Below, piece by piece: positions 1 through 64,000 of a stretch of DNA of 64,000 bases. The translations under genes were made by a program, and so were the position numbers. The stretch is taken from assembly GCF_963675165.1 (NCBI RefSeq), contig NC_087386.1, positions 4,904,169 through 4,968,168 on the forward strand, written 5' to 3'. Numbering within the stretch: the first letter of the stretch is position 1; every line of letters starts with the position of its first letter. This DNA is from Halichondria panicea (Eukaryota > Porifera > Demospongiae > Suberitida > Halichondriidae). A model generated the notes under the pieces. The model did no database searches. It was not told the DNA's origin and saw only the letters and a list, made by a program, of their open reading frames with translations.

Positions 1-346
1 CACTTTTGTCGTAGCCACTGTCACAATTCTCCACGCATTTCCCTTCAACTAATTTATTAGTTATATTGTCAAACGTCACGCAGTGGCATCTAATAACAGA
101 CAGCTGTAGTTCTTCACTGCAGTGGACAGATACGAGATTCTGTAGATTTTCTTTGCAGACACATTTCGTGTTGTTACATTTGGTCCAGAATGGACAATCA
201 ATATCCACTTGACAGTTCTTACCTTCTGTTGTTGCTATTGAAGTATTCTGATTACTGTATTCTTGCATTGCCTCGGCTGAAAGGCTAGCAACCACAGCCA
301 ATAGGAAAGAAACACCTATTAACATTCGAACTCTGAAACCAAACAT
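1..346 (-). CDS. Clade A array gene, 5' part only (window edge)
   Basis: The reading frame starts at an ATG at 346-344 and runs off the left edge after 115 codons. It encodes a hydrophobic signal peptide (MFGFRVRMLIGVSFLLAV), then the family's first Cys module (C-x5-DCPFWTKCNNTKCVC), the SVIRCHC motif and the start of the VEGKC-ENC motif. It is nearly identical to the start of the gene at 7341-9149, including about 160 bp of upstream DNA, so it is a recent duplicate. Whether the rest is intact cannot be seen. The family is a multipass membrane protein of unknown function. Confidence 0.85.
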   Translation of the reverse strand, partial: MFGFRVRMLIGVSFLLAVVASLSAEAMQEYSNQNTSIATTEGKNCQVDIDCPFWTKCNNTKCVCKENLQNLVSVHCSEELQLSVIRCHCVTFDNITNKLVEGKCVENCDSGYDKS

Positions 347-354
347 TCTGAAAC

Positions 355-520
355 TTACAAGTACACATGCAGCTATGGTTCAAGTATACAGTTCTTTGGC
401 AGATCAAATGTCAGCATGTAGAGAGAAGGGCTCTATATATAGCTATATAGCCAACGCTATAATTCAATTTGCTATGTGTCTTTTTGTACACTGAAATATA
501 CACTCCTTCTGCATAACTAT
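355..520 (-). promoter_or_regulatory. Clade A type-1 promoter block
   Basis: This block is shared with the DNA upstream of the gene at 7341-9149 (9165-9320). It contains a TATA-like ctatatatag at about 432-443, roughly 90 bp before the ATG on the minus strand. Conservation between two gene copies may reflect recent duplication rather than selection. Confidence 0.45.
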
Positions 521-1184
521 GAGTACATCTATGGTTTTAGGGATTTATGACAGTACTTCCACCAAACACGAGGGCGGAGCCCATATCAAAACATTGCAAT
601 GTGAAATGTGAAATTAAAATTTTTACCACCCACTCAAATATTTGTGACGTTTTCGCGTGTTTACAACACGAGGATTCTCATGCTTTAATAAATATATCAC
701 GTGTTTTAGAGGTAACAAGCTGGTATTAAAAGTTGTACATGCAGTCCATACCGTTTATACACTCTTATTACATATTATAGCCTTGAGGCATGATTTGGTA
801 AGGGTCGTCATGGTATAAACAACATAATTATAGATATCTCATGCCCATAATGCAACAATCCAAATTGAGTGTAAGAAGGATACAAACGATGTAATGTTGC
901 AAGCTTCCAACAGTTAGCCAATGAAAATTGGCCCTTTCCCCGTTGAAGCCGTCATAATTATGATTATTATAATATAAGGCACTCAACCAACAACTCGTAC
1001 ATTCTACAAACATTAATTATTCTTCAAAATGTTGGTAAAGTTATTGTCAGAGCAAATCTGGTCAATGTAAAGTCACTTCTTCATAGTATCTACTCATAAG
1101 GGATCACAACGCACAAAAGAGCAAATAATTAATAGAGCAACCATAACAACCTATATACAAGTCACTTTCATATCGCCTTATTGT
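521..1184. other. Intergenic stretch, no gene recognised
   Basis: The DNA is AT-rich with only short chance reading frames. No array-type motif, RNA gene or clear repeat was recognised here. It lies where a gene body would be expected downstream of the orphan promoter copy at 1185-1320. Confidence 0.4.
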
Positions 1185-1610
1185 CTTTGATGTGTTGGGC
1201 AAACAGTGCAATCCGTATACAGGTAGCTAAGAGTCTATCATGTTCCAAACAGTTTTCATTGTTTAAGGAATATTGGGAATAGACGTTAGTACCGTTACAG
1301 ATATAATGTACATGTGCAATCAACTGAGCACTCAAAGCTATAATACGCATGGCCACCTTATCTTAATGACCTATGCATGCATGCAGACACTAAGATTCAG
1401 CGCAACGATAATAGATACTGTTGTGAAGAAGGGTAAAAAAAGTACGGGGGGTGGGCTAGTAGAATGCTCATTGAACAAATAATCATAGTTTGTGTACTAT
1501 AGTGCAAAAAGGTATAACATTTACAATCAAGTATACACAATATTAATAACGCTAGAGGCTACACCACAATTTAAATGTTAACTGAGCACTATAATATAAA
1601 GCATTCAACA
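1185..1610 (-). repeat. Orphan copy of the type-2 clade A promoter and intergenic unit
   Basis: Positions 1185-1320 match the blocks upstream of the genes starting at 3486 (3590-3740) and 13864 (13951-14102). Positions 1335-1610 match 14288-14585, including a G-rich tract and the sequence before the tail of the next gene. No gene body follows it on the minus strand before the independent gene start at 346, so it appears to be left over from a deleted copy. Confidence 0.6.
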
Positions 1611-1614
1611 ACAA

Positions 1615-1812
1615 TTAAGGTTGTATAGCCAAGTTCCCAACATTATTGTATGTTTCTTCTGAGCAAATTGGTTCTAAAGGTCGATTCCTTTCTTCGTATC
1701 GCTGTGGATTCACCAGTCTATCAGGTAAAGAGGTCTCAAAGCCTCGTTCTATACTCGCATAGCCCTGCCTCCAGGCTCTGATTCGGGTCATAAACATTGT
1801 TCCTTTTCTAAG
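1615..1812 (-). pseudogene. Severed cytoplasmic tail of the array gene at 1813-3486
   Basis: It is in the same frame as the upstream open frame, separated from it only by a TGA. It encodes the family tail: an R-K basic patch, MFMTRIRAWRQGY, LPDRLVNPQRYEERNRPLEP, then an extra 15 or so residues not found in the paralogues at 7341 and 12035. The preserved frame beyond the stop suggests the nonsense change is recent, or that the stop is read through or polymorphic. Confidence 0.75.
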
Positions 1813-3486
1813 TCAAGACAGTATCCAGTGTATACTGAAGCAGCTAATAATAAGAAGTGGAATAGCTACTACAATAGCACGCAGAATTACTGAAGCACGG
1901 TAAACTGTTTTTGGCCGCAAAGAGTAGAAACTTGTTCCTAGGTTTAGGCTGAGAAATATGCCGAGCAAACCTATGAATAATACATCAATTTTTATACGGT
2001 TCATATCCTTGTATGGTTGTGCAAGCAGTAGTAGAATTATAACGAAGAAAATGATTACCAAACCAAATATATAGTAACTTGAGTCGATGGTGGAGGAATA
2101 GACTAAGACATTTATGTAGCGTAAAATGTAAAACACTGCTGCAAACCATCGATAATCTTTGGTGCCTGGTTGAGTGCCGTTTGTGTAGCAGCTTTGAAAA
2201 GATTCCATGACCTCTTGTAGCAATGGATGACGTAGTTTTAGACAGCTAAGCAATCTCTGAAACCAACGAAACTGATAAATCAACAAAAACAAGATTGGAA
2301 GAATCGCAAACATTGTAGAGCACACTAAAGCAAGAATAGCAAATGGCAGATGCTCTTTTCCACAGTATTCCATTGTTGCATTATAATACAATACCCATGT
2401 AGTTAAATTACCACCACTAATATCCATTGCTTTCACGGGTGTAAGAAGATCAACTGACACGGAAACCATTTTTGTGAATGATAGTAAGAAAAAAGTTGCA
2501 AATGCATCTATCACACTAGTTCTGCTTTCCCAGTTTCTACGAATACGTGAAAAGAGGTAACGAAATGGTATCCACAAGATAACTACTAGTCTGAAGTTTC
2601 TAGCGTGTAGCTCAATTAAGATGTAGGAGACAACTGTCAACAGTAGTGGGTAAATAGCCACTGCATAGTCCAGAGCTGAGACTGTGAGTATGGACACATC
2701 AAGACAAATGTCAGGGTAGAGACCTCTGAAGAAATCTAAGTTCCATATTGAATGCAGGTTAAACATAAAATTAAGGCTGTACTTGACACTGTGTTCATAT
2801 CTATTTATGTATTCTGTGATAAGTCTAGCCATAGCAGGTGTTGCAAGTAACTGGCAATAATTAACAAAACCATGGAGATAAGAAGAAGTCGCACTGATCT
2901 TGAAAAATACCACCACGAAGTAAAATACTGTAAGTGGGCCAAAAGCCACGAGAATATACTTCCAGATATTTCTGTTCCCCTCAGGACATTTCAAACACCC
3001 CATGTCATAAGAGTAAGCCAGTGGAGAGTGTCCAGGTAGACACCTCCCACACAGTCTTCCTGTTCTGTTCCACTTCTCCTCACACATGAACTTGTTTAGT
3101 TGGGAAACATCTTTTGGCAATGGAAGGTACTCACTTTTGCTGTAGTCATTTTCACAATTTTCAATGCAGTATCCTTCAACTAACACATTAGTCATATTGT
3201 CATACGTCACACAGTGGCATCTAATAACAGATAGTTGTAGATTTTCTTCGCAGTGTACTGTTTGGATCTTCTGCAGAACATTTTTGCAGACACATTTCGT
3301 GTTATTACATTCAGCCCAAGGTGAACAATCGCTATTATCTTTACAAGTATTCTTGACAGCTGTTATTATCCCTTTGTAGTGATGAAGTGCTTTACGATTC
3401 TGAATCCTGCCATGTTGTTGATAAGCCATAGCTACGAAACTAGTAGCTGTGAGTATTAATAACACACTAACTATCCTGAAATTCAT
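1813..3486 (-). CDS. Clade A multipass membrane protein, tail lost to a nonsense codon
   Basis: The open frame is 557 codons from the ATG at 3486. It has a signal peptide (MNFRIVSVLLILTATSF), a Cys-rich ectodomain (C-x5-DCSPWAECNNTKCVC, SVIRCHC, LCGRCLPGHSPLAYSYD), then about ten hydrophobic segments from residue 175 or so, including the YPLLLTVVSYILIELHARNF and LLIYQFRWFQRLLSCL blocks. At the point where paralogues read ILSRLRK this gene reads ILS, stop, LRK: CGA in the copies at 7341 and 12035 is TGA here. The result is loss of about 60 cytoplasmic residues after the last membrane segment. The body (VLQKIQTVHC, NYCQLLATPAMARLITEYINRYEHS) is the most divergent of clade A. Function is unknown; it may be a young pseudogene. 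Confidence 0.85.
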   Translation of the reverse strand: MNFRIVSVLLILTATSFVAMAYQQHGRIQNRKALHHYKGIITAVKNTCKDNSDCSPWAECNNTKCVCKNVLQKIQTVHCEENLQLSVIRCHCVTYDNMTNVLVEGYCIENCENDYSKSEYLPLPKDVSQLNKFMCEEKWNRTGRLCGRCLPGHSPLAYSYDMGCLKCPEGNRNIWKYILVAFGPLTVFYFVVVFFKISATSSYLHGFVNYCQLLATPAMARLITEYINRYEHSVKYSLNFMFNLHSIWNLDFFRGLYPDICLDVSILTVSALDYAVAIYPLLLTVVSYILIELHARNFRLVVILWIPFRYLFSRIRRNWESRTSVIDAFATFFLLSFTKMVSVSVDLLTPVKAMDISGGNLTTWVLYYNATMEYCGKEHLPFAILALVCSTMFAILPILFLLIYQFRWFQRLLSCLKLRHPLLQEVMESFQSCYTNGTQPGTKDYRWFAAVFYILRYINVLVYSSTIDSSYYIFGLVIIFFVIILLLLAQPYKDMNRIKIDVLFIGLLGIFLSLNLGTSFYSLRPKTVYRASVILRAIVVAIPLLIISCFSIHWILS

Positions 3487-3489
3487 GCT

Positions 3490-3745
3490 TGTCAGTTTAC
3501 AATTTATGAGTAAATTATTATCTATGCTCTATATAATTACATGTATAATTTATATATGTATACAGTAACTTCTACAATAAAACTTTGATGTGTTGGGCAA
3601 ACCATTCTGAATGTGTGCAATTCGTAGGTAGCTAACAGTCTATCATGTTCCAAACAGTTTTCATTGTTTAAGGAATCTTGGGAATAGAATTTGTACGTTT
3701 GTACCATTACACAGATGTAATGTTGTCACTGTTAAAATATATACA
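3490..3745 (-). promoter_or_regulatory. Type-2 clade A promoter block
   Basis: It is near-identical to 13866-14102 upstream of the gene starting at 13864, and 3590-3740 also matches the orphan copy at 1185-1320. TATA-like AT stretches lie 35-75 bp before the ATG. The match extends into the first 65-70 codons of both genes. Confidence 0.45.
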
Positions 3746-4029
3746 GTACATGTGTAATCAAAGACTGAGCATACACGCATGGCCAATCCTATGTAAAACC
3801 TACTGGTTTTACTAATACACCCCCACAATTCTACAGCCTACATATATATATATATATATAGAGTATGGAAGGAAGATCCAATGACATGTTTTGTAAAGGA
3901 AATGTACAAGTTTGCAGCTACATGTAGCTAGAACCTAGAAACTAAAGATTATTAATAAAAATATGGGCGTGGCTCTGGTTAGATTACGCATGCTCAGTAG
4001 ATCCAGAGCTGTGAAACCCATTAGCCTTG

Positions 4030-4766
4030 ATTCCAGGCCGCGAAGAGAAAGGCGGCCTGGTATACCTTATATGCGCATGTGCGTACATTACCCCAAAAAG
4101 GAGGTAATCCGTGTATTTGTGGATACTGTCAGTAAAATAAACCGTATACTATTTGTATTCTGAAGTTGCAGTCCGTTACATAGAAGTATTGTGCAAAGAT
4201 GACCGAGTTCTTACGCCCTTGATTGTATCAAGCCAAGTCTCTACTAACGATACCCTGCACTGTAAGGCTACAGATGTTATAGGAAAGGCATGTGTTTCTG
4301 TGGGTCCCCTGATGAGGCTGTGGTAATATGGGCCAGGTAAGTCTTCTGCCACCAAATCTTGCCTTTATGTTCGACAAGAAGTCATTGCTGAAGATAAAGA
4401 AGCTAACGATCACTCCTGAAAGCTTTTAGTATAAGCTTTAACTCGACACTCAGGAAGTTATTCACTCAAGATCTACTGATGTATTAAAGAGTCCACCACT
4501 CTTCCTAGGTGGCAGCTCTAGCTGTCTGGGAGGCCTTCTAGAACTGCCTCTTTGATAAACAGAGCTAGAAGAAGCAACACTGCATGCTGCAGCATAATTA
4601 TTCTACTTTGATTAGTACTCTCTGAAAGCTGCCATTGTGGTCACATTGTCTTCCTTTTTGTAACTTTGTCCGGTTTTTACAATTTGTATGATGAAATTGC
4701 TGTCAATTATTTCGCGCATGCGCATACAAGGTATACCAGGCCGCCTTTTTCTTCGTGGCCTGGAAT
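4030..4766. mobile_element. Inverted-repeat DNA element, about 740 bp
   Basis: Terminal inverted repeats of about 50 bp (4030-4085 and 4712-4766) read attccaggcc-cgaag and include a shared ggcggcctggtatacctt segment followed by tatgcgcatg. The interior carries no convincing reading frame, so this looks like a non-autonomous DNA transposon. A short TA-dinucleotide run (3841-3861) lies before it. No target-site duplication could be fixed by eye. Confidence 0.65.
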
Positions 4767-5129
4767 GAAACCATGTGCTCCAAGAGAAGACACCCTTACT
4801 GGAATTATTAGTCTTTAATTCTTACCAATAATATTATTAGTTTTTAATTATTACCCATTAGTCTCAATAAAAATCACAACGAGAATTATACTGCAACATC
4901 ACAGACACTTCTAAGGAACTATATTGATCAAAGAAGTCTTAAAAGAGTTAACTGATCTAGTAGTACTACTATAGCACCTTCCATACGTATATACTCAGTA
5001 TTAGCATTACTCATGCTATTGAGGCTAGAGTGCTTCTACAAAATTTGCCTATTAGGCTGGCATAATGCTCAATGCTCCACCACACCTATTAGTCTCAAAA
5101 TTATGCTAGCATAATTGGGCAAGGCCTAG

Positions 5130-5232
5130 TACTCACGTATGGGTGTAATTTTACACCCGGTGGGAGGTAATGTACTCACGTATGGGTGTAATTTTACACC
5201 CAGTGGGAGGTAGTGTATACTCACGTATGGGT
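5130..5232. repeat. 43-45 bp tandem repeat, about 2.4 copies
   Basis: Copies start at 5130, 5173 and 5218 with tactcacgtatgggtgt. Each complete unit contains gtgtaattttacaccc, a short palindrome. Confidence 0.85.
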
Positions 5233-6463
5233 GTTTTCAAAGAAATATCACCCAGAAGAGACACAGCCATTTTTAGTGAAGAGCTAAAAATGGTTCCGCC
5301 TAGAAAACCACTAGTGCTAGGGACTTGGTTTTATATCATTTTATGCTGTTTGAAATGCTTTTCAATATTACTAAACGTTTTTTTAGAAACATCCTGTGTT
5401 GTTCAATTTATAGACTTTTTTTGCTGTGACAAACCCAGTTTAGAAAAATCTAGACCATAATTATATGGATCAAAACTCTCTGTAATTTTGTTAAGATGAC
5501 ATAATGGGTTAACTATGCTAAATATAGGCCCTATCCTTCACGTGGAACTCCAGATTGAAAGTTTTAGCGCTTACCCTCTACGGTAATGGCTAAATAGCTC
5601 GCTTAAATGAAAGCCACGCCCCCAAATGATATTGTGCGTTCGTACGTGAGGATAGGCGCTAGAGTTACGTGCAAATAATGAGATAACACACACGCAGTGA
5701 TTGTAAACATTGCGCGTGTGCAATTATTGCAGCCATACTATCTGCATTCTTGTGGTTAAATGTTATCAATTTGTTACTATGGGCCAGCACCCTTAAAGGC
5801 TTTCTAAGTAAGCAAAACTAGCCATAATTCGATAACAAAGCATTATTATTTTTGTAACTTCACAAACTAATATCCAAGAAAACACGTGACTATATGAAGC
5901 TCTTACTTGCACTTCATTAATTGGGATCCTTGTATGGTTGAATAAGCGCCATAATTGCTATAACCCACCAAACGCGAGAATGTGAATAAGTATACAGACA
6001 AAATACAATATTAAAGTCATACAGCTATATAGCTATAGCTAGCTAGAGACAGAGCTGATGTACGTTTGGTTGCAGCAGCTATTTCTTTCTGATAGAGTCT
6101 ACATGTACAGTGCAACAACCAAAGACAGTAGATTTTTTTTTGGTACACATTTTTTTACATTTTGTGGCATATCTTCTAAAGTAAAAGTGATATGATCTAT
6201 TTGAGTGCAGGTACTGAAAGTTCAACTATTGGCGCTTCCATTGGACCACCACCTATTACATCACATAACATCATCAATATAAAATGGCTGTCTGAAGATG
6301 TGTACTTCCGAAAATGTTAGGAATAGAATGTTAGCTTATTTGTTTGAGTTAAGATCTGAAATTTGTTGTGTATGTACCTGGTATATTGTTCAACTTGTAA
6401 GTTTCAACGGAAGTCTGGGCTACTAGTAAGTTCTGAGAAATATTGTTTTTTGGTGGCAAATAT
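5233..6463. other. Intergenic, no gene; one diverged interspersed repeat
   Basis: Positions 5800-5925 belong to the repeat family seen at 19240-19400 (+), 19858-20010 (-) and 38548-38715 (+), recognised by the aaactagccataa-tcga core and an acttgcacttcatt end. A reading frame at 5170-5460 spans the tandem repeat and has no recognisable features, so I do not call it a gene. The rest is unassigned. Confidence 0.5.
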
Positions 6464-6980
6464 ATTAGGAATACAACTTTCGATTTTATATTAGTTAAGG
6501 TCTGATTTTTGAGAAGCATGTACTACAATAGTGTACTTTTCATCTGTACTAACTTACAGGAGTTAGGCTAGCTAGCGTCTTCTTTGCTAGAGCGGCCCAT
6601 CTTGTCAAAAACAGTGATTTTCATGACTTTTTTGATGATTTAGCTACGTAGAAAGCTCAATTGCCATGCCCCTGTGACACAGAATGACCAACACCAACTG
6701 CATTTTGGGTAGTTGCAGGTAGACATCACATGACCTTTGGATGTAGCAAATAACAACAAGATGATTTGTAACGTCACAAATCAATGAATATCATTGCATA
6801 CGTCAGCAAAAGTAGCAAAACGGAGCAAAATCACCATTTTTGACGAGAAGGCCCGCTCTAGCAAAGAAGAGACTTGTCTAGCTCCTGTAAGTTAGTGCAA
6901 ATGAATTTTACACTATTGTAGTACATGCTTCTCAAAAATCAGACCTTAACTTGCATAAAATCGAAAGTTGTATTCCTAAC
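6464..6980. mobile_element. Long hairpin element with arms of about 160 nt
   Basis: The left arm (from 6464) and the reverse complement of the right arm (ending 6980) both read ttaggaatacaactttcga, then aggtctgatttttgagaag, then acttacaggag and ctttgctagagcgg. The loop (about 6650-6800) has no reading frame. It is typical of a foldback or MITE-like non-autonomous DNA transposon. Confidence 0.75.
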
Positions 6981-6987
6981 ATTTAAT

Positions 6988-7056
6988 ACTACAAACAGAC
7001 AAACAAACCGACCAAACGACTACTATAACCCGTGGCTGCCTGTGCGCCTCAGGTTA
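6988..7056 (+). repeat. 3' end fragment of the 0.5 kb interspersed repeat
   Basis: It matches the last 70 bp of the copies at 11235-11757 and 15140-15756 (acaaacagacaaacaaac through the gtggctgcc and cgcctc-ggtta end). It is adjacent to DNA duplicated at 11757-12034. Confidence 0.6.
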
Positions 7057-7159
7057 ATAAAAAATTGTACCCACTTAATAAAAATTATACCCCGTTAAAA
7101 TAATTTTTACAACCATACAAGAATGAATTATATGTTAGCTATATCAGTCTAGATATGAC

Positions 7160-7268
7160 GTATTACAATAATGTGGACTGCCCCTCGTGGACACAATGAA
7201 ACAATATCAAATGTAAGTGCAAAGCAAATCTACATTGTTAAAGTCAATCACAGTGTTACACAATGTCA
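7160..7268 (+). pseudogene. Clade B ectodomain relic, opposite strand to the adjacent gene
   Basis: On the plus strand it keeps pieces matching the clade B codons for NNDMDCPPWTECNN-TKCECKANL (aataatgtggactgcccctc, aagtgcaaagcaaatcta). It is a decayed fragment of about 100 bp that lies tail-to-tail with the clade A gene ending at 7341. The same relic sits in the same place after the gene ending at 12035, so it was duplicated together with a clade A gene. Confidence 0.65.
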
Positions 7269-7340
7269 TCTAAGTGAGCACTATATAATGTAAGCATCCA
7301 ACAACAAGCTTGTAGCAGTAAATTAAATATTCCCAACATT

Positions 7341-9149
7341 TCAAATCGGTTCTAAAAGTCGATTCCTTTCTTCGTATCGCTGTGGATTCACCAGTCTATC
7401 AGGTAAAGAGGTCTCAAAGTCTTGTTCCATGCTCGAATAGCCCTGCCTCCAGGCTCTGATTCGGGTCATAAACATTTTTGCTTTTCTAAGTCGAGACAGT
7501 ATCGAGTAAGTGATGAAGCATGTCACAACAACAAGAGGAAAAAGTGCTACAATAATACGAAGTATTCGCGAGGCATGAAAAATTGTCTTCGGTCGTAAAG
7601 ACTCGAAATTGGTTCCTTGGTTTATGCCTATAAACATGCCGAGTACTCCCAAAGAAAAAATGTCTATTTTGGTATGATTAGGATCCTTGTACGGTTGAAT
7701 AAGCGCCATAATTACCATAAAAAGGAAAATGAGAACAATTGCAAATGTGAAATAGCTAGAGTCGAGCATCGATGAGTACAACATAATATTTATGTAGCGC
7801 GCAATGTAAAACACAGCTGCAAACCATCGAAGATCTTTCGTTCCTGGTTCAATTCCATTCTTGAAGCAGCTCTGGAATGATTCCATGACCTCCTGTAGCA
7901 ATTGATGACGAAGCTTCAGACAGCTCAGCAATCTCTGAAACCAGCGAAATTGATAAATCAATAACAACAACATCGGGAGAATCGCAAACAGTGTGGAACA
8001 TGACAACGCCAAGATGGCATATGGTAGATGCTCTTTTCCAAAATATTCGATCGTTGCATCATAATATAACATCCATGTCACGTTTACTTTCTCGTTTAGA
8101 AGGTTAGCTACTTTCACTGGTGTAAGAAGGTCCACTGAGGTGGTGGACATTTTGACAAAAGAAAGAAGAAAGAAAGTTGCAAATGCATCTATTATAGTAG
8201 TTCTGCTTTCCCAGTTTGTGCGGAAACGTGAAAAGAAATAATGAAATGGTCTCCACAAGATGACTACTAGTCGAAAGTTTCTAGCGTATAGCTCAATCAA
8301 GATGTAGGAGATAACAGTCAATAGTAGTGGATAGATAGCCACTGCATAGTCCAGAGCTAAGATTGTGAGTGTGGACACATCAAGACAAATGTCAGGGTAG
8401 AGACCTCTGAAGAAATCAAGGTTCCAAATGGCATATATGTCTAGAATCAATACAACACATACTCTTATATCTGCAGTAAGACTATGGCTGTATGTGGTGA
8501 CAACTCGAGCAAAAGCAGGTGCTGTAATTAGCTGACTGTAAAATAAAAATCCATGGATATAAGAAGAGGTTGCATTGATCTTTAGCAGTAACACGAAAAC
8601 GTAAAATATTGTTAGTGGACCAAATGCCATGAGAACGTATTTCCAGATATTTCTGTTCCCCTCAGGGCATTTCACACACCTCATGTCATAAGAGTAAGCC
8701 AGTGGAGAGTGTCCAGGTAGACACCTACCACACAGTCTTCCTGTTCTGTTCCACTTCTCCTCACACATGAACTGGTTCAATTGGGAAACATCTGTTGGCA
8801 ATGGAAGGTAGTCACTTTTGTCGTAGCCACTGTCACAATTCTCCATGCATTTCCCTTCAACTAATTTATTAGTTATATTGTCAAACGTCACGCAGTGGCA
8901 TCTAATAACAGACAGCTGTAGTTCTTCACTGCAGTGGACAGATACGAGATTCTGTAGATTTTCTTTGCAGGCACATTTCGTGTTGTTACATTTGGTCCAG
9001 AATGGACAATCAATATCCACTTGACAGTTTTTACCTTCTTTTGTTGCTATTGAAGTACTGTATTCTTGCATTACCTCAGCTGAAAAGCTAGCAATCACAG
9101 CGAATAGAACAGAAACACCTATTAACATTCGAACTCTGAATCCAAACAT
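7341..9149 (-). CDS. Clade A multipass membrane protein, intact
   Basis: Intronless, 602 codons from the ATG at 9149. It has a signal peptide (residues 1-25), an ectodomain with the EB/EGF-like module C-x5-DCPFWTKCNNTKCAC, the SVIRCHCVTF block, several N-x-S/T sites and the pre-membrane motif LCGRCLPGHSPLAYSYDMRC-KCPEG. About ten hydrophobic segments run from residue 170 to 550, with polar loops around NFRLVVILWRPF and GTKDLRWFAAVFYI. The C-terminal tail is basic and ends in RAWRQGY ... NPQRYEERNRLLEPI. From the Cys-rich N-terminus I infer an outside N-terminus and inside tail. No enzymatic motif is visible. Function unknown; a receptor- or channel-like role is only a guess. Confidence 0.92.
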   Translation of the reverse strand: MFGFRVRMLIGVSVLFAVIASFSAEVMQEYSTSIATKEGKNCQVDIDCPFWTKCNNTKCACKENLQNLVSVHCSEELQLSVIRCHCVTFDNITNKLVEGKCMENCDSGYDKSDYLPLPTDVSQLNQFMCEEKWNRTGRLCGRCLPGHSPLAYSYDMRCVKCPEGNRNIWKYVLMAFGPLTIFYVFVLLLKINATSSYIHGFLFYSQLITAPAFARVVTTYSHSLTADIRVCVVLILDIYAIWNLDFFRGLYPDICLDVSTLTILALDYAVAIYPLLLTVISYILIELYARNFRLVVILWRPFHYFFSRFRTNWESRTTIIDAFATFFLLSFVKMSTTSVDLLTPVKVANLLNEKVNVTWMLYYDATIEYFGKEHLPYAILALSCSTLFAILPMLLLLIYQFRWFQRLLSCLKLRHQLLQEVMESFQSCFKNGIEPGTKDLRWFAAVFYIARYINIMLYSSMLDSSYFTFAIVLIFLFMVIMALIQPYKDPNHTKIDIFSLGVLGMFIGINQGTNFESLRPKTIFHASRILRIIVALFPLVVVTCFITYSILSRLRKAKMFMTRIRAWRQGYSSMEQDFETSLPDRLVNPQRYEERNRLLEPI

Positions 9150-9164
9150 TTTGAAACTTACAAG

Positions 9165-9320
9165 TACATAGGCAGCTATGGTTCAGTATACAGTTCTTTG
9201 GCGGATCAAATGTCAGCATGTAGAGAGAAGGGCTCTATATATAGCTAGCCATCACTATAATTCAATTTGCTATGTGTCCTTTTGTACACTGAAATACACT
9301 CCTCGGCATAACTTAGTATT
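9165..9320 (-). promoter_or_regulatory. Type-1 clade A promoter block
   Basis: It matches 355-520 upstream of the partial first gene, with a TATA-like ctatatatag at about 9234-9243, 85-95 bp before the ATG at 9149. Confidence 0.45.
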
Positions 9321-9470
9321 ATATTACATATTATATGTATATAATCTTGTACATATTGTATGCATTGCATGTACAATCACAATTATACCCGTGCATCATC
9401 TCCAACACAAGCATACACACATGCATGATTACATGTTTAGTGTGCCGAAAAGATTCCTCGTTACCCGAGG

Positions 9471-9977
9471 CGCATGGGCAGCCACGGGAATATAGTAGTC
9501 GTCTGGTTTGTTTGTTTGTCTGTAATGAGTGAGTCTGCTTACCTGCATGGATGCCACAGCACTGCGTTTACAGCATGGATAGCCTTCAGACAAGAAGTTA
9601 TTAGTGGTAGATTTTGATGTTAAAGCCTCGTTGTCGAATAAAAACGAGCAAAAGCTAAGAAGCTTGGCAGCTAGCTAACTACATGCGGTCTTTATTCGAG
9701 ATAGACTACGTATTTGCAGCTGAAGTGATCCCGTACCAGAAACAATGGAAAAGGGTCACTAAAGTAGAAAGCTGGAATTGTGACTGGTTTGTTTGTTTGG
9801 GGAGCTGACTCTCAGTCCGGATCCTCCAAGGAATCATACTTCTCCAAGACTTCAAGATTCTTTGTTGTGATCCTAGTCCACATGTCTCATGTAGGCCTAC
9901 CACTAAAACTCTATTCTCAGCATGCCTCTTTATAATCATGTCACTAACCGAGGGTTAGCACTTCAGTGCTCTAGTTA
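9471..9977 (-). repeat. 0.5 kb interspersed repeat, full copy
   Basis: On the minus strand it begins actagagcactgaagtgct and ends near gcctcgggtaa. It shares most of its length with 11235-11757 and 15140-15756. A conserved gcaggtaagcagactcac resembling a splice donor occurs near the 3' part. No coding sequence was recognised, and the class of element is unknown. Confidence 0.75.
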
Positions 9978-10166
9978 GTAAAGTTTGACATTATGCATGC
10001 ACCGTAATTACATTTCAAGTTTTATATGTGACATGAACCACGATATGCAGAGAGTGTAAACATGAGAACAAATGACTATGCATGCATGTGCATGTACTAT
10101 TATGGAACAGCTAATAAAGATATAGCCCTAATAGCAGGATATTGTACATGGAACAGAGTATATAGG

Positions 10167-10538
10167 TACCGTATATCTTCTAATTTATCAAACAGCAAAA
10201 AATAATTATTTTGGAAATTGTCCGGGTATAATTGGAACAGATTTTTATACAGCATGCGAAGTGTCCGGAATAATCAAGCAGCTGCATGCGAGCTAGCTAA
10301 GTTTAATAGAACAAGGTACGACTCAATAGTTGCACTAGCTATCTAAAACTAGCTACTCAAAGCTATCTAACTGCAGCACTCCAAGTCTTACTTGCCGTCT
10401 ATGAATGGTAACTCAACTTTTCAAGGTATTGTCCGGATATTTAGAACAAATGTAATATTAAAGTACTGGAGTGTCCGTTGTATTAGAACAACGAAAATTG
10501 CCCAAAAGAGTGTCCGATAAATTAGAAGATATACGGTA
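10167..10538. mobile_element. TACCGTATA-type inverted-repeat element
   Basis: Termini taccgtatatcttctaattt (10167) and its inverse (to 10538) flank about 370 bp without a gene. The internal phrase gtccg recurs near both ends. It interrupts a copy of the clade B upstream block (gcaggatattgtacatgga at about 10136). Confidence 0.75.
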
Positions 10539-10644
10539 CCGTACTATACATGCATGCACATGTAATAAATTTCGAGGACATAGACAGTTAAAAAATACAA
10601 GAAATACAAAATTGGAAGAATACTAACAAATCCCATTAGCGCTG

Positions 10645-10972
10645 TGTTTAGCTATCAGTCTGAATCAGTGCATGGAACATAAAATCGAGCAAAAAGACAA
10701 TCAGAAAACAGCAGGGAACAAGAGTAATTTCTGGTTGGGTAAGTAACAGAGGTTGTGCAACAATGACATGGATTGCCCCTGTGGACAGAACAATGTGAGT
10801 GCAAAGAAACTCTGAAAGACCCAAATTTGGCCTCAAATCATGTGCTCGTGGTTTCGTGTCATAGAAATATAAGTGAAACGTATAATACACACTTCCGGGA
10901 GCCTTAGTGTAGACTGTGAATGTGACAAGGTAACACTGTATTACTTGAACTGTCTGTTGTAGACACCGCTGC
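10645..10972 (+). pseudogene. Clade B N-terminal relic
   Basis: It retains the codons for SYQSES (agctatcagtctgaatcag), a decayed CNNDMDCP-WTEQ stretch near 10757-10800 and, near 10943-10972, the ELSV-R-HC block. Stops and frame changes are frequent. It is a duplicate of the relic at 17465-17816, with which it also shares flanking DNA. Confidence 0.7.
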
Positions 10973-11234
10973 ATGCTTTTCAATTATTATGAACGTATAC
11001 ATGACTGTTATGTTATAATATATATCTCGTGCCATTTGTCATAATAATCATATACATAAGCAACAAGTGCCCTCAATGAATGGACATCTTCTGTATAATT
11101 ATTTGGACTTCAAAGGTCAGAGGTCATCTAGAAAAACAGCATTCGAGGGTGACTTCAATACAAGAAAAAGTGTAAGTATATATACCTCAAATACAAAGTA
11201 TAATCCCAAATTTAAAAGTATACTTTCTATATAC

Positions 11235-11757
11235 ACTAGAGCACTGAAGTGCTACCCCCCCCGGCTTTTGAATCTATAGAAACCAGGAGCATGGAAGCTG
11301 GCTAAGCAGCAAGTAACAGGAGCAATAAAATTAAAGTAAACTCGAGGCATGCTAAAACTAAAGAAGTGAGTTTTAGTAGTCTTTTAGTAGTCTTATGTAC
11401 TGTGGTAGACTAGCAAAGGAGCCTCTTGGTGTGTTCTGGGGCTAGGCAGAGAAATAACTATACTTCTAGCTTTTCTACTAAGTGAACCTTTTCCATTGTT
11501 CCTGGTACGGGATCACTTCAGCTGTAAATACGTTACGGATGTGTGTAGTTAGCTGCCAACGTGCAAATTCAATTTTATTCGATAACGAAGCTTTTAACAT
11601 CAAAATTTGCCACTATAAACTATTTTGTGTGGAGGCTATCCATGCTGTAAACGCAGTGCTATGCTATCCAGGTGAGTAGACTCAAATACTACAAACAGAC
11701 AAACAAACCGACCGAATGACTACTATAATCCATGGCTGCCTGTGCGCCTCGGGTTAA
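11235..11757 (+). repeat. 0.5 kb interspersed repeat, full copy
   Basis: It begins actagagcactgaagtgct and ends gcctcgggttaa; the other full copies are at 9471-9977 (-) and 15140-15756 (+). The C tract just inside the left end differs between copies. Confidence 0.75.
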
Positions 11758-11861
11758 TAAAAAGTGTTTGTACCCACTTAATGAAAATTATACCCCGTTA
11801 AAATAATTTTTACAACCATACATGAATGAATTATATGTTAGCTATATCAGTCTAGATATGA

Positions 11862-11970
11862 TGTATTACAATAATGTGGACTGCCCCTCGTGGACACAAT
11901 GAAAGAATATCAAATGTAAGTGCAAAGCAAATCTACATTGTTAAATGTCAATCACAGTGTTACACAATGT
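11862..11970 (+). pseudogene. Clade B ectodomain relic (duplicate)
   Basis: It is nearly the same sequence as 7160-7268, again on the plus strand and again just after the stop of a clade A gene. It documents a duplication that included gene, relic and 3' flank. Confidence 0.65.
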
Positions 11971-12034
11971 CATCTAAGTGAGCACTATATAATGTAAGCA
12001 TCCAACAACAAGCTTGTAGCATATTCCCAACATT

Positions 12035-13864
12035 TCAAATCGGTTCTAAACGTCGATTCCTTTCTTCGTATCGCTGTGGATTCACCAGTCTATCAGGTAA
12101 AGAAGCCTCAAAGTCTTGTTCTATGTTCGCATAGCCCTGCCTCCAGGCTCTGATTCGAGTGATACACATTTTTGCTTTTCTAAGTCGAGACAGCATCAAG
12201 TAAGTGATGAGGCATGTCATACCCACCAGAGGAAAAAGTGCTACAATAACACGTAGTATTCGCGAGGCATGAAAAATCGTCTTTGGTCGTAAAGACTCGA
12301 AATTGGTTCCTTGGTTTATGCTTATAAACACGCCGACTACTCCCAAAGAAAAAATGTCTATTTTGGTATGGTTAGGATCCTTGTACGGTTGAATAAGTGC
12401 CATAATTGCCATAAAAAGGAAAATGAGAACAATTGCAAATGTGAAATAGCTAGAGTCGAGCATCGATGAGTACAACATAATATTTATGTAGCGCGCAATG
12501 TAAAACACAGCTGCAAACCATCGAAGGTCTTTCGTTCCTGGTTCGATTCCATTCTTGTAGCAGCTCTGGAATGATTCCATGACCTCCTGTAGCAATTGAT
12601 GACGAAGCTTCAGACAGCTCAGCAATCTCTGAAACCAGCGAAATTGATAAATCAATAACAACAACATCGGGAGAATCGCAAACAGTGTGGAACATGACAA
12701 TGACAAGATGGCATATGGTAGATGCTCTTTTCCAAAGTATTCAATTGTTGCATCATAATACAACACCCATGTCACATTTACTTTCTCGTTTAGAAGGTTA
12801 GCTACTTTCACTGGTGTAAGAAGGTCCACTGAGGTGGTGGACATTTTGACAAATGAAAGAAGAAAGAAAGTTGCAAATGCATCTATTATAGTAGTTCTGC
12901 TTTCCCAGTTTGTGCGGAAACGTGAAAAGAAGTAGTGAAAAGGCACCCATAAAATGACTACTAGTCGAAAGTTTCTAGCATGTAGCTCGATCAGGATATA
13001 CGAGACAACAGTCAACAGTAGTGGATAGATAGCCACTGCATAGTCCAGAGCTAAGACTGTGATTGTGGACACATCAAGACAAATGTCAGGGTAGAGACCT
13101 CTGAAGAAATCAAGGTTCCAAATGGCATATATGTCTAGAATCATTAAAACACATACTCTTATATCTGCAGTAAGACTATGGCTGTATGTGGTGACAATTC
13201 GAACAAAAGCAGGTGCTGTAATTAGTTGACTATAAAATACAAAGCCATGGATGTAAGAAGAGGTTGCCTTGATCTTTAGCAATAAGAACAAAACGTAAAA
13301 TATTGTTAGCGGACCAAATGCTATGAGAACGTATTTCCAGATATTTCTGTTCCCCTCAGGGCATTTCACACACCTCATGTCGTAAGAGTAAGCCAGTGGA
13401 GAGTGTCCAGGTAGACACCTCCCACACAGTCTTCCTGTTCTGTTCCAACTCTTCTCACACATGAAGTGGTTTAGTTGGGATACATCTTTTGGCAATGGGA
13501 GGTAATCACTTTTATCGTAGCCACTGTCACAATTCTCAATGCATTTTCCTTCAACTAACTCATTAGTCATATTGTCAAACGTCACGCAGTGGCATCTAAT
13601 AACAGACAGCTGTAACTCTTCACTGCAATGGACAGATACGAGATTCTGTAGATTTTCTTTGCAGACACATTTCGTGTTATTACATTCGGCCCAAGGTGAA
13701 CAATCGCTATTATCTTTACAAGTATTCTTCTTGACAGCTGTTATTATCCCTTTGCAGTGATGAAGTGCTTTACGATTCTGAAACCTGACATGTTGCTGAT
13801 AAGCCATAGCTACGAAACTAGTAGCTGTGAGTATTAATAACACACTAACTATCCTGAAATTCAT
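12035..13864 (-). CDS. Clade A multipass membrane protein, mosaic of two neighbours
   Basis: Intronless, 609 codons from the ATG at 13864. The signal peptide and first 65-70 residues (MNFRIVSVLLILTATSF, LHHCKGIITAVKK, CSPWAECNNTKCVC) match the gene starting at 3486. From ENLQNLVSVHCSEELQLSV onward the protein matches the gene at 7341-9149, including the variable ITAPAFVRIVTTYSHSLTAD segment and the 3' flank. The 5' flank follows the 3486 gene. I infer a conversion or unequal exchange near 13660-13680. Ectodomain Cys pattern, CGRCLPGHSPLAYSYD motif, about ten membrane segments and the tail ending RRLEPI are all intact, so it is probably functional. Confidence 0.92.
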   Translation of the reverse strand: MNFRIVSVLLILTATSFVAMAYQQHVRFQNRKALHHCKGIITAVKKNTCKDNSDCSPWAECNNTKCVCKENLQNLVSVHCSEELQLSVIRCHCVTFDNMTNELVEGKCIENCDSGYDKSDYLPLPKDVSQLNHFMCEKSWNRTGRLCGRCLPGHSPLAYSYDMRCVKCPEGNRNIWKYVLIAFGPLTIFYVLFLLLKIKATSSYIHGFVFYSQLITAPAFVRIVTTYSHSLTADIRVCVLMILDIYAIWNLDFFRGLYPDICLDVSTITVLALDYAVAIYPLLLTVVSYILIELHARNFRLVVILWVPFHYFFSRFRTNWESRTTIIDAFATFFLLSFVKMSTTSVDLLTPVKVANLLNEKVNVTWVLYYDATIEYFGKEHLPYAILSLSCSTLFAILPMLLLLIYQFRWFQRLLSCLKLRHQLLQEVMESFQSCYKNGIEPGTKDLRWFAAVFYIARYINIMLYSSMLDSSYFTFAIVLIFLFMAIMALIQPYKDPNHTKIDIFSLGVVGVFISINQGTNFESLRPKTIFHASRILRVIVALFPLVGMTCLITYLMLSRLRKAKMCITRIRAWRQGYANIEQDFEASLPDRLVNPQRYEERNRRLEPI

Positions 13865-13865
13865 G

Positions 13866-14102
13866 TTTGTTAGTTTACAATTTATGAGTAAAATATTATA
13901 TATATATATCTATGCTCTAGTATATATACAGTAAATTCTACAAGAAATCTTTGATGTGTTGGGCAAACCATTCTGAATGTGTGCAATTCGTAGGTAGCTA
14001 ACAGTCTATCATGTTCCAAATAGTTTTCATTGTTTAAGGAATCTTGGGAATAGAGTATTTGTATGTTTGTACCATTACACAGATGTAATGTTGTCACTGT
14101 TA
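13866..14102 (-). promoter_or_regulatory. Type-2 clade A promoter block
   Basis: It corresponds to 3490-3745, with a TA-repeat insertion around 13896-13930. The shared segment continues into the coding start, which fits transfer of promoter and signal-peptide region together. Confidence 0.45.
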
Positions 14103-14103
14103 A

Positions 14104-14585
14104 TACAGAAAACAAGTTATGATCATTGACAATCAAGTATACACAATAATCATAATAAACGCTAGGCTACATCACAATCCAAATGTTAATTGAGCGCTAT
14201 AATGTAAGCAATCAACAACAAACTTGTATAATTAAAATTTCCATTAAATATATACAGTACATGTGTAATCAAGAGACTGAGCATATACGCATGGCCACCT
14301 TATCTTAATGACCTACGCATGCATAAGACACTAGTTATTATTAAGAATCGGCCCAACAAATAACAGTTACTGTTGTGAGGAGATTAAAAGGTTTACGGGG
14401 GGGGGGGGGGGGTGGGCTGGTAGGAACCTCATTGAACAAGTAAGTGTACTTACTATACAGAAAACAAGTTATGATCATTGACAATCAAGTATACACATAA
14501 ATGCTAGGCTACATCACAATCCAAATGTTAATTGAGCGCTATAATGTAAGCAATCAACAACAAACTTGTATAATTAAAATTTCCA
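14104..14585. repeat. Direct duplication of intergenic DNA with a poly-G run
   Basis: Positions 14104-14244 and 14457-14585 are direct copies (both contain agttatgatcattgacaatc and the run to ttgtataattaaaatttcca). A run of about 15 G is at 14397-14412. The segment in between matches 1335-1500. Confidence 0.75.
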
Positions 14586-14607
14586 AACATTTTGATTGCT
14601 TCATCGA

Positions 14608-15030
14608 AGTGAATTGGGTCTAAAGGTCGATTCATTTCTGTGTATCGCTGTGGGTTCACCAGTCTATCAGGTAAAAAGGCCTGTACAAGCCTGCATGGTT
14701 GTTCTATGCTCACATTAGCCCTACTGCCGAGACAGTATCCAGTAAGTGATAAGGCATGTCATTGCAACAAGAGGAGAAAGTACAATAATAAGACGCATAG
14801 TATTCGTGAAGCACGAATCATTGAATTATGTCAGAGCATTCAAGGTAGTTGCTGCTAGGTTTCCATGTTCATGTACATATACTACTGATTTTCTCGTGAA
14901 ACAATCTGGTTTTTTATTCTTAATTGTATTGCCTCGGTTGAAAAACTAGCGATCACTGACAATAATATAAAATTATAGAAAAGAAGCACCTATTGACATC
15001 GAGACTCTGAATTCAATTAGCATTTTGAAC
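14608..15030 (-). pseudogene. Clade A relic: tail plus signal-peptide ends, middle deleted
   Basis: On the minus strand, 14934-15030 keeps the decayed signal-peptide codons of the type-1 genes (the sequence around cctcggttgaaaaactagc). Positions 14608-14815 keep the C-terminal tail (LPDRLVNPQRY, EMNRPLDPI) and part of the last membrane segment. The whole central part is gone, so the gene was reduced by a large internal deletion. Confidence 0.7.
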
Positions 15031-15042
15031 TTACAAGGACAT

Positions 15043-15135
15043 AATACTTTCGTGGAATTAATTTTCATGCAGGATGCTAATTAACCCACGTAAACAGCGA
15101 AAACTAATCCCTCGAAAATTTCGTGCTATACGGTA
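15043..15135. mobile_element. Remnant of a TACCGTATA-family element
   Basis: The right end reads aaaatttcgtgctatacggta, the terminal sequence of the family at 59233-59434. The left end is decayed (tttcgtggaattaattttc). Confidence 0.6.
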
Positions 15136-15139
15136 CATA

Positions 15140-15756
15140 ACTAGAGCACTAAAGTGCAAACCCTCGGCTGGTGACATGATTATATAAAAGAAACCAGAGG
15201 ATCAGTGCATGTAGTATGTACAATGTATGTCTAGCACAGCAACTCAGGAGTAATAAAACCAGAGTGGACTCATGAGGCATGCTGAGAATATACTTTTAGT
15301 GGTAGGCCTACATGAGACCATGAGACATGCACTGTGGACTAAGATCACAGCAAAGAAGCCTGGAGTCTTAGAGAAGTATGGCTCCTTGGTGCTATAGGAT
15401 CCAGCAAAGAAGCTAACAAACCAGTTACAATTCTAGCTTTCTACTTTAGTGACCCTTTTCCATTGTTCCTGGTACGGGACCACTTCAACTGCAAATACGT
15501 AGTCTATTTCGAATAAAGGCCGCGTGTAGTTAGCTAGCTGCCAACGTGCAAGTTCAAGCTTCTTAGTTTTTGCTCGCTTATATTCGACAACGAGGCTTCA
15601 ACATCAAAATCTTCCACTAATAACTTGTTGTATGAAGGCTATCCATGCTGTAAACGCAGTGCTGTGGCATCCAGGTAAGCAGACTCACTCATTACAAACA
15701 GACAAACAAACTAACAGACTACTATACCCGTGGCCGCCCACGCGTGTCTCGGGTAA
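15140..15756 (+). repeat. 0.5-0.6 kb interspersed repeat, longest copy
   Basis: It begins actagagcactaaagtgca and ends at tctcgggtaac, and shares the cattgttcctggtacggga and tccatgctgtaaacgcagtg blocks with 9471-9977 and 11235-11757. A small frame at 15632-15916 runs out of its end and is not considered a gene. Confidence 0.75.
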
Positions 15757-15961
15757 CAATCTACACACACATAAACAGATACACTCTACCGTATACCACA
15801 CACACTTACATAAACATGCTTACCGAGGCATAAGCATCTCTATTTCACGGCAATACAAACCAATTGTCAATTACAGTGCACAGGGGGAAAGTGGGGGAGA
15901 GCATAGTTGCACATAATTATATATAAGTGAGTACTATTAAATAATAACGTAAAGCATTCAA

Positions 15962-16354
15962 CAATGGTTTAGTTGGGACACATCTTTTGGCAATGGGAAG
16001 TAATCACTTTTGTCGTAGCCACTGTCACAATTCTCAATGCATTTTCCTTCAACTAACTCATTGGTCATAATTATTGTCAAACGTCACGCAGTGGCATCTA
16101 ATAACAGACAGCTGTAGCTCTTCACTGCAGTGGACAGATACGAGATTCTGTAGATTTTCTGTGCAGACACATTTCGTGTTGTTACATTTGGTCCAGAATG
16201 GGCAATCAGTATCCACTTGACAGTTCTTACCTTCAGTTTTTGCTATTAAAGTATTCTGATTACTGTATTCTTGCATTGCCTCAGCTGAAAACTTAGCAAC
16301 CACAGCCAATAGAAAAAAAGTACCAAAGGACATTCGGAATCTGAATCCCAACAT
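15962..16354 (-). pseudogene. Clade A N-terminal fragment with a 4-bp frameshift
   Basis: It begins at an ATG at 16354 with a good signal peptide and the C-x5-DCPFWTKCNNTKCVC module. The frame then breaks after CVTFDN, where paralogues read gtcatattgtc and this copy reads gtcataattattgtc. The shifted frame continues through VEGKCIENCDSGYDKSDY to the VSQLN-H codons near 15965, where homology stops. No membrane segments remain, so it is a dead gene, at most able to yield a secreted peptide of 98 residues. Confidence 0.85.
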
Positions 16355-16802
16355 TCTGAAACTTATATACTAACTAGTATACGTATAAGCATTTATGAAG
16401 ATATGTGGTTCAGTATAACAGTTTTTTGGTATACGCTCTTGCACCTATAATATGCTTTATATAGAGAGCTATAGTCACACTGAATTCAGTGTACACTGGA
16501 ATGTGTATGCATATACCGAGTATATACTTGAATCTTAATTGTATATCATAATAAACCCATCCCCCACACATATATACACACATGCATGCATGACTACGTG
16601 TTTACAATGTGCCGAAAACATCCCTTGTTGCAAATACTTCTTGTAATTTAGTTGACATAAGTTACATTTCATGGCCAGTTTGGTGTGTGACATGAATGGC
16701 CACATGCACAAAGAAAAACACGAGAATAAATGTAACTGTTGACTATGTGAATGCCGTATCACTGCTTTCACATAATTATTATGCTTATAAGCCAATATTA
16801 TT

Positions 16803-16958
16803 TATAGCGCTTATATTTCGAGGGTATAAACTTTCGCAAAAAGACCGTTAGTTTGCGAACTTAATTTTCGGCATGCAATATTAATATTCGGGAGTATAAA
16901 TGTTCGCGGTACTAATCAATTTATACCCTCAAAATAGACCGCTATAGTATATGGTATA
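16803..16958. mobile_element. Small hairpin element, tatagcg/gggtataaa type
   Basis: Left tatagcgcttatatttcgag and the inverse of the right end (tatagcggtctattttgag) both lead into gggtataaa. It is related to 43996-44207. There is no reading frame. Confidence 0.6.
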
Positions 16959-17139
16959 AGCAGTTATGCATGAAGTTTATATACACTACACTGGAGGAGT
17001 TCAAACGACAACTGCATTTAGAGCTCCATTAGGGAATAACTGATAAAGATATAGCCCGATACAATGGTAAAATATTGTAACACGGAACAGAGTAATTATT
17101 GTACTATAATTATATGCACACGGTATTAATAGGCTTTCA

Positions 17140-17362
17140 AACTAAAGTCTATTTGCGTTGAGTATGGCCCCGGATTTTATGTGGTAAATTATGGCTTCAT
17201 TTATGCTTAAGAAGTACATGCATGTATATGTATGCCAGGGACTTCTATACATGGAAAATACTCACTCTTAGCTGGTTGGAGCTTATCACCTCTAAAGCAT
17301 AATAGAAGCGCTAAGGAATCCAATGGTATAATTATATGGAATTTCAGTTAAGTTATGACAGC
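17140..17362 (+). mobile_element. CTAAAGTC-type element, right end missing
   Basis: It shares its left end (ctaaagtctatttgcgttga) and interior (catttatgcttaa, gggacttctatac) with the element at 57955-58200, which has matching inverted ends. The copy here stops before the second end. Confidence 0.6.
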
Positions 17363-17464
17363 AAACACGTAATAAAGTTTGAGGACATAATTATGACAGT
17401 TAAAACAAACTAACAAGTAAACATGTCCTTTAAATTGGAGTGAACCAAGACACTACAATAACGC

Positions 17465-17816
17465 TGTCATGTTAGCTATCAGTCTGAATCAGTGCATGGA
17501 ATATCAAATTGAGTAAAAAGACGATCAGAAACAGCGAAGAACAAGAGTCATTTCTGGTTGGGTAAATAACAAAGGTTGCATGTGCAACAATGACATGGAT
17601 TGCCCCTGTGGACAGAACAATGGGAACTATTATTACACTATTGAACAGTCTACACTAAGACCCCAAATTTGGCTTCAAATGATGTACTTGTGGTTTTGTG
17701 TCATAGTGAGTAGTTGAAGCGTATAATAGACACTTCCGGCAGTCTAAGTGTAGACTGTGAATGTGACAAGGTACGTGTAACACGATAACTTGAACTGCCT
17801 ATTAACAGATGCCATT
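17465..17816 (+). pseudogene. Clade B N-terminal relic (second copy)
   Basis: It keeps SYQSES codons, a WLGK-type stretch, a decayed CNNDMDCP block near 17587-17625 and the ELSV-R-H block near 17786-17816. Stops are frequent. It parallels 10645-10972, so the two lie on duplicated segments. Confidence 0.7.
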
Positions 17817-18011
17817 GAATGATAATTATAGATCTATCGTGTCATTTGTCATAAGATAATTATATAGATCTGCAACAAGTGCCCTCTCAATGAATCGTCA
17901 TCTCTAATTAATTATTTGGACGACTTCATAGGTCAAAAGTCATCTAGACTATCAACAGCATTCTCAACAAAAGTGTAATACAAATACAAAGTATACCCCC
18001 AAATTAAAGAG

Positions 18012-18213
18012 TACCATATAGCGGGTAATTATCGGGGGACAAAATATTCGTGGTTCATCAATATTGAGACATTTTGTGGGTAATATTTTCGTGGTTGCTG
18101 CTTGCACTGCAGGTAAAGGTAGGCAAGGTCGCTTCATTCGTGGGTAAAATATTCGTGGTCAGACCTTCAACCACGAAAACTTTGCCCCCACGAAAATTAC
18201 CTGCTGTACGGTA
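18012..18213. mobile_element. TACCGTATA-family hairpin element
   Basis: It starts taccatatagcgggtaatta and ends with acctgctgtacggta. The interior repeats attcgtgg and its inverse (ccacgaa), so the whole copy can fold on itself. It is closely related to 45636-45860. Confidence 0.75.
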
Positions 18214-18364
18214 TCTCTAAACTAAAAATGTATACCCTAGCTCTAATTGAAAAGTATATACCTCGTAATAAAAAAGTATACACAATGAATAGTGCACCTC
18301 CTATGAAAACTATACCCCCGTTTAATTAGTACATGCAACCATACAAAAATGCAACCATCTTATT

Positions 18365-18605
18365 TTGAATAATGCTAATCATTAATTTGATAATTTTAAC
18401 AGCACTAGTACAATGATACAAGAATGCAAAAACGGACATCTTTTTAATGGGAATAATTGGTTTATACTTTTTTGCTTTGATGAAGCAAAGGAACATCCAT
18501 TTTTACGGCCAGAAATAAAATACCATGTATCAACAACTTCGAGGAGTGTTGTTGCATTTATTCCGCTATTGTACATGACATGTATATGCATGTATATGAC
18601 CACTA
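18365..18605 (+). pseudogene. Clade B relic: last membrane segments
   Basis: It matches clade B codons for the TALVQPYKNA, DIFLMGIIG and ATLRSVVA blocks (for example catctttttaatgggaataa and ccatgtatcaacaact), interrupted by stops. It ends in a decayed MTTN codon block near 18590-18605. The matching tail piece is at 19527-19690. Confidence 0.75.
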
Positions 18606-18903
18606 ACTGAACGAGTGTTGCAAGCGTGCGCTTGCTAATGCCTCTCACCATGTTATGCTTTCGCTCAAAAAGTATTAGAGTGTTTTAGTAGTTTGAATTT
18701 TACATTAAAGTTAGCTTATCTATATAAACCTACTGAAAAGAAAAGACTTGTTTAATTACATGCATATATATTGTTGTTATATCTATTGTATTTATTATGG
18801 TATCATTGTATAGTGTTTTGTGGTCGCAAGAAAGAAGAAAATTGATTCTTCCAGAATCTGGAGTTCAGTGCATATTTATATATATCATAACTGAGAAGAC
18901 AAG

Positions 18904-19143
18904 ATGAAAAGAAAAGACTTGTGTACATTCATATTGTTATATCTAGCTGTTGTATATGTATATGGTAGCTTACCACGCCCTCTGGCTCAAGAAAATATGA
19001 TTCTGTCAGGAGGATCTGCTCTGGATTTTATTCTCTCACACGTGGGGGAGAGCGCGCATGCGCATTACGTACACAGAAATAAGAGGTGTGTCTGCAAGGT
19101 CAATGGCTGCTACAGTATAGCTAGTTTTACAGCTCTTTTCTAA
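18904..19143 (+). CDS. Possible small secreted peptide (79 residues)
   Basis: The ATG frame starts MKRKDLCTFILLYLAVVYVYG, a convincing signal-peptide shape, followed by about 57 residues with three cysteines (CVCKVNGC) and no known domain. The start context acaagatga resembles the clade B gene starts, so it may be a degenerate captured signal region rather than a real gene. Length and lack of homology keep confidence low. Confidence 0.25.
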   Translation: MKRKDLCTFILLYLAVVYVYGSLPRPLAQENMILSGGSALDFILSHVGESAHAHYVHRNKRCVCKVNGCYSIASFTALF

Positions 19144-19407
19144 GTATTGTAGCTAACAAAAAGCTAGCGTTTTAGTGCAAGACTAACTTATAAAAGTTAA
19201 ATAGAAACTTTGTGCGAACAGATAATGCTACGAAAGATTCTGAAGAGACTGCAACAGCCTTCAATGCGAGTCAAACTAGCCATAACTCGAGAAAGAAGAT
19301 TTAGTTTGCTAATCCACGAATCAAAATCCAAGAGAACGTGGCTAGAAGCCTATAGAAGCTGTTAGTTTTCGTCGCATTACAACCGTTGAGCAGTTACAGT
19401 TGGAACA

Positions 19408-19408
<1 letters not shown>

Positions 19409-19483
<75 letters not shown>
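19409..19483. repeat. (AC)n microsatellite, about 37 units
   Basis: An uninterrupted AC dinucleotide run. It generates an artificial reading frame on the minus strand. Confidence 0.98.
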
Positions 19484-19485
<2 letters not shown>

Positions 19486-19526
19486 CCGCTTTACCGTATC
19501 CCTCGTGCGGCTACGCCTCGAGGCAT

Positions 19527-19690
19527 AATCATGAAAAGAATGAGAGAGTATATTAAGCCTAGAGGAGGGGCTATGAGAACATTGAAACAACTTTGAGGAA
19601 ACTTTGCCAGATAGAATCGTTAATCCTGAACACCCAGTTTGTTCAGATGGCAACTGTAGGACTCGATCTATACTCTCCCACTAAATATCA
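19527..19690 (+). pseudogene. Clade B cytoplasmic-tail relic
   Basis: It retains codons for KRMR, RGYENIE, ETLPDRIVNPE, PVCSDGNC and the end before a stop, with frameshifts. Together with 18365-18605 it represents one former gene split by later insertions. Confidence 0.75.
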
Positions 19691-20218
19691 CATACTGATT
19701 TTGCAGTAACTTTTCATTGTATGTATACAATTGATTGCTTTCTAGTTTCAGTGTTTGATTCTAAGCATAATAACATCTGGAGAATGCCTTAATCATGCCT
19801 CGGTGCGCATGCGCAAGCGAAGTATACGGTAGTGTGTTTGTGTGTGTGTGTGTGTAGACTGCTACAGCTGCTCAAGGATCAATGAAGTGCAAGTAAGAGT
19901 TTCTATAGGCTTCTAGTTATGTTTTAATTCGTGGATTTGCAAAATAATGCTTCGTTCTCGAGTTATGCCTAGTTTTGCATACTTGGAATGCCATTGCAGC
20001 CTTTTCAGAAGAGCACGTAGCCAAACTTGTTTACCGAGCATTGCTACTCTACTTAGTAGTTAGCTCTGCACTAGGACCTAGCTATTGGTAGCTGCAAGAG
20101 AGAGAAGAGAGCTGCAAGGCTCTGCTGCGCTGATGCAGCCATTCACTTTAGACGTGAACGTTTGACATAGATCGTTTTTAACAACAATCATGGTTGATCA
20201 TTACCCCATACGGTAGAA

Positions 20219-20342
20219 CACTCATATACTATACACAGGATATGAATGGGCTTTTAAATACACGTGTTGAAAGCTATTTGAAAGCATATACACACGACAG
20301 TAAAAACATAGCTTGCCTACATCATATATTAACAAGATAAAG
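20219..20342 (+). promoter_or_regulatory. Clade B upstream block
   Basis: It contains acacaggatatgaatgggct, tttgaaagc and acacgacagtaaaaacat, leading into the ATG. The same order of blocks occurs before the genes at 23629, 27305 and 36156, and before the relics at 26038 and 29881. Confidence 0.45.
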
Positions 20343-22166
20343 ATGCTAGCCAAGATGCTGCTACTATTTTCAATAGTGTCGTCTGTTAGCTATCGGTCTC
20401 AATCAGTTAGACATGAAAATGATACTATCAATCAGAAATGGCACGAAACAGATGCACAGAATTCGTGCAACAATGATATGGACTGCCCTCCGTGGACAGA
20501 ATGCAACAATACTAAATGTGAGTGTAAGGCAAATCTAAAAAACTATTACACTATTAAATGTGATGAGGCAGCACTTGAACTATCTGTTATCAGATGCCAC
20601 TGTGTTACATATAACAACGTGACAGACGAGTTAGTTGAAGGAAACTGTATTGAGAATTGTGACAATGGCTACGACAAAAGTGACTACCTTCCATTGCCAA
20701 AAGATGTATCTCAACTAAACCAGTTCATGTGTGAGAAGAGGTGGAACAGAACAGGAAGACTGTGTGGGAGGTGTCTACCTGGACACTCTCCACTGGCTTA
20801 CTCTTACGACATGAGGTGTGTGAAATGCCCTGAGGGGAACATAAATATCTTGAAATACATTCTTGTGGCTTTTGGACCACTTACAGTGTTTTACTTTGTG
20901 CTCTTATTTTTAAAGATCAATGCAACCTCTTCGTACTTACACAGTTACGTTGTTTACAGCCAAATGATTACAACACCACATTTTGCTAGAGCTATAACAG
21001 AATACACTGATCACACCTCAACGGACTTAAAGACTGCAATTTCTATACTTGTAGACCTACATGCAGTTTGGAACCTAGATTTCTTCAGAGGTCTCTACCC
21101 CGACATTTGCATTGATGTGTCCCCACTCACAGCCTTAGCTCTGGACTATGCAGTGGCTATCTACCCGCTACTGTTGACTGTAGTCTCCTACATCTTGATT
21201 AAGCTACATGCTAGAAACTTCAGACTAGTAGTCATCTTGTGGAAACCATTTCGTTACCTTTTTTTACGTTTTCGTAAAAATTGGGAAAGCCGAACTAGTG
21301 TGATAGATGCGTTTGCAACATTTTTTCGACTATCATTCACGAAAATGGCTTCTACTTCAGTTGACCTTCTTACACCAGTGAGAGTAGTAAGCCTGAAAAA
21401 CAACAATGTGACATGGGTACCGTACAATGATGCGACAATGGAGTACTTTGGAAAAGAGCATCTTCCACTCGCTATTCTTGCTTTAGTGTGCTCTACAATT
21501 TTTGCGATTCTCCCAATCTTGCTATTGCTAATTTATCAATTTCGTTGGTTTCAGAGATTGCTCAGCTGTCTACACATCCGTCATCCATTGCTACGAGAGG
21601 TCATGGAATCATTTCAAAGTTGTTATACAAATGGCACTCAACCAGGAACCAAAGATCATAGATGGTTTTCAGCTGTGTTTTACATAACACTGTATGGAAA
21701 CATCATTGTTTATTCTGCAATACTCGATTCTGGTTACATGACATTTGGAATACTGCTAATCATTTGTTTGATAATTTTGACAGCACTAGTACAACCATAC
21801 AAAACTGCAACCCACGCAAAAACTGACATTTTCTTTATGGGAATAATTGGTATATTTTTTTGTTTTACCGAAGCAATGGAACATCCATCCTTACGGCCAG
21901 AAATAGAATACCATGTATCAACAACCTTAAGAAGTGTTGTTGCAACTATTCCAATATTGTATGTGCTATGTGTGACCACAAATTGGATCATGAGAAAAAT
22001 AAGAAAAGTGAAAATGTTTATTACCCGAGCAAGAACCTGGAGGAGGGGCTATGAGAACATTGAAGAAAACGTTGAGGAAAAATTGCCGCACAGAATCGTT
22101 AATCCTGAGAATTATCATGATATAAATCGACCTTTGGACCCAGTTTGTTCTGTATATAGTACTTGA
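20343..22166 (+). CDS. Clade B multipass membrane protein, intact
   Basis: I place the start at the ATG at 20343 (MLAKMLLLFSIVSSVSY), giving 607 residues; the longer open frame from 20313 begins with TTG. The ectodomain carries C-x5-DCPPWTECNNTKCEC, ELSVIRCHCVTYNNVTDE, VEGNC-ENC and LCGRCLPGHSPLAYSYD. Hydrophobic segments follow from about residue 160 to 540, then a basic tail with RTWRRGYENIEENVEE and RIVNPENYHDINRPLDP. Distinctive changes from paralogues are CIDVSPLTALALDYAV, YILIKLHARNF and FFRLSFTKM, an arginine within a hydrophobic stretch. Homology to the other array genes is certain; biochemical function is unknown. Confidence 0.92.
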   Translation: MLAKMLLLFSIVSSVSYRSQSVRHENDTINQKWHETDAQNSCNNDMDCPPWTECNNTKCECKANLKNYYTIKCDEAALELSVIRCHCVTYNNVTDELVEGNCIENCDNGYDKSDYLPLPKDVSQLNQFMCEKRWNRTGRLCGRCLPGHSPLAYSYDMRCVKCPEGNINILKYILVAFGPLTVFYFVLLFLKINATSSYLHSYVVYSQMITTPHFARAITEYTDHTSTDLKTAISILVDLHAVWNLDFFRGLYPDICIDVSPLTALALDYAVAIYPLLLTVVSYILIKLHARNFRLVVILWKPFRYLFLRFRKNWESRTSVIDAFATFFRLSFTKMASTSVDLLTPVRVVSLKNNNVTWVPYNDATMEYFGKEHLPLAILALVCSTIFAILPILLLLIYQFRWFQRLLSCLHIRHPLLREVMESFQSCYTNGTQPGTKDHRWFSAVFYITLYGNIIVYSAILDSGYMTFGILLIICLIILTALVQPYKTATHAKTDIFFMGIIGIFFCFTEAMEHPSLRPEIEYHVSTTLRSVVATIPILYVLCVTTNWIMRKIRKVKMFITRARTWRRGYENIEENVEEKLPHRIVNPENYHDINRPLDPVCSVYST

Positions 22167-22321
22167 CTTACTCTAATACCCCAAATATGACACATACTGA
22201 TTTTGCAGTTAGCTATACGCAAAAACGTAGACCCATGCACTTGCAACTGTATGTATACAATATTAACTTTGGGTAAAATTCTAGTTTCAGTTCTTGCTGC
22301 GTTTTGATTCTAACAGTGAAA

Positions 22322-22380
22322 TCACATCTGGAGAATGTCTACATCCCTGCAGGTATTACGGTAACAGTGAAAGTGTCCTA
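22322..22380 (+). repeat. Conserved 3' flank block of clade B genes
   Basis: acatctggagaatg, ctgcaggtattac and aacagtgaaagtgtcc occur 155-215 bp after the stop. The same block follows the other clade B genes (25601, 29339, 34302, 38183) and one relic (26805). Confidence 0.6.
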
Positions 22381-22947
22381 AATTCTAATTGTGTGTAAAC
22401 ACTGGCAATACTATACTAGCAGCATGCAGAGCATGTTTAGAGCGAGTGAGTGAGCGACTTGTGTATTTGTTGTAGAGTATAGTACGGTGATAAAATAAAT
22501 TGTGGTAAACTAGTGACAAGTGATTGTGAAACAGTGAATAATTGAGTAGTCTGATGCACTGGATTATAGATACGATTTCCTTGCTGTACCCGTGACCATA
22601 CATTATCGTGAGTGATGTATAGGGTTGTTGTTCTGGTCTAGAGGTGTACACCTCAAATTGAGATTGTCTGCATGGACTTGCTGACGTTGTGAAGGTCCTG
22701 CTTGTCGCCTGTTCGTGGCTCTTCCCTGTCGCTTTGGCTCCCTTCTTCTTCGAACTTCTTTGTTGCATGGTTGTAAGTATTCTATGACTATATACATAAT
22801 GAGGTAAGGGTCATGATGCCCAAAAGCTAAAATCCTGTCGTATGTCACATCATTACAAACAGACAGAAAAATTGAAACGTTGTGACTAGGTAGAGATTCG
22901 CTTCGTTCGCCCCAAGTAACACCATAATGCAACATTCACACCCATGC
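22381..22947. other. Intergenic, no gene recognised
   Basis: Two overlapping minus-strand frames of 110-127 codons (22385-22768, 22603-22935) lack domains and signal features. I regard them as chance frames. Confidence 0.4.
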
Positions 22948-23071
22948 AGAGGAGGCCAGACATGCGTGCAAGAATCACTACAAGTTCAGTGCATTGTGGT
23001 CACATGATAACATTCAGGCCAATACAACAGCACTTGTAGTGATATTTGTGCATGCATGTCGGACTTCCTTT
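22948..23071. mobile_element. AGAGGAGG-type hairpin element
   Basis: The ends agaggaggccagacatgcgt and, inverted, aaggaagtccgacatgcatg enclose a short loop, with an internal tcactacaagt and its inverse. It is the same family as 57797-57935. Confidence 0.75.
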
Positions 23072-23225
23072 GATTCACACCAAGTCCTAATAAATACGTT
23101 TCCCCTAACTGTATTACTATATTTTCTAACATGTTAAACCAGCGTAGATAAAATATAAAAATTCAATAATATATACGGCATTGATGACCTAACAGAACTC
23201 ACAATTAATTTTGATCAGTTCTTCA

Positions 23226-23628
23226 TTGGCAGGATATTGTACATAGAACACTCATACTATACACAGGATATATAAATAGGCTTTCAAATACATGATTGTA
23301 TTTGAAAGCTATTTGAGAGCGTATACATATTTTTTTTATATTTGACATATTTTCGCGAGTATTAATTTCTGTTATTTCTGCGAATGAGAGTAAAATCGCC
23401 AAAATGTATACTCGCAGATAAAATTGGAAAATGCCAATTGCGAGTAATAAGAAACGCTATGAATAACATTAATTTCACAACTTGAGCAGGATTTAGCAGA
23501 ATTTAATACCAGCAAAATGAGCTAAACAGTGAAAACGCAAACAAATCTCCTTATAAGGTACACACAACAGTAAAAACATATGTCTATATAGTAAGCTTTC
23601 CTACAGATTTATTATTGCGAAGATAAAC
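23226..23628 (+). promoter_or_regulatory. Clade B upstream block split by an insertion
   Basis: The first half (23226-23328: ggcaggatattgtacat through ttgagagcgtatacat) and the second half (23563-23628: acacacaacagtaaaaacat to the ATG) are contiguous in paralogues. They are separated here by about 230 bp. Confidence 0.5.
23330..23560. mobile_element. Insertion of about 230 bp in the promoter block
   Basis: It is inferred from paralogue comparison: the inserted DNA contains tcgcgag and tactcgcag motifs and no frame. Ends and target duplication are not clear. Confidence 0.45.
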
Positions 23629-25497
23629 ATGCTAGCCAAGCTGCTGCTAATTTTTGGAATAGCGTCGTCCGTTAGCTATCGGTCTCAATCAGTTAGACAT
23701 GAAAATGATACTATCAATCTGAAATGGCACGAAACAGATACACAGAATTCGTGCAACAATGATATGGACTGCCCTCCGTGGACAGAATGCAACAATACTA
23801 AATGTGAGTGTAAAGCAAATCTAAAGAACTATTACACTATTAAATGTGACGAGGCAATACTTGAACTATCTGTTATCAGATGCCACTGCGTTACATATAA
23901 CAACGTGACAGACGAGTTAGTTGAAGGAAACTGTATTGAGAATTGTGACAATGGCTACGACAAAAGTGACTACCTCCCATTGCCAAAAGATGTTTCCCAA
24001 CTAAACCAGTTCATGTGTGAGGAGAGGTGGAACAGAACAGGAAGACTGTGTGGGAGGTGTCTACCTGGACACTCTCCACTGGCTTACTCTTATGACATGA
24101 GGTGTGTGAAATGCCCTGAGGGGAACAGAAATATTTGGAAGTACATTATCGTGGCTTTTGGACCACTTACAGTATTTTACTTAGTGCTCCTGTTCTTCAA
24201 AATTAATGCATCCTCTTCGTACTTACACAGCTATGTTGTCTACAGCCAACTGATAACAACACCATATATTTTTAGAGCTATAACAGCGTATACTTACCAT
24301 ATATCAACTTACCTAAAATTTACAATTTTAGCACTTGTAGACTTATATTCAATATGGAACCTAGATTTCTTCAGAGGTCTCTACCCTGACATTTGTCTTG
24401 ATGTGTCCACACTCACTGTCTTAGCTCTGGACTATGCAGTGGCTATCTACCCACTACTGTTGACTGTTGTCTCATACATCTTGATTGAGCTACATGCTAG
24501 AAACTTTAGGCTAGTAGTCATCTTGTGGAGACCATTTCGTTACCTCTTTTCACGCATCCGTAGTAACTGGGACAGCAGAACTAGTGTGATAGATGCATTT
24601 GCAACATTTTTTCTACTATCATTCACGAAAATAGCTTCCACTTCAATTGACCTTCTTACACCAACGAAAACAGTTAACCTAAAGAACAACAATGTGACAT
24701 GGGTACCGTACAATGATGCAACAATGGATTATTTTGAAACAAAGCATCTGCCATTTGCTATTCTTGCTATAACATGTTCCATGATATTTGCAATTGCTCC
24801 TATCACAGTGTTGTTGATTTATCAGTTTCGCTGGTTTCAGAGATTGCTGAGCTGTCTAAAACTACGTCATCCATTGCTACGAGAGGTCATGGAATCATTT
24901 CAAAGTGGTTACACAAATGGCACTCAACCAGGAACCAAAGATCATAGATGGTTTTCAGCTGTGTTTTACATAACACTGTATGGAAACATCGTTGTTTATT
25001 CTGCAATACTCGATTCTAACTACATTACTTTTGGAATAATGCTTATTATTAGCTTGATAATTTCAACTGCACTAGTACAACCATACAAGAACGCAACCCA
25101 TGCAAAAATAAACATTTTTTTAATGGGAATAATTGGTCTAATTCTTTGCTTAGATGTACCAACAAATCATCCATCTTTACGGCCAAAAACAGAAAACCAT
25201 GTGTCAGCAACTTTGAGAATTGTTGTTGCAATTATTCCGCTATTATACATAATATGTATGACCACAAACTGGATCCTGAAGTGGATGACGAAAAGAATGA
25301 GAAAAGTGAAAATGTTTATTACCCGAGCAAGAGCCTGGAGGAGAGGCTATGAGAACATTGATAACGACTTTGAGCAAACTTTGCCAGACAGAATCGTTAA
25401 TCCCGAGAATTATCAAGATGAAAATCGACCTTTGGACCCAGTTTGTTCAGATGGCAACTGCACTCGAGCTACTTTAACACAAAATGCAACATACTGA
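23629..25497 (+). CDS. Clade B multipass membrane protein, intact
   Basis: Intronless, 622 residues. Signal peptide 1-16; cysteines at about 42, 48, 54, 59, 61, 73, 85, 87, 102, 106, 130, 141, 144, 159 and 162; glycosylation sequons NNT, NVT, NRT. Hydrophobic segments at about 170-191, 202-222, 229-247, 262-287, 319-345, 373-399, 439-460, 465-484, 493-510 and 527-549. The basic tail (RMRKVKMFITRARAWRRGY) ends DENRPLDPVCSDG. It has Gly instead of the family Cys in FQSCYTN (residue 427). The segment ITTPYIFRAITAYTYH is its own version of the variable loop. A polyadenylation-like aataaa follows 44 bp after the stop. Confidence 0.93.
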   Translation: MLAKLLLIFGIASSVSYRSQSVRHENDTINLKWHETDTQNSCNNDMDCPPWTECNNTKCECKANLKNYYTIKCDEAILELSVIRCHCVTYNNVTDELVEGNCIENCDNGYDKSDYLPLPKDVSQLNQFMCEERWNRTGRLCGRCLPGHSPLAYSYDMRCVKCPEGNRNIWKYIIVAFGPLTVFYLVLLFFKINASSSYLHSYVVYSQLITTPYIFRAITAYTYHISTYLKFTILALVDLYSIWNLDFFRGLYPDICLDVSTLTVLALDYAVAIYPLLLTVVSYILIELHARNFRLVVILWRPFRYLFSRIRSNWDSRTSVIDAFATFFLLSFTKIASTSIDLLTPTKTVNLKNNNVTWVPYNDATMDYFETKHLPFAILAITCSMIFAIAPITVLLIYQFRWFQRLLSCLKLRHPLLREVMESFQSGYTNGTQPGTKDHRWFSAVFYITLYGNIVVYSAILDSNYITFGIMLIISLIISTALVQPYKNATHAKINIFLMGIIGLILCLDVPTNHPSLRPKTENHVSATLRIVVAIIPLLYIICMTTNWILKWMTKRMRKVKMFITRARAWRRGYENIDNDFEQTLPDRIVNPENYQDENRPLDPVCSDGNCTRATLTQNATY

Positions 25498-25540
25498 TTT
25501 CACAGTTAGTTATGCAACAACGTACGTACATCACTTCGCA

Positions 25541-25546
25541 AATAAA
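25541..25546 (+). terminator. Polyadenylation-like hexamer
   Basis: aataaa lies 44 bp after the stop of the 23629-25497 gene. It is a short motif, so support is weak. Confidence 0.4.
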
Positions 25547-25600
25547 AATTCTAGTTTCAGTGCTTCTGTGTTTTGAATGTTCTTAAGTTGATGTAAGTAC

Positions 25601-25660
25601 ATCACATCTGGAGAATGCCCACCTGTATACATTACTGTAACAGTGAAAGCGTCCTTCTAA
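25601..25660 (+). repeat. Conserved clade B 3' flank block
   Basis: The same block as 22322-22380 (cacatctggagaatgcc, then attactgtaacagtgaaag), about 105 bp after the stop. Confidence 0.6.
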
Positions 25661-26037
25661 TACTTGTATGTAAACAATGGTAATATACTACCTACTATAC
25701 CACTCAGTGCAACATTCACTGCATGCACAAGGCTTTTATACATCTTCATTTAATCGTATCAATATTCCTTCACATAATATTTATTAGCAAACCAGCCTGT
25801 AATTACACGTACTCAGTATGATTATACTAAAGACCTCAATTATGATACCTATATAGAGCATGCATTGATGGTCTAGTAAAACTTTGATTAGTTCTTCTGA
25901 ATATTGTCATGCATTGGCAGGATATTGTACATTGAAAGCCCACGCATGATGTTCTAAAAACACTGAAAGTTATTTGAGAGCATGCACATAACAGGAAAAA
26001 AACGTAGTTTAGCCTGCCTAACATTATAAATGACAAG

Positions 26038-26300
26038 ATGAAGATGCACTACAAAAATGGGAGTTTATACATAGCTATAGGCTGCTGCTAATCTTTACAG
26101 TAGCGTTGTCCGTTAGCTATCAGTCTGAATCAGCTACAAAATCATGCAGAAAAATAATGGGCAGAAAATGACGCGAAACACATGGGTGTATGCATGGTAA
26201 TAAACAGAAGTCATGCAATAATGACATGGACTTCCCCTCGTGGACAGAATGTAACATTACCAAATGTGAGTGCAAAGCAAATCTAAGTTGTCTATGCAGT
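26038..26300 (+). pseudogene. Clade B N-terminal relic
   Basis: It begins at an ATG with MKMHYKNGS codons and the following signal region (with a small insertion, tacatagctataggctg, that breaks the frame). It continues through SYQSESATK, TRNTW, QKSCNNDMD and KCECKANLS (PPW has become SPW with a frame change), and ends abruptly near 26300. An upstream block (ggcaggatattgtacat at 25917) is present, so this was a full gene with promoter. Confidence 0.8.
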
Positions 26301-26364
26301 GTTGCTATATACTCTATACTTAGTAGTTAACTCCGCACTAGAACGCTAAAGCCATACTATTCAG

Positions 26365-26675
26365 CAGAGGCGTTTCTAGAACTTAAAGCAGGGGGGGGTG
26401 CTCGAAATTTCAGGGTCATGTTTTTTTTCGACCCTGTCTATGCATAGATACTATAAATATATCTATGCCCTGTCAGTGTGTAACTTGCCAATGCTGCACA
26501 TGCTCAATGGGGCGTGGTCATGGCTAGTAACACGAGCCAATGTACTTTCATTTTCATAAGAGAATTCGAGACAACTGCTCCATTAGCTATACCAGTCTGA
26601 TAGCTAGATTAATCTCATGATCGTCTGGGAGGCCAGGAGAGTAGCCCCCAAAGCCCCTCGTTAGGCACGCCACTG
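26365..26675. mobile_element. hAT-like non-autonomous element
   Basis: The ends cagaggcgtttct (26365) and, inverted, cagtggcgtgcct (to 26675) fit hAT-type termini. Outside them the sequence continues the DNA seen uninterrupted at about 20060-20150 (tattggtagctgcaa, gagagctgcaaggctct). Candidate 8-bp flanks ctattcag and catattgg agree partly. Confidence 0.6.
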
Positions 26676-26804
26676 CATATTGGTAGCTGCAACAGTGAGA
26701 AGAGAGCTGCAAGGCTCTACTGATGCAGCAGCCATTACTTCTTTTTGGCATCCTTTTCAGCAGGAGAGGTTGTTTCCACTGCACAGAGAGCATCTGGTAA
26801 GAGT

Positions 26805-26870
26805 GCTATCCACATACATGCAGACATTACTGTAGCAGTGACAGTGTCCGTCAAATGTTACACTGCATGG
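26805..26870 (+). repeat. 3' flank block of a vanished clade B gene
   Basis: gcagacattactgtagcagt and gtgtccgtc correspond to the 3' block of live genes, here following only the relic at 26038-26300. Confidence 0.5.
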
Positions 26871-27202
26871 CAATACCATATACCGACTATCACCAATGCA
26901 GAACCAAAACTGCATGCATAGTATACATCACAAATATAACAGTTAGATCGGGGCATGGAGCATCTATGTGTTATAGAGTCCTAAAGCCCGATAGCAGAGG
27001 TAAACTACCATATTAATCCAATGTAGATCTTATATACACGTACTTTTCAATTAGCTACAATACATGCAAATGATCTCATGGTTGAGATCCCACTTTTTTT
27101 TTTCGAAACTATAGAGTTAGCAACATTACATCAATAGTATCCTCAAGCCTATATAATACCCTGGGATTTAGGACTTATAATTTCCTGCTAAATTAACAAT
27201 CA

Positions 27203-27304
27203 TACATAAACACAGGATATGAATGGGCTTTCAAAGACATGTATTTGAAAGCGTATACACACCATGGCAATAACCAATAGTAAGTTTAATTGCTTGCTAA
27301 CAAA
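27203..27304 (+). promoter_or_regulatory. Clade B upstream block
   Basis: cacaggatatgaatgggctt, ttcaaagacatgtatttgaa and gcgtatacacac precede the start. The terminal part diverges from the other copies. Confidence 0.4.
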
Positions 27305-29215
27305 ATGATGTCTTACACAAGTGAGAATTTAGTCAAGCTGCTGCTAATTTTTACAATAGCGTTTCCCGTTAGCTGTGAGTCTGAATCAATTGTACTTGAA
27401 AACAAGAATGTCAATCAGAAGATGGCACAAAACAAGAGTCATATTAGGTTGGGTAATAAACAGAAGTCTTGCAACGATGATATGGACTGCCCCCCGTGGA
27501 CAAAATGTAACAATACTAAATGTGAGTGCAAAGCAAATCTGAAAAACCATCACACTATTAAATGTGACGAAGCAACACTTGAACTATCTGTTATCAGATG
27601 CCACTGTGTTACATACAACAACGTGACAGACGAGTTAGTTGAAGGAAACTGTATTGAGAATTGTGAAAATGGCTACGACAAAAGTGACTACCTTCCATTG
27701 CCAAAAGATGTATCCCAACCAAACCAGTTCATGTGTGAGAAGAGGTGGAACAGAACAGGAAGACTGTGTGGGAGGTGTTTACCTGGATACTCTCCACTGG
27801 CTTACTCTTACGACATGAGGTGTGTGAAATGCCCTGAGGGGAACAAGAATATCTTGATTTACATTCTTGTGGCTTTTGGTCCCCTTACAGTGTTTTACTT
27901 TGTGCTCCTACTCTTCAAGATCAATGCATTTTCTTTGTACTTACACAGTTACGTTGCTTACAGCCAAATGATTACAACACCATTTTTTGCTAGAGCTATA
28001 ACAGCATATGCTGAGAATGTCTCAACTTATTTAAAGTCTACAATTATAATACTAGCAGATCTATATGGAATTTGGAACCTAGATTTCTTCAGAGGTCTCT
28101 ACCCTGACATTTGTCTTGATGTGTCCACACTCACAGTCTTAGCTCTGGACTATGCAGTGGCTATCTACCCACTACTGTTGACTGTTATCTCCTACATCTT
28201 GATCGAGCTATACGCTAGAAACTTTCGACTAGTAGTCATCTTGTGGATACCATTTCGTTACCTCTTTTCACGTTTTCGTAGAAACTGGGAAAGCAGAACT
28301 AGTGTGATAGATGCGTTTGCAACATTTTTTCTACTATCATTCACGAAAATGGCTTCTACTTCAGTTGACCTTCTTACACCAGTGAGAGTAGTTAACCTGA
28401 AAAGCAACAGTGTGACATGGGTACCGTACAATGATGCGACAATGGAGTACTTTGGAAAAGAGCATCTGCCATTTGCTATTCTTGCTTTAGTGTGCTCTAC
28501 AATTTTTGCAATTCTCCCAATCTTGCTATTGCTGATTTACCAATTTCGCTGGTTTCAGAGATTGCTCAGCTGTCTACACATCCATCATCCATTGCTACGA
28601 GAGGTCATGGAATCTTTTCAAAGCTGCTACACAAATGGCACTCAACCAGGAACCAAAGATCGCCGATGGTTTTCAGTTGCCCATTACATTTTGCGCTATT
28701 CAAACATCATTGTTTACTCTGCAATACTAGATTCTGGCTATATAGTAATGGGACTAGTGTTAATTATTAGCTTGCTAGTTTTGACAGCAATAGTGCAACC
28801 ATACAAGAATGCAAACCACACGAAAACAGACATTTTGTTCTTGGGAATAATTGGTGTGTTTTACTGCTTTGACGAAGCAACAAACCATCCATCTTTACAA
28901 GCAGAAACAGAAAACTATGTGTCAACAACTTTGAGAATTGTTGTTGTAATTATTCCGCTATTATACATAATATGTACGATCACAAACTGGATCCTGAAGT
29001 GGATGAAGAAAAGAATGAGAAAAGTGAAAATAATTGTTACCCGAGCAAGAGCCTGGAGGAGGGGCTATGAGAACATTGATAATGACTTTGAGGAAACTTT
29101 GCCAGACAGAATCGTTAATCCCGAGAATTATCAAGACGAAAATCGACCTTTGGACATAGTTTGTTCAGATGGCAACTGCACTCGAGCTACTCTCCAACCA
29201 AATATCACATACTAA
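27305..29215 (+). CDS. Clade B multipass membrane protein, intact, longest N-terminus
   Basis: The start is the ATG at 27305 (MMSYTSENLVKLLLIFTIAF), 636 residues; the open frame extends upstream only from a TTG. The N-terminal spacer before the first Cys is longer than in neighbours (NKSHIRLGNKQKSC). Cys pattern, SVIRCHC and LCGRCLPG are kept, but HSPLAYS is YSPLAYS and VSQLNQF is VSQPNQF. The variable segment reads YSQMITTPFFARAITAYAEN. The tail matches the 23629 gene closely (KWMKKRMRKV, YENIDNDFEETLPDRIVNP), so tail and body may have separate histories. Function unknown. Confidence 0.92.
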   Translation: MMSYTSENLVKLLLIFTIAFPVSCESESIVLENKNVNQKMAQNKSHIRLGNKQKSCNDDMDCPPWTKCNNTKCECKANLKNHHTIKCDEATLELSVIRCHCVTYNNVTDELVEGNCIENCENGYDKSDYLPLPKDVSQPNQFMCEKRWNRTGRLCGRCLPGYSPLAYSYDMRCVKCPEGNKNILIYILVAFGPLTVFYFVLLLFKINAFSLYLHSYVAYSQMITTPFFARAITAYAENVSTYLKSTIIILADLYGIWNLDFFRGLYPDICLDVSTLTVLALDYAVAIYPLLLTVISYILIELYARNFRLVVILWIPFRYLFSRFRRNWESRTSVIDAFATFFLLSFTKMASTSVDLLTPVRVVNLKSNSVTWVPYNDATMEYFGKEHLPFAILALVCSTIFAILPILLLLIYQFRWFQRLLSCLHIHHPLLREVMESFQSCYTNGTQPGTKDRRWFSVAHYILRYSNIIVYSAILDSGYIVMGLVLIISLLVLTAIVQPYKNANHTKTDILFLGIIGVFYCFDEATNHPSLQAETENYVSTTLRIVVVIIPLLYIICTITNWILKWMKKRMRKVKIIVTRARAWRRGYENIDNDFEETLPDRIVNPENYQDENRPLDIVCSDGNCTRATLQPNITY

Positions 29216-29338
29216 TTAGCAATTATAGTTACGTAACCACGTACATCTACTTCGCAAGTGGGCATGCATGGATACAAATTCAGTACTTACTGCATGCATG
29301 CATGTGTTTTGAATGTTCTCATAAGTTGATGTAGTAAA

Positions 29339-29400
29339 ATCACATCTGAAGAATTCCTACACCTGTAGACATTATTGTAACAGTGAAAGTGTCCTTCTAA
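29339..29400 (+). repeat. Conserved clade B 3' flank block
   Basis: cacatctgaagaattcctac and attattgtaacagtgaaagt lie about 125 bp after the stop. Confidence 0.6.
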
Positions 29401-29579
29401 TGCTTTTATGTAAACAATGGTAATACTACCTACTATACCACTCAGTGCAACATTCATGCACTGCACACAACGGAACATATACATCTTCATATACCGTATC
29501 ACTATTCTTTCACATGATAATTGATTAGCTTAATGATTAGAAACCAACCTTAGGCAAATATAAAACTTACTAGTAAGTC

Positions 29580-29722
29580 TTACAACTTCTTTGTGCCTAG
29601 AACACAGCCTCGATTAAACCGCGGGGGAAACACTGATTGTACCGCGAGGTAGCCTCGTTTCCAATCCCTTTCTCTTATCTACGATACGATAATTATTACT
29701 CAAGGCACAGAGAAGTTGTAAG
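29580..29722. mobile_element. Palindromic element of about 145 bp
   Basis: ttacaacttctttgtgcct at the left and its inverse (aggcacagagaagttgtaa) at the right enclose gcctcgattaaaccgcg and gtttccaatccctttctc. The interior is shared with 34430-34500 and the ends of 62491-62996. Confidence 0.65.
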
Positions 29723-29880
29723 ACTAGAACAAGTACATGCAGTAGTGTCTGTGATGGCAAGTACGTTGTTGGAGGTGCTGTATATAGATAGCTATCAGAG
29801 AACCTTTGGATGAGACTTGAGAGCATACACACAACATTAAAATTATACATGTATTAACCCTAACACCATAATTATAGGCA

Positions 29881-30105
29881 AGATGAAGATGCACTATACA
29901 CAAGTGGGAGTTTAGCCAAACTGCTGTTAATTTTCACAATAATTATTGTGTTGTCTGTTAGCTATATCTTTCTGAATCAGCTACCCATAAAAATGAGAAA
30001 GACAATCAAAAGATGACACGAAACAAGTGGATGGGTAACAAACAGAAGTCGTGCAACAATGACATGGACTGCCCCGTCTGTCTGGAAACAGACATTTTGT
30101 TTCTA
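29881..30105 (+). pseudogene. Clade B relic: N-terminus fused to a late membrane segment
   Basis: It starts with MKMHYT codons, a signal region with a frame-breaking insertion, then EKDNQK, NKWMGNK, KSCNNDMDCP. It jumps directly to codons of the late segment ETDILFL (gaaacagacattttgtttct), so the centre has been deleted. The copia-type fragment follows within 200 bp. Confidence 0.8.
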
Positions 30106-30301
30106 AGAATAATTTAAAGAGACCCTTTTGTACCTGACTATAAGTATATATCCTCCATTGATCTCAATTACTACAGTGTTTGCTAACAATATAACATTAA
30201 TTTTGAGAAGCAGGATTAATAGTTATATAATTATAGTCACAAATAGAGAATATTAGTGCAATTGTTTAGATGACAATGATTATTGTTATTTGTTGTTGTG
30301 T

Positions 30302-31560
30302 TGTTGTTAGATCAAATTGACAACAGCATTTCTGAACAGGGAACTTCAGGAGGAGGTTTATATGAAGCAACCTCAAGGTCTCATGGCACAGGGGAAAGAG
30401 CATTTGTGCAAATTGGATCGTAGCATCTATGGCTTGAAACAGTCCCCACCCCACGATGCTGGAACCCAGTGCTGGACAATTAAACAGCTGAAGAAAATGG
30501 GGTTTGTACAGTCAGTAAGTGATCCCCGTATTTATGTTGCCCTAGACGGAGAGACATTTGTGATTGGAGTCTACAGGGACGACACAGTGTTGGCTGGAGA
30601 AAGCGACAACCGAATAGCCGAAGTGAAGCAATCTCTTGGTGTGCATTTTGATACAAAAGATCTGGGAAAACTAAAGCTATATTTCTTGGGCATTGTTTAG
30701 AACGAAGACACAGGAGACGTCTGCATGGATGGGCATGGGACAACCATGCAGCCTATAATTATATCGAAACCGTTTAAAACAAATTTGGAATGAAACAAGC
30801 TAAAGCTATATCCATTCCTGTCGATCCTATTACAAAACTAGTGAAAGCAACAGAGATGAAGATGAAGTATTCGATCAGGAGCAGTATCAGTCCTTTCTTT
30901 GTTAGAAGTTTAATGTATATACTATAATTAATAACATATATACGCAGTAAGTGATGTGGCCAAGTTTACTTCCAACCCAATTAACCAAGAAACATTGGAC
31001 TGGTTTGAAACGAATTATGCGATATACAAAAGGAACTGTCAGTTTATGCCGAAACTATGAACAGCCGAAAATTGTCAAGCCTACACTCATGCATACAGAC
31101 TCTGACTGGGCAGGTGACTGATGACACAATATCAATTTCTGGTTATCTTTTTCAGAAGTGCAGTCAGTTGGAGAAGCAAGAAAACAGTCTTACGTGGCTT
31201 TATCCACAGCAGAAGCTGAGTACATGGCACTTCTAGTGCATCACAAAAAGCTATCTGGATGAGGCAACTTACTTTTGAGCTCGGATACACCTCTATATAT
31301 ATGGAACCCACAACCATGCATATATATAAGAGGACAATCAATCATGCATGCAATTCAATCAACCCCCAATTCCATGGAGATCGAAACACAATGTGATCAG
31401 AACAAGTGATCAACAATTAAGCAAGTGAAATTGGAATACAGCCCAAGTCAAGAAATGCATGGTGGCAGATATGTTGATAAAGGGACTCAATCCGAGATCA
31501 ATGAGACACTCAGAATCATGGCAGGACTCAGAATCATGCCTGAACAATTTGATTTAAAGT
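30302..31560 (+). mobile_element. Degenerate Ty1/copia-type retrotransposon pol fragment
   Basis: Positions 30317-30700 encode the central part of a copia-type reverse transcriptase (TAFLNRELQEEVYMKQPQG, LYGLKQSP, and YRDD where the family has an Asp-Asp catalytic motif). Further pieces in other frames match the end of the polymerase (RIMRYTKGTV) and the RNase H-like region (TDSDWAGD near 31097-31120; a TAEAEYMA-like region near 31205). Frameshifts and stops separate the pieces. No gag, integrase or paired long terminal repeats were seen. It is a dead insertion between array genes. Confidence 0.85.
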
Positions 31561-32253
31561 GAGCTATAGGAAGAGTGCTGTTTACCTTGTTGTTGGAACT
31601 CATCATAAATGGAACTGTACCTGTATTGTTCCTGTGTGTTAGACATAACTGTGTAGATATATATATACACAGCATGTATGCATATATGCAACTGTATAGT
31701 GTCTGATTATATTACTGTTCTGTAGCATGCATATTTTAGTCTGGTGCAATTGTCTTTTAATGTCAACTTGAAGTTTTTTAAGCTTCATTGTAGTTGCTCT
31801 GCAACAAATATTTCTGTGTTACACAACAGAATTAGTAAACCTCCCTTCTAGACTATTCTATATAATTATAATGTCAGGAGTGCATGAATAGGAGTATCCG
31901 ACACCCACGCACTGCAATAGCAAACGCACAAAGCTATGTTTTCTTACATGTATGGGAGCGTCATACTACGTAGTTATCATAACAATCGCTAATACATGAA
32001 TATACTTATAAGTGAAAATCACCTGATATAAGGTGCGTTGTTACGAAAATTACCCGCTATACGGTAGATCAACTGTGCCTGTAATAGACACACATTGCTT
32101 GTACATGACTACATATTTTTATCCTTCATTACCCTCCAATTAGACAGATATGTGTTTGTTAGTGTATGATGCCTTGCTAATGACAATGTAACATAATACA
32201 CGCAACAGTAAAAAGAACATAATAGCCTGCCAAACATCATAATTATTAACAAG
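31561..32253. other. Intergenic; partial element end and clade B start-proximal block
   Basis: No gene. Positions 32038-32066 end in attacccgctatacggta, a single end of the TACCGTATA family. Positions 32185-32253 (acgcaacagtaaaaagaaca to the ATG) match the region just upstream of other clade B genes, but the distal block (ggcaggatattgtaca) is missing. Positions 31740-31850 could be the decayed end of the copia element, without a partner to prove it. Confidence 0.45.
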
Positions 32254-34140
32254 ATGAAGATGCACTACACTAGTGGGAGTTTAGCTAGGCTGCTGCTAAT
32301 CTTTACAATAGCCTTGTCTATTAGTTATCAGTCTGAATCAGCTACACGTGAAAATGAGAATGTTAATCAGAAATGGCACGAAACAGATACACAGAATTTG
32401 TGCAACAATGACATGGACTGCCCTCCGTGGACAGAATGTAACAATACCAAATGTGAGTGTAAAGCAAATCTAAAGAATTATTTCACTGTTAAATGTGACG
32501 AGGCAACACTTGAACTATCTGTTATCAGATGCCACTGTGTTACGTATAACAACGTGACAGACGAGTTAGTTGAAGGAAACTGCTTTGAGAATTGTGACAA
32601 TGGCTACGACAAAAGTGAGTACCTCCCATTGCCAAAGAATGTATCCAAACTAAACCAGTTCATGTGTGAGAAGAGGTGGAACAGAACAGGAAGACTGTGT
32701 GGGAGGTGTCTACCTGGACACTCTCCATTGGCTTATTCTTACGACATGAGGTGTGTGAAATGCCCTGAGGGGAACAGAAATATCTGGAAGTACATTCTAG
32801 TGGCGTTTGGTCCACTTACAGTGTTTTACTTAGTGCTCCTGTTCTTCAAGATCAATGCAACCTCTTCGTACTTACACAGTTATGTTGTCTACAGCCAAAT
32901 GATTACAACACCTGTTTTTGCTAGAGCTATAACAGAATACACCGACCATACCTCAACTTACTTAAAATTTACAACTTTAATAGTTATCGACCTACATTCT
33001 ATATGGAATCTAGATTTCTTTAAAGGTCTCTACCCTGACATTTGTCTTGATGTGTCCCCACTCACAGTCTTAGCTCTGGACTATGCAGTGGCTATCTACC
33101 CACTACTGTTGACTGTTGTATCGTACATTTCGATCGAGCTACATAGTAGAAACTTCAGACCAGTAGTCATCTTGTGGAGACCATTTCACTATCTCTTTTC
33201 ACGCATTCGTAGTAACTGGGACAGTAGAACTAGTGTGATAGATGCATTTGCAACATTTTTTCTACTATCATTCACGAAAATGGCTTCTACTTCAGTTGAC
33301 CTTCTTACTGCAATGAAAGCAGTTAATCTGAAAAACAACAGTGTGACATGGGTACTGTACAATGATGCAACAATGGAATATTTTGAAACAAAGCATCTGC
33401 CATTTGCTATTCTTGCTATAACATGTTCCATGATATTTGCAATTGTTCCTATCACAGTGTTGTTGATTTACCAATTTCGCTGGTTTCAGAGATTGCTCAG
33501 CTGTCTACACATCCGTCATCCATTGCTACGAGAGGTCATGGAATCTTTTCAAAGCTGCTACACAAATGGCACTCAACCAGGAACCAAAGATCGCCGATGG
33601 TTTTCAGCTACCCATTACATTTTGCGGTATTCCAGCATCATTGTCTACTCAGCAATACTCGATTCTGGTTCTATGGTAATGGGATTAGTGTTAATTATTA
33701 GCTTGCTAGTTTTGACAGCACTAGTGCAACCATACAAGAATGCAAACCGTACGAAAACAGACATTTTGTTTTTGGGAACAATCGGCGTATTTTATTGTTT
33801 TACTGAAGCCGTGGAACATCCATCTTTACGGCCAGAAACAGAATACCATGTATCAACAGTCTTAAGAAATGTCTTCGCAGTTATTCCAATATTGTACATG
33901 CTATGTCTGATCACAAATTGGATCATGAAAAGAATGAGAAAAGTGAAAATGTTTATTACCCGAGTAAGAGCCTGGAGGAGAGGCTATGAGAACATTGAAG
34001 AAAACGTTGAGGAAACTTTGCCAGACAGAATCGTTAATCCCGAAAATTATCAAGATAAAAATCGATTGTTGGACCCTATATGCTCAGATGGCATCTGTAA
34101 TACTCAGCTACTCCCTCACGAATTATCACATAGCTACTAA
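32254..34140 (+). CDS. Clade B multipass membrane protein, intact
   Basis: Intronless, 628 residues from the ATG in acaagATGAAGATG. Signal peptide MKMHYTSGSLARLLLIFTIAL; full ectodomain Cys pattern with CPPWTECNNTKCEC and LCGRCLPGHSPLAYSYD. Own substitutions include KNVSKLNQF, SYISIELHSRNFRPVV and LLTAMKAVN. The variable segment is YSQMITTPVFARAITEYTDH, and the region GTKDRRWFSATHYILRYSS matches the gene at 36156 while differing from 20343 and 23629. The tail runs RVRAWRRGYENIEENVEE to DGICNTQLLPHELSHSY, where the last residues diverge after an apparent small indel. Function unknown. Confidence 0.92.
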   Translation: MKMHYTSGSLARLLLIFTIALSISYQSESATRENENVNQKWHETDTQNLCNNDMDCPPWTECNNTKCECKANLKNYFTVKCDEATLELSVIRCHCVTYNNVTDELVEGNCFENCDNGYDKSEYLPLPKNVSKLNQFMCEKRWNRTGRLCGRCLPGHSPLAYSYDMRCVKCPEGNRNIWKYILVAFGPLTVFYLVLLFFKINATSSYLHSYVVYSQMITTPVFARAITEYTDHTSTYLKFTTLIVIDLHSIWNLDFFKGLYPDICLDVSPLTVLALDYAVAIYPLLLTVVSYISIELHSRNFRPVVILWRPFHYLFSRIRSNWDSRTSVIDAFATFFLLSFTKMASTSVDLLTAMKAVNLKNNSVTWVLYNDATMEYFETKHLPFAILAITCSMIFAIVPITVLLIYQFRWFQRLLSCLHIRHPLLREVMESFQSCYTNGTQPGTKDRRWFSATHYILRYSSIIVYSAILDSGSMVMGLVLIISLLVLTALVQPYKNANRTKTDILFLGTIGVFYCFTEAVEHPSLRPETEYHVSTVLRNVFAVIPILYMLCLITNWIMKRMRKVKMFITRVRAWRRGYENIEENVEETLPDRIVNPENYQDKNRLLDPICSDGICNTQLLPHELSHSY

Positions 34141-34301
34141 GTTGTGATGTCATAACACATACACCTAATTTGTCAAGAGAACAAATCATACTAATGAAGA
34201 ACAAATTGCAAAATGATAACTAATATACGTAGTACTGTTATGTGAACTATACCTAGATATAATCACTTGATGTACGTAACTATAGTGTACAGTAAAATCA
34301 A

Positions 34302-34350
34302 AAATGCCTACATCTCTGCAGGCATTACTGTTCATTGAAAGTGTCCTACA
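34302..34350 (+). repeat. Conserved clade B 3' flank block
   Basis: aatgcctacatctctgcagg and cattactgttcattgaaagt lie about 160 bp after the stop. Confidence 0.55.
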
Positions 34351-34629
34351 TCACATTAACTCTATACTTATGTATGTCACCCAATACAACATTCACCTTG
34401 ATGCAAACTATTCCATAGATACAAGAGAGAGAGAGATGCTACCTCGCGGTACAATCAGTGTTTCCTCGCGATTTAATCGAGGCTGTGAGAGGCACAAAGA
34501 AAATAATATTGGAGGTGCTTTATAGATAGTTATGGAGCACCTTTGGACGCAAGCTCCTAAAGAACAAAATAACTGTGTCTTGTGTCTTGGGTGAGATCCA
34601 GAGGGGGTATTTTCTGCCAGCCAATGAAC

Positions 34630-34745
34630 CTAGAGCACTAAAGTACAACCCTCGGCTGGTGACATGCTAATAAAGATCTATGGAGTGATATATTATAGTA
34701 TTTAGCTGGCTAGCAGAGCAACTAACAGGAGCAATAAAACTACTG
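34630..34745 (+). repeat. 5' end fragment of the 0.5 kb interspersed repeat
   Basis: It starts ctagagcactaaagtac with ccctcggctggtgacatg and breaks off after aggagcaataaaac. The full copies are at 9471, 11235 and 15140. Confidence 0.65.
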
Positions 34746-36029
34746 TAGAAACTGGATTATTAGCACTTACTCGAATAAGCGTATCTTTATTTTAAGCGCA
34801 TGCTTAAACTGCAGGTTTTTTGCTCGAATTGAATCGCTTTTCCAATTATACGAAGGATATTAGTGATAATTTAGAATTGATTCAGCTAATTTTATTTATT
34901 TATGAGCTATAGTTAGCTTGTACCGTGCATCGTAGCTATAGTATAGCTGGTGATATCCATCTGGAAGGACTCTCTGGGCATGCTGTTATACCTTGTCTGA
35001 TCATACATGTTGAGAGAATGTGAGACATGGATGAGGTCTTTTTGTTCCAAGTTCCTGGTCAATATGAATGTTTTTATAACAATTATGATGTAAAACGTAA
35101 GAGGCTGGCTTACCTCAAAATTTCCACCAACAACACGAGGCACTGGTAAAGACTGTTTATAAACAATGCCTGCCTGAATGGTCGTCTCTTATGGAGGTTA
35201 TACGGATCCACCCACTTCCGGCCAAACTTATTAATTAGGGGGGGGGGGGGGAAACATGAGTGGTGGTAAGCTGTAGCAATGTTATTTGCGAAAGTTTGTA
35301 GCTCTACTATGGTTGAGCGTGGTATGCAAGGAGAACAGGGTGATAAAGCTAGCTATCATGTCAAGAAAAGGAGTACAGACAACAAGACAATGGTCGATAA
35401 ACCATACAAACCAATTGACCGAATTGTAGATTTATAGAGCTGCACACACATGAAAATGTTTGTCTATTGCACTGATTTCCATATCATGTTTATGTTCAGT
35501 ATCTCTGGAGAGAGAGAGTCTTGTCTCTTTCTGCCTGTGATAGGGAACGGTAGTTTTGCCAACTTTTGTGCCCCCTATTCTTTCTCTTAAGTGTCAACTA
35601 TTAGATATAGAAGAAGGCAATACAATGATAGTCTTGATCCTTTAGAGTGTCTGATTGCACTACCAACAGTGTAGCAGCTCTAACCGTAGCTCAACTTTTA
35701 GCATTTAGCCTACGTATCAAGGTACTTTTTGCCACTCAAACGGCGAACGTGTATAACCACGCCCCTTTTCATGGCTTTTGGCTGGATCCACATAACAGAG
35801 TTTTTAGAGCAACCACTACATTAAAAAGTGAAACGCGGATTGAACTTTTAACCACAAGCATCAAGTCTATGTACGCTGAGCACATGATCTGCTGCCGTTT
35901 CCAATCGCTTTCCTTTCCTAATCTATAATTATGATTATACTAAAAGCTCATACTTTGAGACCTACATAGAGTATACATATAATTATGGTCTATAGCAGCC
36001 CTCTCAAATATTATGATCAGTTCCTCATT
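34746..36029. other. Intergenic, no gene recognised
   Basis: It holds a poly-G run (about 35239-35251) and a 93-codon frame (35647-35928) without signal peptide, domain or repeats, which I do not accept as a gene. Its end (cgtttccaatcgctttcc) recalls the repeat at 29580-29722. Confidence 0.4.
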
Positions 36030-36155
36030 GGCAGGATATTGTACACGCAGTGAAAGCTCAATATGTTCTAAGACATGTTGAAAGTTATTTGAGAGCATAC
36101 ACACAATAAAAAAAAAAACTTATACATGTAGCTAGCCTAACATCATATAGACAAG
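36030..36155 (+). promoter_or_regulatory. Clade B upstream block
   Basis: ttggcaggatattgtacac, gttgaaagttatttgagag and catacacacaataaaa precede the ATG at 36156. It is the most complete copy next to an intact gene, with an A-rich tract before the start. Confidence 0.5.
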
Positions 36156-38033
36156 ATGAAGATGTACTACACAAGTGGAACTTTAGCCAAGCTGCTGTTA
36201 ATTGTCAATATTGCGTTGTCAGTTAGCTATCAGTCTGAATCAGCTACAGATGAGAATGACAATCAGAAAATGACACGAAACAAGTGGATGGGTAAGAAGT
36301 CATGCAACAATGATATGGACTGTCCCCCGTGGACAGAATGTAACAATACTAAATGTGAGTGTAAAGCAAATCTAAACAATTATTTCACTGTTAAATGTGA
36401 CGAGGCACAACTTGAACTATCTGTTATCAGATGCCACTGCGTTACATATAACAACATGACAGATGAGTTAGTTGTAGGAAACTGCTTTGAGAATTGTGAA
36501 AACGGCTACGACAAAAGTGCGTACCTCCCATTGCCAAAAGATGCATCCCAACTAAACCAGTTCATGTGTGAGAAGAGGTGGAACAGAACAGGAAGACTGT
36601 GTGGGAGGTGTCTGCCTGGACACTCTCCACTGGCTTACTCTTATGACATGAGGTGTGTGAAATGCCCTGAGGGGAACAGAAACATCTGGAAGTACATTCT
36701 TGTGGCTTTTGGTCCACTTACAGTGTTTTACTTCGTGCTTCTACTCTTCAAGATCAATGCAACCTCTTATTACTTACACAGTTATGTTGCTTACAGCCTA
36801 ATAATGACAACACCCGTTTTTGCTAGAGCTATAACAGCATACACTAATCATATCTCAACTTACTTAAAATTTACAATTTTAGTACTGGTAGACCTACATG
36901 CGATATGGAATCTAGATTTCTTTAGAAGTCTTTACCCTGACATTTGTCTTGATGTGTCCACACTCACAGTCATAGCTCTGGACTATGCAGTGGCTATCTA
37001 CCCACTACTATTGACTGTTATCTCCTACATCTTGATCGAGCTACATGCTAGAAACTTCAGACTAGTAGTCATCTTGTGGAGACCATTTCTTTACCTCTTT
37101 TCACGTTTCCGTAGAAATTGGGAAAGCAGAACTAGTGTGATAGATGCGTTTGCAACATTTTTTCTACTATCATTTACGAAAATGGTTTCTACTTCAGTTG
37201 ACCTTCTTACTCCAATGAAAACAGTTAACCTAAAGAACAACAATGTGACATGGGTACCATACAATGATGCAACAATGGAATACTTTGAAACAAAGCATCT
37301 GCCATTTGCTATTCTTGCTATAACATGTTCCATGATATTTGCAATTCTTCCTATTATAGTATTGTTGATTTATCAGTTTCGCTGGTTCCAAAGATTGCTG
37401 AGCTGCCTAAAACTACGTCATCCATTGCTACGAGAGGTTATGGAATCCTTTCAAAGCTGCTACACAAACGGCACTCAACCAGGAACAAAAGATCGCCGAT
37501 GGTTTTCAGCTACCCATTACATTTTGCGCTATTCAAACATCATAGTCTACTCAGCAATACTCGATTTTGGCTATATAGTAATGGGATTAGTGTTAATTAT
37601 TAGCTTGCTAGTTTTGACAGCATTAGTGCAACCATACAAGAATGCAAACCGTACGAAAACAGACATTTTGTTCTTTGGAACAATTGGCGTATTTTATTGT
37701 TTTACCGAAGCAATGGAACATCCATCTTTACGGCCAGAAACAGAATACCATGTATCAACAATCTTAAGAAATGTTTTTGCTATTGTTCCAATATTGTACA
37801 TGCTATGTATGACCACAAATTGGATCACAAGAAAAATGATAAAAGTAAAAATGTTTATTACCCGAGCAAGAGCCTGGAGGAGAGGCTATGAGAACATTGA
37901 AGAAAACATTGAGGAAACTTTGCCAGACAGAATCGTTAATCCCGAGAACTATCATGAAAATCGACCTTTGGACCCTATATGCTCAGATGGCATCTGTAAT
38001 GCTCGAGCTACTCTCCCACCAAATATCACATAG
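36156..38033 (+). CDS. Clade B multipass membrane protein, intact
   Basis: Intronless, 625 residues. Signal peptide MKMYYTSGTLAKLLLIVNIAL, spacer NQKMTRNKWMGKKSC, full Cys pattern, LCGRCLPGHSPLAYSYD, then the membrane domain. Own changes are ELVVGNCFENC, SAYLPLPKDASQ and LDFFRSLYPDICL. The variable segment is YSLIMTTPVFARAITAYTNH. The RHYILRYSN-type region and NANRTKTDILF match the 32254 gene. The tail is RARAWRRGYENIEENIEE to PENYHENRPLDPICSDGIC. It is the last array gene; the next gene to the right is VPS13 on the other strand. Function unknown. Confidence 0.93.
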   Translation: MKMYYTSGTLAKLLLIVNIALSVSYQSESATDENDNQKMTRNKWMGKKSCNNDMDCPPWTECNNTKCECKANLNNYFTVKCDEAQLELSVIRCHCVTYNNMTDELVVGNCFENCENGYDKSAYLPLPKDASQLNQFMCEKRWNRTGRLCGRCLPGHSPLAYSYDMRCVKCPEGNRNIWKYILVAFGPLTVFYFVLLLFKINATSYYLHSYVAYSLIMTTPVFARAITAYTNHISTYLKFTILVLVDLHAIWNLDFFRSLYPDICLDVSTLTVIALDYAVAIYPLLLTVISYILIELHARNFRLVVILWRPFLYLFSRFRRNWESRTSVIDAFATFFLLSFTKMVSTSVDLLTPMKTVNLKNNNVTWVPYNDATMEYFETKHLPFAILAITCSMIFAILPIIVLLIYQFRWFQRLLSCLKLRHPLLREVMESFQSCYTNGTQPGTKDRRWFSATHYILRYSNIIVYSAILDFGYIVMGLVLIISLLVLTALVQPYKNANRTKTDILFFGTIGVFYCFTEAMEHPSLRPETEYHVSTILRNVFAIVPILYMLCMTTNWITRKMIKVKMFITRARAWRRGYENIEENIEETLPDRIVNPENYHENRPLDPICSDGICNARATLPPNIT

Positions 38034-38182
38034 CGTAATGTTACAGCATATACACCCAGAGAACATAACCATACTAATCAAGAACAAATTGTAAAATGAT
38101 AACTAATATAGCAGAGTCATTAGTAGTTAAATTCCTTCATTCATCATAATAATGTAGCATACACTACATGTATTTATAAAAT

Positions 38183-38226
38183 AACATTCCTGCAGGCATT
38201 ACTGTAGATGAAAGTATGTCCTTCAT
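38183..38226 (+). repeat. Conserved clade B 3' flank block
   Basis: attcctgcaggcattactgt and gatgaaagtatgtcctt lie about 150 bp after the stop. Confidence 0.5.
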
Positions 38227-39689
38227 CACATTAATTTTATCAAAACTATACTTATAATTATGTACCACCCAGTATAACATTCAAAATGCAAACTGAAAGC
38301 TGCTCATAATGCTTCCATGCATACAAGCGTTATGACTAACAAAGTAACCATCAAAATGCTACAACATTTATTTTTAGTGCAAAAGAGTATATATAGGGAA
38401 TGATTGACCAAGCACGATTGCTGCTAAAAAAGGACACTGGCAGTGCAGCTTTGAAGCTTTTTTCTGGTATACTAAAACTACGTGTATATACCATGCAATG
38501 CATAGCATTCTAGTACATACATGTATACCAAGTAGAATAGCAACAATTTCCAAACAGGTTGAACGATTCGACGACTATAGAAGGAGACTGCAAATGTAAA
38601 ACTAGCCAAAAATCGAGAACGAAATTTTATTTTTAAAAACAAGGCTGGAATACTCCTATAATTATAGTATCGCTCCAAAATTTTAACCATTGAGAGATTA
38701 GAGCGATAATATACACACAAACACACTATACACTATATACCGCTGTGCGCATGTGAGCACCAAAGCAGCTTACCTTTTTGTTGGGAACCTTTTTGCTGGG
38801 TCCATGGTCAATTGGACAATCCTAGTTAAAGCCTACCGGCTTTAACAATGTACTATGCATGTGTCTATTACACCATAACGGATTGAGTAGCCTTTGCACA
38901 CTGCTAGCACTCATTCAAAACAATTGATATTTCAAGGGCGTATATATATAAAAAGAAAAGGGCATGCAACTCACTTTATACGCAATGTACAACGCAAAAT
39001 TCGCGGGAGGCCAGATAGGCTAACCATGCAGGGTTTCATCTAGTGGAGGGGGCAGGGGTGCACCCCCCCCCCAAATGTTGTAGAATAATGACATCATCAC
39101 ATTAGTATTGTATGATGTGCAATACGTAACTAGATCTACTGTGATGCGTAATAATTATGTGGCAACAAATGTGGGAGTGGCCAAACATTTTACGGTGTGC
39201 TTACGTGCGCCCAAACCTAGATGAAAGAAACCCTGCAGTAACATACAGAAGAGGTCAAATTGAAGTTTCTGTTTCGTTGCGCAGTACGCCAATTAAACTA
39301 CACATCCGCCTACGGACGTACTACGCTGTGGTGTCGTGGTTACATTGTTGACACACATCAGCATGTAGCAATTGCCATACAAATACAAATCTAATTTGCG
39401 ATACGTAGGTCAACACACTATTGCAAGCTTGCCATGCACACTCTGACACAATTGTTTTGCCCCTGCGTGCGACATAATCAAACTACATCAGAGTACTACG
39501 CAACGAAGTAGAAACTTAAACTTGGCCTCTACTGTATGTATGTATAGTTAACGTATACGCGTGGGTGGGATGGGTCTAAAAATCGTTACAGTATGAATTT
39601 TGCTGAGTCCAAGCATAGTGTAGGAGTTGCATGTCTCTTTTCTTCATACGCCCTTGATATGGCAAACAAGGGATCTTAACTATAGGTAC
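38227..39689. other. Junction between array and VPS13, no gene recognised
   Basis: Positions 38548-38715 are a copy of the aaactagcc-aa-tcgag repeat. A C run (39061-39071) and a region around 39030 (gcagggtttcatctag) recall 63577. No exon continuing VPS13 could be found on the minus strand although the last exon ends at a good donor at 39690. Confidence 0.5.
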
Positions 39690-42393
39690 CTGTAACGGAG
39701 ATCGTATCCGAACTTCAGGCACCCTTTGAGACATCTTTATGTCAATGACAACTCCGAACTGAGGCGAGTCCTTAGCTTTCTTTGATGAATTTTTGTCCGC
39801 CAGTATGAGAGGGTAATAGACACACTCGCTGGTTCCCAAGGCAACGTCTATCGGCTTAAAACTCGGAATCTAAATTGACAAAGTATAGAGGGTGCACATG
39901 ACATGAAATTACAAATTAACGAAAGTTATGTCAATTGATCTGACTTTAGTTAGCCAGTCTGGTACAGAACTGACATACCGCTATAGTGACAATGTGCACT
40001 CTCCTCTTCTTATACACTTCTCTGGGCAGATACTCGCCGGGCTTGAGTTGGAGAGCCTCTGTCATCGGGTGCAGTGGGACGGACCGCCCGTGTCGTACTG
40101 TGCTGCTGTATGCTCCGTGAACCTATAGAGGATGAGAGGGTGGCAAATATTAGGAAAGGGGCATCCTAAATATTCCAATAATTATATTTACGCAGAAGGT
40201 TTTCAGTGCCTATAGTTCATAATTGAGAAGACGTAAATGTACTGGAATATGCAGAGAAATAATTTATACGTAACTTGTTCATGCAGATTATGAGTGTACA
40301 GCCCCATAAAACCTACATGTAGCTGTGATTTACATGCCATGAGCATATTAACAGAATAGAAAAACCAATACATAATTAATTGTGTACCTTGAGAGTGTCC
40401 TTTGTGTAAACAGTGAGAGGATAGTTTAAGCCAAGCTACAAAGAGAAAAACACATAATAATTATTATCACAGTCCAATTAAGAGACCCTAACATTATCAC
40501 CACAATTGCAAGCACCTTTTAAACTACCAACATATCGTAGCAAGATCACTACAATTAAGCACACCTCATTCTTGATGACAAAGACAGCTTCCATAGCCTC
40601 AGGAGCCATGCTATCCACATCCTCCGTCACTTCCTGTTCCACTTCACCATACGCTATCCACAAGTCCTTGAAGAGCATCAAGCAAGACTTGGTGAGTGTT
40701 AGTAGTAGTGGTGTCTCTGACATAATCTCTACAGAGATTTCCGGGGGTAGTTCGTCCTGTTTGCCAGGTTGAGTGGTCACACTACTTGTTGAGCTCATAG
40801 ATCTCCTGGACCCAATTCGACTGGACACAGAGCTGGAACGGCTGTTTCCTTTGTCTACACTGGTGACAGAGAGGTCCTTCCATATCTGGGCAGAGTGTTA
40901 ATAGCAATGAAATTTACCATGTGTATAGGCAGTGGGGCCCAAAATATGCTACGGGTTCTAAAGGTTATATGTGAGTCCTATTGTTTTGTAGGAGCTACAC
41001 AATTTGTATCCCAATACATGTAAGAATTATAGTCTGAAGCAAAGGCCTTGGGTCAAGCTGAAACACATGTTAACCAACCATATAGCGGCCAGCATGTATA
41101 CGTATACATGTACACGTATACATGTACATATACGACATAAACATACGCTTTCACTTACACTAGCTTTGAGAGTCCATGGAATATAGACCTCCTGGTTTTC
41201 GTAGCTTGGGTCCACAGATGGCTCGAGTAGCGGCTCCCACACATTGTGACCCAGATTGAAGTACGACACCTCCATAGACACAGTAGACAGTACATTCAGC
41301 TGCAGAAAATAATGGGGACACAGTCCTATAAAAGTATAGCGAGAATTAAGTTTATGCATGGATGCCAAAACTGTCAAAACTGCATGCCTATATACAGACA
41401 ATGTTATTAAAAGATCTTTCTATGTAGATTATTATTATGTAAAACCAAGATATCGCTTGGAATTTTTGACAGTGCTCTTAAATTTGTTAGTAACTTAAGG
41501 TCCAGCAAAAAGAGCAAAAACTTGGTCCATGTGAGGCTTGAACTCACGACCTTCGCGTTATCAGCACGACGCTCTACCAACTGAGCTAATGGACCACCTG
41601 AAAACAAACTGTGAGATGCACCTCCACCATTGTTAGTTTATGAAACGTAGCTAAGTCCAGCAAAAAAGAGCAAAAACTTGGTCCATGTGAGGCTTGAACT
41701 CACGGCCTTCGCGTTATCAGCACGACGCTCTACCGACTGAGCTAATGGACCACTTGAATACAAACTGTGAGATGCAAGTCCCCACCGTAGCTATAAGTCC
41801 AGCAAATTGGCATGATCCATGTGAGGTATGAACACGTGACTGTCCATTATCAGCACGATACTCTAACCAACTGAACACATAACGAGGTGGGTGTGCATGT
41901 ACAATGTAAACATTGCTAATTATATATATACTTATTAACATAAAACTGGAGATGATTTTTCACAATTATAAAATGATGGTGGCATATACGAACAGCAATC
42001 ATGCAATTCTATTCCCAGCTAACCTCAGTGCTCCAGTTTGTAGCAGTCAGCTCCATGGCCTTAGCATTACTTTGTGTGTAGTTGCCCATCTTCATAGAAA
42101 TGACGGGGAAGGGGTTTCCCCCAGCCACAGTCTCTTCCTCAACCAGCACTAGCAGACTGTCAATCACCAGAGACAGCTGTATGAACAGATACTTAGAATA
42201 TGCACACAAGGCTAAAAAACTTCACCTTCTCGTCAACATCGAAAACCTCTTCAAGGGGCATGGCCTGGTCAACTGACGTCCCTTCCACGTTTCTTGAGGG
42301 GACGGGGGGGTTGAGGTACCAGCTGCTGCTGTCGACAGGTCTCGTTTCCCAGAGGTCAAGGGGGGAGGTCTCACCAATCTCCACATCACTGTC
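39690..42393 (-). CDS. VPS13: VPS13 exons 42-48: up to the start of the VAB/SHR-BD region
   Basis: Exons: 42226-42393, 42024-42176, 41159-41299, 40565-40885, 40388-40435, 39979-40122, 39690-39869. Landmarks are LWETRPVDSSSWYLN, LSLVIDSLLVLVEEE, VSYFNLGHNVWEPLLEP, TLTKSCLMLFKDLW, FVIKNE followed by LGLNYPLTVYTKDTLK, LQLKPGEYLPRE and EVRIRSPLQ. The LG-LNYPL exon opens the VAB-type region that in relatives binds adaptor peptides. Exon 45 carries a Ser/Arg-rich low-complexity loop. The last donor (CAG, GTACCT) is intact, yet no following exon is visible. Confidence 0.88.
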
Positions 42394-45300
42394 CTAAAGA
42401 TACAAATTACACGCAATACGGTAGCTAATGCGCATATACACACATATACATTGTGTGAGAACGTTGTTAGGTTTAAGAAAATGCAGTCTGTAAAACAGAG
42501 ACTGATTAAAGTAGACAATTAGCATGCATGCACAAACCTGCAGGCATCATTGTTCAACTGTTATCAAGTACAGGTTACTGTATGTACCTTAGCTGTGACC
42601 GGCAGAGCCTTCACCACATGCAGTATCAGTCTAACGGTGGTGGGTGAAAAGGACAAGACAACGTCCGGTACTTCAATATCGATTGCAGTTCCCTCAGATG
42701 TTGATTGTTGCATTCCAAATTTGATAGGTTTTGAGTTCTTGACCTCTAGGACCTATATGTATTACAAGATGTGACAATCAGGAAAGAACTGTTCCTAAAC
42801 CTCTCCTACATAACGTACTAATGCACAACTTCTGAAACTCCCCACCGAGTTAATTGTTTCCCACACTAGTAATCAACAGCATTTACAGAGTATAATTCTA
42901 TACAATCATGCGTCATGTGAGCTAACCTTTGTTGCTGTGTTACGCAAGTTGCTGACTCTAGTTGCAAAGATAGCAAGCTCAGATATTTCCGTCTTTAAAG
43001 TCATCCCAGTAGGACCTTGCTCCATGGAGAAATCAACCGTACTCTGTACAAAAAAAAATAAATGTTACATGGCCTAATGACATACATAGCTATATAAAAC
43101 TCGGTATAATTATTGCAAAATACGCGCACAGATCATAAGTTGAGAGTTCAATTTCAATGAGTACAAACGTGCATGTATTTAGGTCAGTATACAGATTATT
43201 TTTAAACCCTTTTCTGGTTGATTAAGACAACAAACCACTCACCCCCAAAACCAGGGCTCGAGTGTTTTTCTGTTCTGAATTCTTCAGCAACGCTATCAAA
43301 GGTCGAAGGACTTTCACTTTCACTGACAATGTTCCAAGCGGTTTGTCATCACTACTTATCTTTGTTGCCTCCTCTATCGGCTCAGGAGTTGGACTTGGAC
43401 TCTTAAGACTTGGACTTTTAATTGATTCCTGACAACCAGAGTCAATTGTTTCGCTAAAAACTGCATCACTAATTAGTGGCGAGGGTAGTTTTTGTGTAGT
43501 TGAGGATTCGGTTGGTTTGGATAAGGAGCTCACTGACGTCTTAAAGTAGTCGAGTAGCAGAAAAATAAACACGACATCGACAAGCACCTTTGCACTCTCC
43601 ACAGTGCAATCCACTGTAGGATTGAGACAGACGGACAACGTTAATGACATATTATTCACTGTAGACTTAAAGCTTTCATAATTTGTGAGAGGGGTCTATG
43701 GGTATATGCACACAAGGGTTTTGTAAGTCCTGCTAAATAATTATATGTGTAAGCAAAGAAAAGGCAGAGTTGTAATGCACGTACCAAAACTGTCACCATT
43801 CGAAGTTATGTTGAAGGAAACAGAAACTAACGGAACGGTTGATCCCTCGTCCTCCATCACCTTATCTATTAGTCTAGGGGAGGGGATTAGAGCGTACATA
43901 ATGAAATTGACAGCAAATTCAAACATTTTATTTTAAGTGTAGCACGTTTCACAAGACAACTCCTATTGCTATAGAGAGAGAGACAACTCTTTACATACCG
44001 TATAGCATGATTGTATATTTCAAGGGTATAAATGTTTGTGGTTTTCGCTGATTAAGCATGTACCGCGAACATTTATACCCACGAATTTAATATCACATGC
44101 ATGCATGCTGCAGAGGCTGCTATTCCGCGAAAATTGAATCCGCGAAACCTTCCTAATGGTCATTCCGCGAAGTTTATATACCCTCAAAATATACCCGCTA
44201 TACGGTATAAGCTGAGCAGAAAGCATGCATATAATTATGATTGAATGTATACCCATACTTAGTTTACCTTATTAGTTTCTTGTTGGGCATGGATCGACTG
44301 TCCTCCAAACAGGCATTGAGCATTTCCACGGCCACGCCCACAGCGCCATTGCTCTCTATACACACGGTGCTGCTGAATTGATGGAGGTCCAGCGATGCAA
44401 AAGAGTTGTGGTTGCCCTTCACCCACTTATCAGAATCTTTCTGGCTCTGGAATACGATCGAGAAAGATATTGATTAAAGATAAGAATTGTACGTATGTGT
44501 AGCTACCTGGCCCAGATCTATATACAGTACCAGTGTATAAAGTAACAAAGAAATTGAACTTATGTGGAACACGTGTCAAAGTATGAACAATCTGAAAAGT
44601 ATTTAAGCTAGAGTGAAAAGCTCATGCAGTTTTTGTTTATCGTGCAAGGAGCCTCTGAAAATGAATTACTGAGAGCTGTTAATTACTATGAGTCATAGGC
44701 ATCACACTAACGTAAAAAGGATGCAAATCTCAACACTGAAAAATTGTAGCTTCCAAGGTTCAAACTAATCACTGTTCTTCAAAAGCAATTGGTGAAATAT
44801 TTTCTCACGCTTGTGTTGTCGCGAAAGCATCTCAGCAAAAGGTTGTTTAACTGCAAACTATAAACACTGTTGTAGAGCTGCCCTCATGCAGAGACCAGTA
44901 TCACATTATTCACAAGTTCATAACTAAAGGCTAACGTTATGTCACACATGCATTAATTATAGTCACCTTAAACAGTTCAATCTCAATGCTCTTTAACGTG
45001 GCCTTGAGGACCAACATCTTGAAGACTTGGGAACTGGTCTTTGTATCTTCAGTTTCAACTGAGGCATGCCTTTTTACCCCCTCTGTGAAACAGTGTAAAC
45101 ATAAAGATGTGTATACATGCATGTATACCGGTACGTACATTAGGTGTACAATAGGAATATAATAATTTTGGCTTTATAATTATAAAGAATGTATAGTTAT
45201 AAACTATCACATCGAGCACAAGGAACACAGTCTGTCGAATAGGGTACCGTATAGCGGGTAGTTTTGGTGTAAATTTTCGGATGAACTGTCCGAACTGTCC

Positions 45301-48300
45301 TATTAAATATTTCGTATTTTAAATATTAGTACAGCTCAGGATAGTTAAGTTACCGTATTGCGTGCGGTAGATCAAAATATACGACAATTTCCACTATACA
45401 AAAATAACCTGCTATAATACGGTATACTATAGATTATGCAAACACTGAAACTATTATAGTTATACCAGCTGGCTTTGGTAGAGATGACCCTTCCACGGCA
45501 TCTGCAGGTGTCTCATCTGCAAGATAAATAAACGCTCACTGCACACAGAGCATGCAGTCATGTATGTACAATGTATATGTATTGTTTATTATTTCCTTGT
45601 GCAGTGCTAATAGCAACAGGTTTAGCTTAACTGCATACCGTATAGCATGTAATTTTCGTGGGGCAAAATATTCGTGGTTTTCGTGGTTGGAGGTCTGACC
45701 ACGAATATTTTACCCACGAATATTTTACCCACGAATGAAGCGACCTTGCCTACCTTTACCTGCAGTGCAAGCAGAAACCACGAAAATATTACCCACGAAA
45801 TGTCTCAATATTGCTGAACCACGAATATTTTGTCACCCGAAAATTACCCGCTATACGGTAATAACATAGAGTGATTAAATAATTTTATATACATGCAGTG
45901 GCAGGACAGCATACTTCAGTCATAAACCCCATGCTGTTCTTTTCCTGCCTACATATAAATTATCAAGAGTTCATTAGGAAGAGCACGCAACTCCACTTAA
46001 AACCATAGTAGGCGTTCCTTCAGGCCTACGGCACAACCACATGCTGTTGTATAAACCATGAAATCAAATTTGCAATGAATAACATAGTGATGATTATCAC
46101 TAATGTTATTCATTTACAACTGCGGTAGGAAAGGCAATGAATAACAGCGTTACTAATTTTATTCATTGCCTTTCCTACTTGTTGCGGTTACAACAGCCAG
46201 TATCTGTGACGTAGGAGTGGAGGAATGCTTTTTGTGCACAGTCTATTGGAGTTGTGTACTCTTCCTAATGAACCCTTGATTATACATGTAGTTCGGTTTC
46301 TATTTTTTGCATGTCAAATTAAACTTACATTGTATTGTTAGTGCACACTGAGAATTATAGCGAATTAAAACACAAACACAGACACAATTGTTCAGTCAAG
46401 ACAGTTCATCACTAGCTAGGGATGTTGCTGCTGCTGCTGACTAGCGAAATACTCAATACACCTCAGTGGTAACCCTCTGTATTTTTCTCGATTGATGACC
46501 ACATCTTGAGGAAACTGGTTGTTTAGTAACATTGTTTCGTCGGATTCTTGTTTCCTGCATTCGCCAACATCCTTGTACCTGACTTGAACTATGCCAGCGT
46601 AATTTCGGCATTTCCGTCCAAAATTGTGAGTGTGACGCATTTCGAATGGTACACATCTAAACGATTTCCCTTCTCTATCCGTTCCGAATCTCTGGTTGCA
46701 ATCGTGGATAACAACATCACTTTGACAACTCTTATCGCCAAGAGAAACGTACATGGATTTCACTTTAGCAGGTACAACACTGCAATTGTATTCAGAAACA
46801 CCAAAGTCGCATTCAGGGCAGCATTTACCGGGCCTCGTTGCCGTGGGGAATCCGAAACAGTTCAACATAGGGCACTTGATCTTGGAGCATCCAGAACAGT
46901 CACAAAGAGTGCACGGATCCGGATACCATTGCCTCTGGCCGAATGCATTGGTTGTTATGCAGCCTCTAGCACGCAACCAGCAGGGCAGCTCTGTATTGGG
47001 CTGGCAAGTGGTGCAGTTGCTGTTGGTGCTGTTTTCGTTATTAGTCGCATCTTCGTTGCTGGGTGACGTGGCTAGATGTTCTTGCAGATGATCTGGAAGT
47101 TTTGCACTGTCGCACACAACTAGTGTGGAGAGCACAAAAAGTAACAATAGAGAAAGCTTCATTCTATAGCAGCCTGAACTTCTGGTTTTAGTGCTATGAA
47201 AAGTGTGCTCACTGACTTGATCTTATAGAAAGGCTTTGGCTAAATTATGAATGGCTACAGCGCTAGTATGTAGTAATGAGGCCTTATGCAGTTGGCTTCA
47301 AAGCAGCCTCACCCAGGTATGTGTGGGTGGTGGGTACTGTGTACACTAGGTCACTAGGTCACAATAGAATGTGGTATGTGGGTTGTAGCTCGTTATCCAC
47401 CATGGCGACACTCCCACCTAGCTTCCCACTTTGGCTTCCAGTGTGGCATTGTGTGTAACCACTAGACCACGACCAGACAGCTACTTTGTGATTAGGTCAA
47501 GCTCTCCACCTTTGCACAAATGAAAAATAATTTACAGTCATAAACAATGTAGTTGGAATTGGCTGAGTCAGCCAATTACGCTACTATAGTCAGCGTGACC
47601 AATTAAGCATTGAGACACATACAATGTATACACATCACTAACCGCGTTGAGGTGGACTTACTTTTAGTGGGTGTGGTAGGGGTGTGGTCTAAGCTCTCTC
47701 TGAGGTTGCCGGTGAGCACCTGACACAGAGCCTCAATGTCAGCATCACTAGCGGACATCTGGAGGGAGGGGGAGGGGTACAACAGTAAAACAATATCAAA
47801 AAAGATCATAGAGGTTGCATGAAAAGATGTGACAAGTTACACCTCCTTATCCAAGATCATAATTATAGTAATGAAGAAACGTAATGTTTTTTAAAAGTAT
47901 GGAAAGCTCAAAATAACAGCCAATCAAAGTATATACTTCATATCCCAGAGATACATGTGTATGACCACACTGGTCAGTTGGTGGTTGGTTCTATTCACCT
48001 TTAGACAGACATACCACCACTACAGACCAATATGGTGGTTGGTTCTATTCACCTTTAGACAGACATACCACCACTACAGACCAATCTTCACCTCTTAGGT
48101 CAAGTTTACTATGTACACAAAAGAGTGTGTTGAATCGAGGGAGATGAGAGGATTGACAATAGCCACCACTTTAAATGCTGGGCACATCACTGATATCCCC
48201 ACAAGCAGTCAGTACTATACATGTACAATCATGTATGTGTATGTACCTTGAGGTTTCCCAGAGAAGCGTCCAGGTCAATGGTGGGCATGTCTGTGTACCA

Positions 48301-48783
48301 GGAGATGGACAGGTTACGTTTCATCACCAGGGAGAGATTAAACGGCTCCAGGACAGGCGATCGTGGGGGATTATTGGCCACACCCACAAGGGTACTGTGG
48401 GGGGTAAAGAATGGGGCTTAGGTACAGATTACATTCAATCGACCCAAAGCAGTGCTGGTTATCTTGTTTACTTAAACATTCTACATGTACACAATGCAAA
48501 TTCTGAGAAGGGATATTGAAAATGCCTCTCATGACGTACGTACCGATACACTTGCAGATCTTTGAGCTGTATATCGTACTCCTCGTACAGAGGTGGTCTC
48601 TCTCCTCCAGACCACCCTCCCACAAGATGGAAGGAGTTAGACAGCCTCAACACTCCAAGGTCGGCCACTATGACCTCTCCTGAGTTGGAGTGAAGAGGAA
48701 CTACTATCTCTGGAGCTTTGAGAGTGATGGAGAGCTTTATACGCTGACCACTGGCCTGTTTCTCCTGGACCTACATGTACGTA

Positions 48784-48825
<42 letters not shown>

Positions 48826-49341
48826 CGTGCGTGCGTGTGTGTGTGCATGTGTGTTCGTGTGTGTGTGTGTGGAGGGGGAGAGGAGGTACAAGCAACGCTA
48901 TATGGAATCGTACTAACATTGCATGTTGAGTTCAATGCTTTCAAAATGAACATGTGGCATTTACATGTAGTCCAACATAAAGAACATAAGTCCAAAAACC
49001 AAATGTAGTCAGTTATAATTTATATTGACTATGCTAGGATACAATTAGTGCTACTATAATAATTTATAAACTAGACCGAGGGTCAAGCACTCACAGCATT
49101 GATGGCAGCTGTGGCACTCTCCTGTGCCGACTTCTTGGCCCTGTCAATGGCTTCCTGGCTCACCTGCAGCTCCTTCAAGAAGTTGGTGATCTTGCTCACA
49201 AACAGAAAGAGGAGGACTAGTCTCAACTGACCAACAGACGCCTCCACACTAACGTCACACTGGTTCGTATCCAGATAACCTTCAAGGCTCTTAGTAGCTT
49301 GAGGATAAATACCAATCTGAACATTGAGAGAAGTACAAGAG

Positions 49342-49373
<32 letters not shown>

Positions 49374-52300
49374 TGTGCGTGTGTGTACATGTGTATGTGT
49401 GTGTGCACGTATATCAATTTGTTAACAGTACTTGCATGCATTCCCAGATATAGAATGCTGATGGTGAGCTAAGAATCTCGTAATGGATTGCAATTAACCT
49501 TAGAATTGTGAGAGTGGTGGTGATTGTTCTTAATACGGAATGCTCTCGAGTGTTAACCAACAGCGCTAGTGCACTTGCAATTAATGAGGCCTAGATGATA
49601 TAGGTTTCAGCACAAAGCTAAACAACACCTTTGCTTCCAGTGCCTTGGTAGACCCTGTCACGGACACTATCTTAGGGTAGAGGTGGTCAGAGTTCAGTGA
49701 AGAGACATTTACATCAGATATTCTGTAGATAATACACCACTTATACTTTAACTACATGATTCCTGGCGCCACACACAAAGAGAGGTCTAGTTGTGAATTT
49801 TACAGCTTCCTACATGTATAACGCTCCACTCACCCAACTTTGACCTGGATGGTATTGCTAAGCAACTCCACATTGGTGACCAGTTCTGTATTGAGATAGC
49901 AAGCAATAATGAGAACTGCTCAATGGTTGTCTTCAGGAGGGAACTCTTGCACTAACAACTAAAGGCGATCTTTAGTATTGAAATCCAGCCAATCCCGGGC
50001 TACTAAAAGGATCATTACATGTACTTAAGTGTTGAAAGACTCTTAGATAACTAGACATTTTCTACGTTTTTAAACTACATGTAACAATAAGATGATAATT
50101 TATATCAGAGTTTTGATCCCCAATAACCCCACCCACCTTCCACTCTCACAGTAGCTACAGTCTCTCCTTTAGTGTGTAGTGCCAGCTCAACAGTTCCCAC
50201 TACAGCGGTCACTCTGATGTTGACCCCGCCCTCTGCCACATCCACTTCTTTTGTAGGCTGAAGGTCCAAAGACTCTTCAGGTTCAGGCTGCATTGCATGA
50301 TGAATAGTCGTGAAAGTTCATGTGTCCAGAAAAGTATGCAACAGTAAGACCTACTGTAAGTACATGCATGTAATACGATCTACGTAACTATGACACTGAG
50401 AAGAGAACTTGAAACTTAATATTTTGCCTCAGTGTAATTACACTATTGGTGCTAAAGGTAATTACTGTATCAGAAGTGGTATTGATGCGTACCTGAGTGT
50501 CCTTCTCCTTGGGGGAGATGGGGGGTGGTCTAGTCGAAGCTCCTTCATTGAGTGAGCTCAACAGGGACATGGTGACATGGTAGTCCTCAGGGCTGAAGCG
50601 AAGCTGTACAGGCATGAAGAGAATACATTACACAGTCTCTAAACTAGCTTTCGCTAGACCATGCAAACACTATAGTTCTACACATAACTCATTTAGGTCT
50701 ACTTTTTAGAATTCACAGTAACAGTATGAAATAATTATACCTGCCTAACGCTTCTCATGACCTGTATTGACATGATGTGTGCACCACTGTAGTCATTATA
50801 GCTACATGCATGTACACAGTTGCCAAACAAGGAGGACTGACATTGAGTGTCTGGAGGTTAGCCTGAACATCGACAGCTGGCACTACCGTACACCAGCTGC
50901 TCAGACTGCGGGTGACCACACCACTGAACTCTAATGGCTCCACGATCATGTGACCTGGTGATGGCTTTGTCTCCTCCTTCAGACGCTCAACTCTGGAAAA
51001 AACAAACCAATTATCATAAATACACCCACATAATTAGAGATAGCGAGCTCACCGACATAATTATTATCGAGGAAATTTGTATGATATAGTAAAGAGCAAA
51101 GAGCATCAATTCACAAAGACATATACCGAGGAAATTTATGATAATTATGGTAAGGAGCATCAAATGCACAAAAGACAAACTATCAAGGAAATTTATGATG
51201 TGGTAAGGAGCATCGAATGCACAAAAGACAAACTGGCAAGGAAATTTATGATATGGTAAGGAGCATCAAATTCACAAAAGACATACTGGCAAGGAATTAT
51301 GATATGGTAAGGAGCATCAAATGTACAAAAGACAAACTATCAAGGAAATTTATGATATGGTAAGGAGCACCAAATTCACAAAAGACATACTGATAAGGAA
51401 TTATGATGGTAAAGGAGCATCAACTTCACAATCAAAAAGACATACTGTACGTCATAAAAAAATGTATGCATGTACAATGCGACCGACTATAAAACACCGG
51501 CCACCACACAACACACCTTCCCAGTTGTATAGAGCTCAGAGAGACCTCCATCTTGTCCAAGAGAGCCTTCTCTCCTGAGGCACTCACAAGTGAGCCCTTA
51601 TCAAAATCCTCGGTCCCTTCATAGATGCTGTCAGCGTGGAGGAAGTTGTTCTTCACCTTCAAGCGGCCCAGGTCAGCAATGAAGGCGGCCTGACTGAGAG
51701 CACTGAGGGGCAGCACTAGAACAGGGGCAAACACGGTGATGTCTAGACGGACACGACTAGAGCTCTGCTCTCTTAGTGCCTCGGCCTGTGCAGGTGTGTG
51801 TATGAGGGGGCGGGTGGTTTCACGAGCTTAAACTGACAAAAAATGTTTAAACACAGATACATAAATTATATGAAACTATAGTTCTCATTAGAGTATTAGT
51901 TCACTCGAATCAGAGCAATGTTATGTGCACTATTAGCTATCTTTATACAATATTGCTCACGGTTCTAGTGGCTGTCTTTGCAGCTGCCTCTTTTGCCGAG
52001 TCAATCGTTTTCTGGTCCAATTTAAGTTGTGTCAAAAACTCGCTCACAAATCCCTGCAACAAAATGGATACATGTACATGCAGCTGACACTGAATGAGCG
52101 TACCTTGATCTTATTAAGGAATCTGAACAGAATTGTGACCTTCAACCTTTGGACTTTGGCCTTTACGCTGAGGTTGGCTGTATTGAGGTCGGTCTTGGGA
52201 GCGTTCTTGTACACAACAACCTGTGAATGCACACATTGCATTAATACAAAGTGAAATATATATTACACTGTCTAGGTTTTGGGTAAATTACCCGTTTGTC

Positions 52301-55300
52301 TGCACTAAAGAAAATAGTGATTACAACAAACTATTTTATCACTACAGTGGAGCTTATTTAAATGCAGGCTCCCTGATATAAGGACACCTCCATTCAACCA
52401 AGACCCAGCTAAATAGAAGCACATGAAGCAAACACCTGAAATCAGTACACCAGGTTAATGAACGAGACCTTTCCATATAGGCCCCCTAAATGTAGGCATC
52501 ACGTACTGTGCAATACACATGCACACAGTCGATTACAGTGATGACTTTATAATTATATACAAGAGTACATGTAGTATCTAAACTCACGTTAGTGGAAATG
52601 ACTTTCTCCGACTTGTCCATTTTGACTATCACCTGAGTAAGGAAGAGGTCAATAACACCAGTGTTGTGTGGTATGTATGTGCAGTTGTATAGGCCAACTC
52701 ACATTGGGGTGGCGGGATCCAGGGTCCGCGTCCACGAGACATACATCGGACAAACTGTGATACAAAAACAGATACACAAATGTCGATTGAATAGCAATCA
52801 ACAACAATAATATTGTTTGTTGAATCGGATGTGAAATGTGAAGCAAGCAATAATATATCGTCACAGGTCAGCAGAAACACGGAAGCCATTTACTCAAAAA
52901 TACTAGAGACTGCCACTTAGCGGTAGCTTCAATAATGCCACGTGAATAGTGATCACTCAGTTAAGCATAATTACTATGCATGCTTATAGCTGTTACCTTG
53001 CTGAGATGTTGATTGCCTTCTCTTCAATAACAACACTGGTCTCCACACCTGAATACAAAAAACTTACTATTACAAAACTGTGAAATTTAGCTCTAGGGCA
53101 TGAAACACATGCAAGCATGCATAATTATACTATAGCACTAACACAACTCCACAGTGACACGTAACCTTTAATATTTGATGTCAGTAAATTGCCATTGTCG
53201 TCTGATAATATCAACTCAATTCCAGTCAACGTTGCGGCGAGGTCAAGGTCCTTCTCCCCTGGTACCCTAGCAACAGATTTGCTAGCTGCAACTGTCGTCT
53301 CATCAAGTTTAGTTTGAGACTTTGATGAGACTTTTGTTCCACTAGGAGAAGACAATTTATCCTTCGTCTTAGCCTTGCTCCTGTGGTGGTTACATATTCA
53401 TCACAACAGTGGCTTCATTGCTAAGACTTATGAGTATTATGTACAATGCTCTCTAGTATTATGGTCTGTCTCAAATTAATGAACACTTCAGTCAAGACGT
53501 CGCTACTTCATAGGTAAAAATGCCCCAATTAGAAGCCAGATTTTCGGGAAGGGTTTGGTTTGATTGAGCAGGTGTACACATGTATATGCTCATCAACCAA
53601 GATTTGTATCTACATGTAATACAATAAGTATGCCTCCAATAGAGCCACATATGTATGTAGTGATAGTCAGTGGCTGAGAACAACATCCACAAGACTGTTA
53701 AGTATTTTGCGAGTGCTAATGGTTTTGCAAAAATAAGTCCTATGTACTATAATACGTACTTATAAATATGACATCACGATCCTTGCCAGATCGCACATAA
53801 CCAAAATTTCTGCTCTTTTCACTTGCTAAATATCGAAGACTATACATGTACATACACTATTAATAGCTGCGAAAGAAACTAACTTGCTATCATTGGTGAT
53901 GTCTTGTGCTATGGCCAGGAGGTTAATGAGAGACTCTCTGTGCAGCTGTAGTCTGAGCAACGAGAGACTGACATCAATGCTCTGCTGAGTGGAGGCAAAC
54001 AAGCTCTGAAACTGAGGCCCAGTGCTGTCAGCCTGCACGGGAGTGGGAATAGGGTATGTTCCACGTACACGTAGTACATGTGAATGTGTGCACGTTACAT
54101 TATGACAGTGACAGTGTACAGCAAATAGTACCTGTATTATAGTGTAAATTGTGACTATTAAGAAAGAGTGCATGATGGTTCAAACTCGGCTGACATTAGG
54201 ACTTAAGGGGTTACCATAGGTGTTCACTGTCCACCGCATCCTGATGGATGGGATGCAAAGCCGGAGGTCCCGGGGGATCCGACTTAATAAACTTCAAGCT
54301 TCCTTCAGACCCTTGTCAGCCACAGCAGTGGTAAAACCCGATAGGGTTTCGTAAAGAAAAAAGTCCCAAAGATCAGATTCCATTACAAAGATGACGTATG
54401 TATGTACACTGTTTTCAGTAACTAAGGACGGCTACGTACATGTATACTCATACAGAGATACGTACCTTATTGTATTTGACAGACAGAAACGCTGTTTTCT
54501 TGGTCTCTTCACTAGCAATAGTGCTCAGCATGTGCTGTGGCTCCTCCCTAACCACACCCATATTATAGTGATCGTCAACAATGAGAGACCCAATCGAAGC
54601 GGTCACACCCGTATCCCACGTCCGGTGCTGGACAGAGGTGGACACAGAGGTCACGGTGAGGCTAAGCCGAGAAGTGTCCTTCTGAGACTGCTCATCGTGC
54701 TCACTGAAGTTGATCATGATCTGTGAAACGGACACAATAAATGAATGGTGGCTTGGGTAATCATGTTTTGGAGTCTGTCAGCTTCAGACTAGACACTAAT
54801 GTAGAAAAACTATTTATAAAAGTTCATCTCGAATCACATTGCTATTGATAAAATCACAAGTACATGCACGTAGAAACAACGACATTATTAAGATCTAACA
54901 TACACTGTGTCGGAATAATTTATCAGCCATAATATGGCTGATAAATGTATTATAGTGAAACACTTTATTATACAGAGCTCTGCACACATGTACCTCCGGA
55001 ATGGAGAAAGTGAGGTCCAGCTTGTTGGCAGAGATGGTCTTCTTACTAGCGTCCTCCTCTTTAGCCGAGCAGACGTAGCTCCCGGTACTCTCATCGAATG
55101 AACCTTCTTCCGCCGTATACCAGACCTCATCATCAGAACTATCTCCTGCAAGACAAGAAACAAACGTAGAGAACTCATCCAATTATGTAGAGTATACAGT
55201 GGAGCCCTCTTAGTGGCCACATCCGATATAAAAGCCAGGCACTCAGGTCCTAATAACAAAACAATCCGTCAACAAAGGCCACCTCTCTCAAATTTGTTCT

Positions 55301-58300
55301 CCAAAGGTGTGTCCCATTATAAAGTGGTTCCACTGTACATACATGTATAGCATAAACACGTATGGCGCTATATAAGGAGGATAGAAGACTACTAGTAAAG
55401 AGGTAGACGGTATCTCATCAACACCTTCTCTGTTGGTACACTGAGTATAGAACAATAGCTAACAAACCTTCAGTAGTAGCGGGCAGTAGTGGGGCAGGCA
55501 TGGTGCTGAGTAGACCCTCAGTGTTCACATTGAAACGCACACTGGAATCGTAACTCTGTGCCCAAAACATGTTCGTCATCGAAGAATTCACCATAAAATT
55601 AAAACATACATGTATGCAAATGAAAGACGCTGTACCTTTTGACTCATTAACCATGTGTGTACTGGGCTCATATACTGTATGTAGTTTCATAAAAATTTTA
55701 AAGATTGGAGTACAAGAAAATTGAGTGTGTGTTCAATACAACAATAGTGGGTGGGGCTGTCACTTACAAATTGTTATCTACGCAGCACATCATAAATACG
55801 TGTACAAATATACATGTGCCAATTAATACTTACATATTTGCTGGTCTCGGGTTTGCTAGCCAGTGACGGAGGCGGTAATGGAAGGCTTTGGATAATCTGA
55901 ACATGTGTGTGGAGGGAGGTGGGTAACTGGGCTGTCAGTAACAAGCACATACGTATAATAATGGACTACATTCCAAGAAAAACAATCCAGCAAAGTGCAT
56001 ACAAACCTTGAGAACTTGCTTGAGTTTCTTGTCAGAAAGACTCAGTTTCAGTTTGGGTAGACTTCCACTCACTTTAATTCTGAAAGGGATAAAAATGATT
56101 TAAAAACTTGGTCCATGTGAGGCTTGAACTCACGGCCTTCGCGTTATCAGCACGACGCTCTACCGACTGAGCTAATGGACCACCTGAATAGAAACTGTGA
56201 GATACACGTCCACCATTGTTAGTTTAAGAAACGTAGCTAGGTCCAGCAAAAAAGAGCAAAAACTTGGTCCATGTGAGGCTTGAACTCACGGCCTTCGCGT
56301 TATCAGCACGACGCTCTACCGACTGAGCTAATGGACCACCTGGAGGCACATTGGTAAATGTTGCATTGGATTATGTATGTCCCTTGAGTATAAGCCATTA
56401 GCTACGACTATAACAGAGAGGACATTTTGAGGGGCTCGGGGGATTGCAAGTTAGTTGTTGTCATTGAATTACACTATCAGTAGTTATCCCAGCTTGTGTA
56501 GCTATTGCAAGGTGCTCACTGCTCAGTCAAAGTTGACCACAAAGTTCGTGGTGTGAGGGGCAATTCAACACTGTACTTCAACACTGTGACAACCAACCTG
56601 CACTTGTCGTTATAGTACGTACATGTAACTACTTATACTGTATGCACCGTAACTGCGTACAATAAGTACTGTATGTAAGTATGTGGTATCTTACTTGGGT
56701 AACTTGGCATCGTCCATGAGGCTGTTCTTGACCTGAAGGTCTAGCATAGTGGGTGTGAGGATGTGCAAGGGAGAGGAGACATTTCTCCGAGCCCTCTCCC
56801 AGTCATCACCAACGCCCGCCACAATCACCTGGGGCAAAATAATCAAATTACACATACACTGAGCCTTATTGCTCTGTAAAGACTTTAGGCATCTGCCCAC
56901 ATTGGTCTGTGGTGGTCGGTACTAAACACCAACATATCCCCACTTTTATGCCTACATGTTAAGACAATGTGTGTTTCATTCAGGATTTGAAATAGCTACT
57001 ACTTGAAATTCTGGACAGATCGCTGTAGACTATACATGGGCATAACTGATGTATTATTTAGGAATTAAAATCGCCAAGTTACGTATATGATCGAAAACAA
57101 ATGGACTTAAAACGTATACATCTAGCAGCTATACAGTACTTACTTACTCATGCAGTACTACTCACAAGCACGGTACAGTATATTACGTGTGCAAGCATCA
57201 CAGATTGAGTACATTAATGTTGCACCTGGACGTTCCTGAGCTCAATGTCAAAGTCGTCATAGAAAGCTGCCTCCAGCTGTTCCCTAGTAGCATGCTGCAA
57301 AGTGATAAACATGCAGATATACACATGGACAAAAAAACAATACAATGCACAACTTCAAAAATACACTTCAAAATAATATACCCGTAAGTACGTACAACTT
57401 CTTAGCTCAGTATGACCTACCCTAATGCTTTCCAGCTGCTGTGGGGCACTGGTCACCTGCAGAGAGCCGAAGTCAACCAGTAGCACCGTAGAGGACCTGT
57501 GGGGAAGGGGGTGGGTTTATAACATGTACGTACTGACACAGCTAAAACAACCAGGCAATTGGGGCTTGTTTCTATAATGTGCAGTACACTATGTACAATC
57601 GATTCTCACTTAGTGAGTTTTCTACTATATGTATGTAGGGTGGGCAATAAAAACGTGACTTGGTGAATGTATTGTGGGGTACTATCAGGCACATATATTA
57701 GCTAGTTGACATTACGGTAGGTAACTACATGTATATCTGATGTGCAATACACTAAGACACTCCTCCCTCGCTTGGTGAGTACTCCATTGTCTGATTAGAG
57801 GAGGTTTGACATGCGTGCACGAATCACTACAAGTGCCCGTGTATTTGCTAGACGTTATCACGTGACCGCAATGACATCATAGAAAGCTGCCTACTGAACT
57901 TGTAGTGATTCGTGCACGCATGTCGGACCTCCTCTGTTGTCTGATATACTAAAGTCTAAAGTCTATTTGTGCTGAGGTTGACCTTCATAATGTTGTCATA
58001 ACTTTGAAGTTTCATGGATTCCTTGTCAAAAAGCGCTTCTATCTATAACTATGCTGTAGAGCTGATAAACTTCAACCAGCTAAAAGTTAGCATTTTCCAT
58101 GTAGAAGTCCCTGACATAACTTGTCAACCATATAAAGCATAAATGAAGCCATAATTGACCACTAAAATCTGTGGCCGAACTCAACGCAAATCGACTTTAG
58201 GAAGGTATATACATGTACATGTAGGCAACCATTATCTGATATGCAATACACTAAAGACAATCCTCCCTCACTTGGTGAGTACTCCATTCTCTGGTACTAT

Positions 58301-61300
58301 CAGGTAGGGAGAGTGTAGACTGATGTCCATCTCCATCACCTGCGTATGTGTTAGTGATACATGTAGATTGAACTCTCCACAATAAATCATTATAAGGCAC
58401 ATGACAATAAACTGATGCACTTTGTACATTTACAATTCCATATACCGTATATGCTCGATCAGAGGCCGCTCTTGTATAAAGGCCGCACTCAAATAGTAGC
58501 CTCCCTTGCTAGCAAAATGAAACATTTAGTAGCCGCTCTCAAATAGTAGCCTCAGTGAACTTTGACTCTAGCATTTCTGCACGTGGCAGCCAAAAAATTA
58601 TTACTAGCAGCTAGCTACATGTACGTACGTACGTAGCTACAAGTAGCAGCTTGTTAGTGCTGACTTTCTCATGGCAGAGTTCAAGTTTATGCAGGTGAAA
58701 ACAACTTTAGATGACAAACTAAATTATCTGGAGCTAATAAACACCGCTCTTGAACAGTGGCCTCTCTTGAATTGTAGCCTCCTCTTCCAGCAAAATGAAT
58801 AGCCGCGGCTCCTGATCAAGCATATACGGTACATACCCACTGGCCAGTTATACCCAGAGGAGGTCCGACATGAGTACCTCGATGCTGAAATTGAGTTAAT
58901 TAGTCACATGCAACAATGACTTTTACGTTGAATTTTGCACGTGACTAAGCCTAATCCAGCCTAATTGAGGTATTCGTGTCGTATCTCCTCTGAGTTATAC
59001 CGGTAGACAACAGAAATTAATTTATTAGGCGTAATTAAGTGCTTAATCTCTAAATTTTAACAAAAGCCCATAAGTATAATTATGTACCTTCTTTTGTCCG
59101 ATAGAGTGTTCAAGTCCCGCCCTTCCCTGCGTCTTGGCCTCCTCCAGTCTAGACGAGGCAGCTGCCGACAATCTGTACAAATGGGAGGTGGGGTTAATAT
59201 AGCAGCCTGCACGGGATCTTATCAGATAATAATACCGTATAGCGCGAAATTTTCGAGGCACTTATATTTCGTGGATTGGCCTCTAAAAAGCATTTTTGTT
59301 GCACAATGTTCGCGGAATGACTGCCACGTTATAGCAGGTAATTAACAATTTTCGTGAACTTAATTTTCGTGTAGGATTGCTACCCGCGAAATCCGCGAAA
59401 ATTAAGCCCCACGAAAATTTCGCGCTATACGGTATATCGTTTTGATTGTTTAAAAATAAAAATAGTATTTATTCACTATTATATAATATTTATAACGTTC
59501 CGAGTTGCATTGAGCACATACAATACAGCATTATTATAATGGTCACCATAAGGGTTGCAATACTAAAAAGGTGACCTACAAACAAAGTGTAAAAAAATTA
59601 AGTCCTCTTTACACCACTGCTGGAATAAGGCTACATAGCTTCCCAACATGGTATGTAAATAGTTGTGATGTGAAAGCCCCGAAGGGGTTTGAAGCCAGTT
59701 TGTACATTTACAGCTGGACTAGATGGCTATGCAGCTATAGGATTTCTGTGTCGTGTGTGGGAAGAGATAAGATACAATCAGGAAGGAAGTATACATTGTT
59801 GCTAATAAACTGGACACTAGCAGTAGGCATGTGTGAGCAGGCAAGAACTGGGAGTTATATGTATATACATGTAGCCTAAACCTTCCCACGTACTACTCTG
59901 AACTGTAGGTATAAACAGCATTGCTATAATTACTTGAACACAATAATTATACTCAGGCAGGTAGAATAAAATCAATAAATATGAAATGTGATACTGCATG
60001 TACGTACTTTTGAAGCTGAACATCTTTAGGCAGGAGAAACATTCCAATGATGTCATCAATGGTGTCCTGTAACGATGGAAACCATGGCACAATAATCAAC
60101 AGGACGTTATAAGTAAACACTAGAGTTTTTTTATTTGCCCACCCTTAGAGAGAGTCACCATTTCTCTACTATTGTGAGATTTGAAAACTTTAAGCACACC
60201 TACATGTAGTCACCCGCCCCTTCCCTACGCACACACACACACACACCCAAACACCCACACACGCACACACTATTATACTGTACACACACTCGACTATATA
60301 CTCACAGCATCATAGATGATCTGCACTGGCTTGAGTTTGGCCATGATGGAATAGTCTGCCCTCTTGCCCAGCGGTTTCAGCTCAAACCGAACATCCAGTA
60401 ACGAACCTGCTTGTTGGGAGAGAGCAAGGTTGATGATCGATACAGCCAAACAGCCAAACACAGGTCGTTAAGATATTAGGCTACACCTAGCTAGTCTCAC
60501 ATGCAGTTGCTAATCGCTGAGAAAGACAATGGATACATGCAAGGGATATGGAAAACACCCAAACCAGTTCATAGCAGAGGGTACTTGCAGCATGCATGCA
60601 GCATGCATGAGCACACACATGTGACAGTGAGGACAAATCAATGCAACCACAGAAACTTTAAAAGATCAGGCTCTCATTTGGTTATCATTCAAATGAAGCC
60701 ACTAACTGCATTTCAGTGGGGTTTTTTTCAATGCATGTGCTCATAATTTATATTCACTTTTGTCAGTATACTATACCTGCTGTTAGTTGATTGGTCTGAA
60801 TGATTGTAGGGGGTTCCCCTCCTCCTTGACCACGCCCATTCATGGTCAGACTACCCAGCGAGGCGGTCACGCTGATGTTACCAGAGGCTGGTCGCTGAGT
60901 GAAGGCCACGCCTACTCTATCCGCCAACAACTCTGACACTCTAGTGTGTGTGTGAGGGGAAATCTGCATGAAACATACCAAGTTACATGTAGTATGTGCA
61001 TGTACATACATGTATGTACACTCCAAACTTCAAGTACATGCACATGTAAGTACTTGAGTGTAAAAACAATAGCACAAGTTAGAGCTGAGGGGAGGGGTGT
61101 GGCTTACGCTCCGTGAGGGTTGTACAGCTGCAGGGACACCTTCCTCAGGTCAACCACCACCTTATGGGCAACATACTGGAGGAGGGCAGGCATACAATAA
61201 ATTACTCAATACACTAAACTAGGTTTATGCAAATTAAGAAGTGAGTTTACGAGTTACTATATACACATAAAGAAGGGAGTGCTTCGGAACATACATGTAC

Positions 61301-63377
61301 ATGTACATACATAATTTTCGCAAACTTATACCACCTCTAGGAATAGTTTTTAGACCAGGCATGTGTGTGTAATTCATGCACTCCTGGTAACAATTGACTA
61401 ATCACATTCAACGCACCTCATTCGAGTAGTTGGCCTTCCCTCCACTCTCGCTGTACCCCAGGGCTTTGTACAACTTCTCCTTTTCCTTTGCTAACTCCAC
61501 GTCCGTGGGCGGCTGTGTAATGATTGGCTCCTGGTCAGGTGACCCTGTGACCCAGCTTGTGGTCCACCCCCACAAACCACCCCCTCCAGACTTGGCCTTC
61601 AGTTCCTCACGAGCCGCTAATTGTCTCTCAACCTTAGAAATGACAAAATTTCAACGACAATCTTAGTAGCAACAGAAATACGAAATACTCCATATTGTAG
61701 CACACCGTACACCATGTAATTATAGGCTCATATTCAGTTTAATTATAAGCTGATCCTTTTGTTTACATTATAACTACATTTATGTATGCAGAATTTGTAA
61801 GGAATGCTCAACCTAGCCTCGGCCACAGCCTCGAGGGAAGAAAATTCATCTCTCTCGAAGGAAATGGGAGTGGGGACGACGCTACCCTCTACCCTCAACC
61901 CTGTGTGTTGCTGTTGCAAACAATATTCTGCAAAACCTTCACAATCTTACGATCTTATGGTCACACTCACTTACAAGCCTTCCTTCCTGAGAACACATTT
62001 ACTTGGAATTTCAAAGACATGTATATACTTATACAAGTAGTTTGTAAAATAATCTGTTCATATGTACACGTGGTTAACATCAAACTAATTAATAATACCA
62101 AGTGACATAGTTACTATAAACCCACGGTTACCTTGCTCTCAGCCAGCTGTCGACACAGAATGATATTGACTACGTCCAAACAAGCTTCTAGCTCCTGTTA
62201 CACGAGATTAAAATAATGGTAGAAAAAGTGAACTGAATGTACTACAACGTTTTACTACTATTAAATTAAACATGAACTTTGCGAGTGCTAGCGGTGGCTT
62301 CGCAGCAAAAACAAGATGATGACATCACGATCCTTACCAGATTGCACAAGTTAGATCGCAAATGTCAAAACTTCTGCTCATTCACAAAACATTGAAGTAA
62401 TATACAGTATACAACATACATGTATCCTCATGCACATAGTATTTGAAAACTGTTGTGCTCAATGCCAGCAGAAAACGAGACATGAGTTAGACCATAGATA
62501 GAGTAGAAGGGGATTGGAAACAGAAGTACCCTCGAAGTACCATCCGTGTATCTCTGCGGTTTTAATCGAGGCTTACTTTTAACATGAAGGCTAAACATGA
62601 ATAAGTCATGAGAATTGTTTTACTGTCTGTAAAAAGTCCAAGAGCAGTTCTGCTGCTAAACATCAACTTTCATCTCATACTTGAGGCCACAGAACACTAT
62701 TTAGTTAACACAGCCTTAGCAGGAACACAAGCATGAAAAAGCGCTCTGTGTACCTCTAGCTACTTCACAATCAAGATTATATTTTCTTCCTTTCCAATTG
62801 ATACCTACCATCAGGGGGCATGTGATTCAGTAACGGGGGTAGCTCTGAGATGTATGCATAGGACACAATAATTTTCCCGGGATTTTGCAGGAGATACAAG
62901 GATGCATGTTTCTGCAGAGCCACTACGTAGACTTCATTGTAAAAACATCACGTGAATCACTTCTGTTTCCAATCCCTCTTCTACTCTATCTATGGTTAGA
63001 CAAAAGTCGTCACACCTCACACAAATGACACCCACAACAGTAATATACATTTTTGGCAGGTTAATAAATAGAGGAATCCTACCAACAGTGGCTGTAAATA
63101 AGGAGATGGACAGTTTGAAAACACATGCTATGGATATTTTAGTTACATAAATAGAGGGGGACCAGTTTATAATGCTAGACACATTCTACTGCATGTACTC
63201 ACAAAACCACTAAGATCATGAGAGAATGCCCTCCATTATAGGTGGAGAAGGCAGAGCTCTCCACATGCAGAGTAGGCCATTGCTAAACTTACATCTAGTT
63301 CCCCCTGGAGCGTATCTGAGACCTTCTTAGCAAGCAGCTTCTCAACATACCGCTCTCTGTACCTCTTGCATCTTGCC
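39690..63377 (-). CDS. VPS13: VPS13A/C-type bridge-like lipid transfer protein (internal 48 exons)
   Basis: VPS13 proteins are rod-like bridges moving phospholipids between organelle membranes at contact sites. I placed 48 exons with GT-AG borders; their total of 6352 nt gives one leading nucleotide plus 2117 codons with no stop. Landmarks in order are LDVVNIILCRQ, KLYKALGYSES, VQIIYDA, FDIELRNVQ, the acidic SSDDEVWYTAEE, two FLNKIK/FL-EL lipid-channel units, ISWYTD, WEPLLEP and RIRSPLQ, all matching VPS13A/C order. Missing are about 400 N-terminal residues (right of the window) and the C-terminal VAB remainder, ATG2-like and PH regions. The exon lists are in the six segment entries that follow. 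Relation to A versus C is not settled. Confidence 0.93.
41523..41595 (-). tRNA. tRNA-Ile (anticodon GAU)
   Basis: A 73-nt cloverleaf on the minus strand. The acceptor stem GGTCCAT/ATGGACC is perfect, D arm GCTC...GAGC, anticodon loop CTGATAA with anticodon GAT (41560-41562), T arm GTGAG/CTCAC with TTCAAGC, discriminator A. A T-rich run follows the 3' end (AGTTTTTGCTCTTTTTGC), suitable for RNA polymerase III termination. It lies in the VPS13 intron between exons 43 and 44. Confidence 0.93.
41679..41751 (-). tRNA. tRNA-Ile (anticodon GAU)
   Basis: A second copy in the same intron, about 156 bp from the first, with differences only in the D loop (AGTCGGTA) and variable region (AGGCC). Anticodon at 41716-41718. 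Flanks on both sides are duplicated with it. Confidence 0.93.
41813..41885 (-). pseudogene. Decayed tRNA-Ile copy
   Basis: A third tandem copy keeps the anticodon region (tatcagcacga) and the 3' part but has lost pairing in the acceptor, D and T stems (for example gaacacgtgactgtcc). It is unlikely to be functional. Confidence 0.75.
42588..45516 (-). CDS. VPS13: VPS13 exons 35-41: mid-region
   Basis: Exons: 45466-45516, 44967-45082, 44268-44446, 43785-43873, 43243-43658, 42927-43043, 42588-42752. Landmarks are MLVLKATLKSIEIELF, FASLDLHQFSSTVCIES, KVMEDEGSTVPLVSVSFNI, SAKVLVDVVFIFLLLDYF, ISELAIFATRVSNL and VVLSFSPTTVRLILHVVKAL. The large exon 39 (416 nt) carries a Ser/Pro-rich linker (SLKSPSPTPEPIEE) likely to be disordered. 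The hairpin element 43996-44207 sits in the intron between exons 37 and 38. Confidence 0.88.
43996..44207. mobile_element. TACCGTATA-family hairpin element
   Basis: It begins taccgtatagcat and ends acccgctatacggta; subterminal gggtataaatg and its inverse. Intronic (between VPS13 exons 37 and 38). Confidence 0.75.
45245..45424. mobile_element. TACCGTATA-family hairpin element
   Basis: taccgtatagcgggtagttt at the left; aacctgctataatacggta at the right. It lies in the VPS13 intron between exons 35 and 36. Confidence 0.7.
45636..45860. mobile_element. TACCGTATA-family element, near-complete hairpin
   Basis: taccgtatagcatgtaattt at the left, attacccgctatacggta at the right, with several attcgtgg/ccacgaat inverted repeats inside. 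It is similar to 18012-18213 and is in the intron containing the VWC gene. Confidence 0.8.
45962..46280. mobile_element. Inverted-repeat element, 319 bp
   Basis: Arms of about 33 bp (atcaagagttcattaggaag at the left; inverse atcaagggttcattaggaag at the right), with nested smaller inverted repeats (ggcaatgaataaca). It lies just downstream of the VWC gene. Confidence 0.75.
46416..47162 (-). CDS. Secreted VWC-domain protein, intronless, nested in a VPS13 intron
   Basis: 248 residues from the ATG at 47162. Signal peptide MKLSLLLLFVLSTLVVCDS, a Ser/Asn-rich linker with N-glycosylation sites, then a von Willebrand C domain at about 52-119 (CWLRARGC, WYPDPCTLCDCSGC, CFGFP, and the CCPEC signature). 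A second Cys-bearing part follows (YNCSVVPAK, KSCQSDVVIHDC, FRCVPFEM, GRKCRNY, VGECRK, LRCIEYF), possibly cystine-knot-like, which I cannot name. The C-terminus is Gln-rich. VWC proteins usually act outside the cell, often binding BMP/TGF-beta-type ligands; that role here is inference. A TATA-like tataaga lies about 60 bp upstream (47221-47227). It sits on the same strand as its host gene between exons 34 and 35. Confidence 0.85.
   Translation of the reverse strand: MKLSLLLLFVLSTLVVCDSAKLPDHLQEHLATSPSNEDATNNENSTNSNCTTCQPNTELPCWLRARGCITTNAFGQRQWYPDPCTLCDCSGCSKIKCPMLNCFGFPTATRPGKCCPECDFGVSEYNCSVVPAKVKSMYVSLGDKSCQSDVVIHDCNQRFGTDREGKSFRCVPFEMRHTHNFGRKCRNYAGIVQVRYKDVGECRKQESDETMLLNNQFPQDVVINREKYRGLPLRCIEYFASQQQQQHP
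47662..50287 (-). CDS. VPS13: VPS13 exons 28-34: second internal repeat unit
   Basis: Exons: 50137-50287, 49834-49885, 49629-49722, 49095-49316, 48544-48770, 48247-48394, 47662-47758. Landmarks are VAEGGVNIRVTAVVGTVELA, LFVSKITNFLKELQVSQEA, SAQESATAAINA, LKAPEIVVPLHSNSGEVIVA, DLGVLRLSNSFHL, LEPFNLSLVMKRNLSISWYT and DADIEALCQVLTGNL. The unit mirrors exons 20-27 but seems to lack the part equivalent to exons 17-19. Exon 34 joins exon 35 across the long intron that contains the VWC gene. Confidence 0.9.
47979..48086. repeat. 54-bp tandem duplication
   Basis: Two near-exact copies (tggtggttggttctattcac start) lie in the intron between exons 33 and 34. Confidence 0.9.
48788..48872. repeat. (GT)n microsatellite with GC variants
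   Basis: A GT-rich tract immediately upstream of VPS13 exon 32 on the minus strand. It produces false reading frames. Confidence 0.95.
49339..49415. repeat. (GT)n microsatellite
   Basis: A GT-rich tract just upstream of VPS13 exon 31. Confidence 0.95.
50493..54720 (-). CDS. VPS13: VPS13 exons 17-27: first internal repeat unit
   Basis: Exons: 54466-54720, 53884-54032, 53166-53380, 52997-53048, 52703-52754, 52588-52632, 52104-52220, 51961-52053, 51517-51785, 50842-50992, 50493-50603. Landmarks are SLTVTSVSTSVQHRTWDT, GPQFQSLFAST, LTGIELILSDD, VTILFRFLNKIK, SAKEAAAKTATRT, VLVLPLSALSQAAFIADLG, LKVKNNF, VEPLEFSGVVTRSLSSW and YHVTMSLLSSLNEG. The pattern of helix linker, KAP-type strand and ADLG recurs in the next segment, showing an internal duplication. 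The intron 51000-51510 contains a 53-bp tandem repeat. Confidence 0.9.
51067..51450. repeat. Intronic tandem repeat, about 53-bp unit, about 7 copies
   Basis: Units contain ggaaatttatgatatggtaa, ggagcatcaaat and cacaaaagacaaact with scattered changes. It gives false plus-strand frames. It lies between exons 25 and 26. Confidence 0.85.
53700..53830. repeat. Interspersed repeat shared with 62279-62400
   Basis: Both copies have ttgcgagtgcta, tgacatcacgatcctt and cttctgctc in the same order. Unclassified; intronic in both places. Confidence 0.6.
54994..58339 (-). CDS. VPS13: VPS13 exons 9-16: groove segment and candidate FFAT region
   Basis: Exons: 58272-58339, 57421-57496, 57226-57294, 56695-56828, 56007-56079, 55834-55896, 55468-55555, 54994-55145. 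Landmarks are SPYLIVPENGVL, STVLLVDFGSLQV, YDDFDIELRNVQ, DDWERARR, IKVSGSLPKLKLSLSDKKL, IIQSLPLPPPSL and SSDDEVWYTAEE (55105-55140). The last lies where VPS13A/C carry their FFAT motif for ER-resident VAP proteins. The intron between exons 12 and 13 holds two tRNA genes, and a decayed duplicate of the end of exon 9 lies in the following intron. Confidence 0.9.
55105..55140 (-). other. Candidate phospho-FFAT motif in VPS13
   Basis: SSDDEVWYTAEE: an acidic run followed by aromatic residues, T, A and E. In human VPS13A/C the FFAT motif that binds ER VAP proteins is at the equivalent place after a Ser/Asp/Glu run. Thr at the fourth core position would make it the phosphorylation-dependent type. 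The aromatic order (W-Y) is not canonical. Confidence 0.55.
56109..56181 (-). tRNA. tRNA-Ile (anticodon GAU)
   Basis: A 73-nt cloverleaf with the same sequence as 41679-41751, anticodon at 56146-56148, all stems intact. It lies in the intron between VPS13 exons 12 and 13. The T run after its 3' end is shorter (AGTTTTTAAATC). Confidence 0.93.
56265..56337 (-). tRNA. tRNA-Ile (anticodon GAU)
   Basis: An identical body with the same 3' flank as the 41 kb copies (AGTTTTTGCTCTTTTTTGCTGGAC), anticodon at 56302-56304. It is tandem to 56109-56181 at a 156-bp period. Confidence 0.93.
57733..57793 (-). repeat. Duplicate of the end of VPS13 exon 9 and its donor region
   Basis: The stretch aligns with 58231-58294, which spans the last 22 or so nt of exon 9 and its donor. 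Here the donor GT has become GC (AAGCGAGG against AAGTGAGG) and no acceptor side is present, so it is not an exon. Two inserted elements lie between the copies. Confidence 0.75.
57797..57935. mobile_element. AGAGGAGG-type hairpin element
   Basis: agaggaggtttgacatgcgt and the inverse agaggaggtccgacatgcgt at the other end; internal gaatcactacaagt repeats inverted. Related copies at 22948-23071 and, more distantly, 58856-58991. Confidence 0.85.
57955..58200. mobile_element. CTAAAGTC-type element with both ends
   Basis: The left ctaaagtctatttgtgctga and inverted right ctaaagtcgatttgcgttga are terminal inverted repeats. The interior is shared with 17140-17362. Confidence 0.75.
58443..58831. mobile_element. 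TACCGTATA-family element, 389 bp
   Basis: taccgtatatgctcgatcag and inverted taccgtatatgcttgatcag. The interior has several tagcctc/gaggcc-like modules and no gene. Intronic between exons 8 and 9. Confidence 0.8.
58856..58991. mobile_element. AGAGGAGG-type hairpin element, diverged
   Basis: agaggaggtccgacatgagt at the left, inverted agaggagatacgacacga at the right; an attgagttaattagtcac arm is repeated inverted inside. Confidence 0.7.
59088..63377 (-). CDS. VPS13: VPS13 exons 1-8: end of chorein part, first lipid-groove segment
   Basis: Exons: 63293-63377, 62132-62194, 61417-61632, 61108-61175, 60777-60940, 60306-60406, 60008-60066, 59088-59172. Encoded landmarks are YRERYVEKLLAKK, LEACLDVVNIILCRQ, the loop GGGGLWGWTTSWV, KEKEKLYKALGYSES, YVAHKVVVDLRKVSLQLY, NISVTASLGSLTM, LKPVQIIYDA and RLEEAKTQGRAGLEH. 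These correspond to roughly residues 385-740 of human VPS13A/C by recalled alignment. Exon 5 needs the acceptor at 60940/60941 (ctag) rather than a nearer cag to keep frame. The first intron contains the 62491-62996 element. Confidence 0.9.
59233..59434. mobile_element. TACCGTATA-family hairpin element
   Basis: taccgtatagcgcgaaattt and its inverse at the right end, with tttcgtgg-type internal repeats. It lies 60 bp upstream of exon 8 on the minus strand. Confidence 0.8.
62491..62996. mobile_element. Inverted-repeat element, about 506 bp
   Basis: accatagatagagtagaagg and its inverse at the far end, arms of about 37 bp containing gattggaaacagaagt. Intronic between VPS13 exons 1 and 2. Confidence 0.75.
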
Positions 63378-63721
63378 CTGAGGGAGTGCATGAGAGGGGT
63401 GCAAGTTCACTATACATCTGAACACATGCACAGTCATACGAAGAACGTTAATTTACAGGTGCTCAAAGCTGCTATATAGCCAATAACTATAATAATTACA
63501 CATAAGCTTCAATGTATATTATAAGGCCACAGATTGACTACATGTATACAACTACATGTACAAGGAATTAGTATACTGCAGGGTTTCATTTAGGGGAATT
63601 GGCTGAATTGACTTCCATATAATTTATATGTGTGTTACTGACTTCCATAGTGGTTTCTCGCAAAACATTCTAGTAATACGGTAGATCTATGAACAGGAAA
63701 TAGGTCAGAAGCAATTGAGAC

Positions 63722-63907
63722 GAAACCAGGAGGTCAAGAGTATGAAACCAGGAGGTCAAGAGTATGAAACCAGGAGGTCAAGAGTATGAAACCAGGAGGT
63801 CAAGAGTATGAAACCAGGAGGTCAAGAGTATGAAACCAGGAGGTCAAGAGTATGAAACCAGGAGGTCAAGAGTATGAAACCAGGAGGTCAAGAGTATGAA
63901 ACCATGC
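63722..63907. repeat. 22-bp minisatellite, 8 exact copies plus a partial one
   Basis: The unit gaaaccaggaggtcaagagt plus at is repeated without change from 63722 to 63897, with a decayed copy near 63980. The perfect identity suggests recent expansion; it lies in the intron upstream of exon 1. Confidence 0.95.
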
Positions 63908-64000
63908 AAACACATGAACACAACACATAATTAGAAACACATATTGGCTTATGTCCTTCGGCAACCATGAGGGCGGGTAGTATGAAACCAAACACATGAA

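Follow-up and report, generated by a model that had tools for sequence, protein, structure and literature searches.

The first 38,033 nucleotides of the window (the whole stretch of DNA analysed, 64,000 nucleotides long) carry a gene array that makes up a minor share of a family scattered over the same genome. The array represents a single clade within this very large family of single-exon multipass membrane proteins, which has expanded in the lineage. We tentatively propose that the proteins most likely serve at the cell surface as receptors for cues from the environment, from microbes or from conspecifics.

The array in the window

A sequence-only reading of this DNA had described a divergent tandem array of eight intact or near-intact intronless genes, one further gene cut by the window edge and about ten relics. 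Positions 1-38033 indeed contain eight single-exon frames, running from ATG to stop and encoding 557-636 aa, together with an edge fragment and 11 relic clusters:

1..346, minus strand: edge-cut copy, N-terminal part (tblastn fragment 2-346, 90% identity to the 7341 copy)
1813..3486, minus: copy m1813, 557 aa single-exon frame, lacking the tail (early stop)
5920..11935: four short relic spots (5920-5994, minus; 7167-7232, 10636-10779 and 11870-11935, plus), tblastn E 8.3e-4 to 1.3e-5, blastn E 1.6e-11 to 2.9e-21
7341..9149, minus: copy m7341, 602 aa, intact
12035..13864, minus: copy m12035, 609 aa, intact
14603-14798 and 15964-16354, minus: two relic clusters, tblastn E 2.6e-10 and 6.2e-54
17466-17633, 18399-18679 and 19557-19696, plus: three relic clusters, tblastn E 5.3e-4, 4.5e-18 and 6.2e-8
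20343..22166, plus: copy p20343, 607 aa, intact
23629..25497, plus: copy p23629, 622 aa, intact
26038..26303, plus: relic cluster, tblastn E 6.3e-18
27305..29215, plus: copy p27305, 636 aa, intact
29897..30075, plus: relic cluster, tblastn E 3.5e-13
32254..34140, plus: copy p32254, 628 aa, intact
36156..38033, plus: copy p36156, 625 aa, intact

The relic count comes from a protein search outside the eight frames at E<=1e-3, with matches less than 400 bases apart joined; the reversed window, searched with tblastn in the same way as a control, gave 0 matches. Tail-like relic DNA lies next to m1813, at 1658-1809. In the genome, the edge-cut copy is disrupted and gives two matches (C10:4903792-4904457 and C10:4902675-4903796) that meet at 4903792-4903796, one of them with two TAA stops. 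In a tree with 24 further genome copies, the minus copies group apart from the plus copies, each set in a clade of its own (support 0.986 and 1.000), as had been proposed.

The minus-left, plus-right arrangement holds for the frames in the window, but the cluster runs on leftward along C10 in blocks of alternating orientation (plus at 4864-4895 kb, minus at 4900-4918 kb, plus at 4924-4942 kb). It is therefore not a single divergent array, and its divergent look is partly an artefact of the window edge.

Protein layout

The intact frames share a hydrophobic N-terminal leader (the putative signal peptide of the sequence-only reading), a Cys-rich ectodomain, many hydrophobic segments and a basic tail. 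Fifteen ectodomain cysteines, matching the earlier estimate, are invariant in 8/8 window copies, and hydropathy gives about ten hydrophobic segments in the core. Two short elements, numbered on p23629, which serves as the reference for short-type residues (the short type being the form found in the window), are located as follows:

24016..24114, plus: membrane-proximal Cys module (aa 130-162), common to the beta-helix type described below and probably related to DUF7630
25381..25413, plus: tail motif LPDRIVNPENY (aa 585-595), found by pattern search

The Cys module adjoins the first membrane segment and has the pattern C...R.G.LCG.C..G...C..C. The tail motif pattern, [DH][RQ]xx[NDH]PxxY, is present in 29 of the 32 members of the short type and in 0/1000 shuffled tails; the three members without it are the truncated m1813, L043 (one change) and L046. 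NPxY is an endocytosis motif, and this reading of the tail was dropped because the spacing here is NPxxY.

AlphaFold2 models, a check that the sequence-only reading had proposed, were generated for the eight window sequences, but their pLDDT of only 34 for the whole protein and 37 for the core is too low for a fold search, and the topology is therefore a reading of hydropathy and charge. A weak conserved hydrophobic segment around W243-N-L-D (residues 228-250) is followed by an invariant Cys. Because a basic tail inside and an N terminus outside require an odd number of spans, we infer nine spanning segments plus a weak, perhaps re-entrant one around W243-N-L-D.

A genome-wide family with two ectodomain types

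There are at least 102 short-type loci on 15 contigs (counted from genome-search coordinates, with one place assigned by frame length), 64 of them with one uninterrupted match longer than 1,400 nt. A second set comprises at least 156 places, of which the core detected 138 while the other 18 were picked up through the Cys module alone. They all lie outside the short-type ranges, many of them in frames of more than 1,000 aa. Both types together thus occupy at least 258 places, and are mostly single-exon where the whole frame is seen. Relics and broken copies are common across the genome matches as in the window, in line with the high turnover suggested earlier.

Profile comparison indicates that the short type and the second set are homologous in the Cys module and the multipass core. 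Group against group, hhalign gave 99.8% (E 1.4e-29), and one sequence against the profile of the other group gave 98.9% (E 2.2e-17). The membrane core by itself gave 96.4% (L026) and 89.6% (L025), whereas the L026 core scored 0.1% when reversed and 0.4-1.7% in three locally shuffled versions. An ordinary search with L031 as the query found both the window copy m1813 (C10:4905987-4907237, E 6.7e-18) and a long-frame place at C17:3932959 (E 6.6e-16). Polar or charged residues in or beside the core are also kept across both sets, R298 being invariant and N115 and H227 nearly so (L031 numbering).

The ectodomains of the second set are of a different kind. The Chlam_PMP repeat (PF02415) reaches its curated cut-off in the second-set proteins L026 and L027 and in 10/16 further ectodomain pieces scanned, and the right-handed beta-helix PF13229 is above cut-off in four of the same 16. 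Five other pieces have weak Pmp repeats only, and one (L075) has none at E<=0.1. Neither Chlam_PMP nor beta-helix matches were found in the short-type members scanned, those of the window included. The short type may have arisen through loss of the beta-helix, with the membrane-proximal Cys region retained. Chlamydial Pmps differ in that they are autotransporters, according to PMC11166332, and the Pmp repeat model does not include the multipass core.

Searches for known families

Searches of Pfam, NCBIfam and PDB gave no significant match to a GPCR, channel, transporter, enzyme or solved structure. The sequence-only reading had named a transporter or enzyme match as a finding that would overturn it, and had recognised no characterised relative; the latter statement stands for these databases, but relatives with beta-helix ectodomains do exist in the same genome. 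The core, of about 400 residues, has no Pfam model and no PDB match by sequence. The fungal TRP family PF06011 was considered and rejected, with nothing above cut-off.

The Cys module resembles DUF7630 (PF24633), a 45-residue Cys module of uncharacterised function, which differs in spanning those 45 residues only and is silent on the membrane core. Among short-type members DUF7630 matched 1/21, at E 0.31 and under the cut-off of 27 bits. Nine of 56 listed second-set genome places exceed the cut-off, five of them only with in-frame neighbours, and the single second-set proteins scanned were all under 27 bits. Eph receptors are single-pass kinase receptors with a Cys-rich region; in a profile search, the Cys region matched EphA4 no better than chance (E 7.1).

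Bacterial, archaeal and viral contigs, searched with two alignments in scans seeded by short peptide patterns, yielded no confirmed relative. In the literature, with thin coverage of subscription journals, no title or opening abstract describing the family was found. Sponge proteomes presumably hold similar sequences as uncharacterised proteins, and automatic annotation presumably gives invertebrate relatives a name of the kind 'outer membrane protein pmp'. The present genome is probably that of a sponge. Of ten cathepsin loci retrieved from it, one (L052) carries Ser where the catalytic Cys is expected, the trait of silicateins, although the exon border there is ambiguous; no clearly mitochondrial gene turned up when ATP-synthase c was searched for.

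Selection

Across the eight copies in the window, pooled dN/dS is 0.33-0.38, which implies purifying selection overall; these are pooled pairwise estimates, with few changes inside the uniform blocks described below. In the plus clade the values are 0.17 for ectoA, 0.15 for the Cys module, 0.31 for ectoB, 0.75 for the leader and variable stretch, 0.11 for the cytosolic loop, 0.17 for TM6, 0.30-0.50 for the other membrane segments and 0.63 for the tail; in the minus clade, ectoA gives 0.42 and the Cys module 0.50. No well-sampled segment in either window clade has a pooled pairwise dN/dS above 1. The value exceeds 1 only in two small segments, EL3 in the plus clade (1.19) and the tail in the minus clade (1.49), with 7.8 and 14.5 synonymous sites per pair respectively. 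The positive selection looked for in the ectodomain of a diversifying receptor was not seen in pooled dN/dS. The Cys regions are kept and dN/dS is below 1 wherever there are enough sites, and the ectodomain is therefore unlike a hypervariable self-recognition ectodomain.

Possible functions

If the proteins are receptors, they would be exported so that the Cys-rich part faces outward at the cell surface. The core would then be changed by binding, either on its outer face or within the helices, and the tail motif would dock a cytosolic partner. Tandem duplication, dispersal, gene conversion and decay would all reshape the repertoire. The analogy with chemosensory or self-recognition receptor clusters, drawn by the sequence-only reading, is a plausible one, but two observations count against receptors: constraint sits in the Cys regions, where a hypervariable receptor would be relaxed, and the short-type tail motif was found in 0/13 second-set members, so that one cytosolic partner common to both sets is doubtful.

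Other explanations have to be weighed. The number of hydrophobic segments, above that of a 7TM receptor, and the conserved R298, N115 and H227 in both sets would suit a new transporter, ion channel or enzyme with a Cys-rich cap, the W-N-L-D segment and invariant Cys forming a pore or substrate loop. We consider this unlikely, as Pfam, NCBIfam and PDB hold no near-significant match to any such family, and PF06011 finds a single weak genome place (E 0.22), off the listed members. The Chlam_PMP repeats suggest instead adhesion or aggregation molecules, chlamydial Pmps acting in adhesion according to PMC11166332; the long beta-helix forms would attach to surfaces or to cells, with the short forms as regulators or partners and the core as an anchor. 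An anchor would need less than a conserved core of some ten segments, polar conserved residues and a conserved tail motif, however, and the short-type members scanned have neither repeat nor helix, which makes this rather unlikely. It is quite unlikely that copy number simply reflects drift in a duplication-prone intronless gene with little repertoire function and mostly redundant copies. Common relics and broken copies, uniform blocks and the lack of a well-sampled segment with dN/dS above 1 would agree with it, but the 64 long uninterrupted short-type loci and the pooled dN/dS of the window copies would not.

Divergent relatives of class C GPCRs seem very unlikely, even though the order of parts matches. 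Class C proteins are laid out as ANF, NCD3G and 7TM according to PMC12716839, with a Cys-rich module ahead of the membrane domain, and PMC1885808 describes homology to Chlamydia polymorphic membrane proteins in the N termini of Dictyostelium GrlP, GrlQ and GrlR. By that description these three resemble the second set in having a Pmp-like region ahead of a multipass receptor, but they are classed as family 3 GPCRs, whereas the present core has no match to 7tm_3 (PF00003) and, judged by hydropathy, some ten hydrophobic segments where a class C receptor has seven. At E<=1, PF00003 found nothing in three window members, in 21 aligned members, or in three and six second-set proteins, although as a positive control it gave 146 genome matches, none on a listed family member (coordinates compared by eye); one weak match, at C11:6626086 (E 0.136), lies inside a frame of 1532 aa. 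Class C GPCR was rejected as the family on these grounds.

Returning to the receptor reading, if it is true, one of the genome's larger protein families is a surface repertoire that has escaped annotation, and this in animals about whose recognition systems little is known. The two ectodomain types would then illustrate how a repertoire can exchange or drop its outer part while the membrane machine is retained, and through the common core hundreds of genes could be tested at one target. A bolder version, possible but on the unlikely side, is an undescribed receptor superfamily of at least 258 places that combines a non-GPCR multipass core with either an adhesin-like beta-helix or a short Cys-rich ectodomain, is kept partly uniform by conversion, perhaps across contigs, and forms the animal's main repertoire for microbes, food or kin, possibly with W-N-L-D as part of a ligand-gated pore. 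Even if the function proves humbler, the core merits a family entry and a structure.

Uniform blocks

In many copies of the C10 cluster and in a copy on C3, two blocks are near-identical down to their fourfold sites, while the remainder has diverged:

24001..24132, plus: block 1 (p23629 aa 125-168)
24394..24543, plus: block 2 (p23629 aa 256-305), with the same pattern

This pattern suggests gene conversion. The block limits were set after viewing the data, and the p values are therefore post hoc, with no correction for the number of pairs. Close pairs carry no information on this point (p23629-p36156, p 0.13) and many distant pairs have no block effect; it is seen in the distant pairs L006-L010 (5.4e-4), L006-L024 (5.9e-4), L010-L024 (1.7e-3) and m12035-L010 (0.012), where it could reflect constraint. 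The C3 copy, L008, is the sister of the C10 copy L009 (support 1.000) and so may have moved after the blocks became uniform; conversion between contigs is a possible alternative. The share of preferred codons differs little between the blocks (196/528) and the sequence outside them (844/2671), and copies on C7 and C4 carry the cluster's codon in 46/65 comparisons.

The window array and its wider family

The window corresponds to bases 4904169–4968168 of contig C10; the genome comprises 39 contigs and 131.5 Mb. It contains eight single-exon frames of 557–636 aa, together with an edge fragment and 11 relic clusters found by protein search; the same search of the reversed window gave no relic matches. 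This agrees well with the sequence-only reading, which had counted eight intact or near-intact genes, one edge-cut copy and about ten relics. The other seven frames align to the plus-strand reference copy p23629 with 64–83% identity, and 15 ectodomain cysteines are invariant in all eight, the number originally estimated. The minus-strand copy m1813 has an early stop and consequently lacks the tail. The minus copies (support 0.986) and plus copies (support 1.000) form separate clades in the tree, as had been proposed; the two are sisters and are nested among other C10 copies and a copy from contig C3.

On C10 the family extends from about 4835 to 4942 kb. The genome search gives the following orientation blocks:

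4864–4895 kb, plus strand
4900–4918 kb, minus strand
4924–4942 kb, plus strand

The strands assigned to the window groups are thus correct, but the picture of a divergent, two-sided array shows only two of at least three blocks. Across 15 contigs there are at least 102 loci of this short type (merged from two genome searches, plus one place from a search with locus L031), 64 of which gave one uninterrupted match of more than 1,400 nt. The counts are lower bounds, because 71 of 427 and 79 of 417 first-look candidates were scored.

Protein organisation

The layout below uses p23629 residue numbers; the limits are our own reading of hydropathy and charge.

~1–20, leader
to 41, variable stretch
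42–129, Cys region
130–162, Cys module
near 171–190, 198–220, 228–250 (weak), 258–287 and 322–345, hydrophobic segments 1–5
near 375–400, 443–461, 464–483, 495–512 and 524–546, hydrophobic segments 6–10
after the 524–546 segment, tail, basic then acidic

The basic character of loops 286–320 and 400–443 and of the tail suggests that all three are cytosolic, and loop 346–374 appears to lie outside. The weak segment 228–250 may not span the membrane, since an outside N terminus and a cytosolic tail require an odd number of spanning segments.

Of 32 short-type members, 29 carry the motif [DH][RQ]xx[NDH]PxxY in the tail; it appears in none of 1000 shuffled tails. It is missing from m1813, which has no tail, from L043, which differs by one change, and from L046.

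Relatives with β-helical ectodomains

Searches of Pfam with the short type gave only sub-threshold matches, including EB module (E 0.01) and DUF7630 (E 0.31), and neither NCBIfam nor PDB gave a significant one. No known transporter or enzyme family, which would have contradicted the sequence-only reading, was matched, nor was any channel or GPCR family. The absence of a characterised relative therefore holds for these libraries; relatives do exist within the same genome.

Searching the genome with the DUF7630 profile (PF24633) lists 56 places (E≤0.01), and 37 of these lie in frames of at least 1,000 aa; the core of one such place, used as query, gives 86 matches, 54 in frames of that length. 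Two frames of this second set, read whole (1476 and 1183 aa, stop to stop), combine a hydrophobic leader at the N terminus, an ectodomain of repeats, a Cys-rich region with module, and a multipass core. By sequence comparison, the module and core are homologous to those of the window proteins. A single sequence against a profile scores 98.9% (E 2.2e-17), and the two groups against each other 99.8% (E 1.4e-29). The membrane core alone gives 96.4% (E 1e-9) with L026 and 89.6% (E 1.9e-6) with L025, against controls of 0.1% (reversed) and 0.4–1.7% (locally shuffled). L031 connects with both groups (E 1.8e-37 and 1.7e-27); used as the query of a plain search, it recovers members of both, including m1813 (E 6.7e-18).

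L026 and L027 reach the cut-off of Chlam_PMP (PF02415). Ectodomains were sampled as 16 pieces from long frames of the core and L031 searches (L059 and 15 of 16 newly fetched pieces, the masked L066 being left out). Chlam_PMP reached its cut-off in ten, two at exactly 20.6; it was weaker in five (E 0.0072–0.077), and only L075 of the 16 scanned had no match at E≤0.1. The pass rate was 7/7 for the core search and 3/9 for the L031 search. The right-handed β-helix PF13229 was above cut-off in 4/16. In L070 (C14:434110–437110) CLP1_N also passes (E 1.1e-8) in the repeat region, in addition to β-helix repeats; this match is probably spurious.

Once merged, the second set numbers at least 156 places: 138 have a core match and 18 were placed by the short Cys module only. 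None falls within short-type ranges. The two sets together have at least 258, broken and partial ones counted. The short-type tail motif is absent from all 13 second-set sequences examined, some of them cut. A different motif, LRE[SPL]x[LM], occurs in six of these 13 tails (L025, L029, L030, L033, L037, L041); LRL replaces LRE in three more, and L031, L032, L035 and L036 lack it.

Selection and uniform blocks

Pooled dN/dS is 0.38 within the plus clade, 0.37 within the minus clade and 0.33 between them, and exceeds 1 in only two segments, both small. In the plus clade the cytosolic loop has the lowest value (0.11), followed by the Cys module (0.15) and by ectoA and TM6 (both 0.17), with 0.30–0.50 in other membrane segments, 0.63 in the tail and 0.75 in the leader and variable stretch. 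The Cys regions are freer in the minus clade (0.42–0.50).

Synonymous divergence between the clades is very uneven: the Cys module has a dS of 0.09, the stretch immediately before it 0.25 and the stretch aa 256–320 0.29, and values elsewhere run from 0.57 to 3.0 (saturated). Between p23629 and L008 (the copy on C3), 15/15 and 22/24 fourfold sites agree in two blocks (aa 125–168 and 256–305), compared with 29/77 elsewhere (Fisher p 4.9e-10, block limits post hoc), and the longest identical run of this pair is 83 nt. The minus copy m12035 agrees with L008 at 15/15, 21/22 and 40/81 respectively (p 4.6e-8, limits likewise post hoc). The simplest reading is gene conversion within the window's clade, and the block effect is mostly missing in distant clades, with exceptions. 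Constraint or older conversion may contribute; the preferred-codon share is similar inside (196/528) and outside the blocks (844/2671).

Possible function

The best-fitting reading, which we put forward tentatively, is that the family may be surface receptors, on the basis of the leader, Cys-rich outer part, large conserved core, tail motif, two ectodomain types and turnover. The conservation of the Cys-rich ectodomain argues against a hypervariable recognition role. Dictyostelium GrlP, GrlQ and GrlR, which belong to the family 3 GPCRs, carry a Pmp-like region on a multipass receptor, so that this combination can occur (PMC1885808).

The genome also has abundant class C GPCR matches (146 at E≤1), but by their coordinates these are other genes, none lying on a listed family member, and the class C identity was rejected. 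Many of them lie in clusters and in single frames of about 700–990 aa (C3:343–435 kb, C4:7234–7298 kb, C17:119–126 kb and others), and single-exon receptor-like arrays may therefore be a more general feature of the genome.

Neighbouring sequences

Beside the array are two matches to the VPS13 middle region, both below the curated cut-off:

51435–51827, minus strand, E 3.6e-9
49086–49421, minus strand, E 1.6e-3

These separate frames are probably parts of an intron-containing VPS13-like gene, and the neighbourhood at 49–52 kb thus does not look intronless. A 248 aa open frame (46416–47162, minus) encodes a leader followed by a Cys-rich domain that resembles VWC (E 6e-4, below cut-off). On the minus strand, tRNA-Ile genes (anticodon GAT) form two tandem pairs, at 41522–41752 and 56108–56338, with a spacing of 156 bases within each pair; a 241-base unit recurs at both places, 14.6 kb apart, with 96% identity. 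At 63722–63904 a 117-base stretch matches itself exactly at a 66-base shift.

Elsewhere in the genome, L052 (C9:2570213–2570782) is a cathepsin-like frame with Ser in place of the expected catalytic Cys (SSWAF), its exon border being uncertain. Silicateins have Ser at the position of the cathepsin catalytic Cys.
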